From assembly GCF_024438035.1 (NCBI RefSeq), contig NZ_JANFQF010000010.1, positions 1 through 64,000 of the forward strand: DNA of 64,000 nucleotides. Reading direction: 5' to 3'. The notes below the pieces were generated by a model. It ran no database searches. It saw only the letters and a list, made by a program, of their open reading frames with translations, and had not been told where the DNA came from. This document shows, one piece after another, positions 1 through 64,000 of the stretch (position 1 is the first letter of the stretch; every line of letters begins with the position of its first letter). Source of the DNA: Rhodococcus tibetensis (GTDB taxonomy: Bacteria > Actinomycetota > Actinomycetes > Mycobacteriales > Mycobacteriaceae). Made by a program: the position numbers and the translations under genes.

Positions 1-129
1 TCGGGGGCGCGGATCACTTTGCATCTGGCGCTCGAGTTGGCGCGTCGCGGCGGCGGTGTGGGTGTGGCTGCGTTGTGTGGCGGTGGTGGTCAGGGTGATG
101 CCCTGATCGTCCGCGTCCCTTCCAGCTAG
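1..129 (+). CDS. Thiolase (acetyl-CoA acetyltransferase family), C-terminal fragment
   Basis: The open frame entering from the left edge encodes only the last 42 residues of a protein. It contains the thiolase C-terminal signature: Gly-Ala-Arg near the start of the fragment, then a Cys-Gly-Gly-Gly-Gly-Gln-Gly loop carrying the second active-site cysteine of the family. Thiolases cleave or form 3-ketoacyl-CoA in the cytoplasm. The stop TAG is at 127-129, about 50 bp before the acetoacetyl-CoA synthetase gene on the same strand. A shared operon for acetoacetyl-CoA metabolism is therefore likely. The chain-length preference cannot be judged from this fragment. Family assignment is confident; the start lies outside the window. 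Confidence 0.9.
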
Positions 130-177
130 GTACGGAAAGAACGCGGAGTACTCCGGCTCTCGGGGAAGATGGAACCC

Positions 178-2136
178 ATGACAGCCGATCCGCAGTGGGT
201 ACCGACCGATGCTGATGTGCGCAACGCCGTGATCACCGATTTCGCTGAGTTCGTCGCACGGCGCCACAACGTCCCGGTGGACGACTACCGGGCGTTGTGG
301 CGTTGGTCGGTGGCCGAACTCGGTGCGTTCTGGCAAGCCGTGTGGGACTACTTCGACATTCGTTCCGCGACGGATCCTGGTCCGGCCTTGGCCGAGGCCT
401 CCATGCCGGGCGCTGTGTGGTTTCCGGGCGCCACAGTCAATTACGTCGATCACGTCTTCCGGAACGCTCGTTCCGACAGGCCGGCCATCCTGTATGCCGG
501 TGAGGCCGGCGCCGATGTCGCCGTCGGATGGGACGAGTTGCGCTCGAAGGTCGGCGCGCTCGCGGCCACACTGCGCGATCACGGCGTCGGTGTCGGCGAT
601 CGCGTCGTCGGATACCTACCCAACATTCCCGAGGCGGTGATCGCATTCCTCGCGACCGTCTCGATCGGGGCCGTGTGGTCGGCCTGCGGGCAGGACTACT
701 CGGCCCCCGCGGCCCTCGATCGGCTCGGGCAGCTCGATCCCAAGGCGATGATCACCGCGGACGGGTATCGGTTCGGTGGTAAGGAGTACGACCGCGTCGA
801 TGCGGTGCGACACCTACAGGCCGAGTTGTCGTCGCTGGCTCTGACCGTCGTCGTGCCCCATCGTCGGCGAAAATCGGAGGTCGGCGATGCCGTCACCTGG
901 GCTGAGGCCACGGCCCGGGAGGCGACAATCGAGCCGGTGGCCGTCCCGTTCGACCACCCCTTGTGGGTGGTGTTCTCATCGGGAACCACCGGACTACCGA
1001 AGGGGATCGTGCACGGCCACGGCGGTGTGCTCCTCGAACACGTGAAGTCGCTGGCGCTCCATCTCGATCTCGGCCGCGAGGACACCCTGTTCTGGTACAC
1101 CAGCCCCAGTTGGATGATGTGGAACTTCCAGACCGCAGGCCTGCTCGTGGGGGCGACCATCGTGTGTTACGACGGGAGCCCCACGTGGCCCACGACGGAT
1201 GCGCTGTGGGCGTTGACCTCGCGCCTGGGAGTGACGGTCGTCGGGACGAGTCCCGGCTACGTACTCGCCTGCGACAAGGCCGGGGTGGTGCCCGCGCGCG
1301 ACCACGACCTCACTGCGCTCCGCGCGGTCGGCAGCACTGGTTCTACTTTGCCTGCTGCATCTTCGTTGTGGTTGTCCCACAACGTCGGTCGAGCGATCCC
1401 GGTCGTGTCGATCACGGGCGGGACCGACGTCGTTTCGGCCTTCGTCGGTGGTGCACGGACCGTCCCGGTGTGGCCGGGGGAGTTGTCGGCCCCGTGCCTC
1501 GGTGTTGCCGTCGACGCGTTCGACGAGTCGGGCGAGTCCGTACGAGGGGAAGTCGGCGAACTGGTCGTCACGGCGCCGATGCCGTCGATGCCGGTGTCGT
1601 TCTGGAACGACCCGGGTGGGAAGCGCTACCACGACGCCTACTTCGACGTGTTTCCCGGCGTGTGGCGACACGGGGACTGGATCACCCTCACCGACCGTGG
1701 GACCGTGCTGATGCACGGAAGGTCCGATTCCACTCTCAATCGCAACGGGATCCGGATGGGGAGCGCGGACATCTACCAGGTGGTGGAGAAGTTGCCCGAG
1801 GTCGCGGAAGCGCTGGTGGTCGGAGTGGATCTGCCGGACGGCGGATACTGGATGCCGCTCTTCGTGGTCCTCGTCGATGGGGTGGAACTCGACGACGCAG
1901 TGAAGAACCGGATCCGGGGTGCGATCCGCGAGCAGGCCTCGCCCCGCCATGTACCGGACGACATCATCCTCGCTCCTGGTATCCCGCACACCCGCACGGG
2001 CAAGAAGCTCGAGGTGCCCCTGAAACGAATCTTCCAAGGAGTCGACGCCGATCGCGCAGTCGACCGCAGCGCCGTCGACGACGCAGGCCTGATCGATTGG
2101 TTCGCTCGACAGAGCCGGTCGGCGAAGGGCACCTGA
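178..2136 (+). CDS. Acetoacetyl-CoA synthetase (acetoacetate-CoA ligase)
   Basis: This 652-residue ANL-superfamily enzyme is predicted to activate acetoacetate with ATP and CoA to give acetoacetyl-CoA in the cytoplasm. Visible motifs are the AMP-binding P-loop ([10 protein letters not shown], about residue 265), the family-typical WYTSPSWMMWN stretch with a GGTD motif further on, and a C-terminal TRTGKKLE segment holding the catalytic lysine. The length matches acetoacetyl-CoA synthetases (about 650) and exceeds ordinary acyl-CoA synthetases. Two start codons are possible, ATG 169 and ATG 178. I chose 178 because GGGGAAG at 162-168 sits 9 nt before it, whereas that sequence abuts 169. It follows the thiolase gene closely, which suggests joint use of acetoacetate or ketone bodies. 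It probably belongs to primary metabolism and not to the NRPS locus. Confidence 0.9.
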   Translation: MTADPQWVPTDADVRNAVITDFAEFVARRHNVPVDDYRALWRWSVAELGAFWQAVWDYFDIRSATDPGPALAEASMPGAVWFPGATVNYVDHVFRNARSDRPAILYAGEAGADVAVGWDELRSKVGALAATLRDHGVGVGDRVVGYLPNIPEAVIAFLATVSIGAVWSACGQDYSAPAALDRLGQLDPKAMITADGYRFGGKEYDRVDAVRHLQAELSSLALTVVVPHRRRKSEVGDAVTWAEATAREATIEPVAVPFDHPLWVVFSSGTTGLPKGIVHGHGGVLLEHVKSLALHLDLGREDTLFWYTSPSWMMWNFQTAGLLVGATIVCYDGSPTWPTTDALWALTSRLGVTVVGTSPGYVLACDKAGVVPARDHDLTALRAVGSTGSTLPAASSLWLSHNVGRAIPVVSITGGTDVVSAFVGGARTVPVWPGELSAPCLGVAVDAFDESGESVRGEVGELVVTAPMPSMPVSFWNDPGGKRYHDAYFDVFPGVWRHGDWITLTDRGTVLMHGRSDSTLNRNGIRMGSADIYQVVEKLPEVAEALVVGVDLPDGGYWMPLFVVLVDGVELDDAVKNRIRGAIREQASPRHVPDDIILAPGIPHTRTGKKLEVPLKRIFQGVDADRAVDRSAVDDAGLIDWFARQSRSAKGT

Positions 2137-3246
2137 CCAGGTAAGCCTTGCTTTTGTTACCCGTGAGTATCGAGTCGATGCTCGGCGCAGCCCGAGACCC
2201 GCACTGTGAGAAATATCCCTATCGGGGCGGTAGGCGCCCGGGCTCGGACGCGACAAATCGGACGCCGCGCCAGCTCTGCCTGGTCTCACCGGGTGATGCG
2301 TGTGATCGTGACCGCAGGCGGTGCAGTGTGCACCCAGCGCCCCTCATCCGCCTGTGCGCTGTGTTCCTGCTGGTCAGTGCGTGGGACGTCGAGAGATGCT
2401 GCTTCGGGTGTCGGGCACGTTCGGGCGAGACGCGCGTGTGAGTCGCGTACAGGGTCGATGCCGAGTTCATTCCCGCGCCGTCTGTGCCGCGGTTCGTCGG
2501 CTTTGAGACCTCTGCGGGGCTTTGGTAGACACGGTGGTTGGCAAATGGTCGCCCGACGGGTTCGGACCGTCGAGAGAGTAAATAGTCGGGAGGGTCGATG
2601 AATGTGGACACAACATTTGTACACCCGGCGCAATTCCGACCCGCGGTACGTTATTCGGCTCCCATGTGTACGCGACGCCCGGATAGTGGTTCTCCCTGTT
2701 GAACATGTGCGCGTCGCCGATCCAAATTCCGGCTGGTTCTGGAAGTATCGGGGGTCGGGCAGGTCACAGCTCGGCAGGTAACGGTGGTGGGTATGTGACC
2801 GATGTATACCCCGGCGTTACTTCGACGCAGGACGAGCCGAAATAGTCCCCGACGAGCGAGAGGAGGGTGCGGGCATGAGTGTGACGAAAGATCGGATGTC
2901 ATTTCGCGCCGTAGACTCGCTTGTCGACTCCGAGGGTGACGAGCACCGATTGGGTGGCCGCTTGTTGGATCGATGAGAGAACGGAGCCAGGAATGAACCC
3001 GCTCACCGCGAATGGTCCGGGATGTAAGGGCGTCGAACGGCGCACTGCAGGCAATCAGGTTTCGCACGATCTTCCGACATCGATTCCGACTGTGGTGAAA
3101 CTCGTCGACGAGCCCGGGGTGGTCCGTCCCGTTCCCGATTCGCGAGTGACCTCGGACCGAGGCACATGCATGTAGTGGTGTTCAGAGCTACCAATCACCA
3201 GTGACACAGGCGGCAGCAAGCCATGCGTTCGAGAACGGAGTAACCC
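2137..3246. other. 1.1-kb region upstream of the NRPS without a convincing gene
   Basis: This stretch is visibly less GC-rich than its surroundings and its short open frames overlap on both strands without the GC-rich third positions of neighbouring genes, so I call no gene. It must contain the NRPS promoter and 5' leader. Points worth noting: a 59-codon frame at 2602-2781 preceded by GGAGGG (2589-2594) at good spacing but with poor codon bias; a 3-bp-loop partial dyad (ACAA/TTGT) at about 2610-2620; and a small AAGC/GCTT hairpin followed by T-rich sequence just after the acetoacetyl-CoA synthetase stop (about 2142-2155). I found no clear -35/-10 pair. No MbtH-type gene is present here. Confidence 0.6.
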
Positions 3247-6200
3247 TTGGGGTCGGGATATGCAGCGGGTAGTAACGGTGCTCCTGTCGGAGCCTTTCCG
3301 CTGTCAGCTGCGCAGCGAGGGATCTGGTTCGCGCAACATGCGATGGGCGATGTTCCCCTCACCATCGCTCAGTACATCGAACTCCGCGGAGACATCGATC
3401 TCGACCTTCTGACCGAAGCCACCATCCGCTCCGGACGGGAATTCGGATCCGGCTTCCTTCGCCTCGTCGAGATCGAGGGTGTGCCGCACCAGTACGTCGA
3501 CAAGACGCTGGACGACGCCATCACATACATCGATTTCCGCGGTGAGGACAACTCCGTCGACGCAGCCCAGAAGTGGATGCGGAGCAACTACAGCGCACCC
3601 GTCGACCTTCTCGAAGACCGTCTCGTCGTCGTTTACTTGCTGCACGTCGGCGAGAACCACTACTTGTGGTTCTGCCGGATCCACCACATCGCCCTCGACG
3701 GGTTCGGCGCGATGGCGCTCATCGCGCGGATCGCGGAGATTTACACGGCGCTGGTCGAGTCCACCGAGCCGCCCGCCCCCCGCGCGGAAGATCTCGTCCG
3801 GATCGTCGAAGACGAACAGCGATACCGCAGCTCTGAGCGATTCGCGAAGGACCGGGAATACTGGGCCGAACGCACCGCGCACCTGCCGGAGTCGCCAAGC
3901 CTCGCCGGTCGCGCAGCGATGGTGGGCAGGTTTGCGAGGCTCTCCTCCGAGGCTCTGCCCGAATCGACCGCGACCTTGCTGGACGAGGCACTGGACGGGA
4001 CGAACGCCAGCTCCGCACCTGTCGTGGTTGCCGCCTTTGCCGCCTACCTCGCCCATATGACGGACCGCACGGACGTCGTCCTCAGCCTCCCCGTCTCCGC
4101 CCGTACCACGGCCACTCTGCGCCGCTCCGGCGGAATGGTGTCGAACATCGTTCCGCTCCGCCTCCAGATCACTCCGGAGATGACGGTTCCGGAGCTGGTC
4201 AAGAGTGTGCAGATCGAGCTGACCGGCGCTCTGCGCCGTCAGCGCTATCGCCACGAGGACATCCGCCGTGACGCCGGTGCACCCCAGGGGCAGCGCGGTT
4301 TCTTCGGCCCGTCGATCAACATCATGATGTTCCACAGCGAGATCAAACTGGGCACCGTCACCGGACATCAAAATGTCCTCACGACGGGGCCGGTGGAAGA
4401 CCTCTCGCTGAACATCTACCAAGGTGTCGCCGGCCACAAGATCCACATCGACTTCGAGGCCAACCCCAACCTCTACTCCGCGGATGAGCTGAACCGGCAC
4501 CACAGCCGATTCTTCGACTTCTTCGAGCGGTTCCTCCGGGCCGGCGACGACGCACCGGTGTCGGACCTTGCCCCGATGAGCGACGAGGAACGCGCGCAGG
4601 TGGTGTCGGGCTGGAACGGTGAGGTCGTCGCCCCGCAGGCCGGAACGATCGTCGACCTGTTCGACGCCCAGGTTGCGCGTACCCCCGATGCGGCGGCGCT
4701 GGTGTTCGAGGGTCAGGAGTTGACGTACCGCGAGTTCGACGCTCGCGTCAACCGTCTGGCCCGGCTGCTGATCACCAGGGGTGTGGGACCGGAGACGAAG
4801 GTCGCCCTCGCGATCCGCCGCTCCCTCGACTCCATGGTTGCGATGTACGCCGTGGTCAAGGCGGGCGCTGCCTATGTCCCGCTCGACCCCGATCATCCGG
4901 CCGAGCGCACCGCCTACGTCCTCGACAGCGCCAGACCCCGGTGCATCCTCACGGTGACCCGGGACCGGCTGACCTTTCCCGCCGGACACGACGTGGTGGA
5001 GATCGACGCACTCGACGTCGACAGCGTCGGGGCCGGCCCGATCCGGGACGACGAGCGACTGGCGGACCTTCGGGCCACCAACCCCGCCTACGTCATCTAC
5101 ACGTCCGGGTCCACCGGACGCCCGAAGGGTGTGGCGGTCGGCCACGGGTCCGTGCTGAACCAGGTCACGTGGATCGCCGAACGCTACCGCCTCGACTCCA
5201 ACGACGTCGTGCTGCAAAAAACCCCGACGACCTTCGACGTGTCGGTGTGGGAACTGTTCGCGCCACTCGTCTCGGGTTCACGCGTTGTGATCGCGGCCCC
5301 CGAGGGGCATCGCGATCCGGCATACCTTGCCGACCTCATCGCTCGTGAGAAGGTCACGGCCACCTCGTTCGTCCCGTCGATGCTCTCGGTATTCACGTCC
5401 GCTGCCGGCCGGGATCAACTCGTCAGTCTTCGGCTGGTTCTCGTTGCGGGAGAGTCCTTTCCGCCGGCGGTGGCGGCAGCGTTCCGGGCACGTTCGGACG
5501 CCGAGCTGCACAACCTGTACGGTCCTACCGAATTCACCGTGCATGCCACTGCCGGTGAAGTCGACCGCGAGGCCGCTCACACGGTGTCCATCGGAACTCC
5601 TGTGTGGAACACCGAGGCGTACGTGCTCGACGGTCACCTGCGCCCCACGCCCATCGGATCCGCAGGAGAGCTCTATCTCGCGGGGGCGCAGACCGCCCGC
5701 GGATACGAGGGCAGGCCCGATCTCACGGCAGAGCGCTTCGTGGCCAACCCCTTCGGGGCCCCGGGGTCTCGGCTGTACCGTACCGGAGACCTGGTCAGGT
5801 GGCGGGTAGACGGCAGTATCGAGTACCTCGGCCGCACCGATTTCCAGGTCAAGGTCCGAGGCCTGCGGATCGAGCTGGGGGAGATCGAGGCCGCGATGTC
5901 CTCGTATCCCCATGTGGCGCAATCCGTCGCCGTGGTATACGACAGCTCCCTGGGCCAGCGGTTGGTCGGTTACGTCGTCCCCGAGTCCGGCTCTGATGTG
6001 GATGTCGCAGCGTTGATCGACCACGTCGGCCGTGCCGTGCCGTCCTACATGGTTCCGGATGCCGTCATGGTGATCGCCGAGATGCCGGTCGGAGCGAGTG
6101 GAAAACTCGACCGCAAGGCCCTCCCCGAACCCGTGTTCGCGGCGGAAACGAGCGAATACATCGCTCCTCGCAGTGCCATGGAGGAGTCGATCGCAGGCCT

Positions 6201-9200
6201 GTTCGCCGAGGTCCTGGGTGTTCCGCGCATCAGCGTGGGCGACTCGTTCTTCGCGCTCGGCGGCGACAGTATCGTGTCGATCCAGCTGGTGTCCCGTGCC
6301 AAGGAAGCCGGTGTGCTCTTCACGGCCCGCGACGTCTTCGAGCGGAAGACCGTGGCGTCCCTCGCCGAAGTAGCCACGTCGGCATCCGATTCCGCGACGG
6401 TTCACGTTCTCGAGGAACTGCCGGGCGCCGGTATCGGCACGATGCCGCTGACACCGGTGGCGCACTGGATGACAGAGCTGGGCGGCGACTTCCACAGCTT
6501 CTCCCAGTCCATTCTCCTCACGCTTCCGCCGAAGGTCGAGAGGCAGCGGCTGGTTCGCACCCTTTCGGCTGTCGTCGATCGCCACGATGCTCTGCGTTCG
6601 GTGTTGCGCCGCAACGACTCTGCGGACGGATGGACGCTCCAGGTCTTGCCGATCGGCTCCGTCGACGTCGACAGGCTCGTCGACCGTGTCGAGTTCACGG
6701 AGGAGCCGGGCAGCGATTCCTTCGAGGCGCTCGCGGCACACGCCCTCGAGCGAACCGTCGACACCCTGGACCCCACTGCAGGGCGCGTGGTGCGGTTCGT
6801 CTGGTTCGCGCCGGCGGAGCTCGCCACCGACAGCGACGCCCCCGAGAGCGGCGGGAACGAGGGCGCCGACACCGAGACGCAGTCCGGTCGCCTGCTCGTC
6901 GTCATTCACCACCTCGCCGTGGACGGCGTGTCGTGGCGAGTGCTCGTGCCCGACTTCGCGGCCGCCTGGTCACAGATCGCGGCAGGGGTCGATCCTCTGC
7001 TTCCGGCCGTGGGTACCTCCGTCCGCCGCTGGGCACACGGATTGTCCGACAACGCGAGAAGCGCACGGAGGGTAGCGGAACTCGACTTCTGGCGCAGCAC
7101 GCTCGACGGTTCCGATCCGTTGATCGGTTCGCGGGCTCTCGACGGCCGCGACGTGGTGTCCACCACCGGACGGGTTCGGCTCGAGGTGTCGGCGGAGGTT
7201 ACCGACGGTTTGCTGACCCGCGTTCCGCGCGCGTTCCACGGTGGTGTCAACGACGGACTCCTCACGGCGCTCGCCCTGGCGGTTGCTGCATGGCGTGCGG
7301 AACGTGGCATCCCCGAGTCGTCGACTCTGGTGCACCTCGAGGGACACGGCCGTGAGGAGACGGTGCTTCCGGGAGCGGACCTGTCCCGGACCGTCGGCTG
7401 GTTCACCAGTATGTATCCCGTCCGCTTGGGAGCTCCCGAGGGCGGTCTCGCGGACGCGCTCGCCGGCGGCAAGGCCGCGGGCGCCGCGGTCAAGACGGTC
7501 AAGGAGCAGCTGGCGCAGGTGCCCGAACACGGCATCGGCTTCGGCCTGCTGCGCTACCTGAACGCCGAGACGCGGTCGATACTCGTCGATCTACCCAGCC
7601 CGCAGATCAGCTTCAACTACCTCGGCCGGGTCTCGGTGGGAGACATCCCTGCAGCCGTGCGTGCGGGGGGCTGGATGCCCGACACCGACACCATGGAACT
7701 CACCGGTACCCGCAACAGCGAGATGCCGGTGCACTTCGCGCTCGACATCAACGCGATGATCGTCGATGTCGAAGGGGAGCAACGGCTATCCGCCACTGTC
7801 GATTTCCCCCAAGGTGTGCTCACCACGGCCGAGGTGGAGGAGTTCACCGGGCTGTGGAAGCGCGCGCTCGAGGGTCTCGTCGAGCACACGCGGCGACCGG
7901 ACGCCGGCGGACGAACTCCCTCCGATCTCGATCTCGTACCCCTGAGCCAGCCCCGCATCGACGCGATCGAGAGCAGCTATCCCGCGCTCACCGACGTGTG
8001 GTCGCTGGCGCCTCTGCAGGTGGGCTTGCTGTTCCACGCCGCATTGGCGAGTAGCACGACCGACGTCTACACCACCCAGCTCGTCATGGACCTCGGTGGA
8101 TCGGTCGACGTCGATCGCCTGCGCCGCGCCGCGGAGGCTCTCGTCGCGCGCCACCCCAACCTGCGCACCGCCTTCGTCCTGGACGAGGACGGCATGGGGA
8201 TGCAGGTAGTCGTCGACGCGGTCAGCGTCCCCTGGACGCATGTCGACCTCCGGTCGCTGCCGGATGCCGACCGCCAGGCGAGAGTCGACGAGCTGATGCT
8301 CGCGAACCGGACGGACCGGTTCGACATGACGGCACCGCCTCTCGTGCGGTTCCTGCTCGTGGAGACCGCCGAGGGCCGTTACCGCTTCGCCGTCACCAAC
8401 CACCACATCCTGCTCGACGGGTGGTCGCTGCCCATCCTCATCCAGGACCTGCTGACCTTGTACGCGGTGGACGGCGACGCTCTGGCACTGCCGCAGCCTC
8501 GTCCGTACCGCAACTACCTCGAGTGGCTTTCCACCCAGGATCCGCAGCAGTCCGTGGCTGCGTGGACGCAGGCCCTCCACGGTGTCGAGGAGCCCACCCT
8601 CCTCGCGCCCGCGCACGAAGACACCGCCCCGACGCTCACCCCGGGCGAACTCGTCGTGGACCTGCCCGACGAGCTGCTCGCGGCGATGACCGAACGGTCG
8701 CGTGAGCTCGGCATCACCATGAACACCCTGGTCCAGGCTGCCTGGGGCATCGTCCTGGGCAGGCTGACCGGACGGGACGATGTGGTGTTCGGCACCACCG
8801 TCTCCGGCCGTCCGCCGCAGGTTCCCGGAATCGAATCCATGCTGGGCCTCTTCATCAACACCCTTCCCGTTCGGGTGCGGGTACAGGCCGGCGACTCCGT
8901 GCGGACCCTGCTCGAGCGGATTCAGCACGAGCAGACCGAACTTCTCGACCACCACCACATCGGACTGACCGACATCCAGCAGGGCCTGGGCCTGAGTGCG
9001 CTGTTCGACACGCTGATGGTCTACGAGTCCTACCCCCTCGATCGTGAGGCACTCACGCAGAGCAGCGACATCGAAGGGCTCCGCGTTCTCGACGTGACGT
9101 CCAACGACGCCACGCACTACCCGCTGGCCATCGTCGCGATGACGGACCCCCGCCTCCATCTGACCGCGAAGTTCCTGCCCGAGCTCTTCGACTCCGCCGA

Positions 9201-12200
9201 AGTGCGGGAGATCATGGCGCGGGTCGTCCGAGTCCTCGACGCGGTGTCCGGCGACGTCGACACACCCGTCGGCCGAATCGACATCCTGGACCGAACGGAA
9301 CGTACCTCGCTGCTCGCGGTTTCGGGTATCGAGGACGCCGAACAGCTGCTGTTGCCGGAGATCCTGTCCGCCTCGGCGGCCCTCGACCCCGAGCACGTCG
9401 CGGTCGTCGCCGACGGCACGACGTTGACGTACGCGGAACTGGACGAGCGGTCGAACCGGCTCGCACGCGTACTGATCGGGAGCGGTGTCGGACCGGAAAC
9501 GGCTGTGGCGCTGGGCATGACGCGTTCGCTGCACTCCGTGGTCGGCACGTGGGCGGTTGCGAAGACCGGGGCGGCGTTCGTGCCCGTCGATCCGCGGTAC
9601 CCGACCGAGCGGGTCGCGCACATGATCACCGACTCGGGGGCAATCCTCGGCCTGACCGTCGCGGCGCAGCGTGACACCCTTCCGCAGGACGTCGACTGGC
9701 TGGTTCTGGACTCCGCCGAATGCGACGCACTCGCCGCCGCGGAATCGTCGGAGGCCGTGACGGATCCGGAACGGACCTCATCGGTGCGAGCGCTGCATCC
9801 GGCGTACATGATCTACACCTCCGGCACCACCGGCCTGCCCAAGGGTGTCACCGTGACCCATGCGGGACTGGCCAACCTCTCCGCCGAGCAGCGCACCCAT
9901 TACGGGGTGACCTCGGCGGCACGTGTTCTGCACTTCGCCTCCCCGAGCTTCGACGCGTCCGTCCTCGAGTTGCTTCTCGCGTTCGGTTGCGGCGCAACCA
10001 TGGTGGTGGCTCCGGCGGACCTGTACGGCGGTGAGGAACTGCGCAGTTTCCTCGTGGAACACGAAGTGACGCATGCGTTCGTCACACCCGCGGCCCTGGC
10101 GTCGGTCGAACCGTCGGGGCTCAGCTGCCTCGGTGTCGTCGTGGTCGGCGGAGAGGCCTGCCCACCGGAACTGGTGGAACGCTGGGCACCCGGCCGCCGG
10201 ATGTACAACGGTTACGGTCCGACCGAGGCCACCGTGATGAGCAACGTCAGTAACGTTCTCGAGCCGGGCAAGCGGATAGAGATCGGCGGACCGGTCCGCG
10301 GCGTCACGGTGTACGTCCTCGACGGCCAGCTGCGTCCCGTCCCCCTCGGTGTGGACGGAGAGTTGTACATCGCCGGACCTGGGCTCGCTCGCGGATACCA
10401 CGACCGCTTCGGTCTCACCTCCGAGCGATTCGTCGCGAACCCGTTCGCCGAGGACGGTTCTCGAATGTATCGGACGGGTGACGTGGTCCGGCTCGTCGTC
10501 GACCGCGAACATCGTGCCGGGTACGGCGTCGAGTACGTCGGCCGCAGCGACTTCCAGGTGAAGGTCCGCGGATTCCGGATCGAACTCGGTGAGATCGACG
10601 CGGCCCTGGTTCAGCATCCCGCCCTCGAGTTCGCGACCACGGTGGGGCGCACCATGCCGTCGGGCGCGACAGCGCTCGTGTCCTATGTGCTGCCGTCGGC
10701 CGGGAACACGGTGGACGCCGCCGAGGTCACCCGATTCGTCTCCGACACACTGCCTGCGCACATGGTGCCCAGTGCTGTTCTGGTGCTCGACGAGATTCCG
10801 CTCACCACTGCGGGCAAGCTCGACCGCCGGGCACTGCCCGAGCCCGACTTCGACACCCGGCAGGGTGACGTCGTCGAACCCCGCACGGCGGCAGAGGAAT
10901 TGGTCGCCGGCGTTTTCTCCGAGGTACTCGGACTGACGACGATCAGTGTGGCCGAGTCGTTCTTCGACCTCGGTGGCAACTCGCTCCTCGCTACCAAGGC
11001 GGTGGCGCGGGTGAACGCGGCAGCAGGCACGCAATTGGGTGTGCGCGATCTCTTCGAGGCGCCGACCGTGGAACGGCTCGCCGTCAACGTGGCTGAGCAG
11101 GCCGGCACCGGCTCCGACCGCCCGGTCCTCGTCGCGGGACCGCGCCCCGCGCGCGTTCCGCTGTCGATGGCCCAGCAGAGCATGTGGCTGATGAACCGTT
11201 ACGACACGGCGTCGTCGGCCTACAACATCCCGCTGGCCGTCCGGTTGTCGGGCGACCTCGACATCGAGGCGATGTCCGCCGCTGTGGCGGATGTGCTTGA
11301 TCGGCACGAATCACTGCGCACCGTCTTCCCCGACTCCGCCGAGGGTCCCTACCAGGAAGTCGTCGACCGTGACCGCGTTGCGTTCGACCTGACACCGGTG
11401 CGTGTGCCGGAGCCCGAGTTGCACGCGGCGCTGACCGCATTCGCCACCGAAGGCTTCGACGTCACGGCGGCGCCGCCGCTGCGCATCCAGTTGTTCGCCA
11501 CCGGCGACACCGAGTTCCTCCTCGTCCTGGTGATCCACCACATCTGCGCAGACGGTGCCTCGTTGGCTCCGTTGGCGCGGGACGTGATGGTCGCCTACAG
11601 CGCACGGACAGCGGGTGCGGCTCCGCTCTGGCAGCCCTTGCCGGTGCAGTACGCCGACTTCGCACTGTGGCAGCGCGAAGTGCTCGGCGATCCCGTCGAC
11701 AGGAAGTCCCTCGCGGCCGAACAGATCGCCTACTGGGCGGACGCGCTGGCCGGAGTGCCGGAGCTTATCGATCTCCCTCGCGATCACGCGCGACCTTCAC
11801 GTCAGTCGATGATCGGTGATTCCGTCGACTTCGTGATTTCCCCAGACCTTCGCCGCGGGCTCGAGAAGCTGGGCAGAGACCACGGCGCGTCACTCTTCAT
11901 GGTGACCCACGCAGCGTTGACGACCTTGCTGTCACGGTTGAGTAACAGCGACGACATCACGGTCGGCACCCCCCATGCGGCGCGAACCGACCAGGTGCTC
12001 GACGATCTGGTGGGCATGTTCGTCAACACGCTCGTCCTGCGGACCCGGGTCGACGCCGGTGACTCCTTCGCCGCGCTGATCGAACAAATCCGCGAAAACG
12101 ACCTCGCGGCGTTCGGGCATTCCGACGTGCCGTTCGAGAAGCTGGTGGAAGCGCTGCAGATTCGCCGTTCCGCCTCCTATTCGCCGCTCTTCCAGGTGAT

Positions 12201-15200
12201 GCTGGCATTCCAGAACAACCGTCTGGAATCGCTCGAACTTCCCGGGCTCACCGTGCGGGTCATCGAGGACATGGCCGAGGGTGCCAAATACGACCTCACA
12301 CTGACGATGTCCGAGAAGGCCGATGACACGGGTCGCCCGTCCGGCCTCGCGGGTCGCTTCACCTTCGCTACCGACCTCTTCGAACGGGAGAGTGTGGAGC
12401 GCATCACGCAGCGGTTCGTGCGGATCCTCGAGTCCGTCGTCGAGAACCCACTCGTCGCCGTAGGCGATATCGACATTCTCACCGAACACGAGAGAGCAAA
12501 GTTGAGCCAAGCAAGTCCTGCCCGCACGATGACGGTCCGCGAACTTCCGCAGCTGCTTGCAGCCGCAGTGGAGGTCGCGCCCGACGCCGTCGCCGTTGCC
12601 CACGACGGCATGCAGGTGACGTACCGGGAGTTCGACGAACGCCTCCGGTTGATGTCTGCCCCGCTGGCCGAGCGGGGAATGGCTCCCGACGCGATCGTGT
12701 CCGTCGTTCTTTCCGGTCTGGTTCCGACCATCATGATGGCCCCGCCGTCGGAGGACGGGCAGGACGGTTTCGGAGCGATCCTGGACAAGGTGATCGCCGA
12801 TGCGTACCGGCTTGTCGGCGACATCGACCTCGAGAAGTTCGCGGCCGCGCCCGCCATCGCTGAGCCGGCTACGGCGGATGCGGCTACGGCCCAGGTGGAG
12901 TCACCACTGGCTGCGTGGCAGGAAAGCGTCGAGCGCGACCCCGATGCGATCGTCGTGGTCGCTGCGGGCGTCACGACGACACGCGCCGAGCTGAACGCAC
13001 GCGCCAACCAGGTCGCCCGTGAACTCGCCCAGCGCGGTGTCGGTGCCGACGACGTCGTCGCCCTGATCCTCCCGCGCTCACTCGACTGGGTCGTCGGCAT
13101 GCTCGCCGTGTGGAAGGTCGGTGCCGCCTACTCACCCCTCGACCAGGCATGGCCTCTCGAACGCATCGCGGGTCTCGTCGAAACCAGTGGAGCTCGCGCG
13201 GCGATCACCACGTCTTCGTGGCGCGAACTGGCCCGGAAGCCGCTGGGCGATCGCGTCCTCGACGCGGCCGTGATCCTCGACGACCCGGACACCGTCCGAG
13301 CGCTGGACGCTCGCGACGGGAGTGACCTCGCGTTCGACCCGTGGGTGGACGACGAGGCGGGAGCGCGTCTCGCCTACGTCATCTCGACGTCGGGGTCGAC
13401 AGGACGGCCGAAGCCGACGATGGTGCCGATGATGGGTGTCCTGAACACCTACCGCTGGTACCGCGAGGAGATGCGCATCGGTGAGGGCACAGGTGTTCTC
13501 GTGGCGAGCTCGCCCTTGTTCGACCTGACACAGAAGAACGTGTGGGTTCCGCTGATCTCCGGCGGCGTAGTCCATCTGGCAGCCGAGGGATTCGACCCTG
13601 CCGACATCCTGCGCCACCTCGCGATGGGGGACGTCCGCATCGTGAACATGGCGCCCAGCGCATTCGAGTTGCTGGCCGAACTCGACGCGGACGACAAGCT
13701 GGCGTCGTTGGACTGCGTGGTCCTCGGCGGTGAGCAGATTCGACCGGGCGCGTACGCGAAGCTGGTCGGACGCGGTGTTCGCCTCGTCAACTCCTACGGC
13801 CCGACGGAAGCGTCGGATGTGACCGCGTCCTACGAGCTCGACCTGACAGCGCCGGATGCCGAGGAGACCCCGATCCCCATCGGTTCGCCGCTGCCTGGTG
13901 CCGAGTACTACGTGCTGGACAAGCGTCTGCGTCCCGTTCCGGCCGGCGTGACCGGCGAGCTGTACATCGGCGGTGTCGTGGTGGGGCGCGGTTACGGCGG
14001 AATGACTTCGATCACCGCCTCGCGTTTCGTCGCGAATCCCGTCGGCGACGGTGGCTCCCGCCTGTACCGCACCGGCGACCTCGTGCGCGAGCGCGCCGAC
14101 GGCGAGTTGATTTTCCTCGGGCGCAGTGACTTCCAGATCAAAATCCGCGGCCTGCGGGTCGAGCTCGGTGAGATCGAGTCGGCCCTGACAGCGATGGACG
14201 ACGTCAAGCAGTCGATCGTCGTGGTCCACGAGAGTCACGGACTCCAACGACTCGTCGGGTATGTCACCTCCGCGGCGGGCGCCTCCGCGGTAGCCCACGA
14301 CGTGTCCACGCGGCTGCGTGCGGTTCTGCCGTCGCACATGGTTCCCGATGCGCTCGTCGTCTTGGACGAGATGCCGCTCAACTCGAGCGGCAAAATCGAC
14401 CGCAAGGCGCTTCCCGAACCCGAATTCGCCGCGGACAGTGCCGAGTTCCTCGCTCCGCGCACGCCTCTGGAAGAGGTCGTCGCCGCCGTCTTCGGCGACG
14501 TGATCGGTGTCGACCGCGTGAGTGTCGACGCATCGTTCTTCGATCTCGGCGGTAATTCGCTGAGCGCCACGCGAGTCGCGTCCCGACTGTCGGCGGCGAC
14601 GGGCGCGATTGTCGGCATGCGGGATCTCTTCGAAGTCCCCACCGTCGCCGAACTCGCCGACTTCATCGAGCGGCAGGACGGTGATCGAGCGTCCCGACCC
14701 GCGCTGGTCGCGCAGCAGAGGCCCGAGGAACTCCCGTTGTCGCTGGCCCAGCAGCGCATGTGGTTCCTCAACCGCTTCGACCCGACCTCGCCTGCATACA
14801 ACGTGCCGTTGACGGTCCGGTTCCGCGGTGACCTCGACGTCACGGCGATGGGTTCGGCTCTGTCCGATGTCGTGGCACGCCACGAAGTCCTGCGAACCGT
14901 GTTCCCCGACTCCGATTCGGGCGCACACCAGGTCGTTCTTTCCGCATCGGATGTCGACTTGGGTCTCGAACCGGTCGAGGTCGCCGAGTCGGATCTGACG
15001 GCTAGTCTGTTCGAGTTCGCCTCGCAGGGGTTCGACGTCACCGACACACTCCCGATCCGCGCGCGTCTGTACCGCCTCGCCGCCGACGACCACGTCCTGG
15101 TGATGGTGATGCATCACATCGCCTCCGACGGCGCGTCGACACTGCCGCTGGCACGCGACGTGATGGCGGCCTACGCCGCGCGCATCTCGGGTAGCGATCC

Positions 15201-18200
15201 GCAGTGGCCCGAACTCCCGATCCAGTACGCCGACTACGCGATCTGGCAGCGCGCTCTGCTCGGATGCGAAGACGATCCGGGATCCCTTGCCGCGCAGCAG
15301 ATCGACTTCTGGTCGAAGACTCTGGCGGGACTGCCCGACGTTCTCGAGTTGCCGATCGATCGGCCCAGGCCGGCAGTGCGATCGATGACCGGTGCCGCCG
15401 TCGATTTCATCATCGATGCCGCCTTGCACCGCCGGTTGAGTGATATCGCACGCGAGCACAACGTGTCCTCGTTCATGGTGCTGCACGCTGCGCTGTCCGT
15501 GCTCCTGTCGCGCGTGAGTGCCGGTACCGACATTGCCATCGGCGCGGCGATCGCCGGCCGCGGCGAGGAGGCGCTCGACAACCTCGTCGGCATGTTCGTC
15601 AACACGCTGGTGCTGCGCACGCAGGTCGAGCCTGGTGCGTCGTTCACGGCGCTCCTCGAACACGTTCGGGCCCAGGACCTTGCGGCGTTCAGTCACCAGG
15701 ACGTTCCGTTCGAGCAGCTGGTCGACGCGCTCGAACCGACCCGGTCCACGGCATACACGCCGCTGTTCCAGGTAGTCCTGACGCATCAGGTCAACGGAAT
15801 TCCGTCTCTGGAGTTCGAAGGACTGCACGCCGTTCCGGGTGCGGTCGACGTCGAGTTCAGCAAGTTCGACCTCACCGTCGACCTGCAGGAGCAGTGGTCC
15901 GACGCGGGTGTGCCCACTGGCATCACCGGGTCGCTCGGGTATGCGACGGAAATCTTCGACGCGAGTACGGTCCAAGGATTCGTGGATCGCTTCGTGCGGA
16001 TCCTCGAGTCCGTCGCGACCGATACCGAGATTGCCGTGGGGGACATCCCCATCCTCGACGCTCGGGAGACCGCGGAGCTGACTCCGGTCCGTGGCGTCGA
16101 GGGGGCGGCGCCGCAGACGCTGGTGGAGTTGCTCGCGGGTGCCGTGGCCGCCGACCCGGACGGTGTCGCCGTCCTCGCGGGCAGCGAATCGGTCACCTAC
16201 CGGGAACTCGACGCACGCTCGAACCGCCTCGCGCGGGCACTGATCGAGCGAGGGGTGGGCGCCGAGACGTTCGTCGCTCTGGGCATCACCCGCTCGATCG
16301 CTTCCGTGGTAGGCATTTGGGCCGTTGCCAAGAGCGGCGGCGCCTACGTTCCGATCGACCCGAAGTACCCGGACGAGCGAATCGCGCACATGGTCACGGA
16401 TTCCGGTGTGACTTTGGGACTTTCCGTCGCGTCCGAGGTCGAACGGCTGCCGGGGGGCGTCGACTGGTTGCTCCTCGACGGTGACGACGCCGACACCACC
16501 TGGGCGCAGTACTCGGCGGCTCCGGTCACCGACGCGGACCGTCGTTCGTCGGTGACACCGGCCAACAGCGCCTATGTCATCTACACCTCCGGCACCACCG
16601 GACAGCCCAAGGGCGTCGTCGTCAGCCATCGCGGTCTGGCGAACTTCGCTGGCGAACAGCGTGAGCGTTACCAGGTGACCACCGCGTCGCGGACCCTGCA
16701 TTTCGCCTCACCGAGTTTCGACGCATCGGTCCTCGAGCTGCTGCTCGCCGTCAGCGCAGGTGCCACCATGGTGATCGCCCCCACGGATGTGTACGGCGGT
16801 CCCGAGTTCGCGACGTTCCTGCGTGAGAACCGGGTGACACACGGGTTCGTCACGCCGTCCGCCCTCGCGTCCGTCGACCCGGCAGGTCTCGACGACTTCC
16901 AGTTCGTGGTGGCCGGCGGCGAAGCCGTCCCGGCAGAACTCGCCGCGCGCTGGGCTCCCGGGCGTTCGCTGTTCAACGGGTACGGACCCACCGAGACCAC
17001 CATCATGACCAACATCAGCGAACCGATGTCCGCTGACGGCCCGGTCACGATCGGCGGCCCGATTCGCGGAACCACCGCGCTGGTCCTCGACGACCGTCTG
17101 CGCCCTGTTCCGGTGGGTATCGCGGGTGAGCTCTATCTGTCGGGCCTCGGGCTGGCTCGCGGATACCACCGGCGTGCGCCGCTCACTGCCGAACGTTTCG
17201 TCGCCAACCCCTACGGTGAACCCGGCGATCGGATGTACCGCACCGGAGACGTCGTCCGCTGGAAGAGGGGCGACCGCGGTGTGCTGACGGCCGATTACGT
17301 CGGCAGGTCGGACCACCAGGTGAAGGTCCGCGGCTTCCGGATCGAACTCGGTGAGATCGACGCCGTCCTCGCGCGACACGAGTCGGTCGAGTTCGTCACC
17401 ACGTCTGCGTTGACCACCTCTTCCGGCGACGCCGCCCTGGTGTCCTACGTTCTGCCGGCTGCGGGACGAACAGTGGACCAGGCGGAACTGATGGACTTCG
17501 CAGGCGAGTTCTTGCCGTCGTTCATGGTTCCGGCCACTGTCGTCGCTCTCGATAACGTGCCACTGACCCCGGTGGGCAAGCTCGATCGACGGGCGTTGCC
17601 TGTTCCCGAATCCTTCGCCACGACACGCGAATACCGCGCTCCGCAGTCGCACGTCGAGCAGACTGTTGCGGCTGTGTTCGCCGAGGTTCTCGGTGTCGAA
17701 CGAGTGGGACTCGACGACGCGTTCTTCGAACTCGGCGGGAACTCGCTCATCGCTACCCGCGTCGTGTCCCGGATCAACACGGCCCTCGATACGGACATCG
17801 GCGTACGGGAACTCTTCGAGGCTCCGACCGTCGGTGCTCTCGCGTCTCGCGTGGACGCGCGTGGCACCGGTGTCGCCGCCCGCCCCGCTCTGGCACCGCG
17901 TCCGCGTCCCGACCGCATTCCGCTGTCGCTAGCACAGCAGCGGATGTGGTTCGCTAACCGCTACGATCCGTCCTCCCCGTCGTACAACATCCCGATGGCA
18001 CTGCGCCTGTCGGGTTCTCTCGACGTCGCGGCACTGCAGTCCGCACTCGCCGACGTGCTCGAACGCCACGAATCGCTGCGGACGGAGTTCCCGAGTTCCC
18101 CCGAGGGGCCGTACCAGGTCGTCCGCTCGGCCGCCGAGGTGGATCTGAGCCTCGAGGTGACGCAGGTCGTCGACGAGTCGGATCTTCGCGAGCGCCTGCT

Positions 18201-21200
18201 GGCCGTGGCTACCACCGGATTCGACGTCACGAAGTCCCTGCCCGTCCGTGCTGCGGTCTTCCGGGTGGGCGAGGCCGGGTCCACCGAGCACGTCCTGCTC
18301 ATCGTCATCCATCACATCTCCGCGGACGGGGGCTCGATCGCGCCACTGGCGCGCGATCTCTTCACGGCCTACAGCGCGCGTGCCGAAGGTTCAGCTCCGG
18401 CATGGACGCCCCTTTCGGTTCAGTTCGCCGACTTCGCCATGTGGCAGCGGGAGGTGCTCGGTTCGGAGGAGGACCCGGCGTCACCGGCTGCTCGGCAGCT
18501 GGAGTACTGGGTGAGCACGCTCGCTGATGCACCCGAGCTTCTCGAGCTACCTCTCGATCGTCAGCGCACCCCCCACCGCGTTCCGCAGTCTGCGCGTGTG
18601 GAGTTCGAGTTCGGTCCTGAGCTGAAAGGCGCTCTCGCGGAGGTTGCGCAGGCGCACCAGGCATCCGTGTTCATGGTTGTCCACGCCGCCTTCGCCGTAC
18701 TGCTCGCGCGGATGAGCGGTACCGAGGACATCGTGGTCGGTACTCCGGTGGGAGGCCGTGGCGACGCGGCGCTGGACGATCTGGTGGGCATGTTCGTGAA
18801 CACGCTGGTGTTGCGGACAGAGGTCTCTCAGTCGGCGACCTTCGCCGATGTGCTCGACAGCGTGCGGAACACCGATCTCGGCGCATTCGGAAATGCCGAC
18901 ATTCCGTTCGAGAGGCTCGTCGAGGCACTTGCCCCGGCACGTTCGAACACCTACGCGCCGCTCGTTCAGGTGACGCTGACCTTCCAGAACAACGAATCGG
19001 CGAAACTCGAGTTGCCGGGTCTGACGGTGACGGCGCTCGACAACGAGGCGAACCTGGCAAAGTTCGATCTCACGCTCGCCGTCGACGAGCAGGGCGCCGA
19101 CGCGGACGGTCCGACGAGGGCGATGTTCAGCTATGCGACCGACATCTTCGACGAGGCGACGATCGAGGGCTACAGGTCTCGCTTCCTGGCAATCCTGGAA
19201 GCGGTCGTGGCGGACAGTTCGGTGATCGTGGGCGACATCGACATCCTGTCGGCCGAAGAGCATGCCGAGCTCGGTGGCGTCGAAAGCGACTCGGTGGAAT
19301 CGCTGGGCTCGCACAGCGTTGCGGAGGAGCTCGCGACGCGGCCGTTGCCGGAATTGCTCGATGCGGCAGCATCGATCAATCCCAATGGAATTGCGTTGTC
19401 ACACAACGGAATCGACGTGACTTACCGGCAATGGCACGAAAAGTCCGGTGAGCTGGCGCGTACTCTTGCGAGCGTCGGCGTCGGCCCCGAGGCCGCTGTG
19501 ACGGTGGCCTTGTCGACCTTGCTGCCGGGTCTGCTCGACGGAGCGTCCGGTGAAGGGTTCGCGGATCAGTTCGCCGGCATGCTCGCCGGCGTGATCGCCG
19601 AAGCCACGTCGGCGTCGGATCGCCGCGCCGGTGCGCTTCCGGTCGACCTCGTCGAGTGCTGGTCGGAGCAGGTCCGGAGAAATCCGGACGCCCTTGCCTT
19701 GCAGGGTAACGGCCACGCTCTCTCCCGCCGGGAACTGAACACCCGGGCCAATCAGCTGGCGCGTGAACTTGCGGCCCGCGGCGTCCGTCCCGACGACGTG
19801 GTGGCCCTGGTGGTTCCCCGCTCCATCGAGTGGATCATCGGCATGCTCGCGACGTGGAAAGCGGGGGCCGCCTACGCGCCGATCGATCCGGCATACCCGG
19901 CGGAGCGTATCGGTGCCATGCTCGAGGACTGTGGTGCTCGTGCCGTGGTCGCCACTACGGCGTGGGCCGGCGCGGACGACGTCGACACCGACGTTCTCGT
20001 AATCGACGAGGCCACCGTGGCTTCGGCGTTGGCGACACACGATGACTCCGACCCTGTCAATTCCTGGACCGAGGACGGGTCCGGTGCTCGCTTGGCCTAC
20101 GTCATCTCCACGTCCGGCTCGACCGGCAGGCCCAAACCTGCGTTGGTGCCGATGGCCGGGTTCTGCAACATGATGGTGTGGTTCCGCGGCCAACTCGCGC
20201 TCGAGCAGGGCGACGGCGTCCTGGTCTCCTCGGCACCCGGATTCGACCTGACGCAGAAGACGGTGTGGGGCACGTTGTCTTCGGGTGGAGCGATCCATCT
20301 TGCGGTCGAAGGGTTCGAACCCCAGTCGATTCTCCGTCAGATCGACGAGAACGGGTTGACGGTGGTCAACATGGCCCCCGGCGCCTTCGAGATCGTCGCA
20401 GAGCTCGAGCAGAACGAGGAACTTCGCAGCGTACGCACCATCGCGCTGGGTGGTGAGGCGGTGAAGGCTGCGCCGTTGAAGAAGTTCCTGGACCGTGGGG
20501 TTCGCTGCCACAACAGTTACGGGCCCACCGAAGCGTCCGACATCGTCACGTCCTACGTGATCACGCCCGAAGATGCAGTGTCCGATCAGCTGCGGCTGCC
20601 CATCGGCCCGGCACTCGACAACGTGGCACTTCATGTTCTCGACGGCAGACTGCGCAGGGTTCCCGACGGTATGACGGGCGAACTCTATGTCGGTGGGATC
20701 GCGGTCGGCCGCGGGTACGGCAATATGTTCGGGATCACCTCCACGCGGTTCATTGCGGACCCGTTCGGCGCTCCGGGCACTCGGATGTACCGCACCGGTG
20801 ACCTGGTGCGGCGCCGAAGCGACAAGAACTACGACTTCCTGGGCAGGACCGACTTCCAGGTCAAGATCCGCGGCCTGCGGATCGAACTCGGCGAGATCGA
20901 GTTTGCTCTGCTGGCACACCCTGACGTGTCCCAGACGGTCGTCGTCGTCCGGGACACCCCGCAGGGGCAGCGGCTCGTTGCCTACGCCGTGCCGGCTGCC
21001 GGGGAGCTCGATTCCCGTGAGGTCTTGTCCTCGCTCGAAAAGAAGCTCCCCGCGCACATGGTTCCCGACGTACTCGAAGTCCTGGAGTCCATGCCGCTGA
21101 ACAACAACGGCAAGGTGGATCGCAAGCGCCTGCCCGAACCGCGCTTCGATTCCGACGACCACGAGTACGTTGCTCCCCGTACTCCGCTCGAGGAGATCGT

Positions 21201-24200
21201 GGCCGGCGTCTTCGCCGACGTTCTCGGCATCGAGCGGGCCGGCGCGACCGATTCGTTCTTCGACCTCGGCGGAAACTCCCTGAGTGCCACCCGCGTAGTG
21301 GCGCGTCTCGAAGAGGCGCTCGGCACGGAATTGACTGTGCGCTCGGTTTTCGAGAATCCGACGGTCGAGGGCGTGGCGGCTGTTGCCGAGCACTCCGCCG
21401 ATGCCGACCGCGAGCGCCTGCCGTTGACGGCGGGTCCGCGGCCGGAACGAATCCCCCTGTCACTGGCGCAGTCTCGGATGTGGTTCATCAACCAGTTCGA
21501 CACCGAGTCGGCCGCATACAACCTGCCGATGGCGGTGCGCCTGCGGGGAGACCTCGACATCGATGCGCTGCGTGCTGCTCTCGCCGACGTGGTGGAGCGT
21601 CACGAGTCGCTGCGCACCACGTTCCCCGAGTCGCCCGATGGTCCGTATCAGGTGATACTTCCGACCGCCGAGGCCGTGGAGCCGTTGACCGCCCAGCCCA
21701 CCACGGACGAGACCGACGTCTATCGCCAGGCGCGGGCGCTCGCGAACACAGGTTTCGACGTCAGCTTGTCGGTGCCGTTCCGGGTCCGCCTGTTCGAGGC
21801 AAGTGAAGGCGAGCACGTTCTGGTGCTCGTCGTCCACCACATCGCCGCGGACGGCGCCTCGATGGCGCCACTGTTCCGGGACATGATGCAGGCGTACGTG
21901 GCCCGCGCCGCCGGCGACGAACCGGGCTGGGAACCGCTGGCGGTGCAGTACGCGGACTTCGCGCTGTGGCAGCGCGAGCTGCTCGGCGACGAATCCGACC
22001 CGGAGTCGATTGCGGCGCGCCAGGTCGACTACTGGCGTCACGCGCTTGCCGAGCTTCCCGAATCGCTCGAACTTCCCACCGACCGCCCGCGTCCGCCCGT
22101 GCAGTCGCTGCGCGGGGCGACGCTCGACTTCGAGATCGACCCGCGAACGCATCGCGCGCTGGCCGCCGTCGCGCGCCGGCACAACGCGAGCATGTTCATG
22201 GTCGTGCACGCCGCCTTCGCCGTACTGCTCGAGCGGCTCAGCTCGAACACCGATCTCGCGATCGGCACGCCTGTCGCGGGTCGCGGCGTGCGTGAGGTCG
22301 ACGAGATGGTCGGCATGTTCGTCAACACCCTCGTCCTGCGTAGTTCGGTGAATCCGGATTTGCGGTTCGTGGAACTGCTGCAGCAGGTTCGGGAGACCGA
22401 TCTCGAGGCGTTCGCGCACGGAGACATTCCGTTCGAGCGTCTCGTCGACGTGCTGAACGTTCCCCGTTCCACCGCCCACCAGCCGCTCTTCCAGGTTGCC
22501 CTGGCGTTCAACAACACCGGCAGCACGACTCTCGAGTTCCCCGGCCTCGAGGTGTCCGTTCTGGAAACCCCGCTGGACGTCGCGAAATTCGATCTGCAGC
22601 TCAGTGTGGGTGAGCGTCACGTCGACGGAGGAGCGGCAGGCATCGTCGCGTCGTTCAACTACGCGACAGATCTCTTCGACGAGCGAACGGTGCAGAGTTT
22701 CGCCGACCGCTTCGTCCGCATTCTCGGTGCGGTGTCGGCGGAGCCGGACATGATTCTCGGCGACATCGACATCCTCGACGCGGCCGAGAAGGCCGCCATC
22801 GCTCCTGTGCGCGGTCCCGGGTCGCTCGAACCGCGCACTCTGCCCGAGCTGCTGCGTTCCGGTGTGGACCTCGCACCGGACTCGGTGGCGCTGTCCTTCG
22901 AGGACCGCGAGCTCACGTACCGCGAACTCGACGAGCAGTCGAACCGGTGGGCGCGCGTGCTGATCGATCGGGGAGTGGGACCGGAGAACTACGTGGCGCT
23001 GGCCATCACCCGTTCCGTGGAGTCGATTCTGGGAATCTGGTCGATCGCCAAGGCGGGTGGCGCCTACCTGCCCGTCGACCCGAAGCTGCCGTTCGAGCGG
23101 ATCAGCGAGATGCTGTCCGATTCGGGCGCCGTCCTCGGGCTCACGGTCGGTCGTCATCGGGACGATCTGCCGGGCACGGTGCCCTGGATCGCCCTCGATG
23201 CTCCCGAGTTCGCCGACGAGACCAGTGCGGTGTCTGCGGCGCCGGTGCAGGACAGCGATCTTCGCCGGCAGCTCGCCGTCGATCACCCGGCATACCTGAT
23301 CTACACGTCGGGCTCGACGGGCAAGCCGAAGGGCGTCGTGGTCACCCACCGCGGTCTGGCCAACCTCACCAGCGAAGTCCGTGACCACTACGTGGTGTCG
23401 CCGAGTTCGCGCTTTCTGCACGTGGCGTCGCCGAGCTTCGACACCTCCGTCGGTGAAATGCTCGCCGCGTTCAGCGCCGGTGCCACCCTGGTTATTTCGC
23501 CTGCGGACGTGTACGGCGGCGACGAACTCGCCGACCTGCTCCGCCGCGAGCAGGTCAACAACGTCGTCATGACGCCGACCGCATTGATGACCGTCGACCC
23601 CGAGGGACTCGACTGCGTCCGCTCCGTCGTGGTCGGCGGCGACACCTGCACACCGGAGCTGGTTGCCCGGTGGGCGCCCGGCCGCGAGATGCGCAACGCA
23701 TACGGACCGACCGAGACGACCGTGATCGTCACCATCACCGAACCGATGGTGGCCGGGGAACGGGTGACGATCGGTAAGCCGCTGCGCGGCGTCGAATCCC
23801 TCATCCTCGACTCACGCCTGCGTCCGGTGCCCGAGGGGGTTCCCGGCGAGCTCTACATCTGTGGACCGTCGGTGACCCGCGGCTACCACAACCGTCCGGC
23901 GGTTACGTCGGAGCGGTTCGTGGCCAACCCCTTCGGTGAGCCCGGCTCGCGTATGTACCGTACCGGCGACGTCGTGCGGTGGGCTGACGGTCACCGCGTG
24001 GAGTACGTCGGCCGGTCGGACTTCCAGGTGAAGGTTCGCGGATTCCGCGTCGAGCTCGGTGAGATCGATGCCGCACTCGCGGCACAGCCGGATATCGAGT
24101 TCGCTGTGACCGTGGGCCGCGAGAACCCCGCCGGCCTGACGACTCTCGTGTCCTACGTCCTTCCGGCCGACGGTGCGACGGTCGAGCCGGAATCGCTGAA

Positions 24201-27200
24201 ATCGGTTGTCGGCGAGACTCTTCCGCCTTACATGGTGCCTTCGGTCGTGATCCTGCTCGACGAGATCCCACTGACCGGAATCGGCAAGCTGGATCGCGCG
24301 CGCCTGCCCGAGCCGGAGTTCGTCTCCGCGGGTGCGGAGTTCCGCGCACCGTCGACACCGGCAGAGGAAACCGTCGCCGGGATCTTCTGCGAGGTGCTCG
24401 GCCTGTCCGTGGTGAGCGTGGAGGACAGTTTCTTCGATCTCGGCGGCAACTCGCTCAGTGCCACCCGGGTCGTGTCGCGGGTGGGGCAGGCGTTCGGGCT
24501 CCGGGTAGGAGTTCGGGAGCTGTTCGAGGCGCCGACCGTGGCTGCACTCGCCGCCCAGATCTCAGACGCTGCGACCAGCGACGAGGTCCGACCCGTGCTG
24601 GGCCCGCGCGAGCGACCCGATCACATTCCCCTGTCGTTGGCGCAGTCGCGGATGTGGTTCATCAACCGTTTCGACCCCGAGTCGGCGGCCTACAACATCC
24701 CGTTGGCGGTCCGGTTGACGGGCGCGCTCGACGTGGACGCATTGCGGGCGGCGGTGTTCGACGTGCTCGAACGGCACGAATCCCTCCGCACTACCTACCC
24801 GGATTCCGCGGACGGACCGCATCAGGTCATCCTCCCGGCCGCCCAGGTACCGCTCGATCTCGCACCGGTTCCCGTTACGGGCGACGAACTGCGCTCCCGC
24901 TTGGTGGGGATGGCGAGCGCGGGATTCGACGTGACCGCCGACGTCCCACCGATCCGGATGCGGTTGTTCGAGACGGCCCCCCAGGACTACGTGCTCGCGC
25001 TCGTCGTGCACCACGTGTCCACCGACGGCGAGTCGACCGCGCCGTTCGTGCGCGATGTCATGGTGGCTTACGCGTCCCGTGCAGCGGGACGGGAGCCGGG
25101 CTTCGGACCGCTTCCCGTGCAGTACGCCGATTATGCGATCTGGCAACGCGAACTGCTGGGCAGTGAGGACGATCCGCAGAGCCTCATCTCGGCACAGCTC
25201 GACTTCTGGAAGAAGGCGCTCGCCGGCGTGCCGGACCTTCTCGAGCTTCCGCTGGACCGCCCGCGGCCGCCCGTGCAGTCGCTCCGTGGCGCGAGGGTCG
25301 ATTTCACGATCGACGCCGCACTGCACCGAGGCTTGGCTGCGCTGGCCCGCAGGCACAACGCCAGTGTGTTCATGGCCGTGCACGCGGCATTCGCCGTGCT
25401 CCTGCGCAGGCTCTCGGGCGCCGACGACATCTCGGTGGGAACGCCGATCGCCGGCCGTGGTGAGCGTGAACTCGACGACGTCGTCGGGATGTTCGTCAAC
25501 ACCCTCGCGCTGCGCGTGCACGTGGACGACCGGCAGAGCTTCGACGAGATCCTCGACCGTGCGCGTGAAGCGGACCTCGAGGCGTTCTCGCACGCCGACG
25601 TGCCGTTCGAGCGGTTGGTCGAGGTGCTCAATCCGGCACGCTCGATGGCCCATCACCCGATCTTCCAGGTGGGCTATTCGTTCCAGAACACGACGAAGTC
25701 CGAACTGCAGTTGCCCGACCTCACCGTCGCACCGCTCGAAATGGAGGGCGATACAGCACAGTTCGACCTGCATCTCGTCCTCGGGGACAGCCCCGAGGGT
25801 GAGGAGATGTCCGGCGTGTTCACCTACGCCACCGATCTGTTCGACGCCGTGACGGTGCAGAGCTTCGCGGACCGGTTCCTGCGGGTGCTCTCCGCTGCCG
25901 TCGAGTCACCGCAGGTCGCTGTCGGTGATCTGCCGTTGGTCGGGGCCGCCGAGCACGCGCAGGTGGTGTCGCGTTGGAACGACACCGCACGGGCACTGCC
26001 CGAGACGACGCTGGCCGACATGTTCACCGCGGCTGCCGTGAGGAATCCCGACGCCACCGCGGTCGTCTTCGAGGGTGAGTCGCTGACCTACGGCGAATTC
26101 GCCGCGCGGGTCAACCGGCTGGCCCGGCATCTCATCGATCTGGGCGTGGGACCAGAGACTGTGGTGGGCCTCGCACTTCCGCGGTCGGTCGAACTGCTGG
26201 TCGGGATGTATGCCATTGCGCAGGCCGGCGGTGTGTACCTACCGATCGATCCGGACCATCCCGCCGAGCGGACGGCGTACGTGCTGGAGAGCGCGCAACC
26301 CGTGTGTGTGCTGACCACCCGAAGCGGGGTCGAATCACTGCCGGCTGGTGTGGACTCGGTTCTGCTCGACGAGCTCGACCTCACCGGGACGGCGGACACT
26401 CCGGTCAGCGATGCCGAACGCCGCGCACCGTTGCGGTCCACGCACGCGGCCTACGTTATCTACACGTCCGGCTCGACCGGCCGCCCCAAGGGTGTGACCA
26501 TCACCCACAGCGCCATCGCGAACCAGTTGCGGTGGAAGCAGGACGAGTACCCCCTGACAGCCGACGACTCGGTTCTGCTGAAGACGGCGGCGACCTTCGA
26601 CCTCTCCGTGTGGGAGTTCTGGTGGGCGCTGACCGCGGGGGCACGTCTCGTCGTGGCCAAGCCGGACGGTCACCGTGATCCGTCGTACCTCGCGGAACTC
26701 GTTGCCGAGCAGCAGGTCACGAACGTGCACTTCGTTCCGTCGCTCCTCGCGGCTTTCGTCTCGGTGGCCGAGCCGGCGCAGCTCGCGTCGTTGCGACGGG
26801 TGCTCTGCATCGGTGAGGCACTCCCGGCCGACACCGTGCTGCGCTTGCGTGACGTCAGCGACGCCGAGATCTTCAACCTGTACGGCCCTACCGAAGCTGC
26901 TGTCAGTGTCACGCACTACCGGTGTGGCAGCACCGAACGGAGCGGGTCCGTCCCGATCGGGCGCCCCGAGTGGAACACGCAGACGTACGTTCTCGACGCC
27001 CGTCTGCATCCCGTGCCTGCCGGTGTCACGGGTGAGCTCTATCTGGCGGGCGACCAGCTGGCGCGCGGATACTTCGGCCGCCGGGACCTCACCGCGGAAC
27101 GATTCGTGGCCAGCCCCTTCGGACCTTCGGGCGCCCGGATGTACCGCACCGGTGACCTGGTGCGGTGGAATCGTGACGGCAACCTCGACTACGTGGGCCG

Positions 27201-30200
27201 CTCCGATTTCCAGGTGAAGGTCCGTGGATTCCGTATCGAACTCGGCGAGATCGAACGTGCACTGTTCGCGCACCCGGCGGTGGCCCAGGCAGTCGTCGTC
27301 GTCCACAGCGATCGACACACCGGTGACCGGCTCGTCGGTTTCGTCGTTCCCGAAGCGGGGGATTCGCTCGACGTCGCGGACGTGCTGGCATCCGTCGGCC
27401 GGTCGGTGCCGGGATACATGGTGCCGGCGGCGCTCGTCACCCTCGACCAGTTGCCGCTCAACATCAACGGCAAGATCGACCGCAAGGCACTGCCCGAACC
27501 CGAGTTCGCCGGTGTCACGGACCAATACAAGGCGCCGCGGACCCCGGTCGAGGAGATCGTCGCGGGAGTGTTCGCCGACGTGCTCGGCCACGAGCGGGTC
27601 AGTGTCGATGCCAGCTTCTTCGACCTGGGTGGCAACTCCCTGGTGGCCACCCGTGTGGTGGCCCGGGTGAACGCCGCACTCGACTCCTCGATCGGCGTGC
27701 GTGAGCTGTTCGAAGCGCCCAGTGTGATCGCCCTGTCCGCACGTGTCGAGCAATCCGATTCGGCGGGTGTGGGCCGTCCCGCGCTGGTGCCGCAACCGCG
27801 GCCGGCGCGAATCCCGTTGTCCCCAGCGCAGTCCCGCATGTGGTTCATCAACCAGTTCGACACCTCATCGGCGGCGTACAACATCCCGCTCGCGATCCGG
27901 TTGACCGGCGAACTCGATGTCGCGGCGCTCGAACAGGCCCTGGGGGACGTCGTAGAACGGCACGAGACGCTGCGCACCCGCTACCCGGACACGGGAGAGG
28001 GCCCCGGCCAGGTGGTCGTGCCGCGTGCCGAGGCCTTCTCGGCGCTGGATGTCGAGAACGTCGCCGACGAGGAGGTCCTGCGGAACCGGGTGATCGGCCT
28101 GGTCACTGCCGGATTCGATGTCGCGAAGGCAGTCCCCGTGCGGGCTCGCCTTCTGCGGCTCGACTCGGAGCATCATGTGCTCGTGATCGTCGTCCACCAC
28201 ATCTCCGCGGACGGTGCCTCGACGGCGCCGCTGGCGCGTGACGTGGTGATCGCGTACAGCGCCCGGGCCGCCGGATCCGAGGCCAACTGGGCTCCGCTCG
28301 ACGTCCAATACGCCGACTTCGCGCTGTGGCAGCACACACTGCTCGGCGACGAGAACGCACCGGATTCGCTGGCCGCCAAGCAGATCGATTACTGGCGCGA
28401 CACCCTTGCCGGGTTGCCGGACGTGCTGCCGTTGCCGATGGACCGCCCCCGGCCCCCGACCCAGTCGATGCGAGGCGCCAACTTCGAGTTCGAGATCGAT
28501 GCGGAACTCCGTCAACGCCTCGGCGCGCTCGCACGCGAGCACAACGCGTCGCTGTTCATGGTGGCGCACGCCGCGCTGGCGGTGCTGCTGGCCCGGCTCA
28601 GTGCCACCGAGGACATCGCCATCGGCACCGCGATAGAAGGCCGCGGTGAGGCCGCTCTCGACGACCTCGTCGGAATGTTCGTCAATACGCTGGTGTTGCG
28701 CGCGCAGGTGGACGCCGACGACCGATTCGCCGATCTGCTCGCGCAGGTGCGCCAGCACGACCTCGGCGCGTTCACGCACACCGATGTGCCGTTCGAGCGT
28801 CTGGTGGAGATCCTGCAGCCGGAGCGGTCGACCGCCTTCTCACCGTTGTTCCAGGTTGCGCTGGCGTTCCAGAACATCGAGCAGGCGCACCTCGAACTGC
28901 CGGGGCTCACCGTCGAGGGACTCGACGGGGGAATCAGCGCGGCCAAGTTCGACCTCCAGCTGACCCTCGCAGACGCTGCCGGGGAGCTCACGGAGCCAGG
29001 TGGTTCCGCGCCGATGCGCGCGGTGTTCACCTACGCGACCGACCTGTTCGACGAACGCACCATCGCCGCGTTCGCGTTTCGGTTCCGTCGCATCCTCGAG
29101 GCGATCACCAGCGACGCCTCGGCCGTCATCGGCGAGATCGACATCCTCGACACCGACGAGCAGCGGTTCCTCGCGCCCGTGCGTGGCGCAGCTTCCGTGG
29201 AGCCGCAGACGTTGGCAGGCATCCTGGCCACAGCTGCGCAGGCGAACCCTGATGCCGTGGCGGTCGTGTGCGGCAACCAGCAGGTCACCTACCGCGAACT
29301 CGACGAGCGCTCGAATCGTCTGGCTCGGGTGCTGATCGGCCGCGGAATCGGGTCGGACGACTTCGTGGCGCTCGCACTCACGCGGTCGGTGGAATCGATT
29401 CTCTCGATCTGGGCGGTCGCGAAGACGGGTGCGGCCTTCGTGCCGGTAGACCCGAGCTACCCGTACGACCGCATTCTCCACATGGTCACCGATTCCCGCG
29501 TGGAGATCGGTCTGACCACGAGCGCCCACAGCGCCGACCTGCCGGACACGGTGCGGTGGCTCGTCCTGGGTGACGAGGAGATGGACAGCGCGTGCGCCTC
29601 CGTGTCGTCCGAGGCCGTCACCGACGACACCCGAGTTCGTCCCATGCGGGTGGATGACGCGGCGTACGTCATCTACACCTCGGGTTCGACGGGCCTGCCG
29701 AAGGGCGTCGTCGTCACCCACACCGGCCTGGCCAACGTCACGACGGAGCAGGTCGAACGCTTGGGGCTCACGCCCGGGGCGAGGGTCCTGCACTTCGCGT
29801 CGCCGAGCTTCGACGCCTCGGTGTTCGAACTGCTCCTGGCCGTGGCCGCAGCCTCGACGATGGTCATCGCCTCCGGGGTCGTGTACGGCGGCGAAGAATT
29901 GGCTCGACTGCTCAGGGAGCAGGAGGTCAGCCACGCCTTCATCACCCCGGCGGCGCTGACGACGGTGGATCCCGCCGGACTCGGTGGCATCGAGGTCCTG
30001 TCGGTGGCCGGTGAGGCCTGCCCCCCCGAGCTGATGCAGCGGTGGGCGCCCGGCCGCCGCATGTACAACCTGTACGGCCCGTCCGAAGCGACGATCTGGA
30101 GCACGTCGAGCTCCCCGATGAAGGCCGATCGGCCCGTCACCATCGGGGGTCCGACGCGGGGTGTCGACGTGGTCGTGCTCGACTCCCGTCTCACCCCCGT

Positions 30201-33200
30201 ACCGGTCGGTGTTGCCGGCGAGCTCTACGTCGCCGGCCCCAGCGTGGCGCGCGGCTATCACAACCGGTTCGCCCTCACGGCAGAGCGGTTCGTCGCCAAC
30301 CCGTTCGGTGGACCGGGAGAGCGGCTGTACCGCACCGGCGACGTCGTCCGCTGGGTCTACTCGGATGCCGAGGGATCGGAGGGACGCGGCGACCTAATCC
30401 TCGACTACGTCGGCCGATCCGACTTCCAGGTGAAGGTCCGGGGATTCAGAATCGAACTCGGCGAAATCGACGCCGAACTCGGCCGGCATCCGAGCGTGGA
30501 CTTCGCGGTCACCGTCGGCCATCACCGTGAGCAGACCGGCCAGACCGTTCTCGTGTCCTACGTGATGCCGGCCCCGGGTGCGTCGATCGACGTCGCCGAG
30601 CTGTCCGCGTTCGTGTCCGAGACATTGCCGGGCTACATGGTGCCGTCGTCGATCATGCCGATCGATTCGGTGCCGATGACACCCGCAGGGAAGCTGGACC
30701 GCAAGGCGCTACCGGAACCCCAGTTCGTCTCGGTCACCACTGAGTTCCGTGCGCCGTCGACGCCGATGGAGAAGGCCATTGCCGACGTCTTCGCGCAGGT
30801 CCTCGGTGTAGACAGGGTGAGCGTCGACGATTCGTTCTTCGCCCTGGGTGGCGACAGCATCGTGTCGATTCAGCTGACCACGCGCGCGAAGAATGCCGGT
30901 GTCCTGTTCTCGGCGCGAGACGTCTTCGAACGCAAGACCGTTGCCGAGCTCGCCGACGTCGCCGCCTGGGCGACCGACGTCGAGTCGGTGACCCTCGAGG
31001 AGCTGCCCGGCGGCGGAGTCGGTTCGATACCGCTCACGCCGATCGCGCACTGGCTGACGGAGAGCGCGGGCCGGTTCGACAGGTTCTCGCAGGCCGTTCT
31101 GCTGACCACTCCTGCAGGCGTGACCCGGGAGCAGTTGGTGGAGACCGTGAACGCGATCCTGAGTCATCACGACATCCTCCGTTCTCGATTGACCGCATCG
31201 GGGAACGAGTGGGCATTCGAAACCCTGCCCGCCGGTGACACTTTCAGTGCCGACGAGCTGTTCGAACGCGTCGAGTTCACCGATAAGCCGGGTACCGAGG
31301 CGTTCGAGCGGCTGGGACGCGCGGCACTCGACCGCGCCGCCAGCCGCCTCGATCCGGCGTCGGGGCGGATGGCGGAATTCGTCTGGTTCGCTCCCGCCGA
31401 GTCGCTGCCCGGACAGAGTGGACGGTTGCTGGTGCTGGCGCACCACCTCGTCGTCGACGGTGTGTCGTGGCGAGTTCTTCTGCCCGACTTCGCCACCGCG
31501 GGATCTCAGATCACGCAAGGGCAGAAGCCGCAGCTCGAGCCGGTCGGCTCGTCGGTGCGGGCGTGGGCGCACGGGCTGGTGGAGGAAGCGAAGTCGCCGC
31601 ACCGCGTGGCCGAACTCGACTTCTGGCGGACCATGCTGGACGGCACCGATCCGCTTCTCGGCAAACGTGCCTTCGACCCCGAGCGGGACGTGATTGCCCG
31701 GACACGCCGGCTGAGCATGACCTTTTCCACACCGGTGACGCAGGCATTGCTCACCTCGATCCCGCAGTCGGTGAACGGTGGCGTCAACGACGGCCTTCTC
31801 GCCGCCCTCGCGCTCGCAGTCGCGCAGTGGCGCCGGGACAAGACCGGAGTCGACGAGGCCGAAGGCGATCGCTCGGTGTTGATCAATCTCGAGGGACACG
31901 GCCGCGAAGAAGCCGTCGTCCCGGGTGCCGACCTGTCGCGGACCGTGGGCTGGTTCACCAGCCTCTTCCCGGTGCGCCTCGACGTCTCCCGTGCCGACCT
32001 GGCCGAGGCGTTCGCCGGTGGACCCTCAGCGGGTGCGGCTCTGAAAGCCGTCAAGGAACAGCTCCTAGCCGTCCCCGACCGCGGCATGGGCTTCGGGTTG
32101 CTGCGGTACCTGAACGACGAAACCGCTCCGGCACTGGCAACGCTGCCGACGCCGCAGATCGGCTTCAACTATCTCGGTCGTGCGGGTTCGGTCGACCTTC
32201 CGGAGGAGATCCGGGATCTCGGCTGGGTCCCCGACAGCGACTCGGGCGAGTTCGGTGGCGCAATGGATGACGAGATGGTGGCGCCTGCGGTGCTGAGCAT
32301 CAACGCCGTCACCTCGGAAACGGCATCGGGTCCCCAGCTCGAGGCGAAGATCGTGTTCGCCGAGGAGATCCTCGACGAGCCCGACGTGTGGGAACTCGCC
32401 GAACTCTGGCACGCAGCGGCGTCCGCGTTGGCCGAGCACGCATCGCGTCCGGACGGCGGCGGTCTCACCCCGTCGGATGTCCCGCTCGTCACGGTGACCC
32501 AGGACGATCTCGAGGTCCTGGAACAGCGCTACCCGGAGGCCTCCGACGTATGGCCACTGGCACCTCTGCAGTCCGGCATGTTCTTCCACTCGGTCCTCGC
32601 CGAGGACGCGGTCGACGTGTACACCGCGCAGGTGGTGCTCGGCTTCGCAGGCACCGTCGATGCCGCCCGGTTGCGTGCTGCCGCCGAGGCGCTCATCGCG
32701 CGTCACGCGAACCTGCGCACCGCCTTCGTCACCGACGATGCCGGGTCGGCGGTGCAAGTGGTCGCCGATTCCGTGGAACTGCCGTGGGAAGAGATCGACC
32801 TGTCCGGACTGTCCGAGGCGGCACGCGAAGAACGGATGAGTACCGTTCTGAGTGAGCACCACTCGGCTCGCTTCGACATGTCACGCCCACCGTTGATGCG
32901 ATTCCTGCTGATTCGCACGGGCCCCGACACGTACAGCTTCTCCATCAGCAACCACCACATCCTGCTCGACGGATGGTCGATGCCGCTGCTGATGAAGGAC
33001 TTGCTGGTCCTGTACGCCACGCGGGGAGACGCCTCGGTGTTGCCGCGGGTACGTGGGTACCGGGACTTCCTCAGCTGGTTGTCCGACCGTGACACTCACG
33101 CCTCACGGACCGCGTGGGCCCACGCACTTGCCGGGCTCGACGGTCCGACGGTGCTCGCCCCCGCTCCGAGCGGCGGGGTGCGCTCCGAACCCGCCGAGTT

Positions 33201-36200
33201 CGCGGTACGGCTCGGCGCGCCGGTCAGCGAGAACCTGGCGCGCGTCGCCCGCGACCGGGGCCTGACGATGAACACCATCGTTCAGGCCGCGTGGGGTCTG
33301 CTCCTGGCCCGGATGACGGCGTCCGATGACGTCGTCTTCGGTGCCACGGTGTCGGGTCGTCCGCCGGAGGTCAACGGCATCGAATCGATGGTCGGTCTGT
33401 TCATCAACACGATCCCCATCCGCGTACGCATCGATCCCCGCGAGTCACTTTTCGGGCTTCTCGAGCGTCTGCAGGCTGAACAGTCGGCGCTGCTCGAGCA
33501 TCACCACATCGGCCTGCCCGAAATCCAGCAGATCGCCGGAATCGGCGGACTGTTCGACACGTTGACGGTGTTCGAGTCGTACCCGATCGATCGCGCCGGC
33601 CTCACCGAGTCCAGCGATATCGACGGGTTGCGGGTCACCGGTGCGCAGATCAGCGACGCCTCGCACTACCCGCTGAGCCTGCTGGCGCAGTCGGATGCCG
33701 AGGTGCAGCTGGTCCTCAAGTACCTTCCGGACGTGTTCGGGGCCGACACTGTCGAGCGGATCGGGACTCGGCTGGACCGGATCCTGCACACCATCGCGGC
33801 CGGCAGTTCCACGCTGGTCGGTGATCTCGACCTGCTGGCGGAGGACGAACGAGACCTCGTGCTGTCCCGGTGGAACGACACCACGCACCGCGTCTCCGAC
33901 CTGTCGGTGGTCTCGATGTTCGGTGCCCAGGTGGCTCGCACCCCGGACTCGACCGCCGTGGTCGCCGGGCAGGAGCGACTGAGTTACGCGCAGTTCGATG
34001 CGCGGGTGAACCGGCTGGCCCGTCACCTGATCTCGCTGGGTGTGGGCCCGGACTCGGTGGTCGGCATCGCGATGCGCCGCTCCCTCGACATGGTGATCAG
34101 CCTGTACGCCGTCCACGCGGCGGGCGGTGCATACGTGCCGATCGACCCGGAGCACCCGGCCGACCGGACCACCTACGTGGTGGATAGCGCTGCCCCGGCG
34201 TGTGTGCTGAGCGTTGCCGACGACATCGCCAATCTCGACGTCGACGTGCCGGTGTATCTCGTGGAGGACTTCGATCTCTCCGGATACTCCGACGCCGCAG
34301 TCGAGGATGCCGAGCGGCTCAGTGCGCTCCAACCGGCGAACCTGGCGTACGCGCTGTACACCTCCGGTTCGACGGGACGCCCCAAGGGCGTGGCGATTCC
34401 GCACTCCGCGCTGGCCAACCAGCTCGCGTGGATGCGGGACGTCTACGGCATCGGTGCCGAGGACGTGGTGCTCCAGAAGACGCCTTTCACGTTCGACGCC
34501 TCGGTGTGGGAGCTGTTCCTGCCGTTGGTGGTCGGCGGCACCCTCGTCGTCGCCTCCCCGGACGGTCACCGCGATCCCGAGTACATGGCGAAGACCGTGG
34601 GCGCGGAATCGGTGACGGTGGTCCAGTTCGTGCCCTCGGTGCTGACGATGTTCCTCGACGCGGCCACGGCCGACCGGTGCGGTTCGCTGCGCCTGGTCTT
34701 CGCCGGCGGCGAGCCGCTCCCGCAGTCGGCGGCGGATCGTCTCGCACGGATCGGTTCGGCGGAACTGGTCAATCTCTACGGACCGACCGAGGTCACGATC
34801 AACTCGGCGGCTCACGCCGTGGACCGTGCGCACACCGGGACCATCGCGCCGATCGGGTCCCCGGTCTGGAACACCCGCGCCTACGTGCTCGATGCGCACC
34901 TGAAGCCGTCGCCGATCGGTGTTCCCGGTGAGCTGTACCTCGACGGTGCCCAGCTGGCGCGCGGATACATCAACAGCGCCGGGCTCAGCGCCGAACGGTT
35001 CGTCGCCGACCCGTTCGGCGCGGACGGCGCGCGGATGTACCGCACCGGTGACCTCGTGCAGTGGAACGAGAACGGTGACCTCGAGTTCGTCGGCCGTACC
35101 GACTTCCAGGTGAAGGTCCGCGGCCTGCGTATCGAACTCGGCGAGGTGGAGGAGGCGTTCGCCCGCCATACCGAGGTAGCGCAGGCGGCGGTGATCGTCC
35201 ACAACAGTGAGGTGGGCGCACGACTCGTGGCGTACGTCGTCCCGAAGCCGGGTTCGGCCGTGGACACGTCCGCGCTCACCGGATTCGTCGCCGAATCGCT
35301 GCCCGACTACATGCTGCCGGACGCCGTGATGGTGCTGGGCGAACTGCCGCTGGGTACCAGCGGCAAGCTCGACCGGCGTGCCCTTCCGGTGCCCGACTTC
35401 GCCTCGGCGGCCGAGTTCCGGGCGCCGCGCACCGACAGCGAACGCGTGCTGGCGTCGATCTTCGCGGAACTGCTCGGCCGGGACCGCGTGGGTGTCGACG
35501 ACTCGTTCTTCGAGCTCGGCGGCGACAGCATCGTCTCCATCCAGCTGGTGGCGCGGGCACGCTCGGCCGGTATCCACTTCACCGCACGCGACGTGTTCGA
35601 GCGGCGTACCGTCGCCGAACTGGCGGCGGTCGCCGACTCGGGCGAGTCCGCGGCAGCAGCGTTGCAGGAGTACGAGGGTGGCGGTGTCGGCACGGTGCCG
35701 CTCACCCCGGTCGCCCGCAAGATGGTCGAGCGCGGCGGGAACTTCGACCGCTTCGTGATGCCGCTGATGCTGACGCTGCCTGCTGGAATCGAGCGTGCGC
35801 AGCTGGTCGAGACACTCACCGCGGTGGTGGACAAGCACGATGCCCTCCGCGCCACACTGGTGTCGGAGTCGTCGGGACCTGCCCTCGAGATAGCACCCGC
35901 GGGCAGCGTGGACGTCGACGGAGTGGTGGAGCGTGTCGCCGTCACCGCCGAACCCGGTTCACCGGAATTCGACGAGGTCGCGAGTGCCGCCTTCGCGCAG
36001 GCGCTCGACCGGCTCGACCCCCGCGCAGGTTCGATGCTCCAGTTCGTCTGGTTCGACCCCGCCGAGTCGGACCGGGCCGGTCGTCTGCTGGTTGTTCCCC
36101 ATCACCTCGTGATCGACTCGGTGTCGTGGCGCATCCTGGTCCCGGATCTTGCAACAGCCGGTGCCCAGATCGCTGCGGGACAGACGGCGTCGTTGGAACC

Positions 36201-37107
36201 GGTGGGGACATCGCTGCGCCGGTGGATCGACGGCCTCCTCGACGCTGCCGCGAGTCCGGAACGGGTGGCCGAACTGGGCGTCTGGGAGCGGATGCTCACC
36301 GGCCCGGATCCCGTGCTGGGCTCTCGGGAACTCGACATTCGTTCCGACCTCGTCAACACACTGGAACGCACCCGGGTCGATGTTCCCGTGCTGGTCACGG
36401 AGGCCTTGCTCGGGACTGCTCCCGGCGCGCTCGACGCCGAGATCGGTGACGTGCTTGCCGCCGCCCTCGCGCTCGCGGTGGCCACCTGGCGGCGAGGCCG
36501 CGGTATCGACGAGCCGTCGGCGGTGATCACGCTCGAAGGCCACGGTCGTGAAGAATCCGTGGTCCCGGGGGCGGATCTGTCCCGGACGGTCGGCTGGTTC
36601 ACTACGATGTACCCGGCTCGACTCGACCTGGCCGGTGTCGACATCGCGGATGCCATGCAAGGTGGTCGCGCTGGTGTGGACGCCGTGGAGGCGGTCCGCG
36701 GTCAGCTGAAAACCATCCCGGACAAGGGAATCGGCTACGGTCTGCTTCGGTACCTCAACCCGGAGACTGCTGCAGTGATGAGCAGCTGGCCGGAGCCGCA
36801 GATCGTGTTCAACTACATCGGCCGTGTCAATGCTGCCGAGATTCCCGAGGCGGTGCAGGGCTTGGACTGGCTGCCCGATTTCGAAACCTCGGTGACGGGC
36901 GGACCGGTGAACAGTGAGATGCCCGCCCAAGCGGTGCTCGACATTCAGTCGGTGATCACCGACACGGACGCGGGCCGGCAGTTGACCGCGTTCATGTCGT
37001 TCCCACCGGGGATTCTGACGGCCTCCGAGGTGGACGACTTCGGACAGTGCTGGGTGGCGGCGCTGTCCGGGTTGGTCTCGCAGGCTCGGAAGCGAGCAGG
37101 ACGCTGA
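3247..37107 (+). CDS. Giant nine-module nonribosomal peptide synthetase (11,286 aa)
   Basis: A single uninterrupted gene encodes a nine-module synthetase that builds a nonapeptide on phosphopantetheinylated carrier domains in the cytosol. Domain order is C-A-T-E, then six C-A-T modules, then C-A-T-E and C-A-T-E. The carrier domains of the E-containing modules (1, 8, 9) read LGGDSI and the other six read LGGNSL. The condensation domains after E (modules 2 and 9) have the DCL-type HHILLDGWS core; modules 3-8 have the LCL type. These match known family rules and support the assignment. The start is TTG 3247: an in-frame TAA lies at 3241, GGAG at 3237-3240 is a good ribosome site, and no other start precedes the first conserved motif. 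There is no thioesterase or reductase; the protein ends 3 nt before a stop within an E domain. MbtH and phosphopantetheinyl transferase genes are not in the window. The product is unknown. Confidence 0.97.
3295..7920 (+). other. NRPS module 1: starter C - A1 - PCP - E
   Basis: The condensation domain (about aa 17-438) has HHIALDG at aa 146. Its C-terminal half resembles the EntF starter domain ([28 protein letters not shown]), so it should join an acyl or aryl starter to residue 1. A1 spans about aa 469-962; by alignment to the PheA pocket positions I read the ten-residue code DVWSLALVHK, which is closest to small polar (Ser-type) codes but not a clean match. The carrier serine is aa 1008 (LGGDS). 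The E domain (about aa 1057-1558) has [11 protein letters not shown] at aa 1221, LEGHGRE and VGWFT motifs, so residue 1 should be D-configured. Confidence 0.85.
7921..11124 (+). other. NRPS module 2: DCL - A2 - PCP
   Basis: The condensation domain has HHILLDGWS at aa 1719, typical of domains that accept a D-residue donor, which fits its place after E1. A2 (about aa 2034-2532) has a standard [10 protein letters not shown] motif. The pocket code read by hand is DALFVGGVMK, which suggests an aliphatic hydrophobic residue. The carrier serine is aa 2579 (LGGNS). A2 shares its framing and pocket with A4, and is related to A6 and A8. Confidence 0.82.
11125..14695 (+). other. NRPS module 3: LCL - partial A remnant - A3 - PCP
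   Basis: The condensation domain carries HHICADG at aa 2764. Before the real adenylation domain lies an extra segment resembling the first 70 residues of an A domain (aa 3097-3168), then a linker of about 50 residues. The complete A3 follows (about aa 3220-3727). Its A3 motif is [12 protein letters not shown], with Pro where the family normally has Gly. The code read is DLKNVGSDVK, which I cannot assign; Lys239 and Asp330 in the pocket suggest a polar or charged substrate. The carrier serine is aa 3771. Confidence 0.8.
12535..12750 (+). repeat. Vestigial A-domain N-terminus inside NRPS module 3
   Basis: Residues 3097-3168 repeat the opening of an adenylation domain (a leucine-rich helix, [10 protein letters not shown], then [10 protein letters not shown]) but stop before the LKAGxAYVPID (A2) motif. 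A second, complete adenylation N-terminus begins about 50 residues later. The frame stays open throughout, so this is translated. The same arrangement occurs in module 5. It looks like a scar of adenylation-domain exchange that has been retained, possibly for a structural reason. Confidence 0.75.
14696..17880 (+). other. NRPS module 4: LCL - A4 - PCP
   Basis: The condensation domain has HHIASDG at aa 3956. A4 reads DALFVGGIMK, differing from A2 at one position (Ile for Val), so modules 2 and 4 should install the same aliphatic residue. Local sequence around the pocket ([12 protein letters not shown]) is also shared with A2. The carrier serine is aa 4833 (LGGNS). Confidence 0.82.
17881..21420 (+). 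other. NRPS module 5: LCL - partial A remnant - A5 - PCP
   Basis: The condensation domain has HHISADG at aa 5022. As in module 3, a partial A-domain start (about nt 19330-19530) precedes the complete A5. A5 has the same Pro-ended A3 motif ([12 protein letters not shown]) and the code DLKNAGSDIK, nearly identical to A3. Modules 3 and 5 should therefore add the same unusual or polar residue. The carrier serine is aa 6011. Confidence 0.8.
19330..19530 (+). repeat. Vestigial A-domain N-terminus inside NRPS module 5
   Basis: This is the second copy of the partial adenylation opening: a leucine-rich helix, [12 protein letters not shown], then [10 protein letters not shown] and [13 protein letters not shown]. 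It ends before the A2 motif and is followed by a linker of about 45 residues and a full A domain. It has diverged considerably from the module 3 copy, so the arrangement is not a recent one. Confidence 0.75.
21421..24600 (+). other. NRPS module 6: LCL - A6 - PCP (possible aromatic residue)
   Basis: The condensation domain has HHIAADG at aa 6197. A6 belongs to the same sequence group as A2, A4 and A8 but its pocket reads DTGVVGAVIK. Gly239 opens the pocket floor, and the V-G-A-V stretch resembles tryptophan codes such as DVALVGAVCK (from memory). I infer a bulky aromatic substrate, which makes A6 the best candidate for the 4-amino- or 4-nitrophenylalanine suggested by the pap operon. This is inference. 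The carrier serine is aa 7069. Confidence 0.75.
24601..27780 (+). other. NRPS module 7: LCL - A7 - PCP
   Basis: The condensation domain has HHVSTDG at aa 7255. A7 groups with A1 and A9 in its framing (VVSRWNDT opening). The code read is DLWHLILVSK, which resembles serine codes of the DVWHxSLxDK type but departs at two positions, so serine is a weak prediction. The carrier serine is aa 8131 (LGGNS). Confidence 0.8.
27781..32475 (+). other. NRPS module 8: LCL - A8 - PCP - E
   Basis: The condensation domain has HHISADG at aa 8317. A8 reads DAFFSALIWK, which I cannot match to a known specificity; aromatic pocket residues suggest a hydrophobic substrate. The carrier is LGGDS (serine aa 9204), the type that precedes epimerisation. 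The E domain has [11 protein letters not shown] at aa 9399 plus LEGHGRE and VGWFT motifs, so residue 8 should be D. Confidence 0.82.
32476..37104 (+). other. NRPS module 9: DCL - A9 - PCP - terminal E
   Basis: The condensation domain is DCL type (HHILLDGWS, aa 9903). A9 reads DAWQFGLINK, one residue from the glutamine code DAWQFGLIDK known from tyrocidine synthetase, so glutamine is the best-supported prediction in this protein. The carrier serine is aa 10761 (LGGDS). The closing E domain has [11 protein letters not shown] at aa 10952: the usual Gly after Asp is Ser. LEGHGRE and VGWFT are intact. The protein ends directly after this E domain. Confidence 0.82.
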
Positions 37108-37111
37108 GCAT

Positions 37112-37150
37112 CGTCCGGGCGGTGGGAGTTGTTCTCCCACCGCCCGGACG
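37112..37150 (+). terminator. Strong hairpin terminator after the NRPS gene
   Basis: A perfect inverted repeat with 17-bp arms (37112-37128 and 37134-37150) and a 5-nt loop begins 4 nt after the NRPS stop codon. The stem is GC-rich. No T-tract follows, as is common for actinobacterial terminators. It should end the NRPS transcript and separate it from the glycosyltransferase gene. Confidence 0.85.
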
Positions 37151-37432
37151 GGCACGGTCGGCACTCAGGTGTGGGCGCCGGCCGGGCCTAACGGGGCACC
37201 GGACAGTCAGCTTCGAAAGTTTCCGGAAAGAATCGAAGATTTCATTTTCTCTTCATCGAAAACCTGAAGTTCATTACTTCGGCGGAAAACCCATCTTCGG
37301 TACCGCGCCGCCTATATTGATCGATCGACTCCAGGTCGGGGGGATTTTGGGTGAACCGAAGGTATTCTTGAACAATTGTCCAGTCAATTCTCCCGGCGCG
37401 CGGATGTGTGCCACCTTTGCTATTACTGAGGC
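37151..37432 (+). other. AT-richer leader region upstream of the glycosyltransferase
   Basis: This spacer is clearly richer in A+T than the flanking genes, especially 37205-37300. It presumably holds the glycosyltransferase promoter, since the hairpin isolates that gene from the NRPS. A TTGAAC sequence lies at about 37368, but no convincing -10 partner was found. The glycosyltransferase has only a weak, very close GAGG ribosome site, so its translation may be low or leader-dependent. Confidence 0.5.
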
Positions 37433-38317
37433 ATGTCGAATGCAACTCTGTCTCTGGTGATCCCGGCGTACAACGAGGAAGCGACAATTCAGGCGTGTCT
37501 GGACAGGATATTCGAGCAGATCGATGACATCGACGAGGTCATCGTGGTCGACAACAACTCGACCGATGGCACGGCCGCGATTGTCGCTGCAGCGCAACGC
37601 CGGGAACCCAAGGTGCGGCTCGTCAAGGAAGCGGAACAGGGCTGCGCGCCCGCGCGTAGCGCGGGCATGAATTCCGCGACGGGCGATATCGTGGCGAGAA
37701 TTGATGTCGACACGAAGATCAACGAGAATTGGGCCGCAAATATCAAGTCATTCTTTTCACGGCACAGCGACAGATATGCCGCGGCGACCGGAACCTGCAC
37801 CTGCTATGACCTCCCTTTTCAAGGGCTGTTCGCGTCGTTGCAGCGAAAGATGAATTCGAAAAACCAGGCCAAGCTCGAACGGGGTGAGTCGATTGCCGCT
37901 GCAGGACTCTTCGGTTCGAATATGGCGATTCTCAAGACGGCGTGGGAGGACTGCCAGTCCGCGTTGCACGACGACCAAGACGTCCACGAAGACACCGATC
38001 TGTCGTTGACCCTGCAGAACGAGGGATTGTCCTGTGCGATGGTGCCCGGGATGCAAGCGAGCATCTCCGGTCGTCGGTACCTGTCGCCGATCCGCAGCTA
38101 CTGGCGTTACGTGCTGCGCGGTCCTCGCACCCTGGCACTGCACGGCAAGCGTCTGTCTGCAGCGATCGGGACGTTTGCCGTTGCCGCGACCGCAATGCCG
38201 TTCTATCTCCTCATGTGGGTGCCGTTCCGCGCTTGGGATCCCGAGCGGGAGTCATTCTCGCTGGGCCGCCTTTTCTTCGGAGCAGATCAACGTCCGCAGC
38301 CACGCGCGCACGTGTGA
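37433..38317 (+). CDS. Family 2 glycosyltransferase
   Basis: The 294-residue protein opens with the GT2 nucleotide-sugar fold (SLVIPAYNEEATI, then VVDNNSTDGT) and has a DVD metal-binding motif at about residue 87 (ARIDVDTK). A hydrophobic segment near the C-terminus (about residues 240-262) suggests membrane association. GT2 enzymes transfer sugar from a nucleotide donor to lipid, peptide or polysaccharide acceptors; the acceptor here is unknown. ATG 37433 is chosen because the fold starts immediately and an in-frame stop lies just upstream. It lies between the NRPS and the pap operon and is convergent with the latter (4-nt gap). That position suggests, but does not prove, glycosylation of the peptide. 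Its GC content appears lower than that of the NRPS, which hints at a different origin. Confidence 0.85.
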   Translation: MSNATLSLVIPAYNEEATIQACLDRIFEQIDDIDEVIVVDNNSTDGTAAIVAAAQRREPKVRLVKEAEQGCAPARSAGMNSATGDIVARIDVDTKINENWAANIKSFFSRHSDRYAAATGTCTCYDLPFQGLFASLQRKMNSKNQAKLERGESIAAAGLFGSNMAILKTAWEDCQSALHDDQDVHEDTDLSLTLQNEGLSCAMVPGMQASISGRRYLSPIRSYWRYVLRGPRTLALHGKRLSAAIGTFAVAATAMPFYLLMWVPFRAWDPERESFSLGRLFFGADQRPQPRAHV

Positions 38318-38321
38318 GGCG

Positions 38322-39281
38322 TTACGCCCAATCGAACGACATCTCGCCCGCGACGCCGAGGTGCGTGCACAGTTTGTGAATACCGCCGAAGTCTTGCACC
38401 AGAGCAGAACGGCCTGTGTCGTGTTCGGCATCGTCGACCATCGCCTGCCCGCCGTCGAGGCCGATCAGCTCGACGACGGCGTGCCAGGTCGAGTAGTCGT
38501 TGCTACTGAAGGCGGTCATCGCATCGACGAGCCCGTCCAGGAGGTGCCGCCGGTCGTCGGCCCCGAGCTTGTCGTAGACGACGCCCGCGATCTCGTCGGC
38601 GATGGAGGCGTGGCAGTACTCGTCGCGATTGTGCAGTCGCACCGTGGCCCGATTGACCGGTTGGATCGCCTCGTTCTCGGAAATGAGGTCGAGGTACGAG
38701 CTGATGGAGATCTCGGCGACCGTCATGAAGGCGAACGTGGTGATCGCCCGCTTCCGAGGGTCGGCGGCCTCTCCGGTGGCGGTGCGCTGGCGCCGCAACG
38801 TCAGCACGTCCGGCAGGGCATTGTTCGGCATACTCCAGCCCCGCCGTCTGCGCGTGACCGCACTCGCGTTCAGGTGCATCAGTGTGTGGTACTGCTCGTC
38901 GACCATGGCCTCGTGCACGGCGACCGCGAATGTGTCACCGATACCGGTATCGAGAGCGTCGTGGGCCACGAGATCGAAGCCCGGATTCACCACGTACTGC
39001 TCGATGTCCATGACGTTCTTGTTGAACGCGACCCAGCCCCACGCCCGCACTCGATTCTGCTGATCTTCACTCGCGTGAAGGAAGCAGTCGTGGTCGGCGA
39101 ACGGCAGCAATTCGTCGGGGTAGTCCCGCTTGTCGAGGTCGAACAGGGCGTCGAGATCCGGTTCCGGCTTCTTCACGGTCGCTCGCTGCCCCCAGTTGCG
39201 GGCGAGCCGGGCAACCACGGCGCTTTCGACCGGGTCGTTCGGATCGTGTTCCGGCAGAGTGTGGGTGTTCTCGGTCGTCAT
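38322..39281 (-). CDS. AurF/CmlI/ObaC-type diiron arylamine N-oxygenase
   Basis: This 319-residue protein is predicted to oxidise an aromatic amine (ArNH2) through hydroxylamine and nitroso stages towards nitro, using a non-heme diiron centre. All seven AurF iron ligands appear in register: Glu94, Glu129, His132, Glu190, His217, Glu221 and His224, in the two ExnDExxH-like motifs (VDEQYH and RDEYCH). The 35- and 27-residue spacings equal those I recall for AurF (E101/E136 and E196/H223). I chose ATG 39281, which overlaps the papC stop as ATGA and has a GGAG upstream, over an in-frame extension to 39350. As the last gene of the papB-papA-papC operon, its likely substrate is 4-aminophenylalanine, 4-aminophenylpyruvate or a carrier-bound form. 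How far the oxidation goes cannot be told from sequence. Confidence 0.9.
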   Translation of the reverse strand: MTTENTHTLPEHDPNDPVESAVVARLARNWGQRATVKKPEPDLDALFDLDKRDYPDELLPFADHDCFLHASEDQQNRVRAWGWVAFNKNVMDIEQYVVNPGFDLVAHDALDTGIGDTFAVAVHEAMVDEQYHTLMHLNASAVTRRRRGWSMPNNALPDVLTLRRQRTATGEAADPRKRAITTFAFMTVAEISISSYLDLISENEAIQPVNRATVRLHNRDEYCHASIADEIAGVVYDKLGADDRRHLLDGLVDAMTAFSSNDYSTWHAVVELIGLDGGQAMVDDAEHDTGRSALVQDFGGIHKLCTHLGVAGEMSFDWA

Positions 39282-40210
39282 GAGGATTCTCCGTTCCCGT
39301 CCCAGGACCGGGGCGCGGTGTGGTGAAGGTCGGTGAAAAGCGCGGCGCACCTGCGGGCGAGGGACTCGCGCCGGTCCCCGAGTGCCGAGATCGACCGGGA
39401 CATCAGGTCGGCGAAGTCCTCGTCGGTGCCGTTCTCGACGGTGTCGTCGAGGATGCCCATCGCATCGGCGAGCGCGCGGCGGGCCTCGACGGCGAACGGA
39501 TTGCCGACCTGGATGTCCCGGTACACCTCGGGTACCCCGCCACCGACGCGCGCAAGGAGAGCGAGGGACAGCAGGTGCGGTGGGGTTGCCATCGCTGTCA
39601 GCTCGGAACCGTCGACACCCAGCTTGCCGAGCGCCAGTCCGAACGCGAGCACACTGGCGTGGGTGAGTGCCTGGGTAATCGCCGTGAGCCGATCATGTCG
39701 CTCGGCACCCAGGTGTACGACCGACGCACCCCACCCGGACAGTGACGTCAGGAACCAGCCGAGGTCACCCCGGTCCTGATAGGTCACCGCCGCGATCGGC
39801 CTGCCCTGCGGCGAGAGCGAAGGGGCGAACATCGGGTTGATCCCGAGTGCACTGTTGCGGAGCGGGTGCGCACGCAGAGCGGCGTCGAAACGGCACTTCA
39901 CCGACAGGGTGTCGATCAGCAGCGCGTGCTCGGCCAACGACTCGGTCAGGAACGTCAGAGCGTTCAGCGCCACGGATTCCGGCACCGCCAGCACCACCGC
40001 GTCAGCCGACTGCACGAGCGCACGCACCTCGGGTGACGGGTCGGTGATGTCGCCCCGCACGGCGTCGACGCTCGCCACTTCCGGAACTCGGACGTCGACA
40101 GTCCGGACACGCATTCCGTCGCCCCGGAGCCAAACGGACAGCATCCGGCCGACATCACCGCGGCCGCCGATCAGTGCGACGGTCCGGGATGATGTCGCCG
40201 GAAAGTTCAT
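39278..40210 (-). CDS. papC: PapC: 4-amino-4-deoxyprephenate dehydrogenase (prephenate dehydrogenase family)
   Basis: The 310-residue protein has an N-terminal NAD(P)-binding site (ALIGGRGDVGRML, about residues 12-24) and the TyrA-family substrate region (LGINPMFAPSLSPQG). In a pap operon it would oxidatively decarboxylate 4-amino-4-deoxyprephenate to 4-aminophenylpyruvate. Ordinary prephenate dehydrogenase activity for tyrosine synthesis is the alternative. The tight ATGA overlaps with papA upstream and the N-oxygenase downstream, together with the aminodeoxychorismate synthase, make the PapC role much more likely. No aminotransferase is in the operon, so a housekeeping aromatic aminotransferase would have to make 4-aminophenylalanine. 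Confidence 0.87.
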   Translation of the reverse strand: MNFPATSSRTVALIGGRGDVGRMLSVWLRGDGMRVRTVDVRVPEVASVDAVRGDITDPSPEVRALVQSADAVVLAVPESVALNALTFLTESLAEHALLIDTLSVKCRFDAALRAHPLRNSALGINPMFAPSLSPQGRPIAAVTYQDRGDLGWFLTSLSGWGASVVHLGAERHDRLTAITQALTHASVLAFGLALGKLGVDGSELTAMATPPHLLSLALLARVGGGVPEVYRDIQVGNPFAVEARRALADAMGILDDTVENGTDEDFADLMSRSISALGDRRESLARRCAALFTDLHHTAPRSWDGNGESS

Positions 40211-42279
40211 GGTCCGATTTCGTTCGGGGTATCCGCGGTGACGGACAGTGCACGCACCATTGTGGCAGCCTTGACCATGGCCTCGTCGAATTCTTCCTCA
40301 GGATCGGACAGTGCCGTGATGGCACCGCCGATCCCGAAAGTCACCTCGCTCTCGGAGGCGACGATCGTGCGAATGACGATCGACAAGTCGGCGGTACCGG
40401 TCAGTGAGAAGTACCCGATCGCTCCCGAGTAGACACCGCGCGGCCCCGACTCGAGCCGGTCGATGATTTCCATCGTCCGGATCTTGGGCGCGCCGGTCAT
40501 GGATCCGCCCGGGAAGGCGGCGCGGACGCACGCGATCACCGACGCGTCGGCGCTGAGAGTCCCGCGGACCGTGGACACCAGTTGGTGTACGGCTGCGTAC
40601 GTCTCCACGTCGAAGAGCTTGGGAACGTGCACCGACCCGGGAACACAGACCCGGGCCAGGTCGTTGCGCGTCAGATCTACGATCATCAGGTTCTCGGCGC
40701 GGTCCTTCTCGCTGTCGAGCAGGTCCTGGCGCAGCACCGCATCCTTGGCGGGGGTGGCTCCACGCGGCCGCGTTCCCTTGATGGGTTTCGACTCCACCAC
40801 GCGGTCGGGGCCGATCCGCAAAAAGCGCTCAGGTGACGCGCTGAGGACCGACAGGCCCGCGAACTGGAGATACGCGCTGTACGGGGTGGGGCTGATGGTG
40901 CGGAGCAGCTCGAAGGTGTGCAGCGGGTCGATCGTCTGGTCGACGGTCGCCATGTTGGTCAGACACACCTCGTAAGACTCACCCGTCCGAATCTCGGCGA
41001 GCGAGGACGCGATGTGCTCGAGATACCGATCGTGGTCGTGGCGCAGGGCGAGCTGCGTCGATTCGGGTTTCCTGATGGGAGGCACTGCCGACGCCGGCTG
41101 GTCCGGCTCGGCCAGCCGGCGCAGCCCAGCCTCCATCTCGTCGAGCCACCGGTGCATCTCGGGGTCGTCCTGGTGATCGCTGAGACACAGCGCATACGTG
41201 CGTTCGTTCGAATGGTCGATGACGACGGCTCGGTCCGCGAATACGAGGGCGGCATCCGGGGTCGGCGACCGGTGCACGGCGGCACCACCCGTCTGCGCCT
41301 TCAGCTCGTAACCCAGATAGCCGACGTAGCCCAGCCCGAATGGCACTCCGGGGAGACCGGGAACCGACCTGGCCGCCAGTTGGCGTTCGAGGTAGTCGAA
41401 GAACGGGGCGTGGACCTGTTCCACGGGGAGCCCTTCGCGCGTGATGCGCACGAGCGATTCGCCGACGTCGTAGGTGATGTACTCGGCTCTGGGCCCGGAG
41501 CAGTTGCCCATGATCGTGAAGCGGGAAGTCGATTCCGATGCCGACGTGCCGTCGAGCCAGAACGCATTCGGACCCGAGGAGAACAGATCCTCGAAGGTGG
41601 TACGGGGGTCGACCTCGTGGTCGATGCGGACCTGCGCAATGACGTACGGCGCGTGCGGCACGGGGATCTTCAGCATCGACCCGGAAGCCGGCGTGCCCGA
41701 ATGCGTCGGGGTGAGGTCGCGGAAGTTCGCGAGCAGCTCGTGTCCGAACGCCGTACTGATCGACTCGGGGTGGAACTGGACACCCCACAGGGGCCGGTTC
41801 CGGTGACGCACGCCCATCAGCAAACCGTCGGTCGTCCAGGCTGTTGCTTCGAGGTCGTCGGGCAGGTCCCGCGCGATCAGCGAGTGATATCGCACGGTGG
41901 GGAAGGGTGACGGGATGCCTTCGAAGAGTTCGCTGCCGTGGTGTTCGACGAGCGACACGCGCCCGTGCATCGGCTCCGGCGCGAGTACGACCTGTCCGCC
42001 GAACAGTTGGCACAGCCCCTGATGGCCGAGGCACACGCCCAGTACTGGCAAGTCGGTCTCGGCAATGATCCGAGCACTGATACCGAAATCACGAGGTCGC
42101 TCGGGGCGGCCGGGACCGGGGGAGATGACGATGTTGTCGAACTCGGACCACGGAACGGAGTCCCAGTCGACATCATTGTGCACGACAGTCGGGGGTTCCC
42201 CGTTCACCTCGGCGAGCAAGGTGAAGAGGTTGTAGGTGAAGGAGTCGTAATTGTCGACGAGCAGCGTTCGCGTACTCAT
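40207..42279 (-). CDS. papA: PapA: fused 4-amino-4-deoxychorismate synthase (PabA-PabB)
   Basis: This 690-residue enzyme joins a glutamine amidotransferase domain (residues 1-190; triad Cys83 in GVCLGHQ, His170 and Glu172 in FHPES) to a chorismate-binding component I domain. It should convert chorismate and glutamine to 4-amino-4-deoxychorismate. The PIKGTRPRG motif has Lys where anthranilate synthases have Ala (PIAGT), which favours aminodeoxychorismate synthase. GGSMTGAPK and EEEFDEAMVKA motifs near the C-terminus are intact. No aminodeoxychorismate lyase is nearby, so the product is unlikely to go to folate here; the mutase and dehydrogenase in the operon point to 4-aminophenylalanine. Fused PabAB proteins are typical of chloramphenicol, pristinamycin and similar loci. 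Confidence 0.93.
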   Translation of the reverse strand: MSTRTLLVDNYDSFTYNLFTLLAEVNGEPPTVVHNDVDWDSVPWSEFDNIVISPGPGRPERPRDFGISARIIAETDLPVLGVCLGHQGLCQLFGGQVVLAPEPMHGRVSLVEHHGSELFEGIPSPFPTVRYHSLIARDLPDDLEATAWTTDGLLMGVRHRNRPLWGVQFHPESISTAFGHELLANFRDLTPTHSGTPASGSMLKIPVPHAPYVIAQVRIDHEVDPRTTFEDLFSSGPNAFWLDGTSASESTSRFTIMGNCSGPRAEYITYDVGESLVRITREGLPVEQVHAPFFDYLERQLAARSVPGLPGVPFGLGYVGYLGYELKAQTGGAAVHRSPTPDAALVFADRAVVIDHSNERTYALCLSDHQDDPEMHRWLDEMEAGLRRLAEPDQPASAVPPIRKPESTQLALRHDHDRYLEHIASSLAEIRTGESYEVCLTNMATVDQTIDPLHTFELLRTISPTPYSAYLQFAGLSVLSASPERFLRIGPDRVVESKPIKGTRPRGATPAKDAVLRQDLLDSEKDRAENLMIVDLTRNDLARVCVPGSVHVPKLFDVETYAAVHQLVSTVRGTLSADASVIACVRAAFPGGSMTGAPKIRTMEIIDRLESGPRGVYSGAIGYFSLTGTADLSIVIRTIVASESEVTFGIGGAITALSDPEEEFDEAMVKAATMVRALSVTADTPNEIGP

Positions 42280-42695
42280 GACGACTCGGCATTCGTCGGG
42301 GGAAGGGGATGGTGGTGGCCGTTGTGCCCACTGCCGTCGGCGCTGCTCGCGCCCGTCCCGCCGTTGATGACCAATTCTTCGAGCCTGCAGGTCTCGGCGA
42401 TGAGGAGGTCGTAGAGCGCGTCGAAGAACGCGGGAGACAGGGAGTGGCTGTCGGCATAGCGGCGAGCGCGTTCGTGCACCAAATCGATCCGGTGCGGTTG
42501 CATCATCGCGATGTCGGAGCGGCGCTTGAGTTCACCGATACGCCGGCACACCTCGAGCCGCTGACCCACGGTCTCGAGCAGAGTTGCGTCGACGGCATCA
42601 AGTTCCGCGCGCAAACCTTCGAGTGCCTGGTGCGCCGAGGCGTCAGGGGCCTTTCCGGAATCATCGCTCTTCCCCTCTTCTACGGAGAAATACAT
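42276..42695 (-). CDS. papB: PapB: 4-amino-4-deoxychorismate mutase (AroQ chorismate-mutase fold)
   Basis: The 139-residue protein is a small all-helical AroQ-type mutase: LRAELDAVDATLLETVGQR, then RRIGELKRR and QPHRIDLVHERAR, covering the usual Arg/Lys substrate contacts, followed by a C-terminal helix with ETCRLEE. In the operon it would rearrange 4-amino-4-deoxychorismate to 4-amino-4-deoxyprephenate. A plain chorismate mutase is the alternative. It is the first gene of papB-papA-papC-N-oxygenase, each joined by an ATGA overlap, so the four proteins should be made together. I chose ATG 42695, with a GGGG ribosome-site-like stretch a few nt upstream. GTG 42710 is an in-frame alternative without a visible site. 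The tail is rich in Gly, Ser and His and lies outside the fold. Confidence 0.87.
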   Translation of the reverse strand: MYFSVEEGKSDDSGKAPDASAHQALEGLRAELDAVDATLLETVGQRLEVCRRIGELKRRSDIAMMQPHRIDLVHERARRYADSHSLSPAFFDALYDLLIAETCRLEELVINGGTGASSADGSGHNGHHHPLPPTNAESS

Positions 42696-42839
42696 AGTCG
42701 CCCCAGTCACTCGATCGGCAGTAGCTTTCTCATCCCGACTATCGTGTGTCAGTGGTGGTTCGTTTCTCCGCGCCTCCCGGACTGCCGAGAAGGCGAATTT
42801 CGGGTTTGCGGATGCGAACCGGTGGTGATCACCCCCATA

Positions 42840-42860
42840 GTCTCAATCACGGATTGAGAC
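42840..42860. promoter_or_regulatory. Perfect 9-bp inverted repeat between papB and the lipase gene
   Basis: GTCTCAATC, a 3-nt centre (ACG) and GATTGAGAC form a 21-bp perfect dyad in the 220-bp divergent promoter region. It lies about 145 bp upstream of papB and 55 bp upstream of the lipase start. Its size and symmetry are typical of a TetR- or MarR-type operator; the cognate regulator is not evident. The stem is too short and the context wrong for a terminator of either gene, both of which read away from it. Confidence 0.6.
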
Positions 42861-42915
42861 TTCGATGGACATTTGGGTAACGTAACCAGAAGTCTATTTT
42901 CGGCCTATCCAGGAT

Positions 42916-43866
42916 ATGAGGCATATGCGTATTTCGTCGGCCACCCAGGCCCTGATGTTAGTGCTTGCGGGCATCTTGATGTTCGGTGCGGCACCTGCAG
43001 CAGCGGACCCTGCGGCGACTGAACCCGAGCCAGTCGCGGATCCTGCGGTGCTACCCGGGGCGAACGACTGGAACTGCAAGCCCTCGCCCGAGCACCCCCG
43101 CCCGGTCGTGCTCGTGCACGGTACGTGGGTCAGCATGGCGGCCACCTGGAAGGACCTCGCGCCGGCGCTCGCGGCGGAGGGGTACTGCGTCTTCGCCCTC
43201 AACTACGGGCAGGTCGCCGGTCTCACCGAAGGCAATCTGCTGCGCATGTTCGGCGGCGCCGACATCGCGGAGTCGGCTCGGCAACTCGCGGGATTCGTCG
43301 ATCGCGTCCGTTCCACGACGGGCGCCCCGCAGGTCGACATCGTCGGTCACTCGCTCGGTGGCACGCTGTCCCGGCAGTACCTCCGTTTCGAGGGTGGGGC
43401 CGATCGCAACAATCCCGCCCTGAACAAGGTGCATTCGCTCGTCACGCTGGGCGCGACCAATCACGGGACCAGTTTCGGGGACGTCCAGATGCTCGGCGCC
43501 GTCGCCCAGGCGCTGGGGGTGCCCGTGACGACGCTCGCCGGGGTGGCCGTGGGGCCCTCGTACATTCAACAGATGGTCGGTTCGCCGTTCCTCCAGGTAC
43601 TCAATGGCGCGGGCGACACGGACCCGGGTATCGAGTACACAGTGGTCGCCAGTCGCCGGGACACAGTCTCGACTCCGCCGGAGAACACGTTCCTCACCGC
43701 AGGACCGGGTGCGACGGTGCACAACGTGTGGCTTCAGGACGGGTGTGAGTCCAACGCTGCCGAGCACAATGAGCTGACGACCGACCCGCGTGCTCTCTAC
43801 GTCATTCAGCGGGCTCTGGACCCCACGTACGCCGACCGCAACGCGGCCCCGTGCGAGGCCGGCTGA
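42916..43866 (+). CDS. Secreted alpha/beta-hydrolase lipase/esterase
   Basis: The 316-residue protein starts with a Sec signal peptide (short basic start, hydrophobic stretch about residues 9-24, likely cleavage after AAPAAA at about residue 30). The mature enzyme has an oxyanion motif VHGTW, the nucleophile elbow GHSLGG (Ser146), a probable Asp in SRRDTVS and a His in AAEHNEL. This matches extracellular actinobacterial triacylglycerol lipases that hydrolyse acyl esters outside the cell. ATG 42925 is an equally possible start. It is divergent from papB, and its own 3' end is convergent with the GntR gene. It could belong to lipid use. A role in releasing or tailoring the peptide is speculative and hard to reconcile with secretion. 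Confidence 0.87.
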   Translation: MRHMRISSATQALMLVLAGILMFGAAPAAADPAATEPEPVADPAVLPGANDWNCKPSPEHPRPVVLVHGTWVSMAATWKDLAPALAAEGYCVFALNYGQVAGLTEGNLLRMFGGADIAESARQLAGFVDRVRSTTGAPQVDIVGHSLGGTLSRQYLRFEGGADRNNPALNKVHSLVTLGATNHGTSFGDVQMLGAVAQALGVPVTTLAGVAVGPSYIQQMVGSPFLQVLNGAGDTDPGIEYTVVASRRDTVSTPPENTFLTAGPGATVHNVWLQDGCESNAAEHNELTTDPRALYVIQRALDPTYADRNAAPCEAG

Positions 43867-43932
43867 GACCCGCACGGGCAACCGGCAACGTACCGGTCCC
43901 GCTGATGCCGGGTCGCTGACTTCGGGGCAGGT

Positions 43933-44622
43933 TCAGTCCCAGATGCCGATCTCGTCGAGGTGGGCGACCAGTCGTTGGGCCCCGTCCATGAAGTGTGCCT
44001 TGTTCTCGGCCCCCACCACGTCGGCCTTCTTCTCCGCCATGGCGGCGATGAGACGGCGATGGCTCGCGACGGCCGACTCACCCCACGCCGGGTCGGACGA
44101 GTAGAAGTGCGCCGGTGTGTAGCGAGTGGCGCTGAGAAGGAACCACGACAGCTTGCTCGCATTCGCCAGGTGGTTGATCACCCGGTGGAACTTGAACTCG
44201 AGATCCTCGATACGCGCGGCGTCGTTGTCCTCCACCGCACGCTCGAGCTTGTCGTTGATGGCGGTCAATTCCTCGATGGCTTCGGGCGTGGCGGCGCGCG
44301 TGGCCCGCACCGCGAGTTCCTCGCCGATCTGGCTCTGGAGCCAGAAGAGGTCGTGGATGTCCTCGCGGCTGAGGGGCGCGACCACGTAACCACGGTGGGG
44401 GACGAGCTCGACGAGCCCTTCACCGCGCAGAGTCAGGAGCGCTTCGCGCACCGGCGTGACGCTCACACCCAACTCTGCGGCGGTTTCGTCGAGGCGGATG
44501 AAGTCACCCGGGCGGACGCCCCCGGACATGATGAGATTCCGCACGTGCACAGCGACGTCATCGGACAGCTGCGGTCGACGGCGCAGGGCCGCTGAGGGTC
44601 GTGACACGGAGGGCGATGTCAT
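43933..44622 (-). CDS. GntR-family (FadR/FCD type) transcriptional regulator
   Basis: The 229-residue protein has an N-terminal winged helix (VRNLIMSGGVRPGDFI through SVTPVREALLTLRGEGLVEL, about residues 20-80) and an all-helical FCD ligand-binding domain containing metal-type His residues (LEFKFHRVINH, ASHRRLIAAM). It is a cytoplasmic DNA-binding protein, probably responding to an acid or acyl-CoA. ATG 44622 is preceded by AAGGAG at ideal spacing, better than the upstream ATG 44652. It lies 46 bp downstream of the acyl-CoA dehydrogenase gene on the same strand, so it is probably co-transcribed and autoregulated through the paired inverted repeats at 45934-45979. Confidence 0.9.
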   Translation of the reverse strand: MTSPSVSRPSAALRRRPQLSDDVAVHVRNLIMSGGVRPGDFIRLDETAAELGVSVTPVREALLTLRGEGLVELVPHRGYVVAPLSREDIHDLFWLQSQIGEELAVRATRAATPEAIEELTAINDKLERAVEDNDAARIEDLEFKFHRVINHLANASKLSWFLLSATRYTPAHFYSSDPAWGESAVASHRRLIAAMAEKKADVVGAENKAHFMDGAQRLVAHLDEIGIWD

Positions 44623-44668
44623 GGGTAACTCCTTAGATGCGGCAACCAGCATAAACCGCGATCGGTGC

Positions 44669-45841
44669 TTACAAGCCGTAGGTCTTACCGATGATGTCGC
44701 GTTGAATTTCGTTGGTGCCGCCGTAAATGCTGGAGACGAGGGTGGAGCGAACGTGCTTCTCCATGTCGAACTCGGTGGCGTAGCCGTAGCCGCCCATCAT
44801 CTGCATGCCTTCGAGCGCCACTTTCTTGGCAGTCTCGGTGACCTTCAACTTGGCCATCGACGCTTCGCGGGCCAGCATCTTGTTCGGGTCGGCGTCGGCC
44901 TCTTTGGCGACGCTGTAGACGAGGAGCTTGCAGCACTCGATCTCGGTGGCGAGATCGGCGATTCGGTGACGTAGTACCTGGAACGTGCCCACGGGCCGCC
45001 CGAACTGCTTGCGTTGCGTGATGAATTCGAGGGTGTCGTTGAACGCCCGCTGCGCCGTACCCAGCATCATGGCCGCGAGGATCAGGCGTTCGAAGTTCAG
45101 GCCGGTCATCAATTGCCGCCAGCCGTTGCCGACTTCGCCGACCACGGCATCCTCGGGAAGCACGCAATCGGTGAAGTAGAGGTCGTTGACCTCCTTGCCG
45201 CCCATGGTGCCGATACCGTTGATCTTCAGCCCCGCCGTGCCGGCGGGCACGTGGAACATCGTCAGCCCCTCGTGTTTACCCTCGGTGGAGGAGTTGCCCC
45301 CGCTGCGCTTGACCGGCTGCCCCGTACGGGCCACGAGAAGGATGTTGTCGGCGAAGTGCGCGTTGGAGCACCACGTCTTCTGACCGTTGACCACCCAGCC
45401 GTCGGCGGTCTTCTCCGCGCGGGTACTGAGATTGCCGACGTCCGAGCCGGCTTCCGGTTCGGACATGGAGATCGCCTGCGAGCGTCCGGCGACGATGCCG
45501 CGCAGGACGACGTCCTTCTGCGCTTCGGTGCCGAACTTGGCGTATGCGCCACCGGTGATCAACGTCGGCCCGATGCCACCGATCGGTGCCATTCCCTTGG
45601 CGGCTTCCTCCAGAAGGATGCACATGTCGACGAGGCTGGCGTCGGAGCCGCCGTATTCCTCCGGGACGGTGATCCCGAGCCAGCCCAGCTTGGCCATCTT
45701 CTCGTAGACGTCCTGGTTGTGGTTGTGCTCGCCGTGGTTGGTCAGCTTGTCGCGCACTTCGCGGGTCCCGGTCTCGCGCTTGCAGAAATCGGCGATCGCC
45801 GCGGCGAAGTCTTTCTGTTCACTGGTGAATTCGACGCTCAT
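44669..45841 (-). CDS. Acyl-CoA dehydrogenase (FadE family)
   Basis: The 390-residue flavoprotein should introduce a 2,3 double bond into an acyl-CoA. It shows the family signatures SEPEAGSDVGNL (FAD/substrate loop), WVVNGQKTWCSNA, and the C-terminal IYGGTNEIQRDII. ATG 45841 is chosen because CGAGGAG lies about 9 nt upstream and the family fold starts directly; the frame is open to 45931 but that extension has no ribosome site and unlike composition. It is divergent from the aldehyde dehydrogenase across a region with two inverted repeats and is followed by the GntR regulator. The substrate chain is not evident from sequence. Confidence 0.92.
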   Translation of the reverse strand: MSVEFTSEQKDFAAAIADFCKRETGTREVRDKLTNHGEHNHNQDVYEKMAKLGWLGITVPEEYGGSDASLVDMCILLEEAAKGMAPIGGIGPTLITGGAYAKFGTEAQKDVVLRGIVAGRSQAISMSEPEAGSDVGNLSTRAEKTADGWVVNGQKTWCSNAHFADNILLVARTGQPVKRSGGNSSTEGKHEGLTMFHVPAGTAGLKINGIGTMGGKEVNDLYFTDCVLPEDAVVGEVGNGWRQLMTGLNFERLILAAMMLGTAQRAFNDTLEFITQRKQFGRPVGTFQVLRHRIADLATEIECCKLLVYSVAKEADADPNKMLAREASMAKLKVTETAKKVALEGMQMMGGYGYATEFDMEKHVRSTLVSSIYGGTNEIQRDIIGKTYGL

Positions 45842-45933
45842 GTGGGGAGAACTCCTCGTGGGTGAGGCGGCGGACGACGCGGCCCGGCGCAGGTGTCTGT
45901 GTAGGGCTTGCTGGAATGCGGTCTGCGGCATAC

Positions 45934-45979
45934 TGTGATGTCCACAACATTACATCACATCACATATATTTGATGTGAT
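45934..45979. promoter_or_regulatory. Two adjoining inverted repeats in the FadE / aldehyde dehydrogenase promoter region
   Basis: The first dyad is TGTGATGT (45934-45941), a 10-nt spacer and ACATCACA (45952-45959). The second, sharing one base with it, is ATCACAT (45959-45965), a 7-nt spacer and ATGTGAT (45973-45979). Both arms are perfect and use the same TGTGAT-type half-site. The region is A+T rich between two divergent genes and ends just before the GAGGGAAGG ribosome site of the aldehyde dehydrogenase. The nearby GntR regulator is the obvious candidate to bind here. Confidence 0.7.
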
Positions 45980-45996
45980 CCGAGGGAAGGACGCCC

Positions 45997-47529
45997 ATGT
46001 CACAGCAGGCCGAGACGACCGACACCAGTGCCGCGGAGAAGCCGCTGCCTTCGACGCCGCCGTCATCGGCGACGTTCTCATCCCTGGACCCACGCACCGG
46101 CAAGGTTCTGGCCGAGTACCCGGTCCACGGAGAGCGTGAAGTGCGAGACGCTGTCGAGCGGGCCCGCGCCGCGGCTCAGTGGTGGACCGGACTCGGTTTC
46201 GACGGACGTAAGAAGTGGCTGCTCGACTGGAAGAAGTCGATGGCGAGGGGTGGGGAGGAACTCGCCCGTCTCGTCGCGGACGAGACGGGAAAGCCGTACG
46301 ACGACGCGCTTCTCGAAGTCATGCTCGCAATCGAGCATCTCGATTGGGCGGCGAAGAACGCCGGCAAGGTCCTGCGTCGGCGCAAAGTAGCCTCCGGCCT
46401 CGTCAGCGCCAATCAGGCGAGCAGCGTCGGATACGAGCCGATGGGTGTGGTCGGCGTCATCGGCCCTTGGAACTACCCCGTCTACACCCCACTGGGATCC
46501 GTCTCCTACGCAATGGCGGCGGGAAACGCCGTGGTGTTCAAGCCCAGTGAGCTGACCCCCGGTGTGGCGGTGTGGATCGCCGAGAAGTGGGCCGCTCTCA
46601 TCCCGAACCAGCCCGTCCTCCAGGTCGTCACTGGCGACGGATCCACCGGTTCGGCGCTCGTCGCAGCCGGCGTGGACAAGATTGCCTTCACGGGTTCTGC
46701 CGCAACGGGCAAGCGTGTGATGGCCGCGTGTGCGGACACGCTGACGCCGCTGGTCGTGGAGGCAGGCGGCAAGGACGCCATGCTCGTCGACTCCGACGCG
46801 AACCTCGAGGAAGCGGCCGGTTTCGCCGTCTTCGGCGCCATGGGCAACGCGGGACAGACGTGCGCCGGGGTCGAACGGATCTACGTGGTCGACTCGGTCT
46901 ACGACGACTTCGTCCGGTTGGTCACCGAGAAGGCAAAGGCCCTGCACCCCGGTCCGGAGAATGCGTCCTACGGGCCGATGACAATGCCCAGTCAGTCGGA
47001 CGTGGTGCGTCGCCACGTGCAGGATGCATTGGACAAGGGTGGATCCGCCGTGGTGGGCGGGCTCGACTCCATCAAGGATGGATACGTGGGCCCGATCGTC
47101 CTGACGAATGTTCCGGAGAACAGCACGGCGGTCTCTGAGGAGACCTTCGGTCCGACGGTCGTGGTCAACAAGGTCGCGAGTCTCGACGAGGCGGTGACGA
47201 GAGCGAACGGCACCACTTTCGGTCTCGGTGCGTCCGTGTTCACGAAGGACGCCAAGAAGGCTATGCAGGTGGCCGAGACGTTACGGGCCGGTGTCGTCAC
47301 GATCGGTTCGGTACTCGGCTTCGCGGGTGTCGCGGCGTTGCCGTTCGGCGGTGTCGGCGATTCGGGGTTCGGTCGTATCCACGGTGCGGACGGACTGCGG
47401 GAATTCAGCAGGGTCAAGTCGATTGCCCGGCAGCGGTTCGCGGCACCGTTGAACCTGCTGACGATGGAGCGAAAGCGCCGGGACATGTTGGTGTCCGCCT
47501 GGATGCTGAAGAACCGTCACGGGCGTTGA
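45997..47529 (+). CDS. NAD(P)-dependent aldehyde dehydrogenase
   Basis: The 510-residue enzyme should oxidise an aldehyde to a carboxylic acid. The general base Glu255 (VVEAGGKD) and nucleophile Cys289 (GQTCAGVERI) are present, as are the cofactor motifs IGPWNYPVYTP and FTGSAATGK. The first 25 residues form a Ser/Thr/Pro-rich extension before the fold. Succinate-semialdehyde or aromatic/fatty aldehydes are all plausible substrates. ATG 45997 has GAGGGAAGG 6-7 nt upstream. The next gene starts 26 bp downstream, so an operon is likely. Divergent paired operators suggest control together with the acyl-CoA dehydrogenase. Confidence 0.92.
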   Translation: MSQQAETTDTSAAEKPLPSTPPSSATFSSLDPRTGKVLAEYPVHGEREVRDAVERARAAAQWWTGLGFDGRKKWLLDWKKSMARGGEELARLVADETGKPYDDALLEVMLAIEHLDWAAKNAGKVLRRRKVASGLVSANQASSVGYEPMGVVGVIGPWNYPVYTPLGSVSYAMAAGNAVVFKPSELTPGVAVWIAEKWAALIPNQPVLQVVTGDGSTGSALVAAGVDKIAFTGSAATGKRVMAACADTLTPLVVEAGGKDAMLVDSDANLEEAAGFAVFGAMGNAGQTCAGVERIYVVDSVYDDFVRLVTEKAKALHPGPENASYGPMTMPSQSDVVRRHVQDALDKGGSAVVGGLDSIKDGYVGPIVLTNVPENSTAVSEETFGPTVVVNKVASLDEAVTRANGTTFGLGASVFTKDAKKAMQVAETLRAGVVTIGSVLGFAGVAALPFGGVGDSGFGRIHGADGLREFSRVKSIARQRFAAPLNLLTMERKRRDMLVSAWMLKNRHGR

Positions 47530-47555
47530 GTGCGGACGAAAGGGGCGTCGATCAC

Positions 47556-48530
47556 ATGCTGATGAAGAACGACGAGGCCGACGGGCCACGAGGTACTCCG
47601 CGGGGCAGGAACGGCTGGGTACGGCGGATCGAACAACTCGACCCGGTACGCGATCACCAGGAGATTCACCGCATCACCGCGGGTTTCGAGTTTCCCTGGG
47701 ACTACCAGCGGTCCCTCGAGTTCGCGTTGTTCCGGACCTACTGCGTCCCGACCATCTCCGAACTGCTCCAGCGCACCGGTGAATTCGAGAAACGGCCACA
47801 GAAGCGCTACGACGACACCGCGCTCCTCATGGGCGAACTGGTCGAGCACGGCTACGACTCCGAGCGGGGTATCGAATCACTGCGTGTGGTCAACCGCATG
47901 CACGGCAAGTACCACATCGACAACGACGACATGCTGTACGTGCTCACGACGTTCATCTACGAGCCGATCGACTGGATCGACCGCTTCGGGTGGCGACGGC
48001 TCACACCGCACGAACGTCTCGCGTGTTTCCACTTCTACCGTGAAGTCGGTATCCGCATGGGAATCAAGCACATTCCCACGAGCTTCGAGGACTTCTACCG
48101 GTTCAAGGCCGACTACGAGCGGAAGCACTTCCGGTACACGGAAGACAACCACCGCGTCGGCACCTACACCCGGGACCTCTTCTGCTCATGGTTCCCGAGG
48201 TCGTTGCGACCCTTCGTCGTGCAGGGAGTGAACGCCCTGCTCGACCCGATGATGCTGGCGGCGTTCGGATTCGACGCCGCACCCGGCTGGCTTCGCAGCG
48301 CCGCTCGGCGCGTACTCGTTCTCCGGGGGAAGTTCGTGCGTCTGCTGCCGCCGCGTACACAGTCGAAGGCCGCACGTGATCCGCGAAACCGGACTTACCC
48401 GGGGTATCCGGTGGGGTACCGGCCCCGCGATCTGGGCGCGGACAACGACCACCACCGCGAAGCTCGCGCTCTTCGTCGTTCAGTGCCCGAAGAGTACGGC
48501 CACCATCAGCGTGTGGAGCCGGGCGCGTGA
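47556..48530 (+). CDS. MpaB-family oxygenase-like protein (DUF2236)
   Basis: The 324-residue protein matches the DUF2236/MpaB group, heme-dependent oxygenase-like proteins related to latex-clearing protein, common in mycolata. Recognisable features are the N-terminal FPWDYQRSLEFALFRTYCVP, the central MLYVLTTFIYEP with RLTPHERLACFHFYREVG, and a basic, disordered C-terminus. I infer a redox role linked to the adjacent aldehyde dehydrogenase; the substrate is unknown. ATG 47556 is chosen because AAAGGGG precedes it; the frame is open back to a TTG at 47526 that overlaps the upstream stop. Its 3' end overlaps the convergent TetR-type gene by 51 bp. Confidence 0.78.
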   Translation: MLMKNDEADGPRGTPRGRNGWVRRIEQLDPVRDHQEIHRITAGFEFPWDYQRSLEFALFRTYCVPTISELLQRTGEFEKRPQKRYDDTALLMGELVEHGYDSERGIESLRVVNRMHGKYHIDNDDMLYVLTTFIYEPIDWIDRFGWRRLTPHERLACFHFYREVGIRMGIKHIPTSFEDFYRFKADYERKHFRYTEDNHRVGTYTRDLFCSWFPRSLRPFVVQGVNALLDPMMLAAFGFDAAPGWLRSAARRVLVLRGKFVRLLPPRTQSKAARDPRNRTYPGYPVGYRPRDLGADNDHHREARALRRSVPEEYGHHQRVEPGA

Positions 48531-49712
48531 CTCCTCGGCGGTATCGAAGTGAATGAGCCGGCCGATGTCGAAGACCAGGCCGAGTGCCGCGTGGACGAGG
48601 AAGCGCGCTTCGGGCGCCGAAAGTTCCGGCCGCACCGCGGTGACCAGGTGTACCCATTCCTCGACATGGAGGCGCTGTAAATTACGTAGATTCCGTCGTT
48701 CGTTCTCGGGTAGATTCCCGATCTCGGCGAAGTAGACCGAAAGCACGGCCGGGTTCCGGAAGGCCAGTTCCAGATACGACTCCGCCAGGGTGCTCAGCGC
48801 ATCCTTGGGGTCGGTGGCGGTGGAGAGAGCCGCCGACGTCGCGACCGCGAGCCGGTCGGCCGCACGGTAGAAGACTGCTGCCAGAAGGTCTGCCTTGCTG
48901 GGAAAGTGGCGGTACACACTGGAGGCATTGATCCCGGCGGCCGCGCCGATCTCCTCGATACTCGAGTCGTGATAGCCGTAACGGTCGAAAATCTGCACGG
49001 CCTCGTTGATCAGCAATTCACGCTTGGACGTCATCGCCAGCCCGCCACTGCCTGCGTCAGTCGCGGGCGCATCGCCGGCTGGGACAGCAGGTGGAAGGGT
49101 GGCGTGAAGTATCGACTCACACGCCTTCGTGAGAAGCGCGTGAAGGCGACGAGTGGCGAGAGCGGTGTGGTGTGCGCTGATACTTCCCATCACGCTCAGG
49201 GTCGCGGCGCCCTGTGTCGTCGCATCGACCGCCGACAGTTCGGGGCGCAACTCCCGCAGCGGTGCCGCCACACATTGGGTCACGTGCACGAAGACATCAC
49301 GGATGCGGATGCGGTCGTCGGGCTGTAGGTAGCGGCTCTCCCACCGGTAGAGGCCCGCCACTTTGCGGTTCTCCATCGTGTTGGCGACCAGTGCGACGAT
49401 CAACCGATCGAGCCGCTCTCCGGCGTCCGCGCCTTCGACGCCTGCGAGGGCGTCGTCGGCCGCGGTGCGCAGAGCGTCCGCGGTCGTGGTGGCCGCGTGC
49501 ACAAACAGGGCGTACTTGTTGGGATAGTGCCGGTAGAGGGCGGGACCAGAGATGCCGATGGCGGCTGCGATGTCGTCGACACCGACGGCGTGGTAACCGC
49601 GCTCGCTGAACGCCTCCGCCGCGACGGTGGCGATCTGAGCCTTGCGGTCTTTCGGCCGACGCCGAATCGGCCTTTCGGTGGCGGCACCGGCCGCCGTGCT
49701 GGTCCGGGCCAC
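48480..49712 (-). CDS. mce3R: Tandem TetR regulator of the Mce3R type
   Basis: The 410-residue protein contains two complete TetR units: a first helix-turn-helix at about residues 25-72 (DDIAAAIGISGPALYRHYPNK) and a second at about 228-273 (EEIGAAAGINASSVYRHFPSK), each with its own ligand domain. Fused double-TetR proteins of about 400 residues are characteristic of Mce3R, the repressor of the mycobacterial mce3 locus. Its position, divergent from the lipid genes leading into a yrbE/mce operon, fits. The start is taken as the second GTG (49712), because GGAGG sits 6 nt before it and abuts the first GTG (49718). A single protein with two DNA-binding heads can recognise asymmetric operators. 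Confidence 0.85.
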   Translation of the reverse strand: MARTSTAAGAATERPIRRRPKDRKAQIATVAAEAFSERGYHAVGVDDIAAAIGISGPALYRHYPNKYALFVHAATTTADALRTAADDALAGVEGADAGERLDRLIVALVANTMENRKVAGLYRWESRYLQPDDRIRIRDVFVHVTQCVAAPLRELRPELSAVDATTQGAATLSVMGSISAHHTALATRRLHALLTKACESILHATLPPAVPAGDAPATDAGSGGLAMTSKRELLINEAVQIFDRYGYHDSSIEEIGAAAGINASSVYRHFPSKADLLAAVFYRAADRLAVATSAALSTATDPKDALSTLAESYLELAFRNPAVLSVYFAEIGNLPENERRNLRNLQRLHVEEWVHLVTAVRPELSAPEARFLVHAALGLVFDIGRLIHFDTAEESRARLHTLMVAVLFGH

Positions 49713-49874
49713 GGTCACCTCCAGTAATCGGCAATTTCTTGCCAGTTTATCTGCCGGTCATCTTAACCGAGGCTCCCTTTTGTAGTGGATGGACTATGGG
49801 TGCAGCTCCGTCGCCCGACTCGGTCCATCCTGCCGAAAGTGCTGTGAGCGCGCACGGATAACGCTCATCGAGTA

Positions 49875-49901
49875 TTGACACCGATATGACAAAGCGAATA
49901 A

Positions 49902-49917
<16 letters not shown>
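49875..49917 (+). promoter_or_regulatory. Probable promoter of the nitronate-monooxygenase-type gene, with overlapping dyad
   Basis: TTGACA at 49875-49880 is a perfect -35 box. ATAAGT at 49898-49903 lies 17 nt downstream as a modest -10. Over the -10 sits an inverted repeat, GCGAAT (49894-49899) and ATTCGC (49912-49917), with a 12-nt spacer containing GTTAAC. Such placement suggests a repressor site; the divergent Mce3R-like gene is the natural candidate. Confidence 0.6.
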
Positions 49918-51773
<1,856 letters not shown>

Positions 51774-51884
51774 CTTCGGCGACGACCCGTCCGGTCGTTC
51801 ACGTCTGTGCCGACATGTGCATTTCCGAGCGGCGCTCGACCCCCTCCCGGTGCGAATTCCGGTTAACAAAAATGTTCCGATCGA

Positions 51885-51908
51885 TGACGAGATCTGTAAT
51901 ACTCGTCA
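51885..51908. promoter_or_regulatory. Inverted repeat over the probable fadD5-mce promoter
   Basis: TGACGAG (51885-51891), a 10-nt spacer and CTCGTCA (51902-51908) form a perfect 7-bp dyad. The spacer contains TAATA, part of a TAATAC -10-like box at 51897-51902. The A+T-rich stretch just before it (51871-51882) fits a promoter region. The dyad lies about 70 bp upstream of the fadD5 start. The arm-10-arm geometry matches the operator near the acyl-CoA dehydrogenase, suggesting a related regulator class. Confidence 0.6.
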
Positions 51909-51977
51909 CAACCACCGCGCGGGGTCCACCGAGGCGCGATGGGAAGAGACGAGTACAGCGAAGGGACCACAACCACA

Positions 51978-53564
51978 ATGTCATCACGTAGCGCGCTGCT
52001 CACGCAGCCACTGCAATCGCGCCGCAACCATTGGAACAACTGGGTTGCGACGCACGCGGAGATGAAACCCGACCATGCCGCGTTTCGCTTTCTCGGACAG
52101 AACACCTCGTGGCGTCAACTCCACGACCGCTCCGAGGCGCTCGCAGGCGCACTGTCTCGCCGTGGAGTCGTGTTCGGCGATCGCGTTCTCCTCCTGACCC
52201 TCAACCGAACCGAGTTCTTCGAAGCGGTGCTCGCGATCAACGCGCTCGGCGCCATCGCGGTGCCCGTCAACTTCCGGCTCACGCCCCCCGAGGTCGCGTT
52301 CATCGCTCGCGACTCGGGCGCGCGAGCGGTGTTCACCGAGCCGGCGCTCGCGCCGCTGGTCGCCGCTGTGCGACAGGAAGTACCGGAGCTGGGCCTGGTG
52401 GTGAACATGGGTGCGGAGACCGACGGCGACGTGCTCGGTTATGAGGAGTTACTCGCCGAGGGCGGCTCTGCCTACGCCCCCGTCGACCTTCCGGAAGACA
52501 CCGCGTCTCTCATTCTCTACACGTCCGGAACCACCGGAACCCCCAAGGGTGCGGTGCTGTCGCACTCGAATTTGGTCGGCCAAGCCATCACCTGCATCCG
52601 CGCGATGCGTTACGACCGCGGTGACGACATCGGGTTCCTCGCCTCACCGGTGTTCCACGTCGCCGCACTCGGTTCCGTCGCCCCCATGCTGATGCTCGGC
52701 GGGACCACGGTGATCCATCCGCTCAAGGCTTTCCATCCCACCGAGATGCTCGACGTGTGGGAACAGGAACGGGTCACCACCGTCTTCCTGGTGCCTGTCC
52801 AGTGGCAGGCAGTGTGTGCCGACCCGACCGTCGAGGACCGCGATCTCGCGCTGCGCGTCATCAGCTGGGGCGCCGCCCCTGCGTCGGATACGGTGCTCCG
52901 TTCCATGGCCGAGACCTTCCCGCGCGCCTTGATCGTCGCGGTGTTCGGACAGACCGAGATGTCACCGATCACGTGCGTACTCGACGGCGACGACGCGATC
53001 CGCAAACTTGGTTCAGTGGGTAAGCCGATCCCGACGATCCAGACCCGCATCGTCGACGACGAGATGAACGACGTCGAGCCGGGCGCCGTCGGCGAGATCG
53101 TCTATCGCGGACCGACCATGATGCAGGAGTATTGGCAGAATCCGGCCGCCACGGCCGAGGCTTTCGCCGGCGGCTGGTTCCACTCCGGTGATTTGGTGCG
53201 CCAGGACGGAGAGGGTTTCGTCTACGTCGTGGATCGCAAGAAGGACATGATCATCTCGGGTGGCGAGAACATCTACTGCGCAGAGGTGGAAAACGTTCTG
53301 TTCGCGCACCCCAGGATTCGGGAGGCAGCCGTCGTCGGCCGCCCCGACCCGAAGTGGACCGAAGTCCCCGTGGCCATCGTGGCCCTCGACGACGGTGACG
53401 ACCTCACGGTCGAAGAACTCACAGCCTGGCTCGAAGACAAACTCGCCCGCTACAAGCAACCGAAAGACGTGGTCGTCGTCGAGGCATTGCCACGCAATGC
53501 CAGCGGCAAGGTCGTCAAGGGCGAACTTCGAAAGAACTACGGCGCGAACAGCGTCGTGGTCTGA
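51978..53564 (+). CDS. fadD5: FadD5-type fatty-acyl-CoA ligase of the mce operon
   Basis: This 528-residue ANL enzyme activates a carboxylic acid with ATP and CoA. Motifs: P-loop YTSGTTGTPKGAVLSH, GQTEMSP, WFHSGDL, DRKKDMIISGGENIYCAE, and the catalytic lysine in NASGKVVKGEL. It closely resembles mycobacterial FadD5, the ligase heading the mce1 operon, over its whole length. Its place directly before yrbEA supports the match: it would trap imported lipid as acyl-CoA. ATG 51978 is preferred because homology begins there; ATG 51939 is an in-frame alternative. A 64-bp gap leads to yrbEA, probably within one transcript. Confidence 0.92.
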   Translation: MSSRSALLTQPLQSRRNHWNNWVATHAEMKPDHAAFRFLGQNTSWRQLHDRSEALAGALSRRGVVFGDRVLLLTLNRTEFFEAVLAINALGAIAVPVNFRLTPPEVAFIARDSGARAVFTEPALAPLVAAVRQEVPELGLVVNMGAETDGDVLGYEELLAEGGSAYAPVDLPEDTASLILYTSGTTGTPKGAVLSHSNLVGQAITCIRAMRYDRGDDIGFLASPVFHVAALGSVAPMLMLGGTTVIHPLKAFHPTEMLDVWEQERVTTVFLVPVQWQAVCADPTVEDRDLALRVISWGAAPASDTVLRSMAETFPRALIVAVFGQTEMSPITCVLDGDDAIRKLGSVGKPIPTIQTRIVDDEMNDVEPGAVGEIVYRGPTMMQEYWQNPAATAEAFAGGWFHSGDLVRQDGEGFVYVVDRKKDMIISGGENIYCAEVENVLFAHPRIREAAVVGRPDPKWTEVPVAIVALDDGDDLTVEELTAWLEDKLARYKQPKDVVVVEALPRNASGKVVKGELRKNYGANSVVV

Positions 53565-53628
53565 ACCCCGTAACAGAGATCTCGAGGCCGGTCATCCCCC
53601 GCGGTGACCGGCGACGGGGGAGGACCGC

Positions 53629-54438
53629 GTGACGTTCGAGTTGCCACCCACGAGGGGGCCCTTGAGCCAGTTCGCCAACGAGGTCGGTGCGCTCATCGGC
53701 TTTTCGATCGCGACCATGGTTGCCGCAGTGCGATTGCTCGTCAGGCGCAAGCTGGCATGGCGAGAACTCCTCGATCAGGCGTGGCGGCTGGCGTCGGTCA
53801 CCTCGGCGCCTGCACTGCTTCTCATGATCCCCATCGGGGTCCTGATCGCTGTGACGATCGGTAGCCTCGCCGGTCAGCTCGGAGCCGAGGGATACACCGG
53901 GGCCGTCGTCGGCTTCGTCATCGTCGGCCAGGCGTCGGCACTGGTATGTGCGCTCATGCTCGCCGGTGTAGGCGGTTCCGCGATCTGCGCCGACCTCGGT
54001 TCGCGGACGATCCGGGAAGAGGTCGAGGCGATGGAGGTCATCGGGCTCAACGTGATCGAGCGGTTGGTGGTGCCGCGGGTTCTCGCGTCGGTCGTCGTCG
54101 GTGTCGCGCTGTGCGCGATGGTCACGGCGATCGGGGTGTCGGCCTGCTTCTTCTTCCAGGTCGTCGTCCAGAACACCTCGGCCGGGAGCTTCCTCACCGC
54201 GCTGTCCCAGTACACCCGGCTCTCGGACTTCGTCGTCGCGCTCGTCAAGTCCGCCGCCTTCGCCGTCACCTCGGCGCTCATCGCCAGCTTCAAGGGCCTG
54301 CACACCAAGGGTGGTCCCAGTGGTGTCGCCGACGCCGTCAACGAGGCAGTGGTCCTAGCCTTCATCCTGGTGTTCATCGTGAACACCGTTCTCAGTCAGT
54401 TGTATTCCGTTCTCGTCGTCCCGGTAGGTGGTTACTGA
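53629..54438 (+). CDS. yrbEA: YrbEA: MlaE-type permease of the Mce lipid importer
   Basis: The 269-residue integral membrane protein is the first of two MlaE-family permeases in the Mce transporter. Hydrophobic segments lie at about residues 18-38, 58-80, 88-112, 145-170 and 235-262. The conserved EEVEAMEVIGLNV coupling segment, which contacts the Mkl/MceG ATPase, is at about residues 132-144. The ATPase itself is not in the window, as is usual in mycolata. The start is GTG 53629 with GGGGAGG upstream. The stop overlaps the yrbEB start (TGATG). Confidence 0.92.
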   Translation: MTFELPPTRGPLSQFANEVGALIGFSIATMVAAVRLLVRRKLAWRELLDQAWRLASVTSAPALLLMIPIGVLIAVTIGSLAGQLGAEGYTGAVVGFVIVGQASALVCALMLAGVGGSAICADLGSRTIREEVEAMEVIGLNVIERLVVPRVLASVVVGVALCAMVTAIGVSACFFFQVVVQNTSAGSFLTALSQYTRLSDFVVALVKSAAFAVTSALIASFKGLHTKGGPSGVADAVNEAVVLAFILVFIVNTVLSQLYSVLVVPVGGY

Positions 54439-55301
54439 TGGTGGTGGTCAGCGCCAGATGGCCCGCGGCGCACTGGGCGAGGACGAAGGCCCGCCAACCG
54501 CTGAATCTGCTGACGGGGCTCGGCCGCGAATTCACGTTCTACGGAAGCGCAATCGCAGGAGTACCGCTCGCAGTGATGAAGTACTGGCGGCACATCATGC
54601 GCCAGGTCGGCGACATCAGCTTCGGTGGCGCCACCGTACTCGCGGGCGGAGGTGCGATCGGTGTCGTGTTCGCCATGTCCGCTGTCGCGGCCACGCAGGT
54701 CGGCATCGAAGGTCTGCGCGGGCTCGATTTACTGGGAATGGGGTCGCTGTCCGGGCTCCTGTCCGCGATCCTGAATACGCGGGAGCTGGCGCCGGTCATC
54801 GCGTCGATAGCGCTCGCCGCCAAGGTCGGTACCGGGTTCACCGCTCAGCTGGGATCGATGCGAATCTCGGAGGAAATCAGCGCGCTGGACGCGATGGCGA
54901 TCCGCTCGCTGCCCTTTCTGGCCAGCACCCGACTCGTGTCCTGCCTGATCTGCGTCGTGCCGCTGTACGTCGTCGGGCTCCTGTCGTCCTACCTGGCGTC
55001 GCGGCTCGTGATCGTCACCTTCAGCGGGCAATCCGCGGGCACCTACGACTACTACTTCCATCTCATGCTCACACCCACGGACATCCTGTATTCGTTCATC
55101 AAGGCGATCGTCTTCGCCACCATCATCGCGCTCGTGCACTGCTCGTACGGGTATCACGCATTCGGCGGTCCCGAGGGCGTCGGCCGGGCCGCAGGGCGCG
55201 CACTCCGTACCAGCATCCTCGCCATCGGAATCGTGGACCTGCTGCTGACGCTCGCGCTCTGGGGCCTCGTGCCGTCCGCTCCCGCGCTGGGGTTGCCGTG
55301 A
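54438..55301 (+). CDS. yrbEB: YrbEB: second MlaE-type permease
   Basis: The 287-residue membrane protein pairs with YrbEA to form the permease core through which lipid passes. It shows the MlaE features: amphipathic N-terminus, several hydrophobic segments, ILNTRELAPVIASIALAAKVG and SEEISALDAMAIRSL, the equivalent of the ATPase-coupling box. It starts at ATG 54438, sharing one base with the preceding stop and ends sharing one base with the mceA start, so translation is coupled on both sides. Longer upstream extensions of the frame run through yrbEA and are not real. Confidence 0.92.
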   Translation: MVVVSARWPAAHWARTKARQPLNLLTGLGREFTFYGSAIAGVPLAVMKYWRHIMRQVGDISFGGATVLAGGGAIGVVFAMSAVAATQVGIEGLRGLDLLGMGSLSGLLSAILNTRELAPVIASIALAAKVGTGFTAQLGSMRISEEISALDAMAIRSLPFLASTRLVSCLICVVPLYVVGLLSSYLASRLVIVTFSGQSAGTYDYYFHLMLTPTDILYSFIKAIVFATIIALVHCSYGYHAFGGPEGVGRAAGRALRTSILAIGIVDLLLTLALWGLVPSAPALGLP

Positions 55302-56353
55302 TGCGGGGCCGCCCGGGCGGCCCGGGTCCGATCGCCCTCGCCGCCCGCGGACTACTCGGCGTCGTCGTCCTCGCTACCGGATCGATTCTTCTCGTGGGCT
55401 TCGGCACCGAGTCGATCGTGACCGACCCCGTGGTGCACGCCACCCTGCCCGCAGAGGCGGGCGCCGTGAAGTCACATTCGACGGTGTCCTACCGCGGCGC
55501 CACGGTGGGCACGGTGGCCGGTGTCGATCCCGGTATCGACGAGTCGGAGTTGGAGATCAGCCTCGATCCGCAGCAGATCCGCCACATCCCGGCAAGTGTT
55601 CGCGTCCGCATCGTGCCCCGGACTCTGTTCGGCGACCAGATCGTGGAACTAGTGCCCATCGGCGTTGCCGCTGGAGCGAAGCTGGCAGAGGGAGCGCACC
55701 TCGCACCCGATACCTCCACCGAAACGGTGCAGCTGTACGACCTGTACTCGCGCGTCTACCAGCTGTTGTCCGAGGTGAAGCCGGCACAGATGCAGGCGGC
55801 TCTCAGTGCGGTCGCGGACGCGTTGCGTGGCCGAGGCGAGCAACTGGGTCGCACCCTCGACAGCGTCCATGCGATGGCACAATCGACTGCGCCGCTAGTG
55901 GATTCGGTGGCGCAGCGGGCCCCGCAGATCGCCCGCCTCAGCGAGCAACTGAGTGCGGCGGCCCCGGATCTGCTGGCCACGATGGAGGCGGCGACATCCC
56001 TGTCGCACACAGTGGTCGAGAACACCGACAGCTTCACCGGGTTTCTCGCCGCGAGCCTCGTCGTGTCCCGGAACTCGGGGGCTGTCTTCGAGGAGAACGC
56101 CGACAGCATGATCGCTGTAGCGCTCAACCTTTCACCCACCCTCGGCACGATGGCGAGTAAGTCCGACATGCTGCGGGCAACACTCGACGAGCTGGGCCCG
56201 TTAGGTGAAGCGGGGGCATCGGTCTTCGCGACCGGCAAGTTCGCGGTGCGGGTCGCTGCCGACTTGTCGAACCCGCGGCCGTATACCGCTGCGGACTGTC
56301 CACGTTATCCCGGCCTCAGCGGGCCGAACTGCGGCGAAGGAAGCGGTCGATGA
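55301..56353 (+). CDS. mceA: MceA: mammalian-cell-entry family substrate-channel protein
   Basis: The 350-residue protein has one N-terminal membrane anchor (about residues 11-35), an MCE/MlaD domain (about 40-120, with YRGATVGTV), and a long helical region that in this family forms the periplasm-spanning needle. It is the first of six Mce subunits, which assemble as a heterohexamer carrying lipid across the cell envelope. The C-terminal tail holds two cysteines (TAADCPRYPGLSGPNCG). The start ATG 55301 overlaps the yrbEB stop. A much longer upstream frame exists but runs through other genes. Confidence 0.92.
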   Translation: MRGRPGGPGPIALAARGLLGVVVLATGSILLVGFGTESIVTDPVVHATLPAEAGAVKSHSTVSYRGATVGTVAGVDPGIDESELEISLDPQQIRHIPASVRVRIVPRTLFGDQIVELVPIGVAAGAKLAEGAHLAPDTSTETVQLYDLYSRVYQLLSEVKPAQMQAALSAVADALRGRGEQLGRTLDSVHAMAQSTAPLVDSVAQRAPQIARLSEQLSAAAPDLLATMEAATSLSHTVVENTDSFTGFLAASLVVSRNSGAVFEENADSMIAVALNLSPTLGTMASKSDMLRATLDELGPLGEAGASVFATGKFAVRVAADLSNPRPYTAADCPRYPGLSGPNCGEGSGR

Positions 56354-57366
56354 ACGTCGGCAGATCGGCGATCAAACTGTCGATATTCATGGTCGTCGCG
56401 CTGTTCGCCGCAGTTCTCGTGGTCAACACCCTGCGCGTGCCCCTCCCGGGCCCCACCGTCGGTTACAAGGCGATGTTCACCGACGCCCAGGGCGTCACGC
56501 CGGGCAGCGACGTCACCATCGCAGGCGTGCGAGTAGGGAAGGTGGATTCGGTTCGGATCGTGGACGGCGACGCCGGAACTGCCTCTGCCCTCGTCGATTT
56601 CCGGGTGGAGCGCAATCAGAAATTGCCCGCCGACACCACCGTCGCCATCCGGTACGGCGATCTGCTGGGGGTCCGCTACCTCGACCTGAGTGCAGCGGCA
56701 TCCGGGGACAGCACGCTCGAAGAGGGGGAGACGATCCCACTCGACCGTACTTCGCCGGCCCTGGACCTGACGAGTCTGTTCAACGGATTCAAGCCCCTGT
56801 TCGAGGCGATCGACCCGAAACAGGTCAACGAACTCGCCACCGAGGTCGTCGCCGTGTTCGACGGTCGGAAAACCAGTGTCGACACCCTGCTGCGGCGTGT
56901 CACCGCGGTGACCGGAAATCTGGCGAATCACGATCAGATCATCGGCGAGCTCATCGGCAACCTCGAGATCGTCGCCGCCACAGCGGCCGCCAGGGGGCCC
57001 GAACTCTCCCATCTGGTGGACAGTCTCACCGCGTTCACCGGGATGCTCGCCGAGAGCAACGAGGTGTTGATCGACACCCTCGACAACACGGCCGCCGTCA
57101 GCACCTCGATGATCGAAATCCTCGACGGCCGGGTTCCCGAACTGACCCGAACGGTGGACCGGATGAATTCGTTCACGGGTGCCATGCTCGGCGCTAACGC
57201 CGAGTTCGACCACCTGATGACGGCGACTCCCAGTTTCTTCGCATCCGTCAACCGCGCCGGCGAGTACGGATCGTGGCTCAACATCTACCTCTGCACCTTC
57301 ATCGTCAATGTCGACGGCCAGGAAGGCGCGCTCGGTCCAGACCTGCATTCGAGGTATTGCCAGTGA
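56350..57366 (+). CDS. mceB: MceB family protein
   Basis: The 338-residue subunit has an N-terminal hydrophobic anchor (about residues 8-28), an MCE domain with PGSDVTIAGVRVGKV, and a helical C-terminal half ending in a paired-cysteine tail (YLCTFIV and SRYCQ), typical of MceB. It joins the other five Mce proteins in the lipid-importing complex outside the membrane. ATG 56350 overlaps the mceA stop as ATGA. Nothing in the sequence suggests loss of function. Confidence 0.92.
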   Translation: MNVGRSAIKLSIFMVVALFAAVLVVNTLRVPLPGPTVGYKAMFTDAQGVTPGSDVTIAGVRVGKVDSVRIVDGDAGTASALVDFRVERNQKLPADTTVAIRYGDLLGVRYLDLSAAASGDSTLEEGETIPLDRTSPALDLTSLFNGFKPLFEAIDPKQVNELATEVVAVFDGRKTSVDTLLRRVTAVTGNLANHDQIIGELIGNLEIVAATAAARGPELSHLVDSLTAFTGMLAESNEVLIDTLDNTAAVSTSMIEILDGRVPELTRTVDRMNSFTGAMLGANAEFDHLMTATPSFFASVNRAGEYGSWLNIYLCTFIVNVDGQEGALGPDLHSRYCQ

Positions 57367-58403
57367 CTTTCATGGACAAGATACGGGACGTCTGGGACTC
57401 CCTGTCCGGCAGGGAACGTGTGCGGCCGGTCAGTCCCCTCGTGGTCGGGGCGGTGGGAATCACGGCAGCCACACTGGTTCTCGCGATGGTGCTCGTCATA
57501 CCTCGGCTGAGCTTCACCGTTCGGACCGATGCGTACACCGCGGAGCTCGCCAACGCCGCGGGTCTGACCAACTCGGACTACGTCTACGTCGCCGGAGTTC
57601 CTGCGGGCCGGGTCACCGAGGTAGAGCTTGCCGGTGATCGCGTCCACGTGCATTTCCGGCTCGACGGTGAACGACACCTCGGTTCCACGACCTCCGCGGG
57701 GGTAAAACTGTCCACGGTCCTCGGTAGGAGGTATCTCGACGTCGCGCCTTCCGGCCCTGGTGAGTTGGCGTCGGACGGAGTGATCCCGCTGAGCCGCACC
57801 AGCGTTCCCTATTCCCTCGACGACATCGGGTCGGGCGCAATCGAAACAGCGAGCGAACTCGATGTCGAAGGACTGCAGAAAATGGTCGCGACGGTCACGG
57901 ACACCATGCCCACCGATGCCACCCTCAACCGCGACGCACTGGCGGGAGTCAGCGCAGCCTCTGCGATCCTGGCGAAGAATGCCGACCAGATCACGCAGTT
58001 GCTCGCCAGCTCGCGGACCCTCACCGACGTGCTGGTAGCACAACAGGACCAGTTGTCGACATTGCTGGGGAACGCCGAGGTTGTCATGAGGACGCTCTCG
58101 ACACGACGGGAAGCGATACGCCAGATGATCGACGATCTCGAATCTCTGGTGGCTCAGGCCTCGCAGTTCCTCGGCGAGAACACGCACGATCTCGACCTTC
58201 TGCTCGCGAACGCACGGCTGGTGACGGACCGCCTCCACGCGAACCTGGGCAACATCGACGCCCTCCTCACACAGGGTGCGCCGGCCGCACGCGCACTGGT
58301 GAACTCGACGGGAACGGGTGATTGGGCCGACGTCTCCGCTCCTTCTGCCTTCATCGCGGACAACCTCCTCTGCGTCGTCGGACTGCTCACGGGGTGCTCG
58401 TGA
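57363..58403 (+). CDS. mceC: MceC family protein
   Basis: The 346-residue subunit starts with GTG overlapping the mceB stop. It has a basic 25-residue N-terminus, a membrane anchor at about residues 26-46, an MCE domain (NSDYVYVAGVPAGRV) and the long helical region, closing with a short cysteine-bearing tail (LLCVVGLLTGCS). At 346 residues it is shorter than some MceC proteins, which can carry long Pro-rich tails; none is seen here. It functions as part of the hexameric lipid channel. Confidence 0.9.
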   Translation: MTFMDKIRDVWDSLSGRERVRPVSPLVVGAVGITAATLVLAMVLVIPRLSFTVRTDAYTAELANAAGLTNSDYVYVAGVPAGRVTEVELAGDRVHVHFRLDGERHLGSTTSAGVKLSTVLGRRYLDVAPSGPGELASDGVIPLSRTSVPYSLDDIGSGAIETASELDVEGLQKMVATVTDTMPTDATLNRDALAGVSAASAILAKNADQITQLLASSRTLTDVLVAQQDQLSTLLGNAEVVMRTLSTRREAIRQMIDDLESLVAQASQFLGENTHDLDLLLANARLVTDRLHANLGNIDALLTQGAPAARALVNSTGTGDWADVSAPSAFIADNLLCVVGLLTGCS

Positions 58404-59488
58404 AGTCCGCGGCGCGCAGGCGTGTCGGAATCGCCCTCGTAGTCGGACTCGCCGCGGCGATCGCAGTGGCCGGATGGGTCGTGATCGTCCGTTCGTCCTC
58501 GACCACAGTGCATTCGGAATTCGCCTACGTGAACGGCGTCTTTCCCGGGACCGAGGTCACCGTGCTGGGTGTCCCGGTAGGGACCGTCGAGGCGGTGGAA
58601 CCGAGGGGTTCGACCGTCATGGTGACGATGTCGGTTGCCGCCGACGTCAGCCTGTCCGCGGAGGTGAATTCCTACGTGCTGGTCTCGTCCGCGATCGGTG
58701 AACGCTTCGTCGAGCTCGGCCCGGCCTATACCGGGGGACCAATGCTGGCCGATGGAGACACCATCCCACCCGAGCGCAGTCACTCGCCGATCACCTGGGA
58801 CCGATTGATGGACAGTGTCGACACGGTGGTCGAGGCGCTCGGTCCGGAAGGCGGCAACGTGGGCGCCGCTCTCTCGGCCACCGCGGCCTCCACCCAAGGT
58901 ATGGGCCAGGCGATGAACGATGCCATTCGCAACTTGTCCCAGGCGAGTTCGGTCGTCGCCGGCAACAGCGAGGATATCGGCGCCCTCATCGACAATCTGG
59001 AGGTTCTCGTGGCGACGATCTCGGCGCGGCAGGCGCAGGTCGACTCGCTGGCACAGTCGCTGACCGCGGTCGGCGACGAGTTCGCCGGACAGAAGTTCGA
59101 GATCGGCTCCACGATCGGGCAGCTCACCACTCTGCTGAATCAGATCGATCAACTGGTTGCCGCTCGCGGTGGCGACCTCGGCGCCAGTATCGACAACCTC
59201 GCAGGGATGAGCGGAGTTCTTCGCGAACACGACACCGACCTCGCCGAGATCATGGACCTGCTGCCCTTGCTCATCGACAACATCCAGCGCGCGGTCACTC
59301 CCGATCAACGTGCGCGTATCCGGTTGAATATCTCGACGAATCTCGCGCAGGCCGAGCCGACGTCGCCTCTCTGCTCGGTGGTCGACCCGATCCTGTGCCG
59401 TGGACCGGGAGTCACCAACCCGATCCAGTTCCCTCCCAGCATGTCCGATCCGTTCGGGCTCGCTGAACTCATGGTCGGAGGACGATGA
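58400..59488 (+). CDS. mceD: MceD family protein
   Basis: The 362-residue subunit starts at GTG 58400, overlapping the mceC stop as GTGA. A membrane anchor (about residues 9-30) is followed by an MCE domain with PGTEVTVLGVPVGTV and an extended helical stretch. The tail contains two cysteines (LCSVVDPILCRG). It is the fourth ring subunit of the transporter. The frame is open further upstream within mceC but homology and the overlap fix the start here. Confidence 0.9.
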   Translation: MKSAARRRVGIALVVGLAAAIAVAGWVVIVRSSSTTVHSEFAYVNGVFPGTEVTVLGVPVGTVEAVEPRGSTVMVTMSVAADVSLSAEVNSYVLVSSAIGERFVELGPAYTGGPMLADGDTIPPERSHSPITWDRLMDSVDTVVEALGPEGGNVGAALSATAASTQGMGQAMNDAIRNLSQASSVVAGNSEDIGALIDNLEVLVATISARQAQVDSLAQSLTAVGDEFAGQKFEIGSTIGQLTTLLNQIDQLVAARGGDLGASIDNLAGMSGVLREHDTDLAEIMDLLPLLIDNIQRAVTPDQRARIRLNISTNLAQAEPTSPLCSVVDPILCRGPGVTNPIQFPPSMSDPFGLAELMVGGR

Positions 59489-60528
59489 CGATCCGGAACA
59501 GAACATTCGCCCTGGTGACTGCGGTGTCTGCCGCCGCGATCACGTCCGGATGCTCGCTCAGTCTGCAAGGTCTGTCGGTCGGTCACACACCCGAGGGGCC
59601 GTCGTACCGCATCACCGCAGAGTTCGACGGTGCCGACCGCGTAGTCCCCGGTGCCGAGGTCCGCGCCGGACAGGATGTGGTCGGTCGCGTTTCGGAGGTG
59701 TCCACCCGAGACTTCACCGCCAGGCTCGAGTTGCGGATCCGGAACGACGTCCCTGTGCCGCAGGACGTCACGGCGCGTATCGAATTGCCCACTGCCCTGG
59801 GTAATCCGTTCGTCCGGTTGAACATCGAGGACGGAAGTGGAGTGCCGATGGACGATGGCGACGTGATCCCACTGGCCCAGACCTCGCGTGGCCCGGACAT
59901 CGAGAGTGGCCTGGCAGCGCTCGCCACCGTGCTGAACGGCAGCGGGATCGATCAGATGAGCACCATTATGGGCGAGTTGAGCGCAGCCTTCGCCGGCCGC
60001 TCGGACAAGGTCCGAGACCTCGTGGACATGTTGAACAACACGCTGGGCGTCGTCGACGACCATCGCGACGAACTGAACCGGGCAATAGTGGCTTCCCACG
60101 CATTCTCCGCCGAACTGGCGGCGGGGCAACCGGTACTGGACCGAGCGCTGACCGAAATGTCACCGGTGATCGACCTACTGGTGTCCCAGCGTGAGCAGAT
60201 CACCGCACTCATGCAGCAGGCGTCCACACTTGCCGGGGAAGCCGAGCGCGTCCTGGGGAGCTCGGGTACGGAGTTGTCGGCTGAAATCGACCACGCCGGG
60301 ACGGTACTGACCGCCCTGGAGGGATTCGAATCCGAGCTGGCGCCGACGCTGGACGCAGTCGCACGGTTCCTCGGCGGATTCGCGGCCGCCACGCCCGGTG
60401 ACTACGTGACCTTCAACGGAACCTTCGACGTCACAGCGGTGATCGCGAAACTGCTCACCGGCTCGGCGCCCCTCGAGGTGCCGGAAGCTCGTACGCTGGC
60501 CGAGGTCCTCGGCGGAGGTGTCCGTTGA
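59485..60528 (+). CDS. mceE: MceE: lipoprotein subunit (LprK type)
   Basis: The 347-residue protein begins with a lipoprotein signal: MTIRNR, a hydrophobic stretch, and the lipobox ITSGC, with acylation expected at Cys23. MceE is the lipoprotein member of Mce operons (LprK in mce1), anchoring the complex by lipid where the others use a helix. The MCE domain (PGAEVRAGQDVVGRV) and helical region follow. ATG 59485 overlaps the mceD stop as ATGA. Confidence 0.92.
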   Translation: MTIRNRTFALVTAVSAAAITSGCSLSLQGLSVGHTPEGPSYRITAEFDGADRVVPGAEVRAGQDVVGRVSEVSTRDFTARLELRIRNDVPVPQDVTARIELPTALGNPFVRLNIEDGSGVPMDDGDVIPLAQTSRGPDIESGLAALATVLNGSGIDQMSTIMGELSAAFAGRSDKVRDLVDMLNNTLGVVDDHRDELNRAIVASHAFSAELAAGQPVLDRALTEMSPVIDLLVSQREQITALMQQASTLAGEAERVLGSSGTELSAEIDHAGTVLTALEGFESELAPTLDAVARFLGGFAAATPGDYVTFNGTFDVTAVIAKLLTGSAPLEVPEARTLAEVLGGGVR

Positions 60529-61712
60529 TGACCAGGCACGTGATCGCCCAACTCGTCATGTTCGTCGGAATCTCCTTGGCCGCGATCCTGTTCGGGCTGC
60601 GGTACGTCGCCGGTCCGGACACGTTCGGCGATCCTCTGCGTGTGAGCGCCGAACTCGACAACGCCGCTGGGCTCGCCCGGGGAACGTCGGTGAACTACCG
60701 CGGAGTGGGAGTCGGGACCGTCGAGTCGGTCGACGTCAGCCCGTCCGGATCAGGAATTGTGCTCGGGATCGAACTGCATTCCGGAACCCAGATACCGGTC
60801 GGCTCTATCGCGAAGATCAGCACCGAGAATCCGGTCGGCATCCAGTCTCTCGACATCATGCCCACCACCGACCACTCGCCCTACCTGGTCGACGGAGACG
60901 TCATCGACATCCCGGCGGACGGAATTCCGAAATCGCTGGACGCTACGCTCGTGCAGGCGACCGAACTGGTGGACACGCTCGACGTGCGCGCCCTCTCCGC
61001 GATGGCGGACACCTTCGGGACCGCGTTCCAGGGAACCGCACCGGATCTGCAGAACCTGCTCGACAACTCGGCCGACATCGCGCAGACACTGGGCAGTCGC
61101 ACAGAAGCGCTCACCACCATCGTCGACAAAGGGATGCCGCTGTTGGACAGCGCCGACGGGCTGGCACGCTCACTGCCCGGGTCGGCGAGCACCGCACGAA
61201 GCGTCTTCGAGCAACTTCAGGCCAACGATGCGGCCCTCGTCGAATTGATGGGGCGATCGCCTCAGACGATGGCGAGCCTCGACTCCCTGCTTGGCGGCAA
61301 CCGGGACTCCCTCGGAGCCATGCTCGCCGATCTGGTCCTCCCCACCCGCATCGTGGCTGCTCGGCAACCGTCACTCGAATACGGATTGTCGATCATGCCG
61401 ACGGCGCTACCGAAGATCGGATCGATCGAGAAGGGCGGACTGGCCGATCTGCTACTCGTCGGCACGCAGGGCCCGATGTGCGTATACGACGCACCCCGCC
61501 GCCTGGTCACCGAGGCGGAACCCCGCGAACCAGCCCTCGACTGGACGTGCCAGTCGCAGGAGTATCTCGAGCAGCGTGGCGCGGTCAATGTGCCACGCCC
61601 CGACGATCTCGGGCAGGAGAACGCGACGCGAAGCGGGGGTGTGTACGGACCGCCGGCCGCGGACGACCCGTGGGTGGTCACTCCACCCCTCACAGGCCAT
61701 ACCCCTCGCTAG
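60528..61712 (+). CDS. mceF: MceF family protein
   Basis: The 394-residue last Mce subunit has an N-terminal anchor (about residues 7-25), an MCE domain (RGTSVNYRGVGVGTV), a long helical region and a C-terminal tail with two cysteines (PMCVYD and WTCQSQ) and a proline-rich end. ATG 60528 is preferred because it overlaps the mceE stop (TGATG) and has GGAGG about 9 nt upstream; the TTG just before it is the alternative. No further mce-associated (mas) gene follows; the next genes are on the other strand, 38 bp away. Confidence 0.91.
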   Translation: MTRHVIAQLVMFVGISLAAILFGLRYVAGPDTFGDPLRVSAELDNAAGLARGTSVNYRGVGVGTVESVDVSPSGSGIVLGIELHSGTQIPVGSIAKISTENPVGIQSLDIMPTTDHSPYLVDGDVIDIPADGIPKSLDATLVQATELVDTLDVRALSAMADTFGTAFQGTAPDLQNLLDNSADIAQTLGSRTEALTTIVDKGMPLLDSADGLARSLPGSASTARSVFEQLQANDAALVELMGRSPQTMASLDSLLGGNRDSLGAMLADLVLPTRIVAARQPSLEYGLSIMPTALPKIGSIEKGGLADLLLVGTQGPMCVYDAPRRLVTEAEPREPALDWTCQSQEYLEQRGAVNVPRPDDLGQENATRSGGVYGPPAADDPWVVTPPLTGHTPR

Positions 61713-61750
61713 TTTCACGCGACTCGACGGGACGGTAGCGGACCCGTGTG

Positions 61751-62599
61751 CTACGCAGGAGTCCCTGCGGCCCTTCGGTATCCACGAACCGCAGGATAGG
61801 TGAAGACGATCAGACCACCGATCGACCAGGCGATTGTCTTGATCAGTGGTTCCGCCACGGGACCACCCATCGACAGCCCCTTCATCGCGTCGATGGCGCA
61901 GGACATGGGTTGGTTCTCCACGAAAGACTGCAACCAGGTCGGGTACGCGGCCGTCGGTACGAATCCCGAGTTGAAGAACAGCAGGAGGGTGCACAACAGG
62001 GAGAGCAGTTCGACGAGTGGTGCCTTCGTCGAGTTGACAGCGAGGGCCGTCACCATCGTCGCGAAACTGACACCGAAGAGGAGTGGCAGAAGCATGAGTC
62101 CCACGCCGGCGAGTACGCCCTGATCGAACCGAAAGCCGAGCGCACATCCGACGGCGACGATGAGGACCGTCGTGAGAGAGATACGAACACACTCGGCCAG
62201 CAGCCGACTGACCAGGGGAGAGGCCCGGTGGACGGGAAGAACCCAGAATCTGCTGAGCAGGCCGTTGGCCCATTCCTTCTTGAGGGACAGTCCCCCCGCG
62301 ATGGAGCCGAACATTGCACCGACCAGAGTGATCATCGGGACAGTGCCGTACAGACTGTTCATACCGGTCGCCTTGGTAATCGAAATGCCCAGCACCGCCC
62401 AGAACATGATCAGCATCAGCGCCGGATACACGATTGCCTGAATCATCGTTCCGGGATCCCGAGCCCAACGCACCAGCAGCCGTTTCGTCTGCAACAGGCT
62501 GTGAACGACCAGGGCGGATGCGGAGTTTTCCGGATGCGGCTTGGTCACCGCGGGGAACGTCACCCGGGTGGGCGCCTCGGATCGGTATTCGGTGGTCAT
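61751..62599 (-). CDS. ABC-2 type exporter permease (DrrB/DrrC-like), second
   Basis: The 282-residue membrane protein has about six hydrophobic segments (the first at about residues 52-75) and the ABC-2 permease layout of daunorubicin-type exporters: a cytoplasmic N-terminus with HSLLQTKRLLVRWARDP, and LLLFFNSGFVPTAAYPTWLQ near the last loop. Such permeases export hydrophobic compounds or cell-envelope lipids. ATG 62599 overlaps the stop of the preceding permease as ATGA; the frame is open further upstream but that part lies inside the neighbour. The gene is convergent with mceF. Confidence 0.88.
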   Translation of the reverse strand: MTTEYRSEAPTRVTFPAVTKPHPENSASALVVHSLLQTKRLLVRWARDPGTMIQAIVYPALMLIMFWAVLGISITKATGMNSLYGTVPMITLVGAMFGSIAGGLSLKKEWANGLLSRFWVLPVHRASPLVSRLLAECVRISLTTVLIVAVGCALGFRFDQGVLAGVGLMLLPLLFGVSFATMVTALAVNSTKAPLVELLSLLCTLLLFFNSGFVPTAAYPTWLQSFVENQPMSCAIDAMKGLSMGGPVAEPLIKTIAWSIGGLIVFTYPAVRGYRRAAGTPA

Positions 62600-63411
62600 C
62601 CGCGCCTCACATTCGACCAGATCGACAACGGGAGGAAAGCGAGCACGAGTCCGGCGCACCACAGCAGAGTCGGTGTCATCTGGTGCAGGGTGATCGTGCC
62701 CTCGGTCATGGCCCGCATCGATTCGGAGAACTGAGATATCGGCTGGTTCCGCACGAACCCCTGCGCCCACTCCGGGAACTGCGTCACCGGGACGAAACCG
62801 GAGGAGAACATCCCGAGGATCAACTGCGGGAGCGTGAGCGCCTGGCTGGTGATTTCCGGGCTCCCCGTCAGCGTTCCGAGCGCATCGGCACCGGTCGTGA
62901 GTGCGAAACCGATGAGCATCGCAAGGGCGCAGAAGCCGATGGTCAGCCTCGCGCCGCCGTCGAATCTGAAACCGATGAGATACCCGTAGGTCACTGCCGC
63001 GACGAGTGAAATGGACGAGTGCACGAACGACGCGGCCATGCGCGCCGCCAAAGGTATGGCTGGTCCCACCGGCATTGTCTGGAACCGGGTATTCATGCCG
63101 TTCGACGCCTCGGTTGCCGCCCGGTGAGCGGCGGACACGGCCGTGAACGCCATCGCTTGCAACACGATGATCGGCATGACGAACTGGGCGTAGTCGACGC
63201 CCTGGAACTTCATCACCAGACGCAGCGGTAGGTAGAAGCCGATCGTGAAGATCAACGGTGCCAGCACCGCTATGAAGAACTGACCCGTCACCGACATGGT
63301 GTGGAGATTTCGCTGTGTCAGTGCGATCCACTGTTGCACGTTGGACGGCTGCGGTTTTCGATGCTTACCCGCGAGAGCGCGTTCGAAGGCGACCTGTGGG
63401 GGCGCCGTCAC
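62596..63411 (-). CDS. ABC-2 type exporter permease (DrrB/DrrC-like), first
   Basis: The 271-residue membrane protein pairs with the downstream permease. It has the ABC-2 features: an N-terminal NVQQWIALTQRNLHTM amphipathic helix, about six hydrophobic segments, and ILGMFSSGFVPVTQFPEWAQ before the last one, mirrored in its partner. It starts with GTG 63411, overlapping the ATPase stop. Two different permeases with one ATPase is the arrangement of DrrABC systems, known in mycobacteria for lipid export and in streptomycetes for drug export. Confidence 0.88.
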   Translation of the reverse strand: MTAPPQVAFERALAGKHRKPQPSNVQQWIALTQRNLHTMSVTGQFFIAVLAPLIFTIGFYLPLRLVMKFQGVDYAQFVMPIIVLQAMAFTAVSAAHRAATEASNGMNTRFQTMPVGPAIPLAARMAASFVHSSISLVAAVTYGYLIGFRFDGGARLTIGFCALAMLIGFALTTGADALGTLTGSPEITSQALTLPQLILGMFSSGFVPVTQFPEWAQGFVRNQPISQFSESMRAMTEGTITLHQMTPTLLWCAGLVLAFLPLSIWSNVRRG

Positions 63412-64000
63412 GACGGCAGGCTCTCGTCGACTCGTGCATGACCGGTGAGCGAGAGGAAAACGTCGTCGAGCGACGGTCGTCGAAGTGCGATGTCGGCAAG
63501 TTTCACACCAGCCATGTCGAGCCGACGAAGTACCTCAGCGAGAGTTTGGGCGCCGTGTTCGGCCGGAATGGACAAGCGGTCGGAGCCTTCCTCGATGACG
63601 CGGTCGGGAGGGCACAGGCTCGCCAGAACCTCGCGTACCCGCGGCAGGTCGGCGAGCTGGACCGGCACCACTTCGCAATAGCTGCCGCCGGTTCGGGCCT
63701 TCAAGTCGTCCGCCGAGCCTTCGGCGATCACCGTGCCCTTGTCGATGACGACAATGTTGTCGCTGAGCAAGTCGGCTTCTTCGAGGTACTGCGTGGTGAG
63801 CAGAATGGTGATGCCCTGATCTTTCAACGCGGACACGAGGCCCCACACGCCTTGGCGGCTGCGGGGGTCGAGACCGGTGGTCGGTTCGTCGAGGAACACC
63901 ACTTCCGGCCGGATCACCAGACCACACGCGATGTCGACGCGCCGGCGCATACCGCCCGAGTAACCGGACACCTTCCGGTCTCCGGCCTCGACGAGGTCGA
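63408..64000 (-). CDS. ABC exporter ATPase (DrrA-like), C-terminal part
   Basis: The gene runs off the right edge; about 197 C-terminal residues are present. They contain the ABC signature YSGGMRRRVDIA, Walker B VVFLDEPTTGLD, the D-loop and the switch segment LTTQYLEEAD, followed by the C-terminal domain seen in DrrA proteins that couples to the permease. Walker A lies outside. It powers the two permeases encoded directly downstream. Export of a lipid or of a secondary metabolite is possible; a link to the NRPS about 26 kb away is speculative. Confidence 0.9.
   Translation of the reverse strand, partial: DLVEAGDRKVSGYSGGMRRRVDIACGLVIRPEVVFLDEPTTGLDPRSRQGVWGLVSALKDQGITILLTTQYLEEADLLSDNIVVIDKGTVIAEGSADDLKARTGGSYCEVVPVQLADLPRVREVLASLCPPDRVIEEGSDRLSIPAEHGAQTLAEVLRRLDMAGVKLADIALRRPSLDDVFLSLTGHARVDESLPS

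What the first reader, a model, noticed from the sequence alone, without database searches (positions are those of the whole stretch)
3247..42710. Candidate undescribed locus for a peptide with a 4-amino- or 4-nitrophenylalanine-type residue
A nine-module NRPS lies next to a coupled papB-papA-papC-N-oxygenase operon. The pap trio is the known route from chorismate to 4-aminophenylalanine (chloramphenicol, pristinamycin, obafluorin). The fourth protein keeps all seven AurF iron ligands. Arylamine oxidation by such enzymes gives nitro groups in aureothin, chloramphenicol and obafluorin. I know of no described giant actinobacterial NRPS product made this way, but I cannot search.
Basis: partly seen in the sequence, partly recalled or inferred. 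Interest (0 to 1): 0.88.

Follow-up and report, generated by a model that had tools for sequence, protein, structure and literature searches.

The report
Nitrophenylalanine operon beside giant peptide synthetases
A Rhodococcus genome carries a four-gene operon matching the chloramphenicol pathway's enzymes for making 4-aminophenylalanine and oxidising it; related bacteria keep these genes beside giant peptide synthetases, often one that looks like the synthetase of the antibiotic humimycin, so the natural peptide would likely contain a nitro- or amino-phenylalanine unit.

Summary
Window 3247-37107 encodes one 11,286-aa, nine-module NRPS. At 38322-42710 lies a papB-papA-papC-N-oxygenase operon whose three junctions are 4-base overlaps. 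Its proteins match a chloramphenicol cluster by family, identity (43-57%) and diagnostic residues: PIKGT in PapA, Asn for His in PapC, seven iron ligands in the oxygenase. The oxygenase is closer to CmlI than to AurF. The interpretation needs correcting. The oxygenase occurs in 27 of 28 genomes of the genus, this nine-module NRPS in only 12. In sampled members of five other genera the pap genes mostly sit beside a seven-module synthetase of IupU (humimycin) type or a six-module relative. In this genome the seven-module type lies on another contig beside rbpA. The R. equi version is in print as 'chorismate mutase / anthranilate synthase / prephenate dehydrogenase / hypothetical', coregulated with virulence genes; its first two genes are needed for full growth in macrophages. 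These data make it a likely nitroaromatic operon. No CmlA was found in 28 genomes of the genus, which speaks against a standard chloramphenicol/corynecin route, although corynecins are reported from Rhodococcus. Best reading: the operon supplies 4-amino- or 4-nitrophenylalanine to NRPSs, the humimycin type most likely. Loading module and product are unproven.

The parts
3247..37107 (+). nine-module NRPS, 11,286 aa from a TTG start; A-domain codes DVWSLALVHK, DALFVGGVMK, DLKNVGSDVK, DALFVGGIMK, DLKNAGSDIK, DTGVVGAVIK, DLWHLILVSK, DAFFSALIWK, DAWQFGLINK
   Evidence: ortholog in 12 of 28 genomes of the genus
35587..37104 (+). C-terminal epimerisation-type domain (motifs [27 protein letters not shown]); no thioesterase or reductase follows
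   Evidence: the meaning of the motifs is recalled
37433..38317 (+). family-2 glycosyltransferase, 294 aa; not present at this spot in all relatives
   Evidence: PF00535; homologue in 11 of 80 named loci
38322..39281 (-). CmlI/AurF-type diiron arylamine N-oxygenase, about 319 aa (open frame to 39350)
   Evidence: PF11583; 5hyg 276 bits, 3chh 165 bits; ligands E117 E152 H155 E213 H240 E244 H247 in the numbering of the 342-aa ORF
39278..40210 (-). [quoted passage not shown] Asn in place of the TyrA His (NPMF for HPMF)
40207..42279 (-). PapA, fused glutaminase + 4-amino-4-deoxychorismate synthase (predicted; PIKGT at 499-503)
   Evidence: 8hx6 818 bits against 215 bits for the best anthranilate synthase; 57% to the chloramphenicol-cluster PapA
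42276..42710 (-). [quoted passage not shown] AroQ type); likely start near 42695
   Evidence: PF01817; TIGR01803 CM-like 87.6 bits, cut-off 73.35; 48% to the chloramphenicol-cluster PapB
42916..43866 (+). lipase-like alpha/beta hydrolase with a signal-like N-terminus, beside papB; role unknown
   Evidence: homologue in 32 of 80 named loci

Best explanation
Window 38322-42710 is a papB-papA-papC-cmlI-type operon that is predicted to turn chorismate into 4-aminophenylalanine and likely to oxidise its aryl amine toward a nitro group, as a likely building block for giant peptide synthetases. The first three enzymes would give 4-aminophenylpyruvate, and a host aminotransferase would finish the amino acid (inferred). 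The oxygenase would act on the free amino acid or on the bound peptide (inferred). The most likely consumer, by conserved gene neighbourhood, is the humimycin-type (IupU-type) seven-module NRPS, which in this genome lies on another contig beside rbpA. The nine-module NRPS next door is a second, clade-specific candidate.
For: Enzyme identity: PapA scores 818 bits to a solved 4-amino-4-deoxychorismate synthase against 215 to the best anthranilate synthase. It has PIKGT, as have 46 of 47 PapA copies in the named loci, while this genome's own TrpE-like paralogue has PIAGT. PapC has Asn at the TyrA His position in 61 of 61 copies and so has the chloramphenicol-cluster PapC. The seven ligands are intact in 79 of 80 oxygenases; the other is cut short. 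All four proteins have homologues inside one chloramphenicol cluster that also holds cmlA, cmlP, an acyl ligase and cmlS. Coupling: 4-base overlaps. Link to NRPSs: a giant NRPS near the operon genes in 18 of 21 loci. Among the 69 AurF-bearing genomes sampled outside the genus, AurF lies within 35 kb of a humimycin-type C-terminus (six-module relatives included) in 27, and PapA does in 49 of the 65 that have a listed PapA, across five genera (the NRPS listing was truncated, so these are lower bounds). In four Rhodococcoides genomes read, papB-papA sits between rbpA and a humimycin-type NRPS, apart from papC-aurF. Three species without an NRPS on the side of the operon that was read keep a humimycin-type NRPS elsewhere, shown to be beside rbpA in the two that were fetched. 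Chemistry: p-nitrophenyl corynecins are reported from Rhodococcus sp. H-CA8f (passages).
Against: No A domain of the window NRPS resembles the CmlP pocket code DASMECAVCK, with its Glu at position 299. The hydrophobic DALF-type codes of these NRPSs also occur in 4 of 4 six-module relatives from genomes in which no PapA was listed, so they do not mark the unusual residue. In this genome the operon is not beside the humimycin-type NRPS. Rhodococcoides separates papBA from papC-aurF. In 42 of 69 AurF-bearing genomes outside the genus AurF is not within 35 kb of a listed humimycin-type C-terminus. 3 of the 21 loci show no NRPS near the operon. No enzyme activity or product was tested.
Confidence: 0.6

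Rival explanations
1. One reading: the residue goes into the nine-module peptide made by the neighbouring NRPS at 3247-37107.
For: The nine-module NRPS (terminal part at least 64% identical) is beside the operon in 12 of 12 genomes that have it.
Against: 16 of 28 genomes of the genus have no match above 52% to its terminal part although 27 of 28 keep the oxygenase; G007, G015 and G025 keep the operon with no NRPS on the side read; none of its nine pocket codes has the Gln/Glu331 or Asp/Glu299 seen in the candidate modules.
Confidence: 0.3
2. Corynecin route: the operon makes the p-nitrophenylserinol core of corynecins (chloramphenicol analogues), a small molecule rather than a peptide residue.
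For: Corynecins are reported from Rhodococcus sp. H-CA8f; five R. erythropolis strains give 100% antiSMASH similarity to that cluster, and another paper maps a 'corynecin III' region of about 108 kb in such a strain, long enough for the multi-NRPS pap locus (passages). The pap-CmlI operon is the obvious source of a p-nitrophenyl ring.
Against: A CmlA (beta-hydroxylase) query has no match in 28 of 28 genomes of the genus nor in 8 of 8 further family genomes, with the control genome ringing. The window NRPS has nine modules, no reductase family in its last 1,286 aa and no CmlP-like code. Similarity to the corynecin entry is a weak guide: it is also listed at 0.17-0.22 for beta-lactone regions in other genomes.
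Confidence: 0.2
3. Published reading for the R. equi operon: redundant chorismate mutase, anthranilate synthase and prephenate dehydrogenase that boost ordinary aromatic amino acid supply.
For: Deletion mutants of the first two genes grow poorly in macrophages and are restored by complementation, and these genes are coregulated with virulence genes (PMC2947987).
Against: The P. equi PapA scores 831 bits to an ADC synthase against 207 to the best anthranilate synthase and has PIKGT; its PapC lacks the TyrA His; the 'hypothetical protein' is a CmlI-type oxygenase (293 bits to 5hyg; ligands intact). The paper itself reports normal growth in broth and other copies of these enzymes.
Confidence: 0.05
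4. The operon makes 4-aminobenzoate or 4-nitrobenzoate, as in aureothin-type pathways.
For: Streptomyces loci in the set pair an AurF homologue and a PapA homologue with no PapB or PapC match in the stretch held.
Against: Here papB and papC are present and overlap their neighbours; the oxygenase is CmlI-like and has Gln319 where AurF has Arg302, recalled as a substrate-carboxylate contact.
Confidence: 0.05

Closest known systems
Chloramphenicol pathway (papABC, cmlI), reference cluster in the Streptomyces pseudovenezuelae genome (L238-L239)
   Same: All four operon proteins are homologues (PapA 57, PapC 49, PapB 48, CmlI 43% identity), with the same PIKGT and NPMF motifs; the cluster's identity is confirmed by CmlA_N and CmlS_C domains and an A-T-reductase protein
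   Different: No CmlA found in 28 genomes of the genus; here a nine-module NRPS in place of the single-module CmlP; gene order differs
Rhodococcus (Prescottella) equi REQ23860-REQ23830 operon with IupU (REQ23810)
   Same: Same four genes in the same order; published as CM, AS, prephenate dehydrogenase and hypothetical protein; in P. equi DSM 20307 an 8,902-aa seven-module NRPS follows the oxygenase
   Different: Partner NRPS there is the seven-module IupU-type; here a nine-module NRPS, with the seven-module type elsewhere
Humimycin (IupU) NRPS
   Same: This genome's contig C31 encodes an NRPS 64.6% identical to the P. equi one over about 8,900 aa, with a similar order of A-domain codes and a thioesterase-like end
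   Different: The window NRPS has nine modules, ends in an epimerisation-type domain, and aligns only in part at 43-49%; synthetic humimycins were made from predicted residues, with an acyl group but no further modification (PMC5550956, passage)
Corynecin cluster (MIBiG BGC0002284)
   Same: Rhodococcus NRPS cluster tied to p-nitrophenyl compounds (passages; accession)
   Different: Its gene content could not be read here; CmlA was not found in this genus

Membership tests
PapABC 4-aminophenylalanine pathway | PapA: fused glutaminase and ADC synthase with PIKGT | tested here: met
PapABC 4-aminophenylalanine pathway | PapB: AroQ-type mutase of the CM-like subfamily | tested here: met
PapABC 4-aminophenylalanine pathway | PapC: TyrA-like with Asn for the TyrA His, as in the chloramphenicol PapC | tested here: met
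PapABC 4-aminophenylalanine pathway | Makes 4-aminophenylpyruvate from chorismate | not testable with these tools
   needs an enzyme assay
CmlI/AurF arylamine N-oxygenase | PF11583 with seven iron ligands | tested here: met
CmlI/AurF arylamine N-oxygenase | Oxidises an aryl amine to a nitro group | not testable with these tools
   needs an enzyme assay
Chloramphenicol/corynecin-type cluster | CmlA-type beta-hydroxylase | tested here: not met
   0 of 28 genomes in the genus; control genome positive
Chloramphenicol/corynecin-type cluster | CmlP-type A-T-reductase NRPS with a 4-aminophenylalanine pocket | tested here: not met
   window NRPS: no reductase family in its last 1,286 aa, no matching code; other NRPSs of the genome were not scanned for reductase domains
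Humimycin (IupU) NRPS | Seven modules ending in a thioesterase with the IupU code order | tested here: not met
   window NRPS fails; the C31 NRPS of this genome has seven A domains in a similar order and a thioesterase-like tail

The most novel reading that the evidence does not exclude
The conserved 'chorismate mutase / anthranilate synthase' locus of rhodococci, including the R. equi copy that is coregulated with virulence genes and needed for growth in macrophages, is a nitroaromatic amino acid operon. It feeds the humimycin-type synthetase IupU, so true humimycins carry 4-nitro- or 4-aminophenylalanine, most likely at the last module, whose pocket has Gln331 (DA[FY]FxxGIQ, or DAFTDVGVQ with Asp299 where CmlP has Glu299). 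The synthetic humimycins then lack a key residue, and the macrophage phenotype comes from a natural product rather than from aromatic amino acid starvation.
Probability: 0.35. Interest if true: 0.85.

Novelty: new variant of a known kind. Interest (0 to 1): 0.68.

Why it matters
If true, it re-reads a published, virulence-linked gene set as a natural-product pathway. It predicts that the humimycins, which were made by chemical synthesis of predicted sequences, have an unrecognised building block in their natural form. It offers a source for p-nitrophenyl chemistry in a genus where no CmlA was found. Each point can be tested with gene removals and mass spectrometry in laboratory rhodococci.

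Tried and rejected
Pocket codes as proof of the loading module: DALF-type codes looked promising but also occur in 4 of 4 six-module relatives from genomes with no PapA listed, so they were dropped. Gln331 at the last module is a lead only: 33 of 37 AurF-bearing and 0 of 3 AurF-lacking genomes among the 40 that I picked. Two of those three AurF-lacking genomes (G086, G102) do have a weaker PapA match (51-52% identity). The four AurF-bearing exceptions belong to genus g27; two further g27 genomes, read in full, have six modules with Met331 at the last and Glu331 at module 3. The pattern may simply follow ancestry.

Streptomyces loci as a source of a 4-aminophenylalanine pocket: the four adenylating domains found there lacked Asp235 and look like acyl ligases; a true chloramphenicol cluster was then found. 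The Pfam family CmlA_N rang nowhere, controls included, so it was replaced by a CmlA protein query with a positive control. A regex count of A domains missed some and was superseded by a profile search. The Tyr-type reading of DALFVGAVVK rests on a recalled code and is not used. Structure prediction was not run, because motifs and solved relatives answered the question.

Literature: no paper in the held library combined Rhodococcus, 4-aminophenylalanine and nonribosomal or Rhodococcus and 4-amino-L-phenylalanine. None of the five papers found for R. equi, chorismate mutase, anthranilate synthase, aminophenylalanine and humimycin (at least three terms) held both R. equi and aminophenylalanine by its term counts (listing). 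Three papers held Rhodococcus, N-oxygenase, nonribosomal and nitro (listing only; one of them on lydiamycin in R. fascians, unread). Passages only were seen of 14 papers, and of PMC2947987 passages plus section 27 whole. The key corynecin paper (Undabarrena 2021) is not held.
Full report
WHAT IS THERE. The window lies on contig C10 of a 5.81-Mb genome. One frame, 3247-37107 (+), runs for 11,286 codons. It holds nine A and nine T motifs, starts with a condensation-type region and ends in an epimerisation-type domain with no thioesterase found. A glycosyltransferase follows (37433-38317). Convergent to it, on the minus strand, lie PapB, PapA, PapC and a CmlI/AurF-type oxygenase, each overlapping the next by 4 bases.

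WHY THE OPERON IS A 4-AMINOPHENYLALANINE PLUS N-OXYGENASE SET. PapA's best solved relative is a 4-amino-4-deoxychorismate synthase (8hx6, 818 bits); the best anthranilate synthase gives 215 bits. PapA has PIKGT in 46 of 47 copies in the 80 named loci; L087 is the exception, and 33 of the 80 loci gave no PapA match in the stretch held. The genome's own TrpE-like paralogue has PIAGT. That PIKGT and PIAGT separate these enzymes is recalled. PapC has Asn where solved TyrA enzymes have the His of HPMF, in 61 of 61 copies. The oxygenase keeps seven ligand residues in 79 of 80 copies (L124 is cut short); which residues are the ligands of AurF is recalled. A chloramphenicol cluster was located in S. 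pseudovenezuelae by a 96% CmlI match and read: papB, papC, papA, cmlA, cmlP, cmlI, an acyl ligase and cmlS, confirmed by the Pfam domains CmlA_N and CmlS_C and by a carrier-plus-reductase region in CmlP. The window proteins are 57 (PapA), 49 (PapC), 48 (PapB) and 43% (CmlI) identical to it, and it shares PIKGT and NPMF. The window oxygenase is CmlI-like: 276 bits to 5hyg, 165 to AurF. The PDB calls 5hyg 'uncharacterized'; its identity as CmlI rests on recall and on the 96% match inside that cluster.

DISTRIBUTION. The oxygenase (E up to 1e-30) is in 27 of 28 genomes of the genus and in 96 of 301 of the family, 7 of 31 genera. PapA (E up to 1e-180) is in 112 of 301, so some genomes have PapA without the oxygenase. 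In genus g6 (Rhodococcoides, fascians group) 36 of 37 genomes have a PapA at E below 1e-200; of the 26 AurF-bearing ones in the family sample only 3 have it within 5 kb of the oxygenase.

WHICH NRPS. Twenty-one loci, chosen by me to span the hits, were joined and read over 40-60 kb, mainly on the side where an NRPS was expected (about 8 kb on the other side). Eighteen have a giant NRPS within about 7 kb of the operon genes (in the three Rhodococcoides loci, of papC-aurF); G007, G015 and G025 show none. The neighbour differs by lineage: the nine-module type in the opacus/jostii/window clade; several large NRPSs in the erythropolis and fascians groups; a seven-module type in Prescottella (G065, G180, G189) and in two other genera, G048 and G042, where G042 has it split over two genes; and a six-module relative in G154 and G225. 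The nine-module terminal region (at least 64% identity) is in 12 of 28 genomes of the genus, beside the oxygenase in 12 of 12; the other 16 reach at most 52%.

THE HUMIMYCIN LINK. By published locus tags the R. equi genes are REQ23860-REQ23830 and IupU is REQ23810; that this NRPS is IupU follows from tag order and is an inference. IupU is the NRPS from whose sequence humimycin A was predicted and synthesised, with an acyl group but no further modification (PMC5550956, passages). This genome has a 64.6% identical full-length NRPS on contig C31 beside rbpA (RbpA confirmed by PF13397). The same rbpA-NRPS pair is present in G005, G015 and G025. In four Rhodococcoides genomes read, rbpA-papB-papA lies directly beside a humimycin-type NRPS (three full-length, one cut by the contig end). 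Among the 69 AurF-bearing genomes sampled outside the own genus, AurF was within 35 kb of the humimycin-type C-terminus in 27 (14 of 14 g10, 6 of 6 g22, 1 of 2 g16, 6 of 17 g27, 0 of 26 g6, 0 of 4 g9). PapA was within 35 kb in 49 of the 65 that had a listed PapA (23 of 26 g6, 13 of 13 g10, 6 of 6 g22, 1 of 2 g16, 6 of 15 g27, 0 of 3 g9). The g27 cases are C-termini at 51-53% identity; G154 and G225, read in full, are six-module NRPSs. The NRPS places came from a truncated listing, so the misses are upper bounds. G051 (g25) has PapA, no AurF, and an NRPS C-terminus 27 kb away that is not adjacent; I left it out of the 65. PapA-bearing genomes without AurF were otherwise not placed.

LOADING MODULE. 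None of the nine window codes resembles CmlP's DASMECAVCK. DALF-type codes are not diagnostic. In the humimycin-type NRPSs the last module has Gln331 in 33 of 37 AurF-bearing genomes read and in 0 of 3 AurF-lacking ones. The erythropolis group shows DAFTDVGVQK with Asp299, where CmlP has Glu299. This is a lead, confounded by ancestry.

CORYNECINS. Reviews and genome papers state that corynecins, N-acyl p-nitrophenylserinols, were linked to an NRPS cluster in Rhodococcus sp. H-CA8f, and that R. erythropolis genomes carry that cluster (passages). The primary paper could not be read. A CmlA query has no match in 28 of 28 genomes of the genus nor in eight further family genomes, while the control genome rings. 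If corynecins come from this locus, another beta-hydroxylation route is needed.

PUBLISHED RE-READING. The R. equi paper (PMC2947987; section 27 read whole, other passages) explains the macrophage defect of the first two gene knockouts by diminished aromatic amino acid synthesis, while noting redundant enzymes and normal growth in broth. The P. equi proteins are PF11583, prephenate-dehydrogenase-like (one hit just below its cut-off), chorismate-binding plus GATase, and CM_2; PapA scores 831 bits to the ADC synthase against 207 to the best anthranilate synthase; the 'hypothetical protein' scores 293 bits to 5hyg. A nitroaromatic product is the simpler reading (inference).

VERDICT. The link to a peptide is likely. 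The specific nine-module assignment is weaker than the humimycin-type one. The product remains unknown.

Noticed in passing
G000 contig C12:85262-86194 (L208 15239-16255, minus): A second CmlI/AurF-type oxygenase, 61% identical to CmlI, in a run of genes with a KamA-like radical SAM aminomutase, a sulfolactate/malate-dehydrogenase-like enzyme and a DgcA-like racemase (all below the curated cut-offs), plus aminotransferase-like and MFS-like genes by eye; the PapA query found no match on that contig. It may be a separate N-oxidised metabolite cluster.
   Followed up: partly
G000 contigs C31, C19, C25: Three paralogous seven-module NRPSs of about 8,900 aa with a humimycin-like layout (C31 is IupU-like; C19 and C25 are 57-58% identical to the P. 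equi one).
   Followed up: partly
window 35587-37104: The nine-module NRPS ends in an epimerisation-type domain with no thioesterase found, as do its orthologs in four other genomes read (G005, G006, G010, G026); the release step is unexplained.
   Followed up: no
L088, L090, L103, L058: In these species the pap/oxygenase genes lie next to what looks like the S10 ribosomal-protein operon (rpsC-like, rplB-like and rplC-like genes, by eye), unlike in the window.
   Followed up: no
window 42916-43866: A lipase-like hydrolase with a signal-like N-terminus beside papB has a homologue in 32 of 80 named loci, on the other side of the oxygenase in Rhodococcoides; possible release or self-protection role, untested.
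   Followed up: no
G051 (g25), contig C13: Carries PapA but no AurF homologue at E 1e-30, so it might use unoxidised 4-aminophenylalanine.
   Followed up: no
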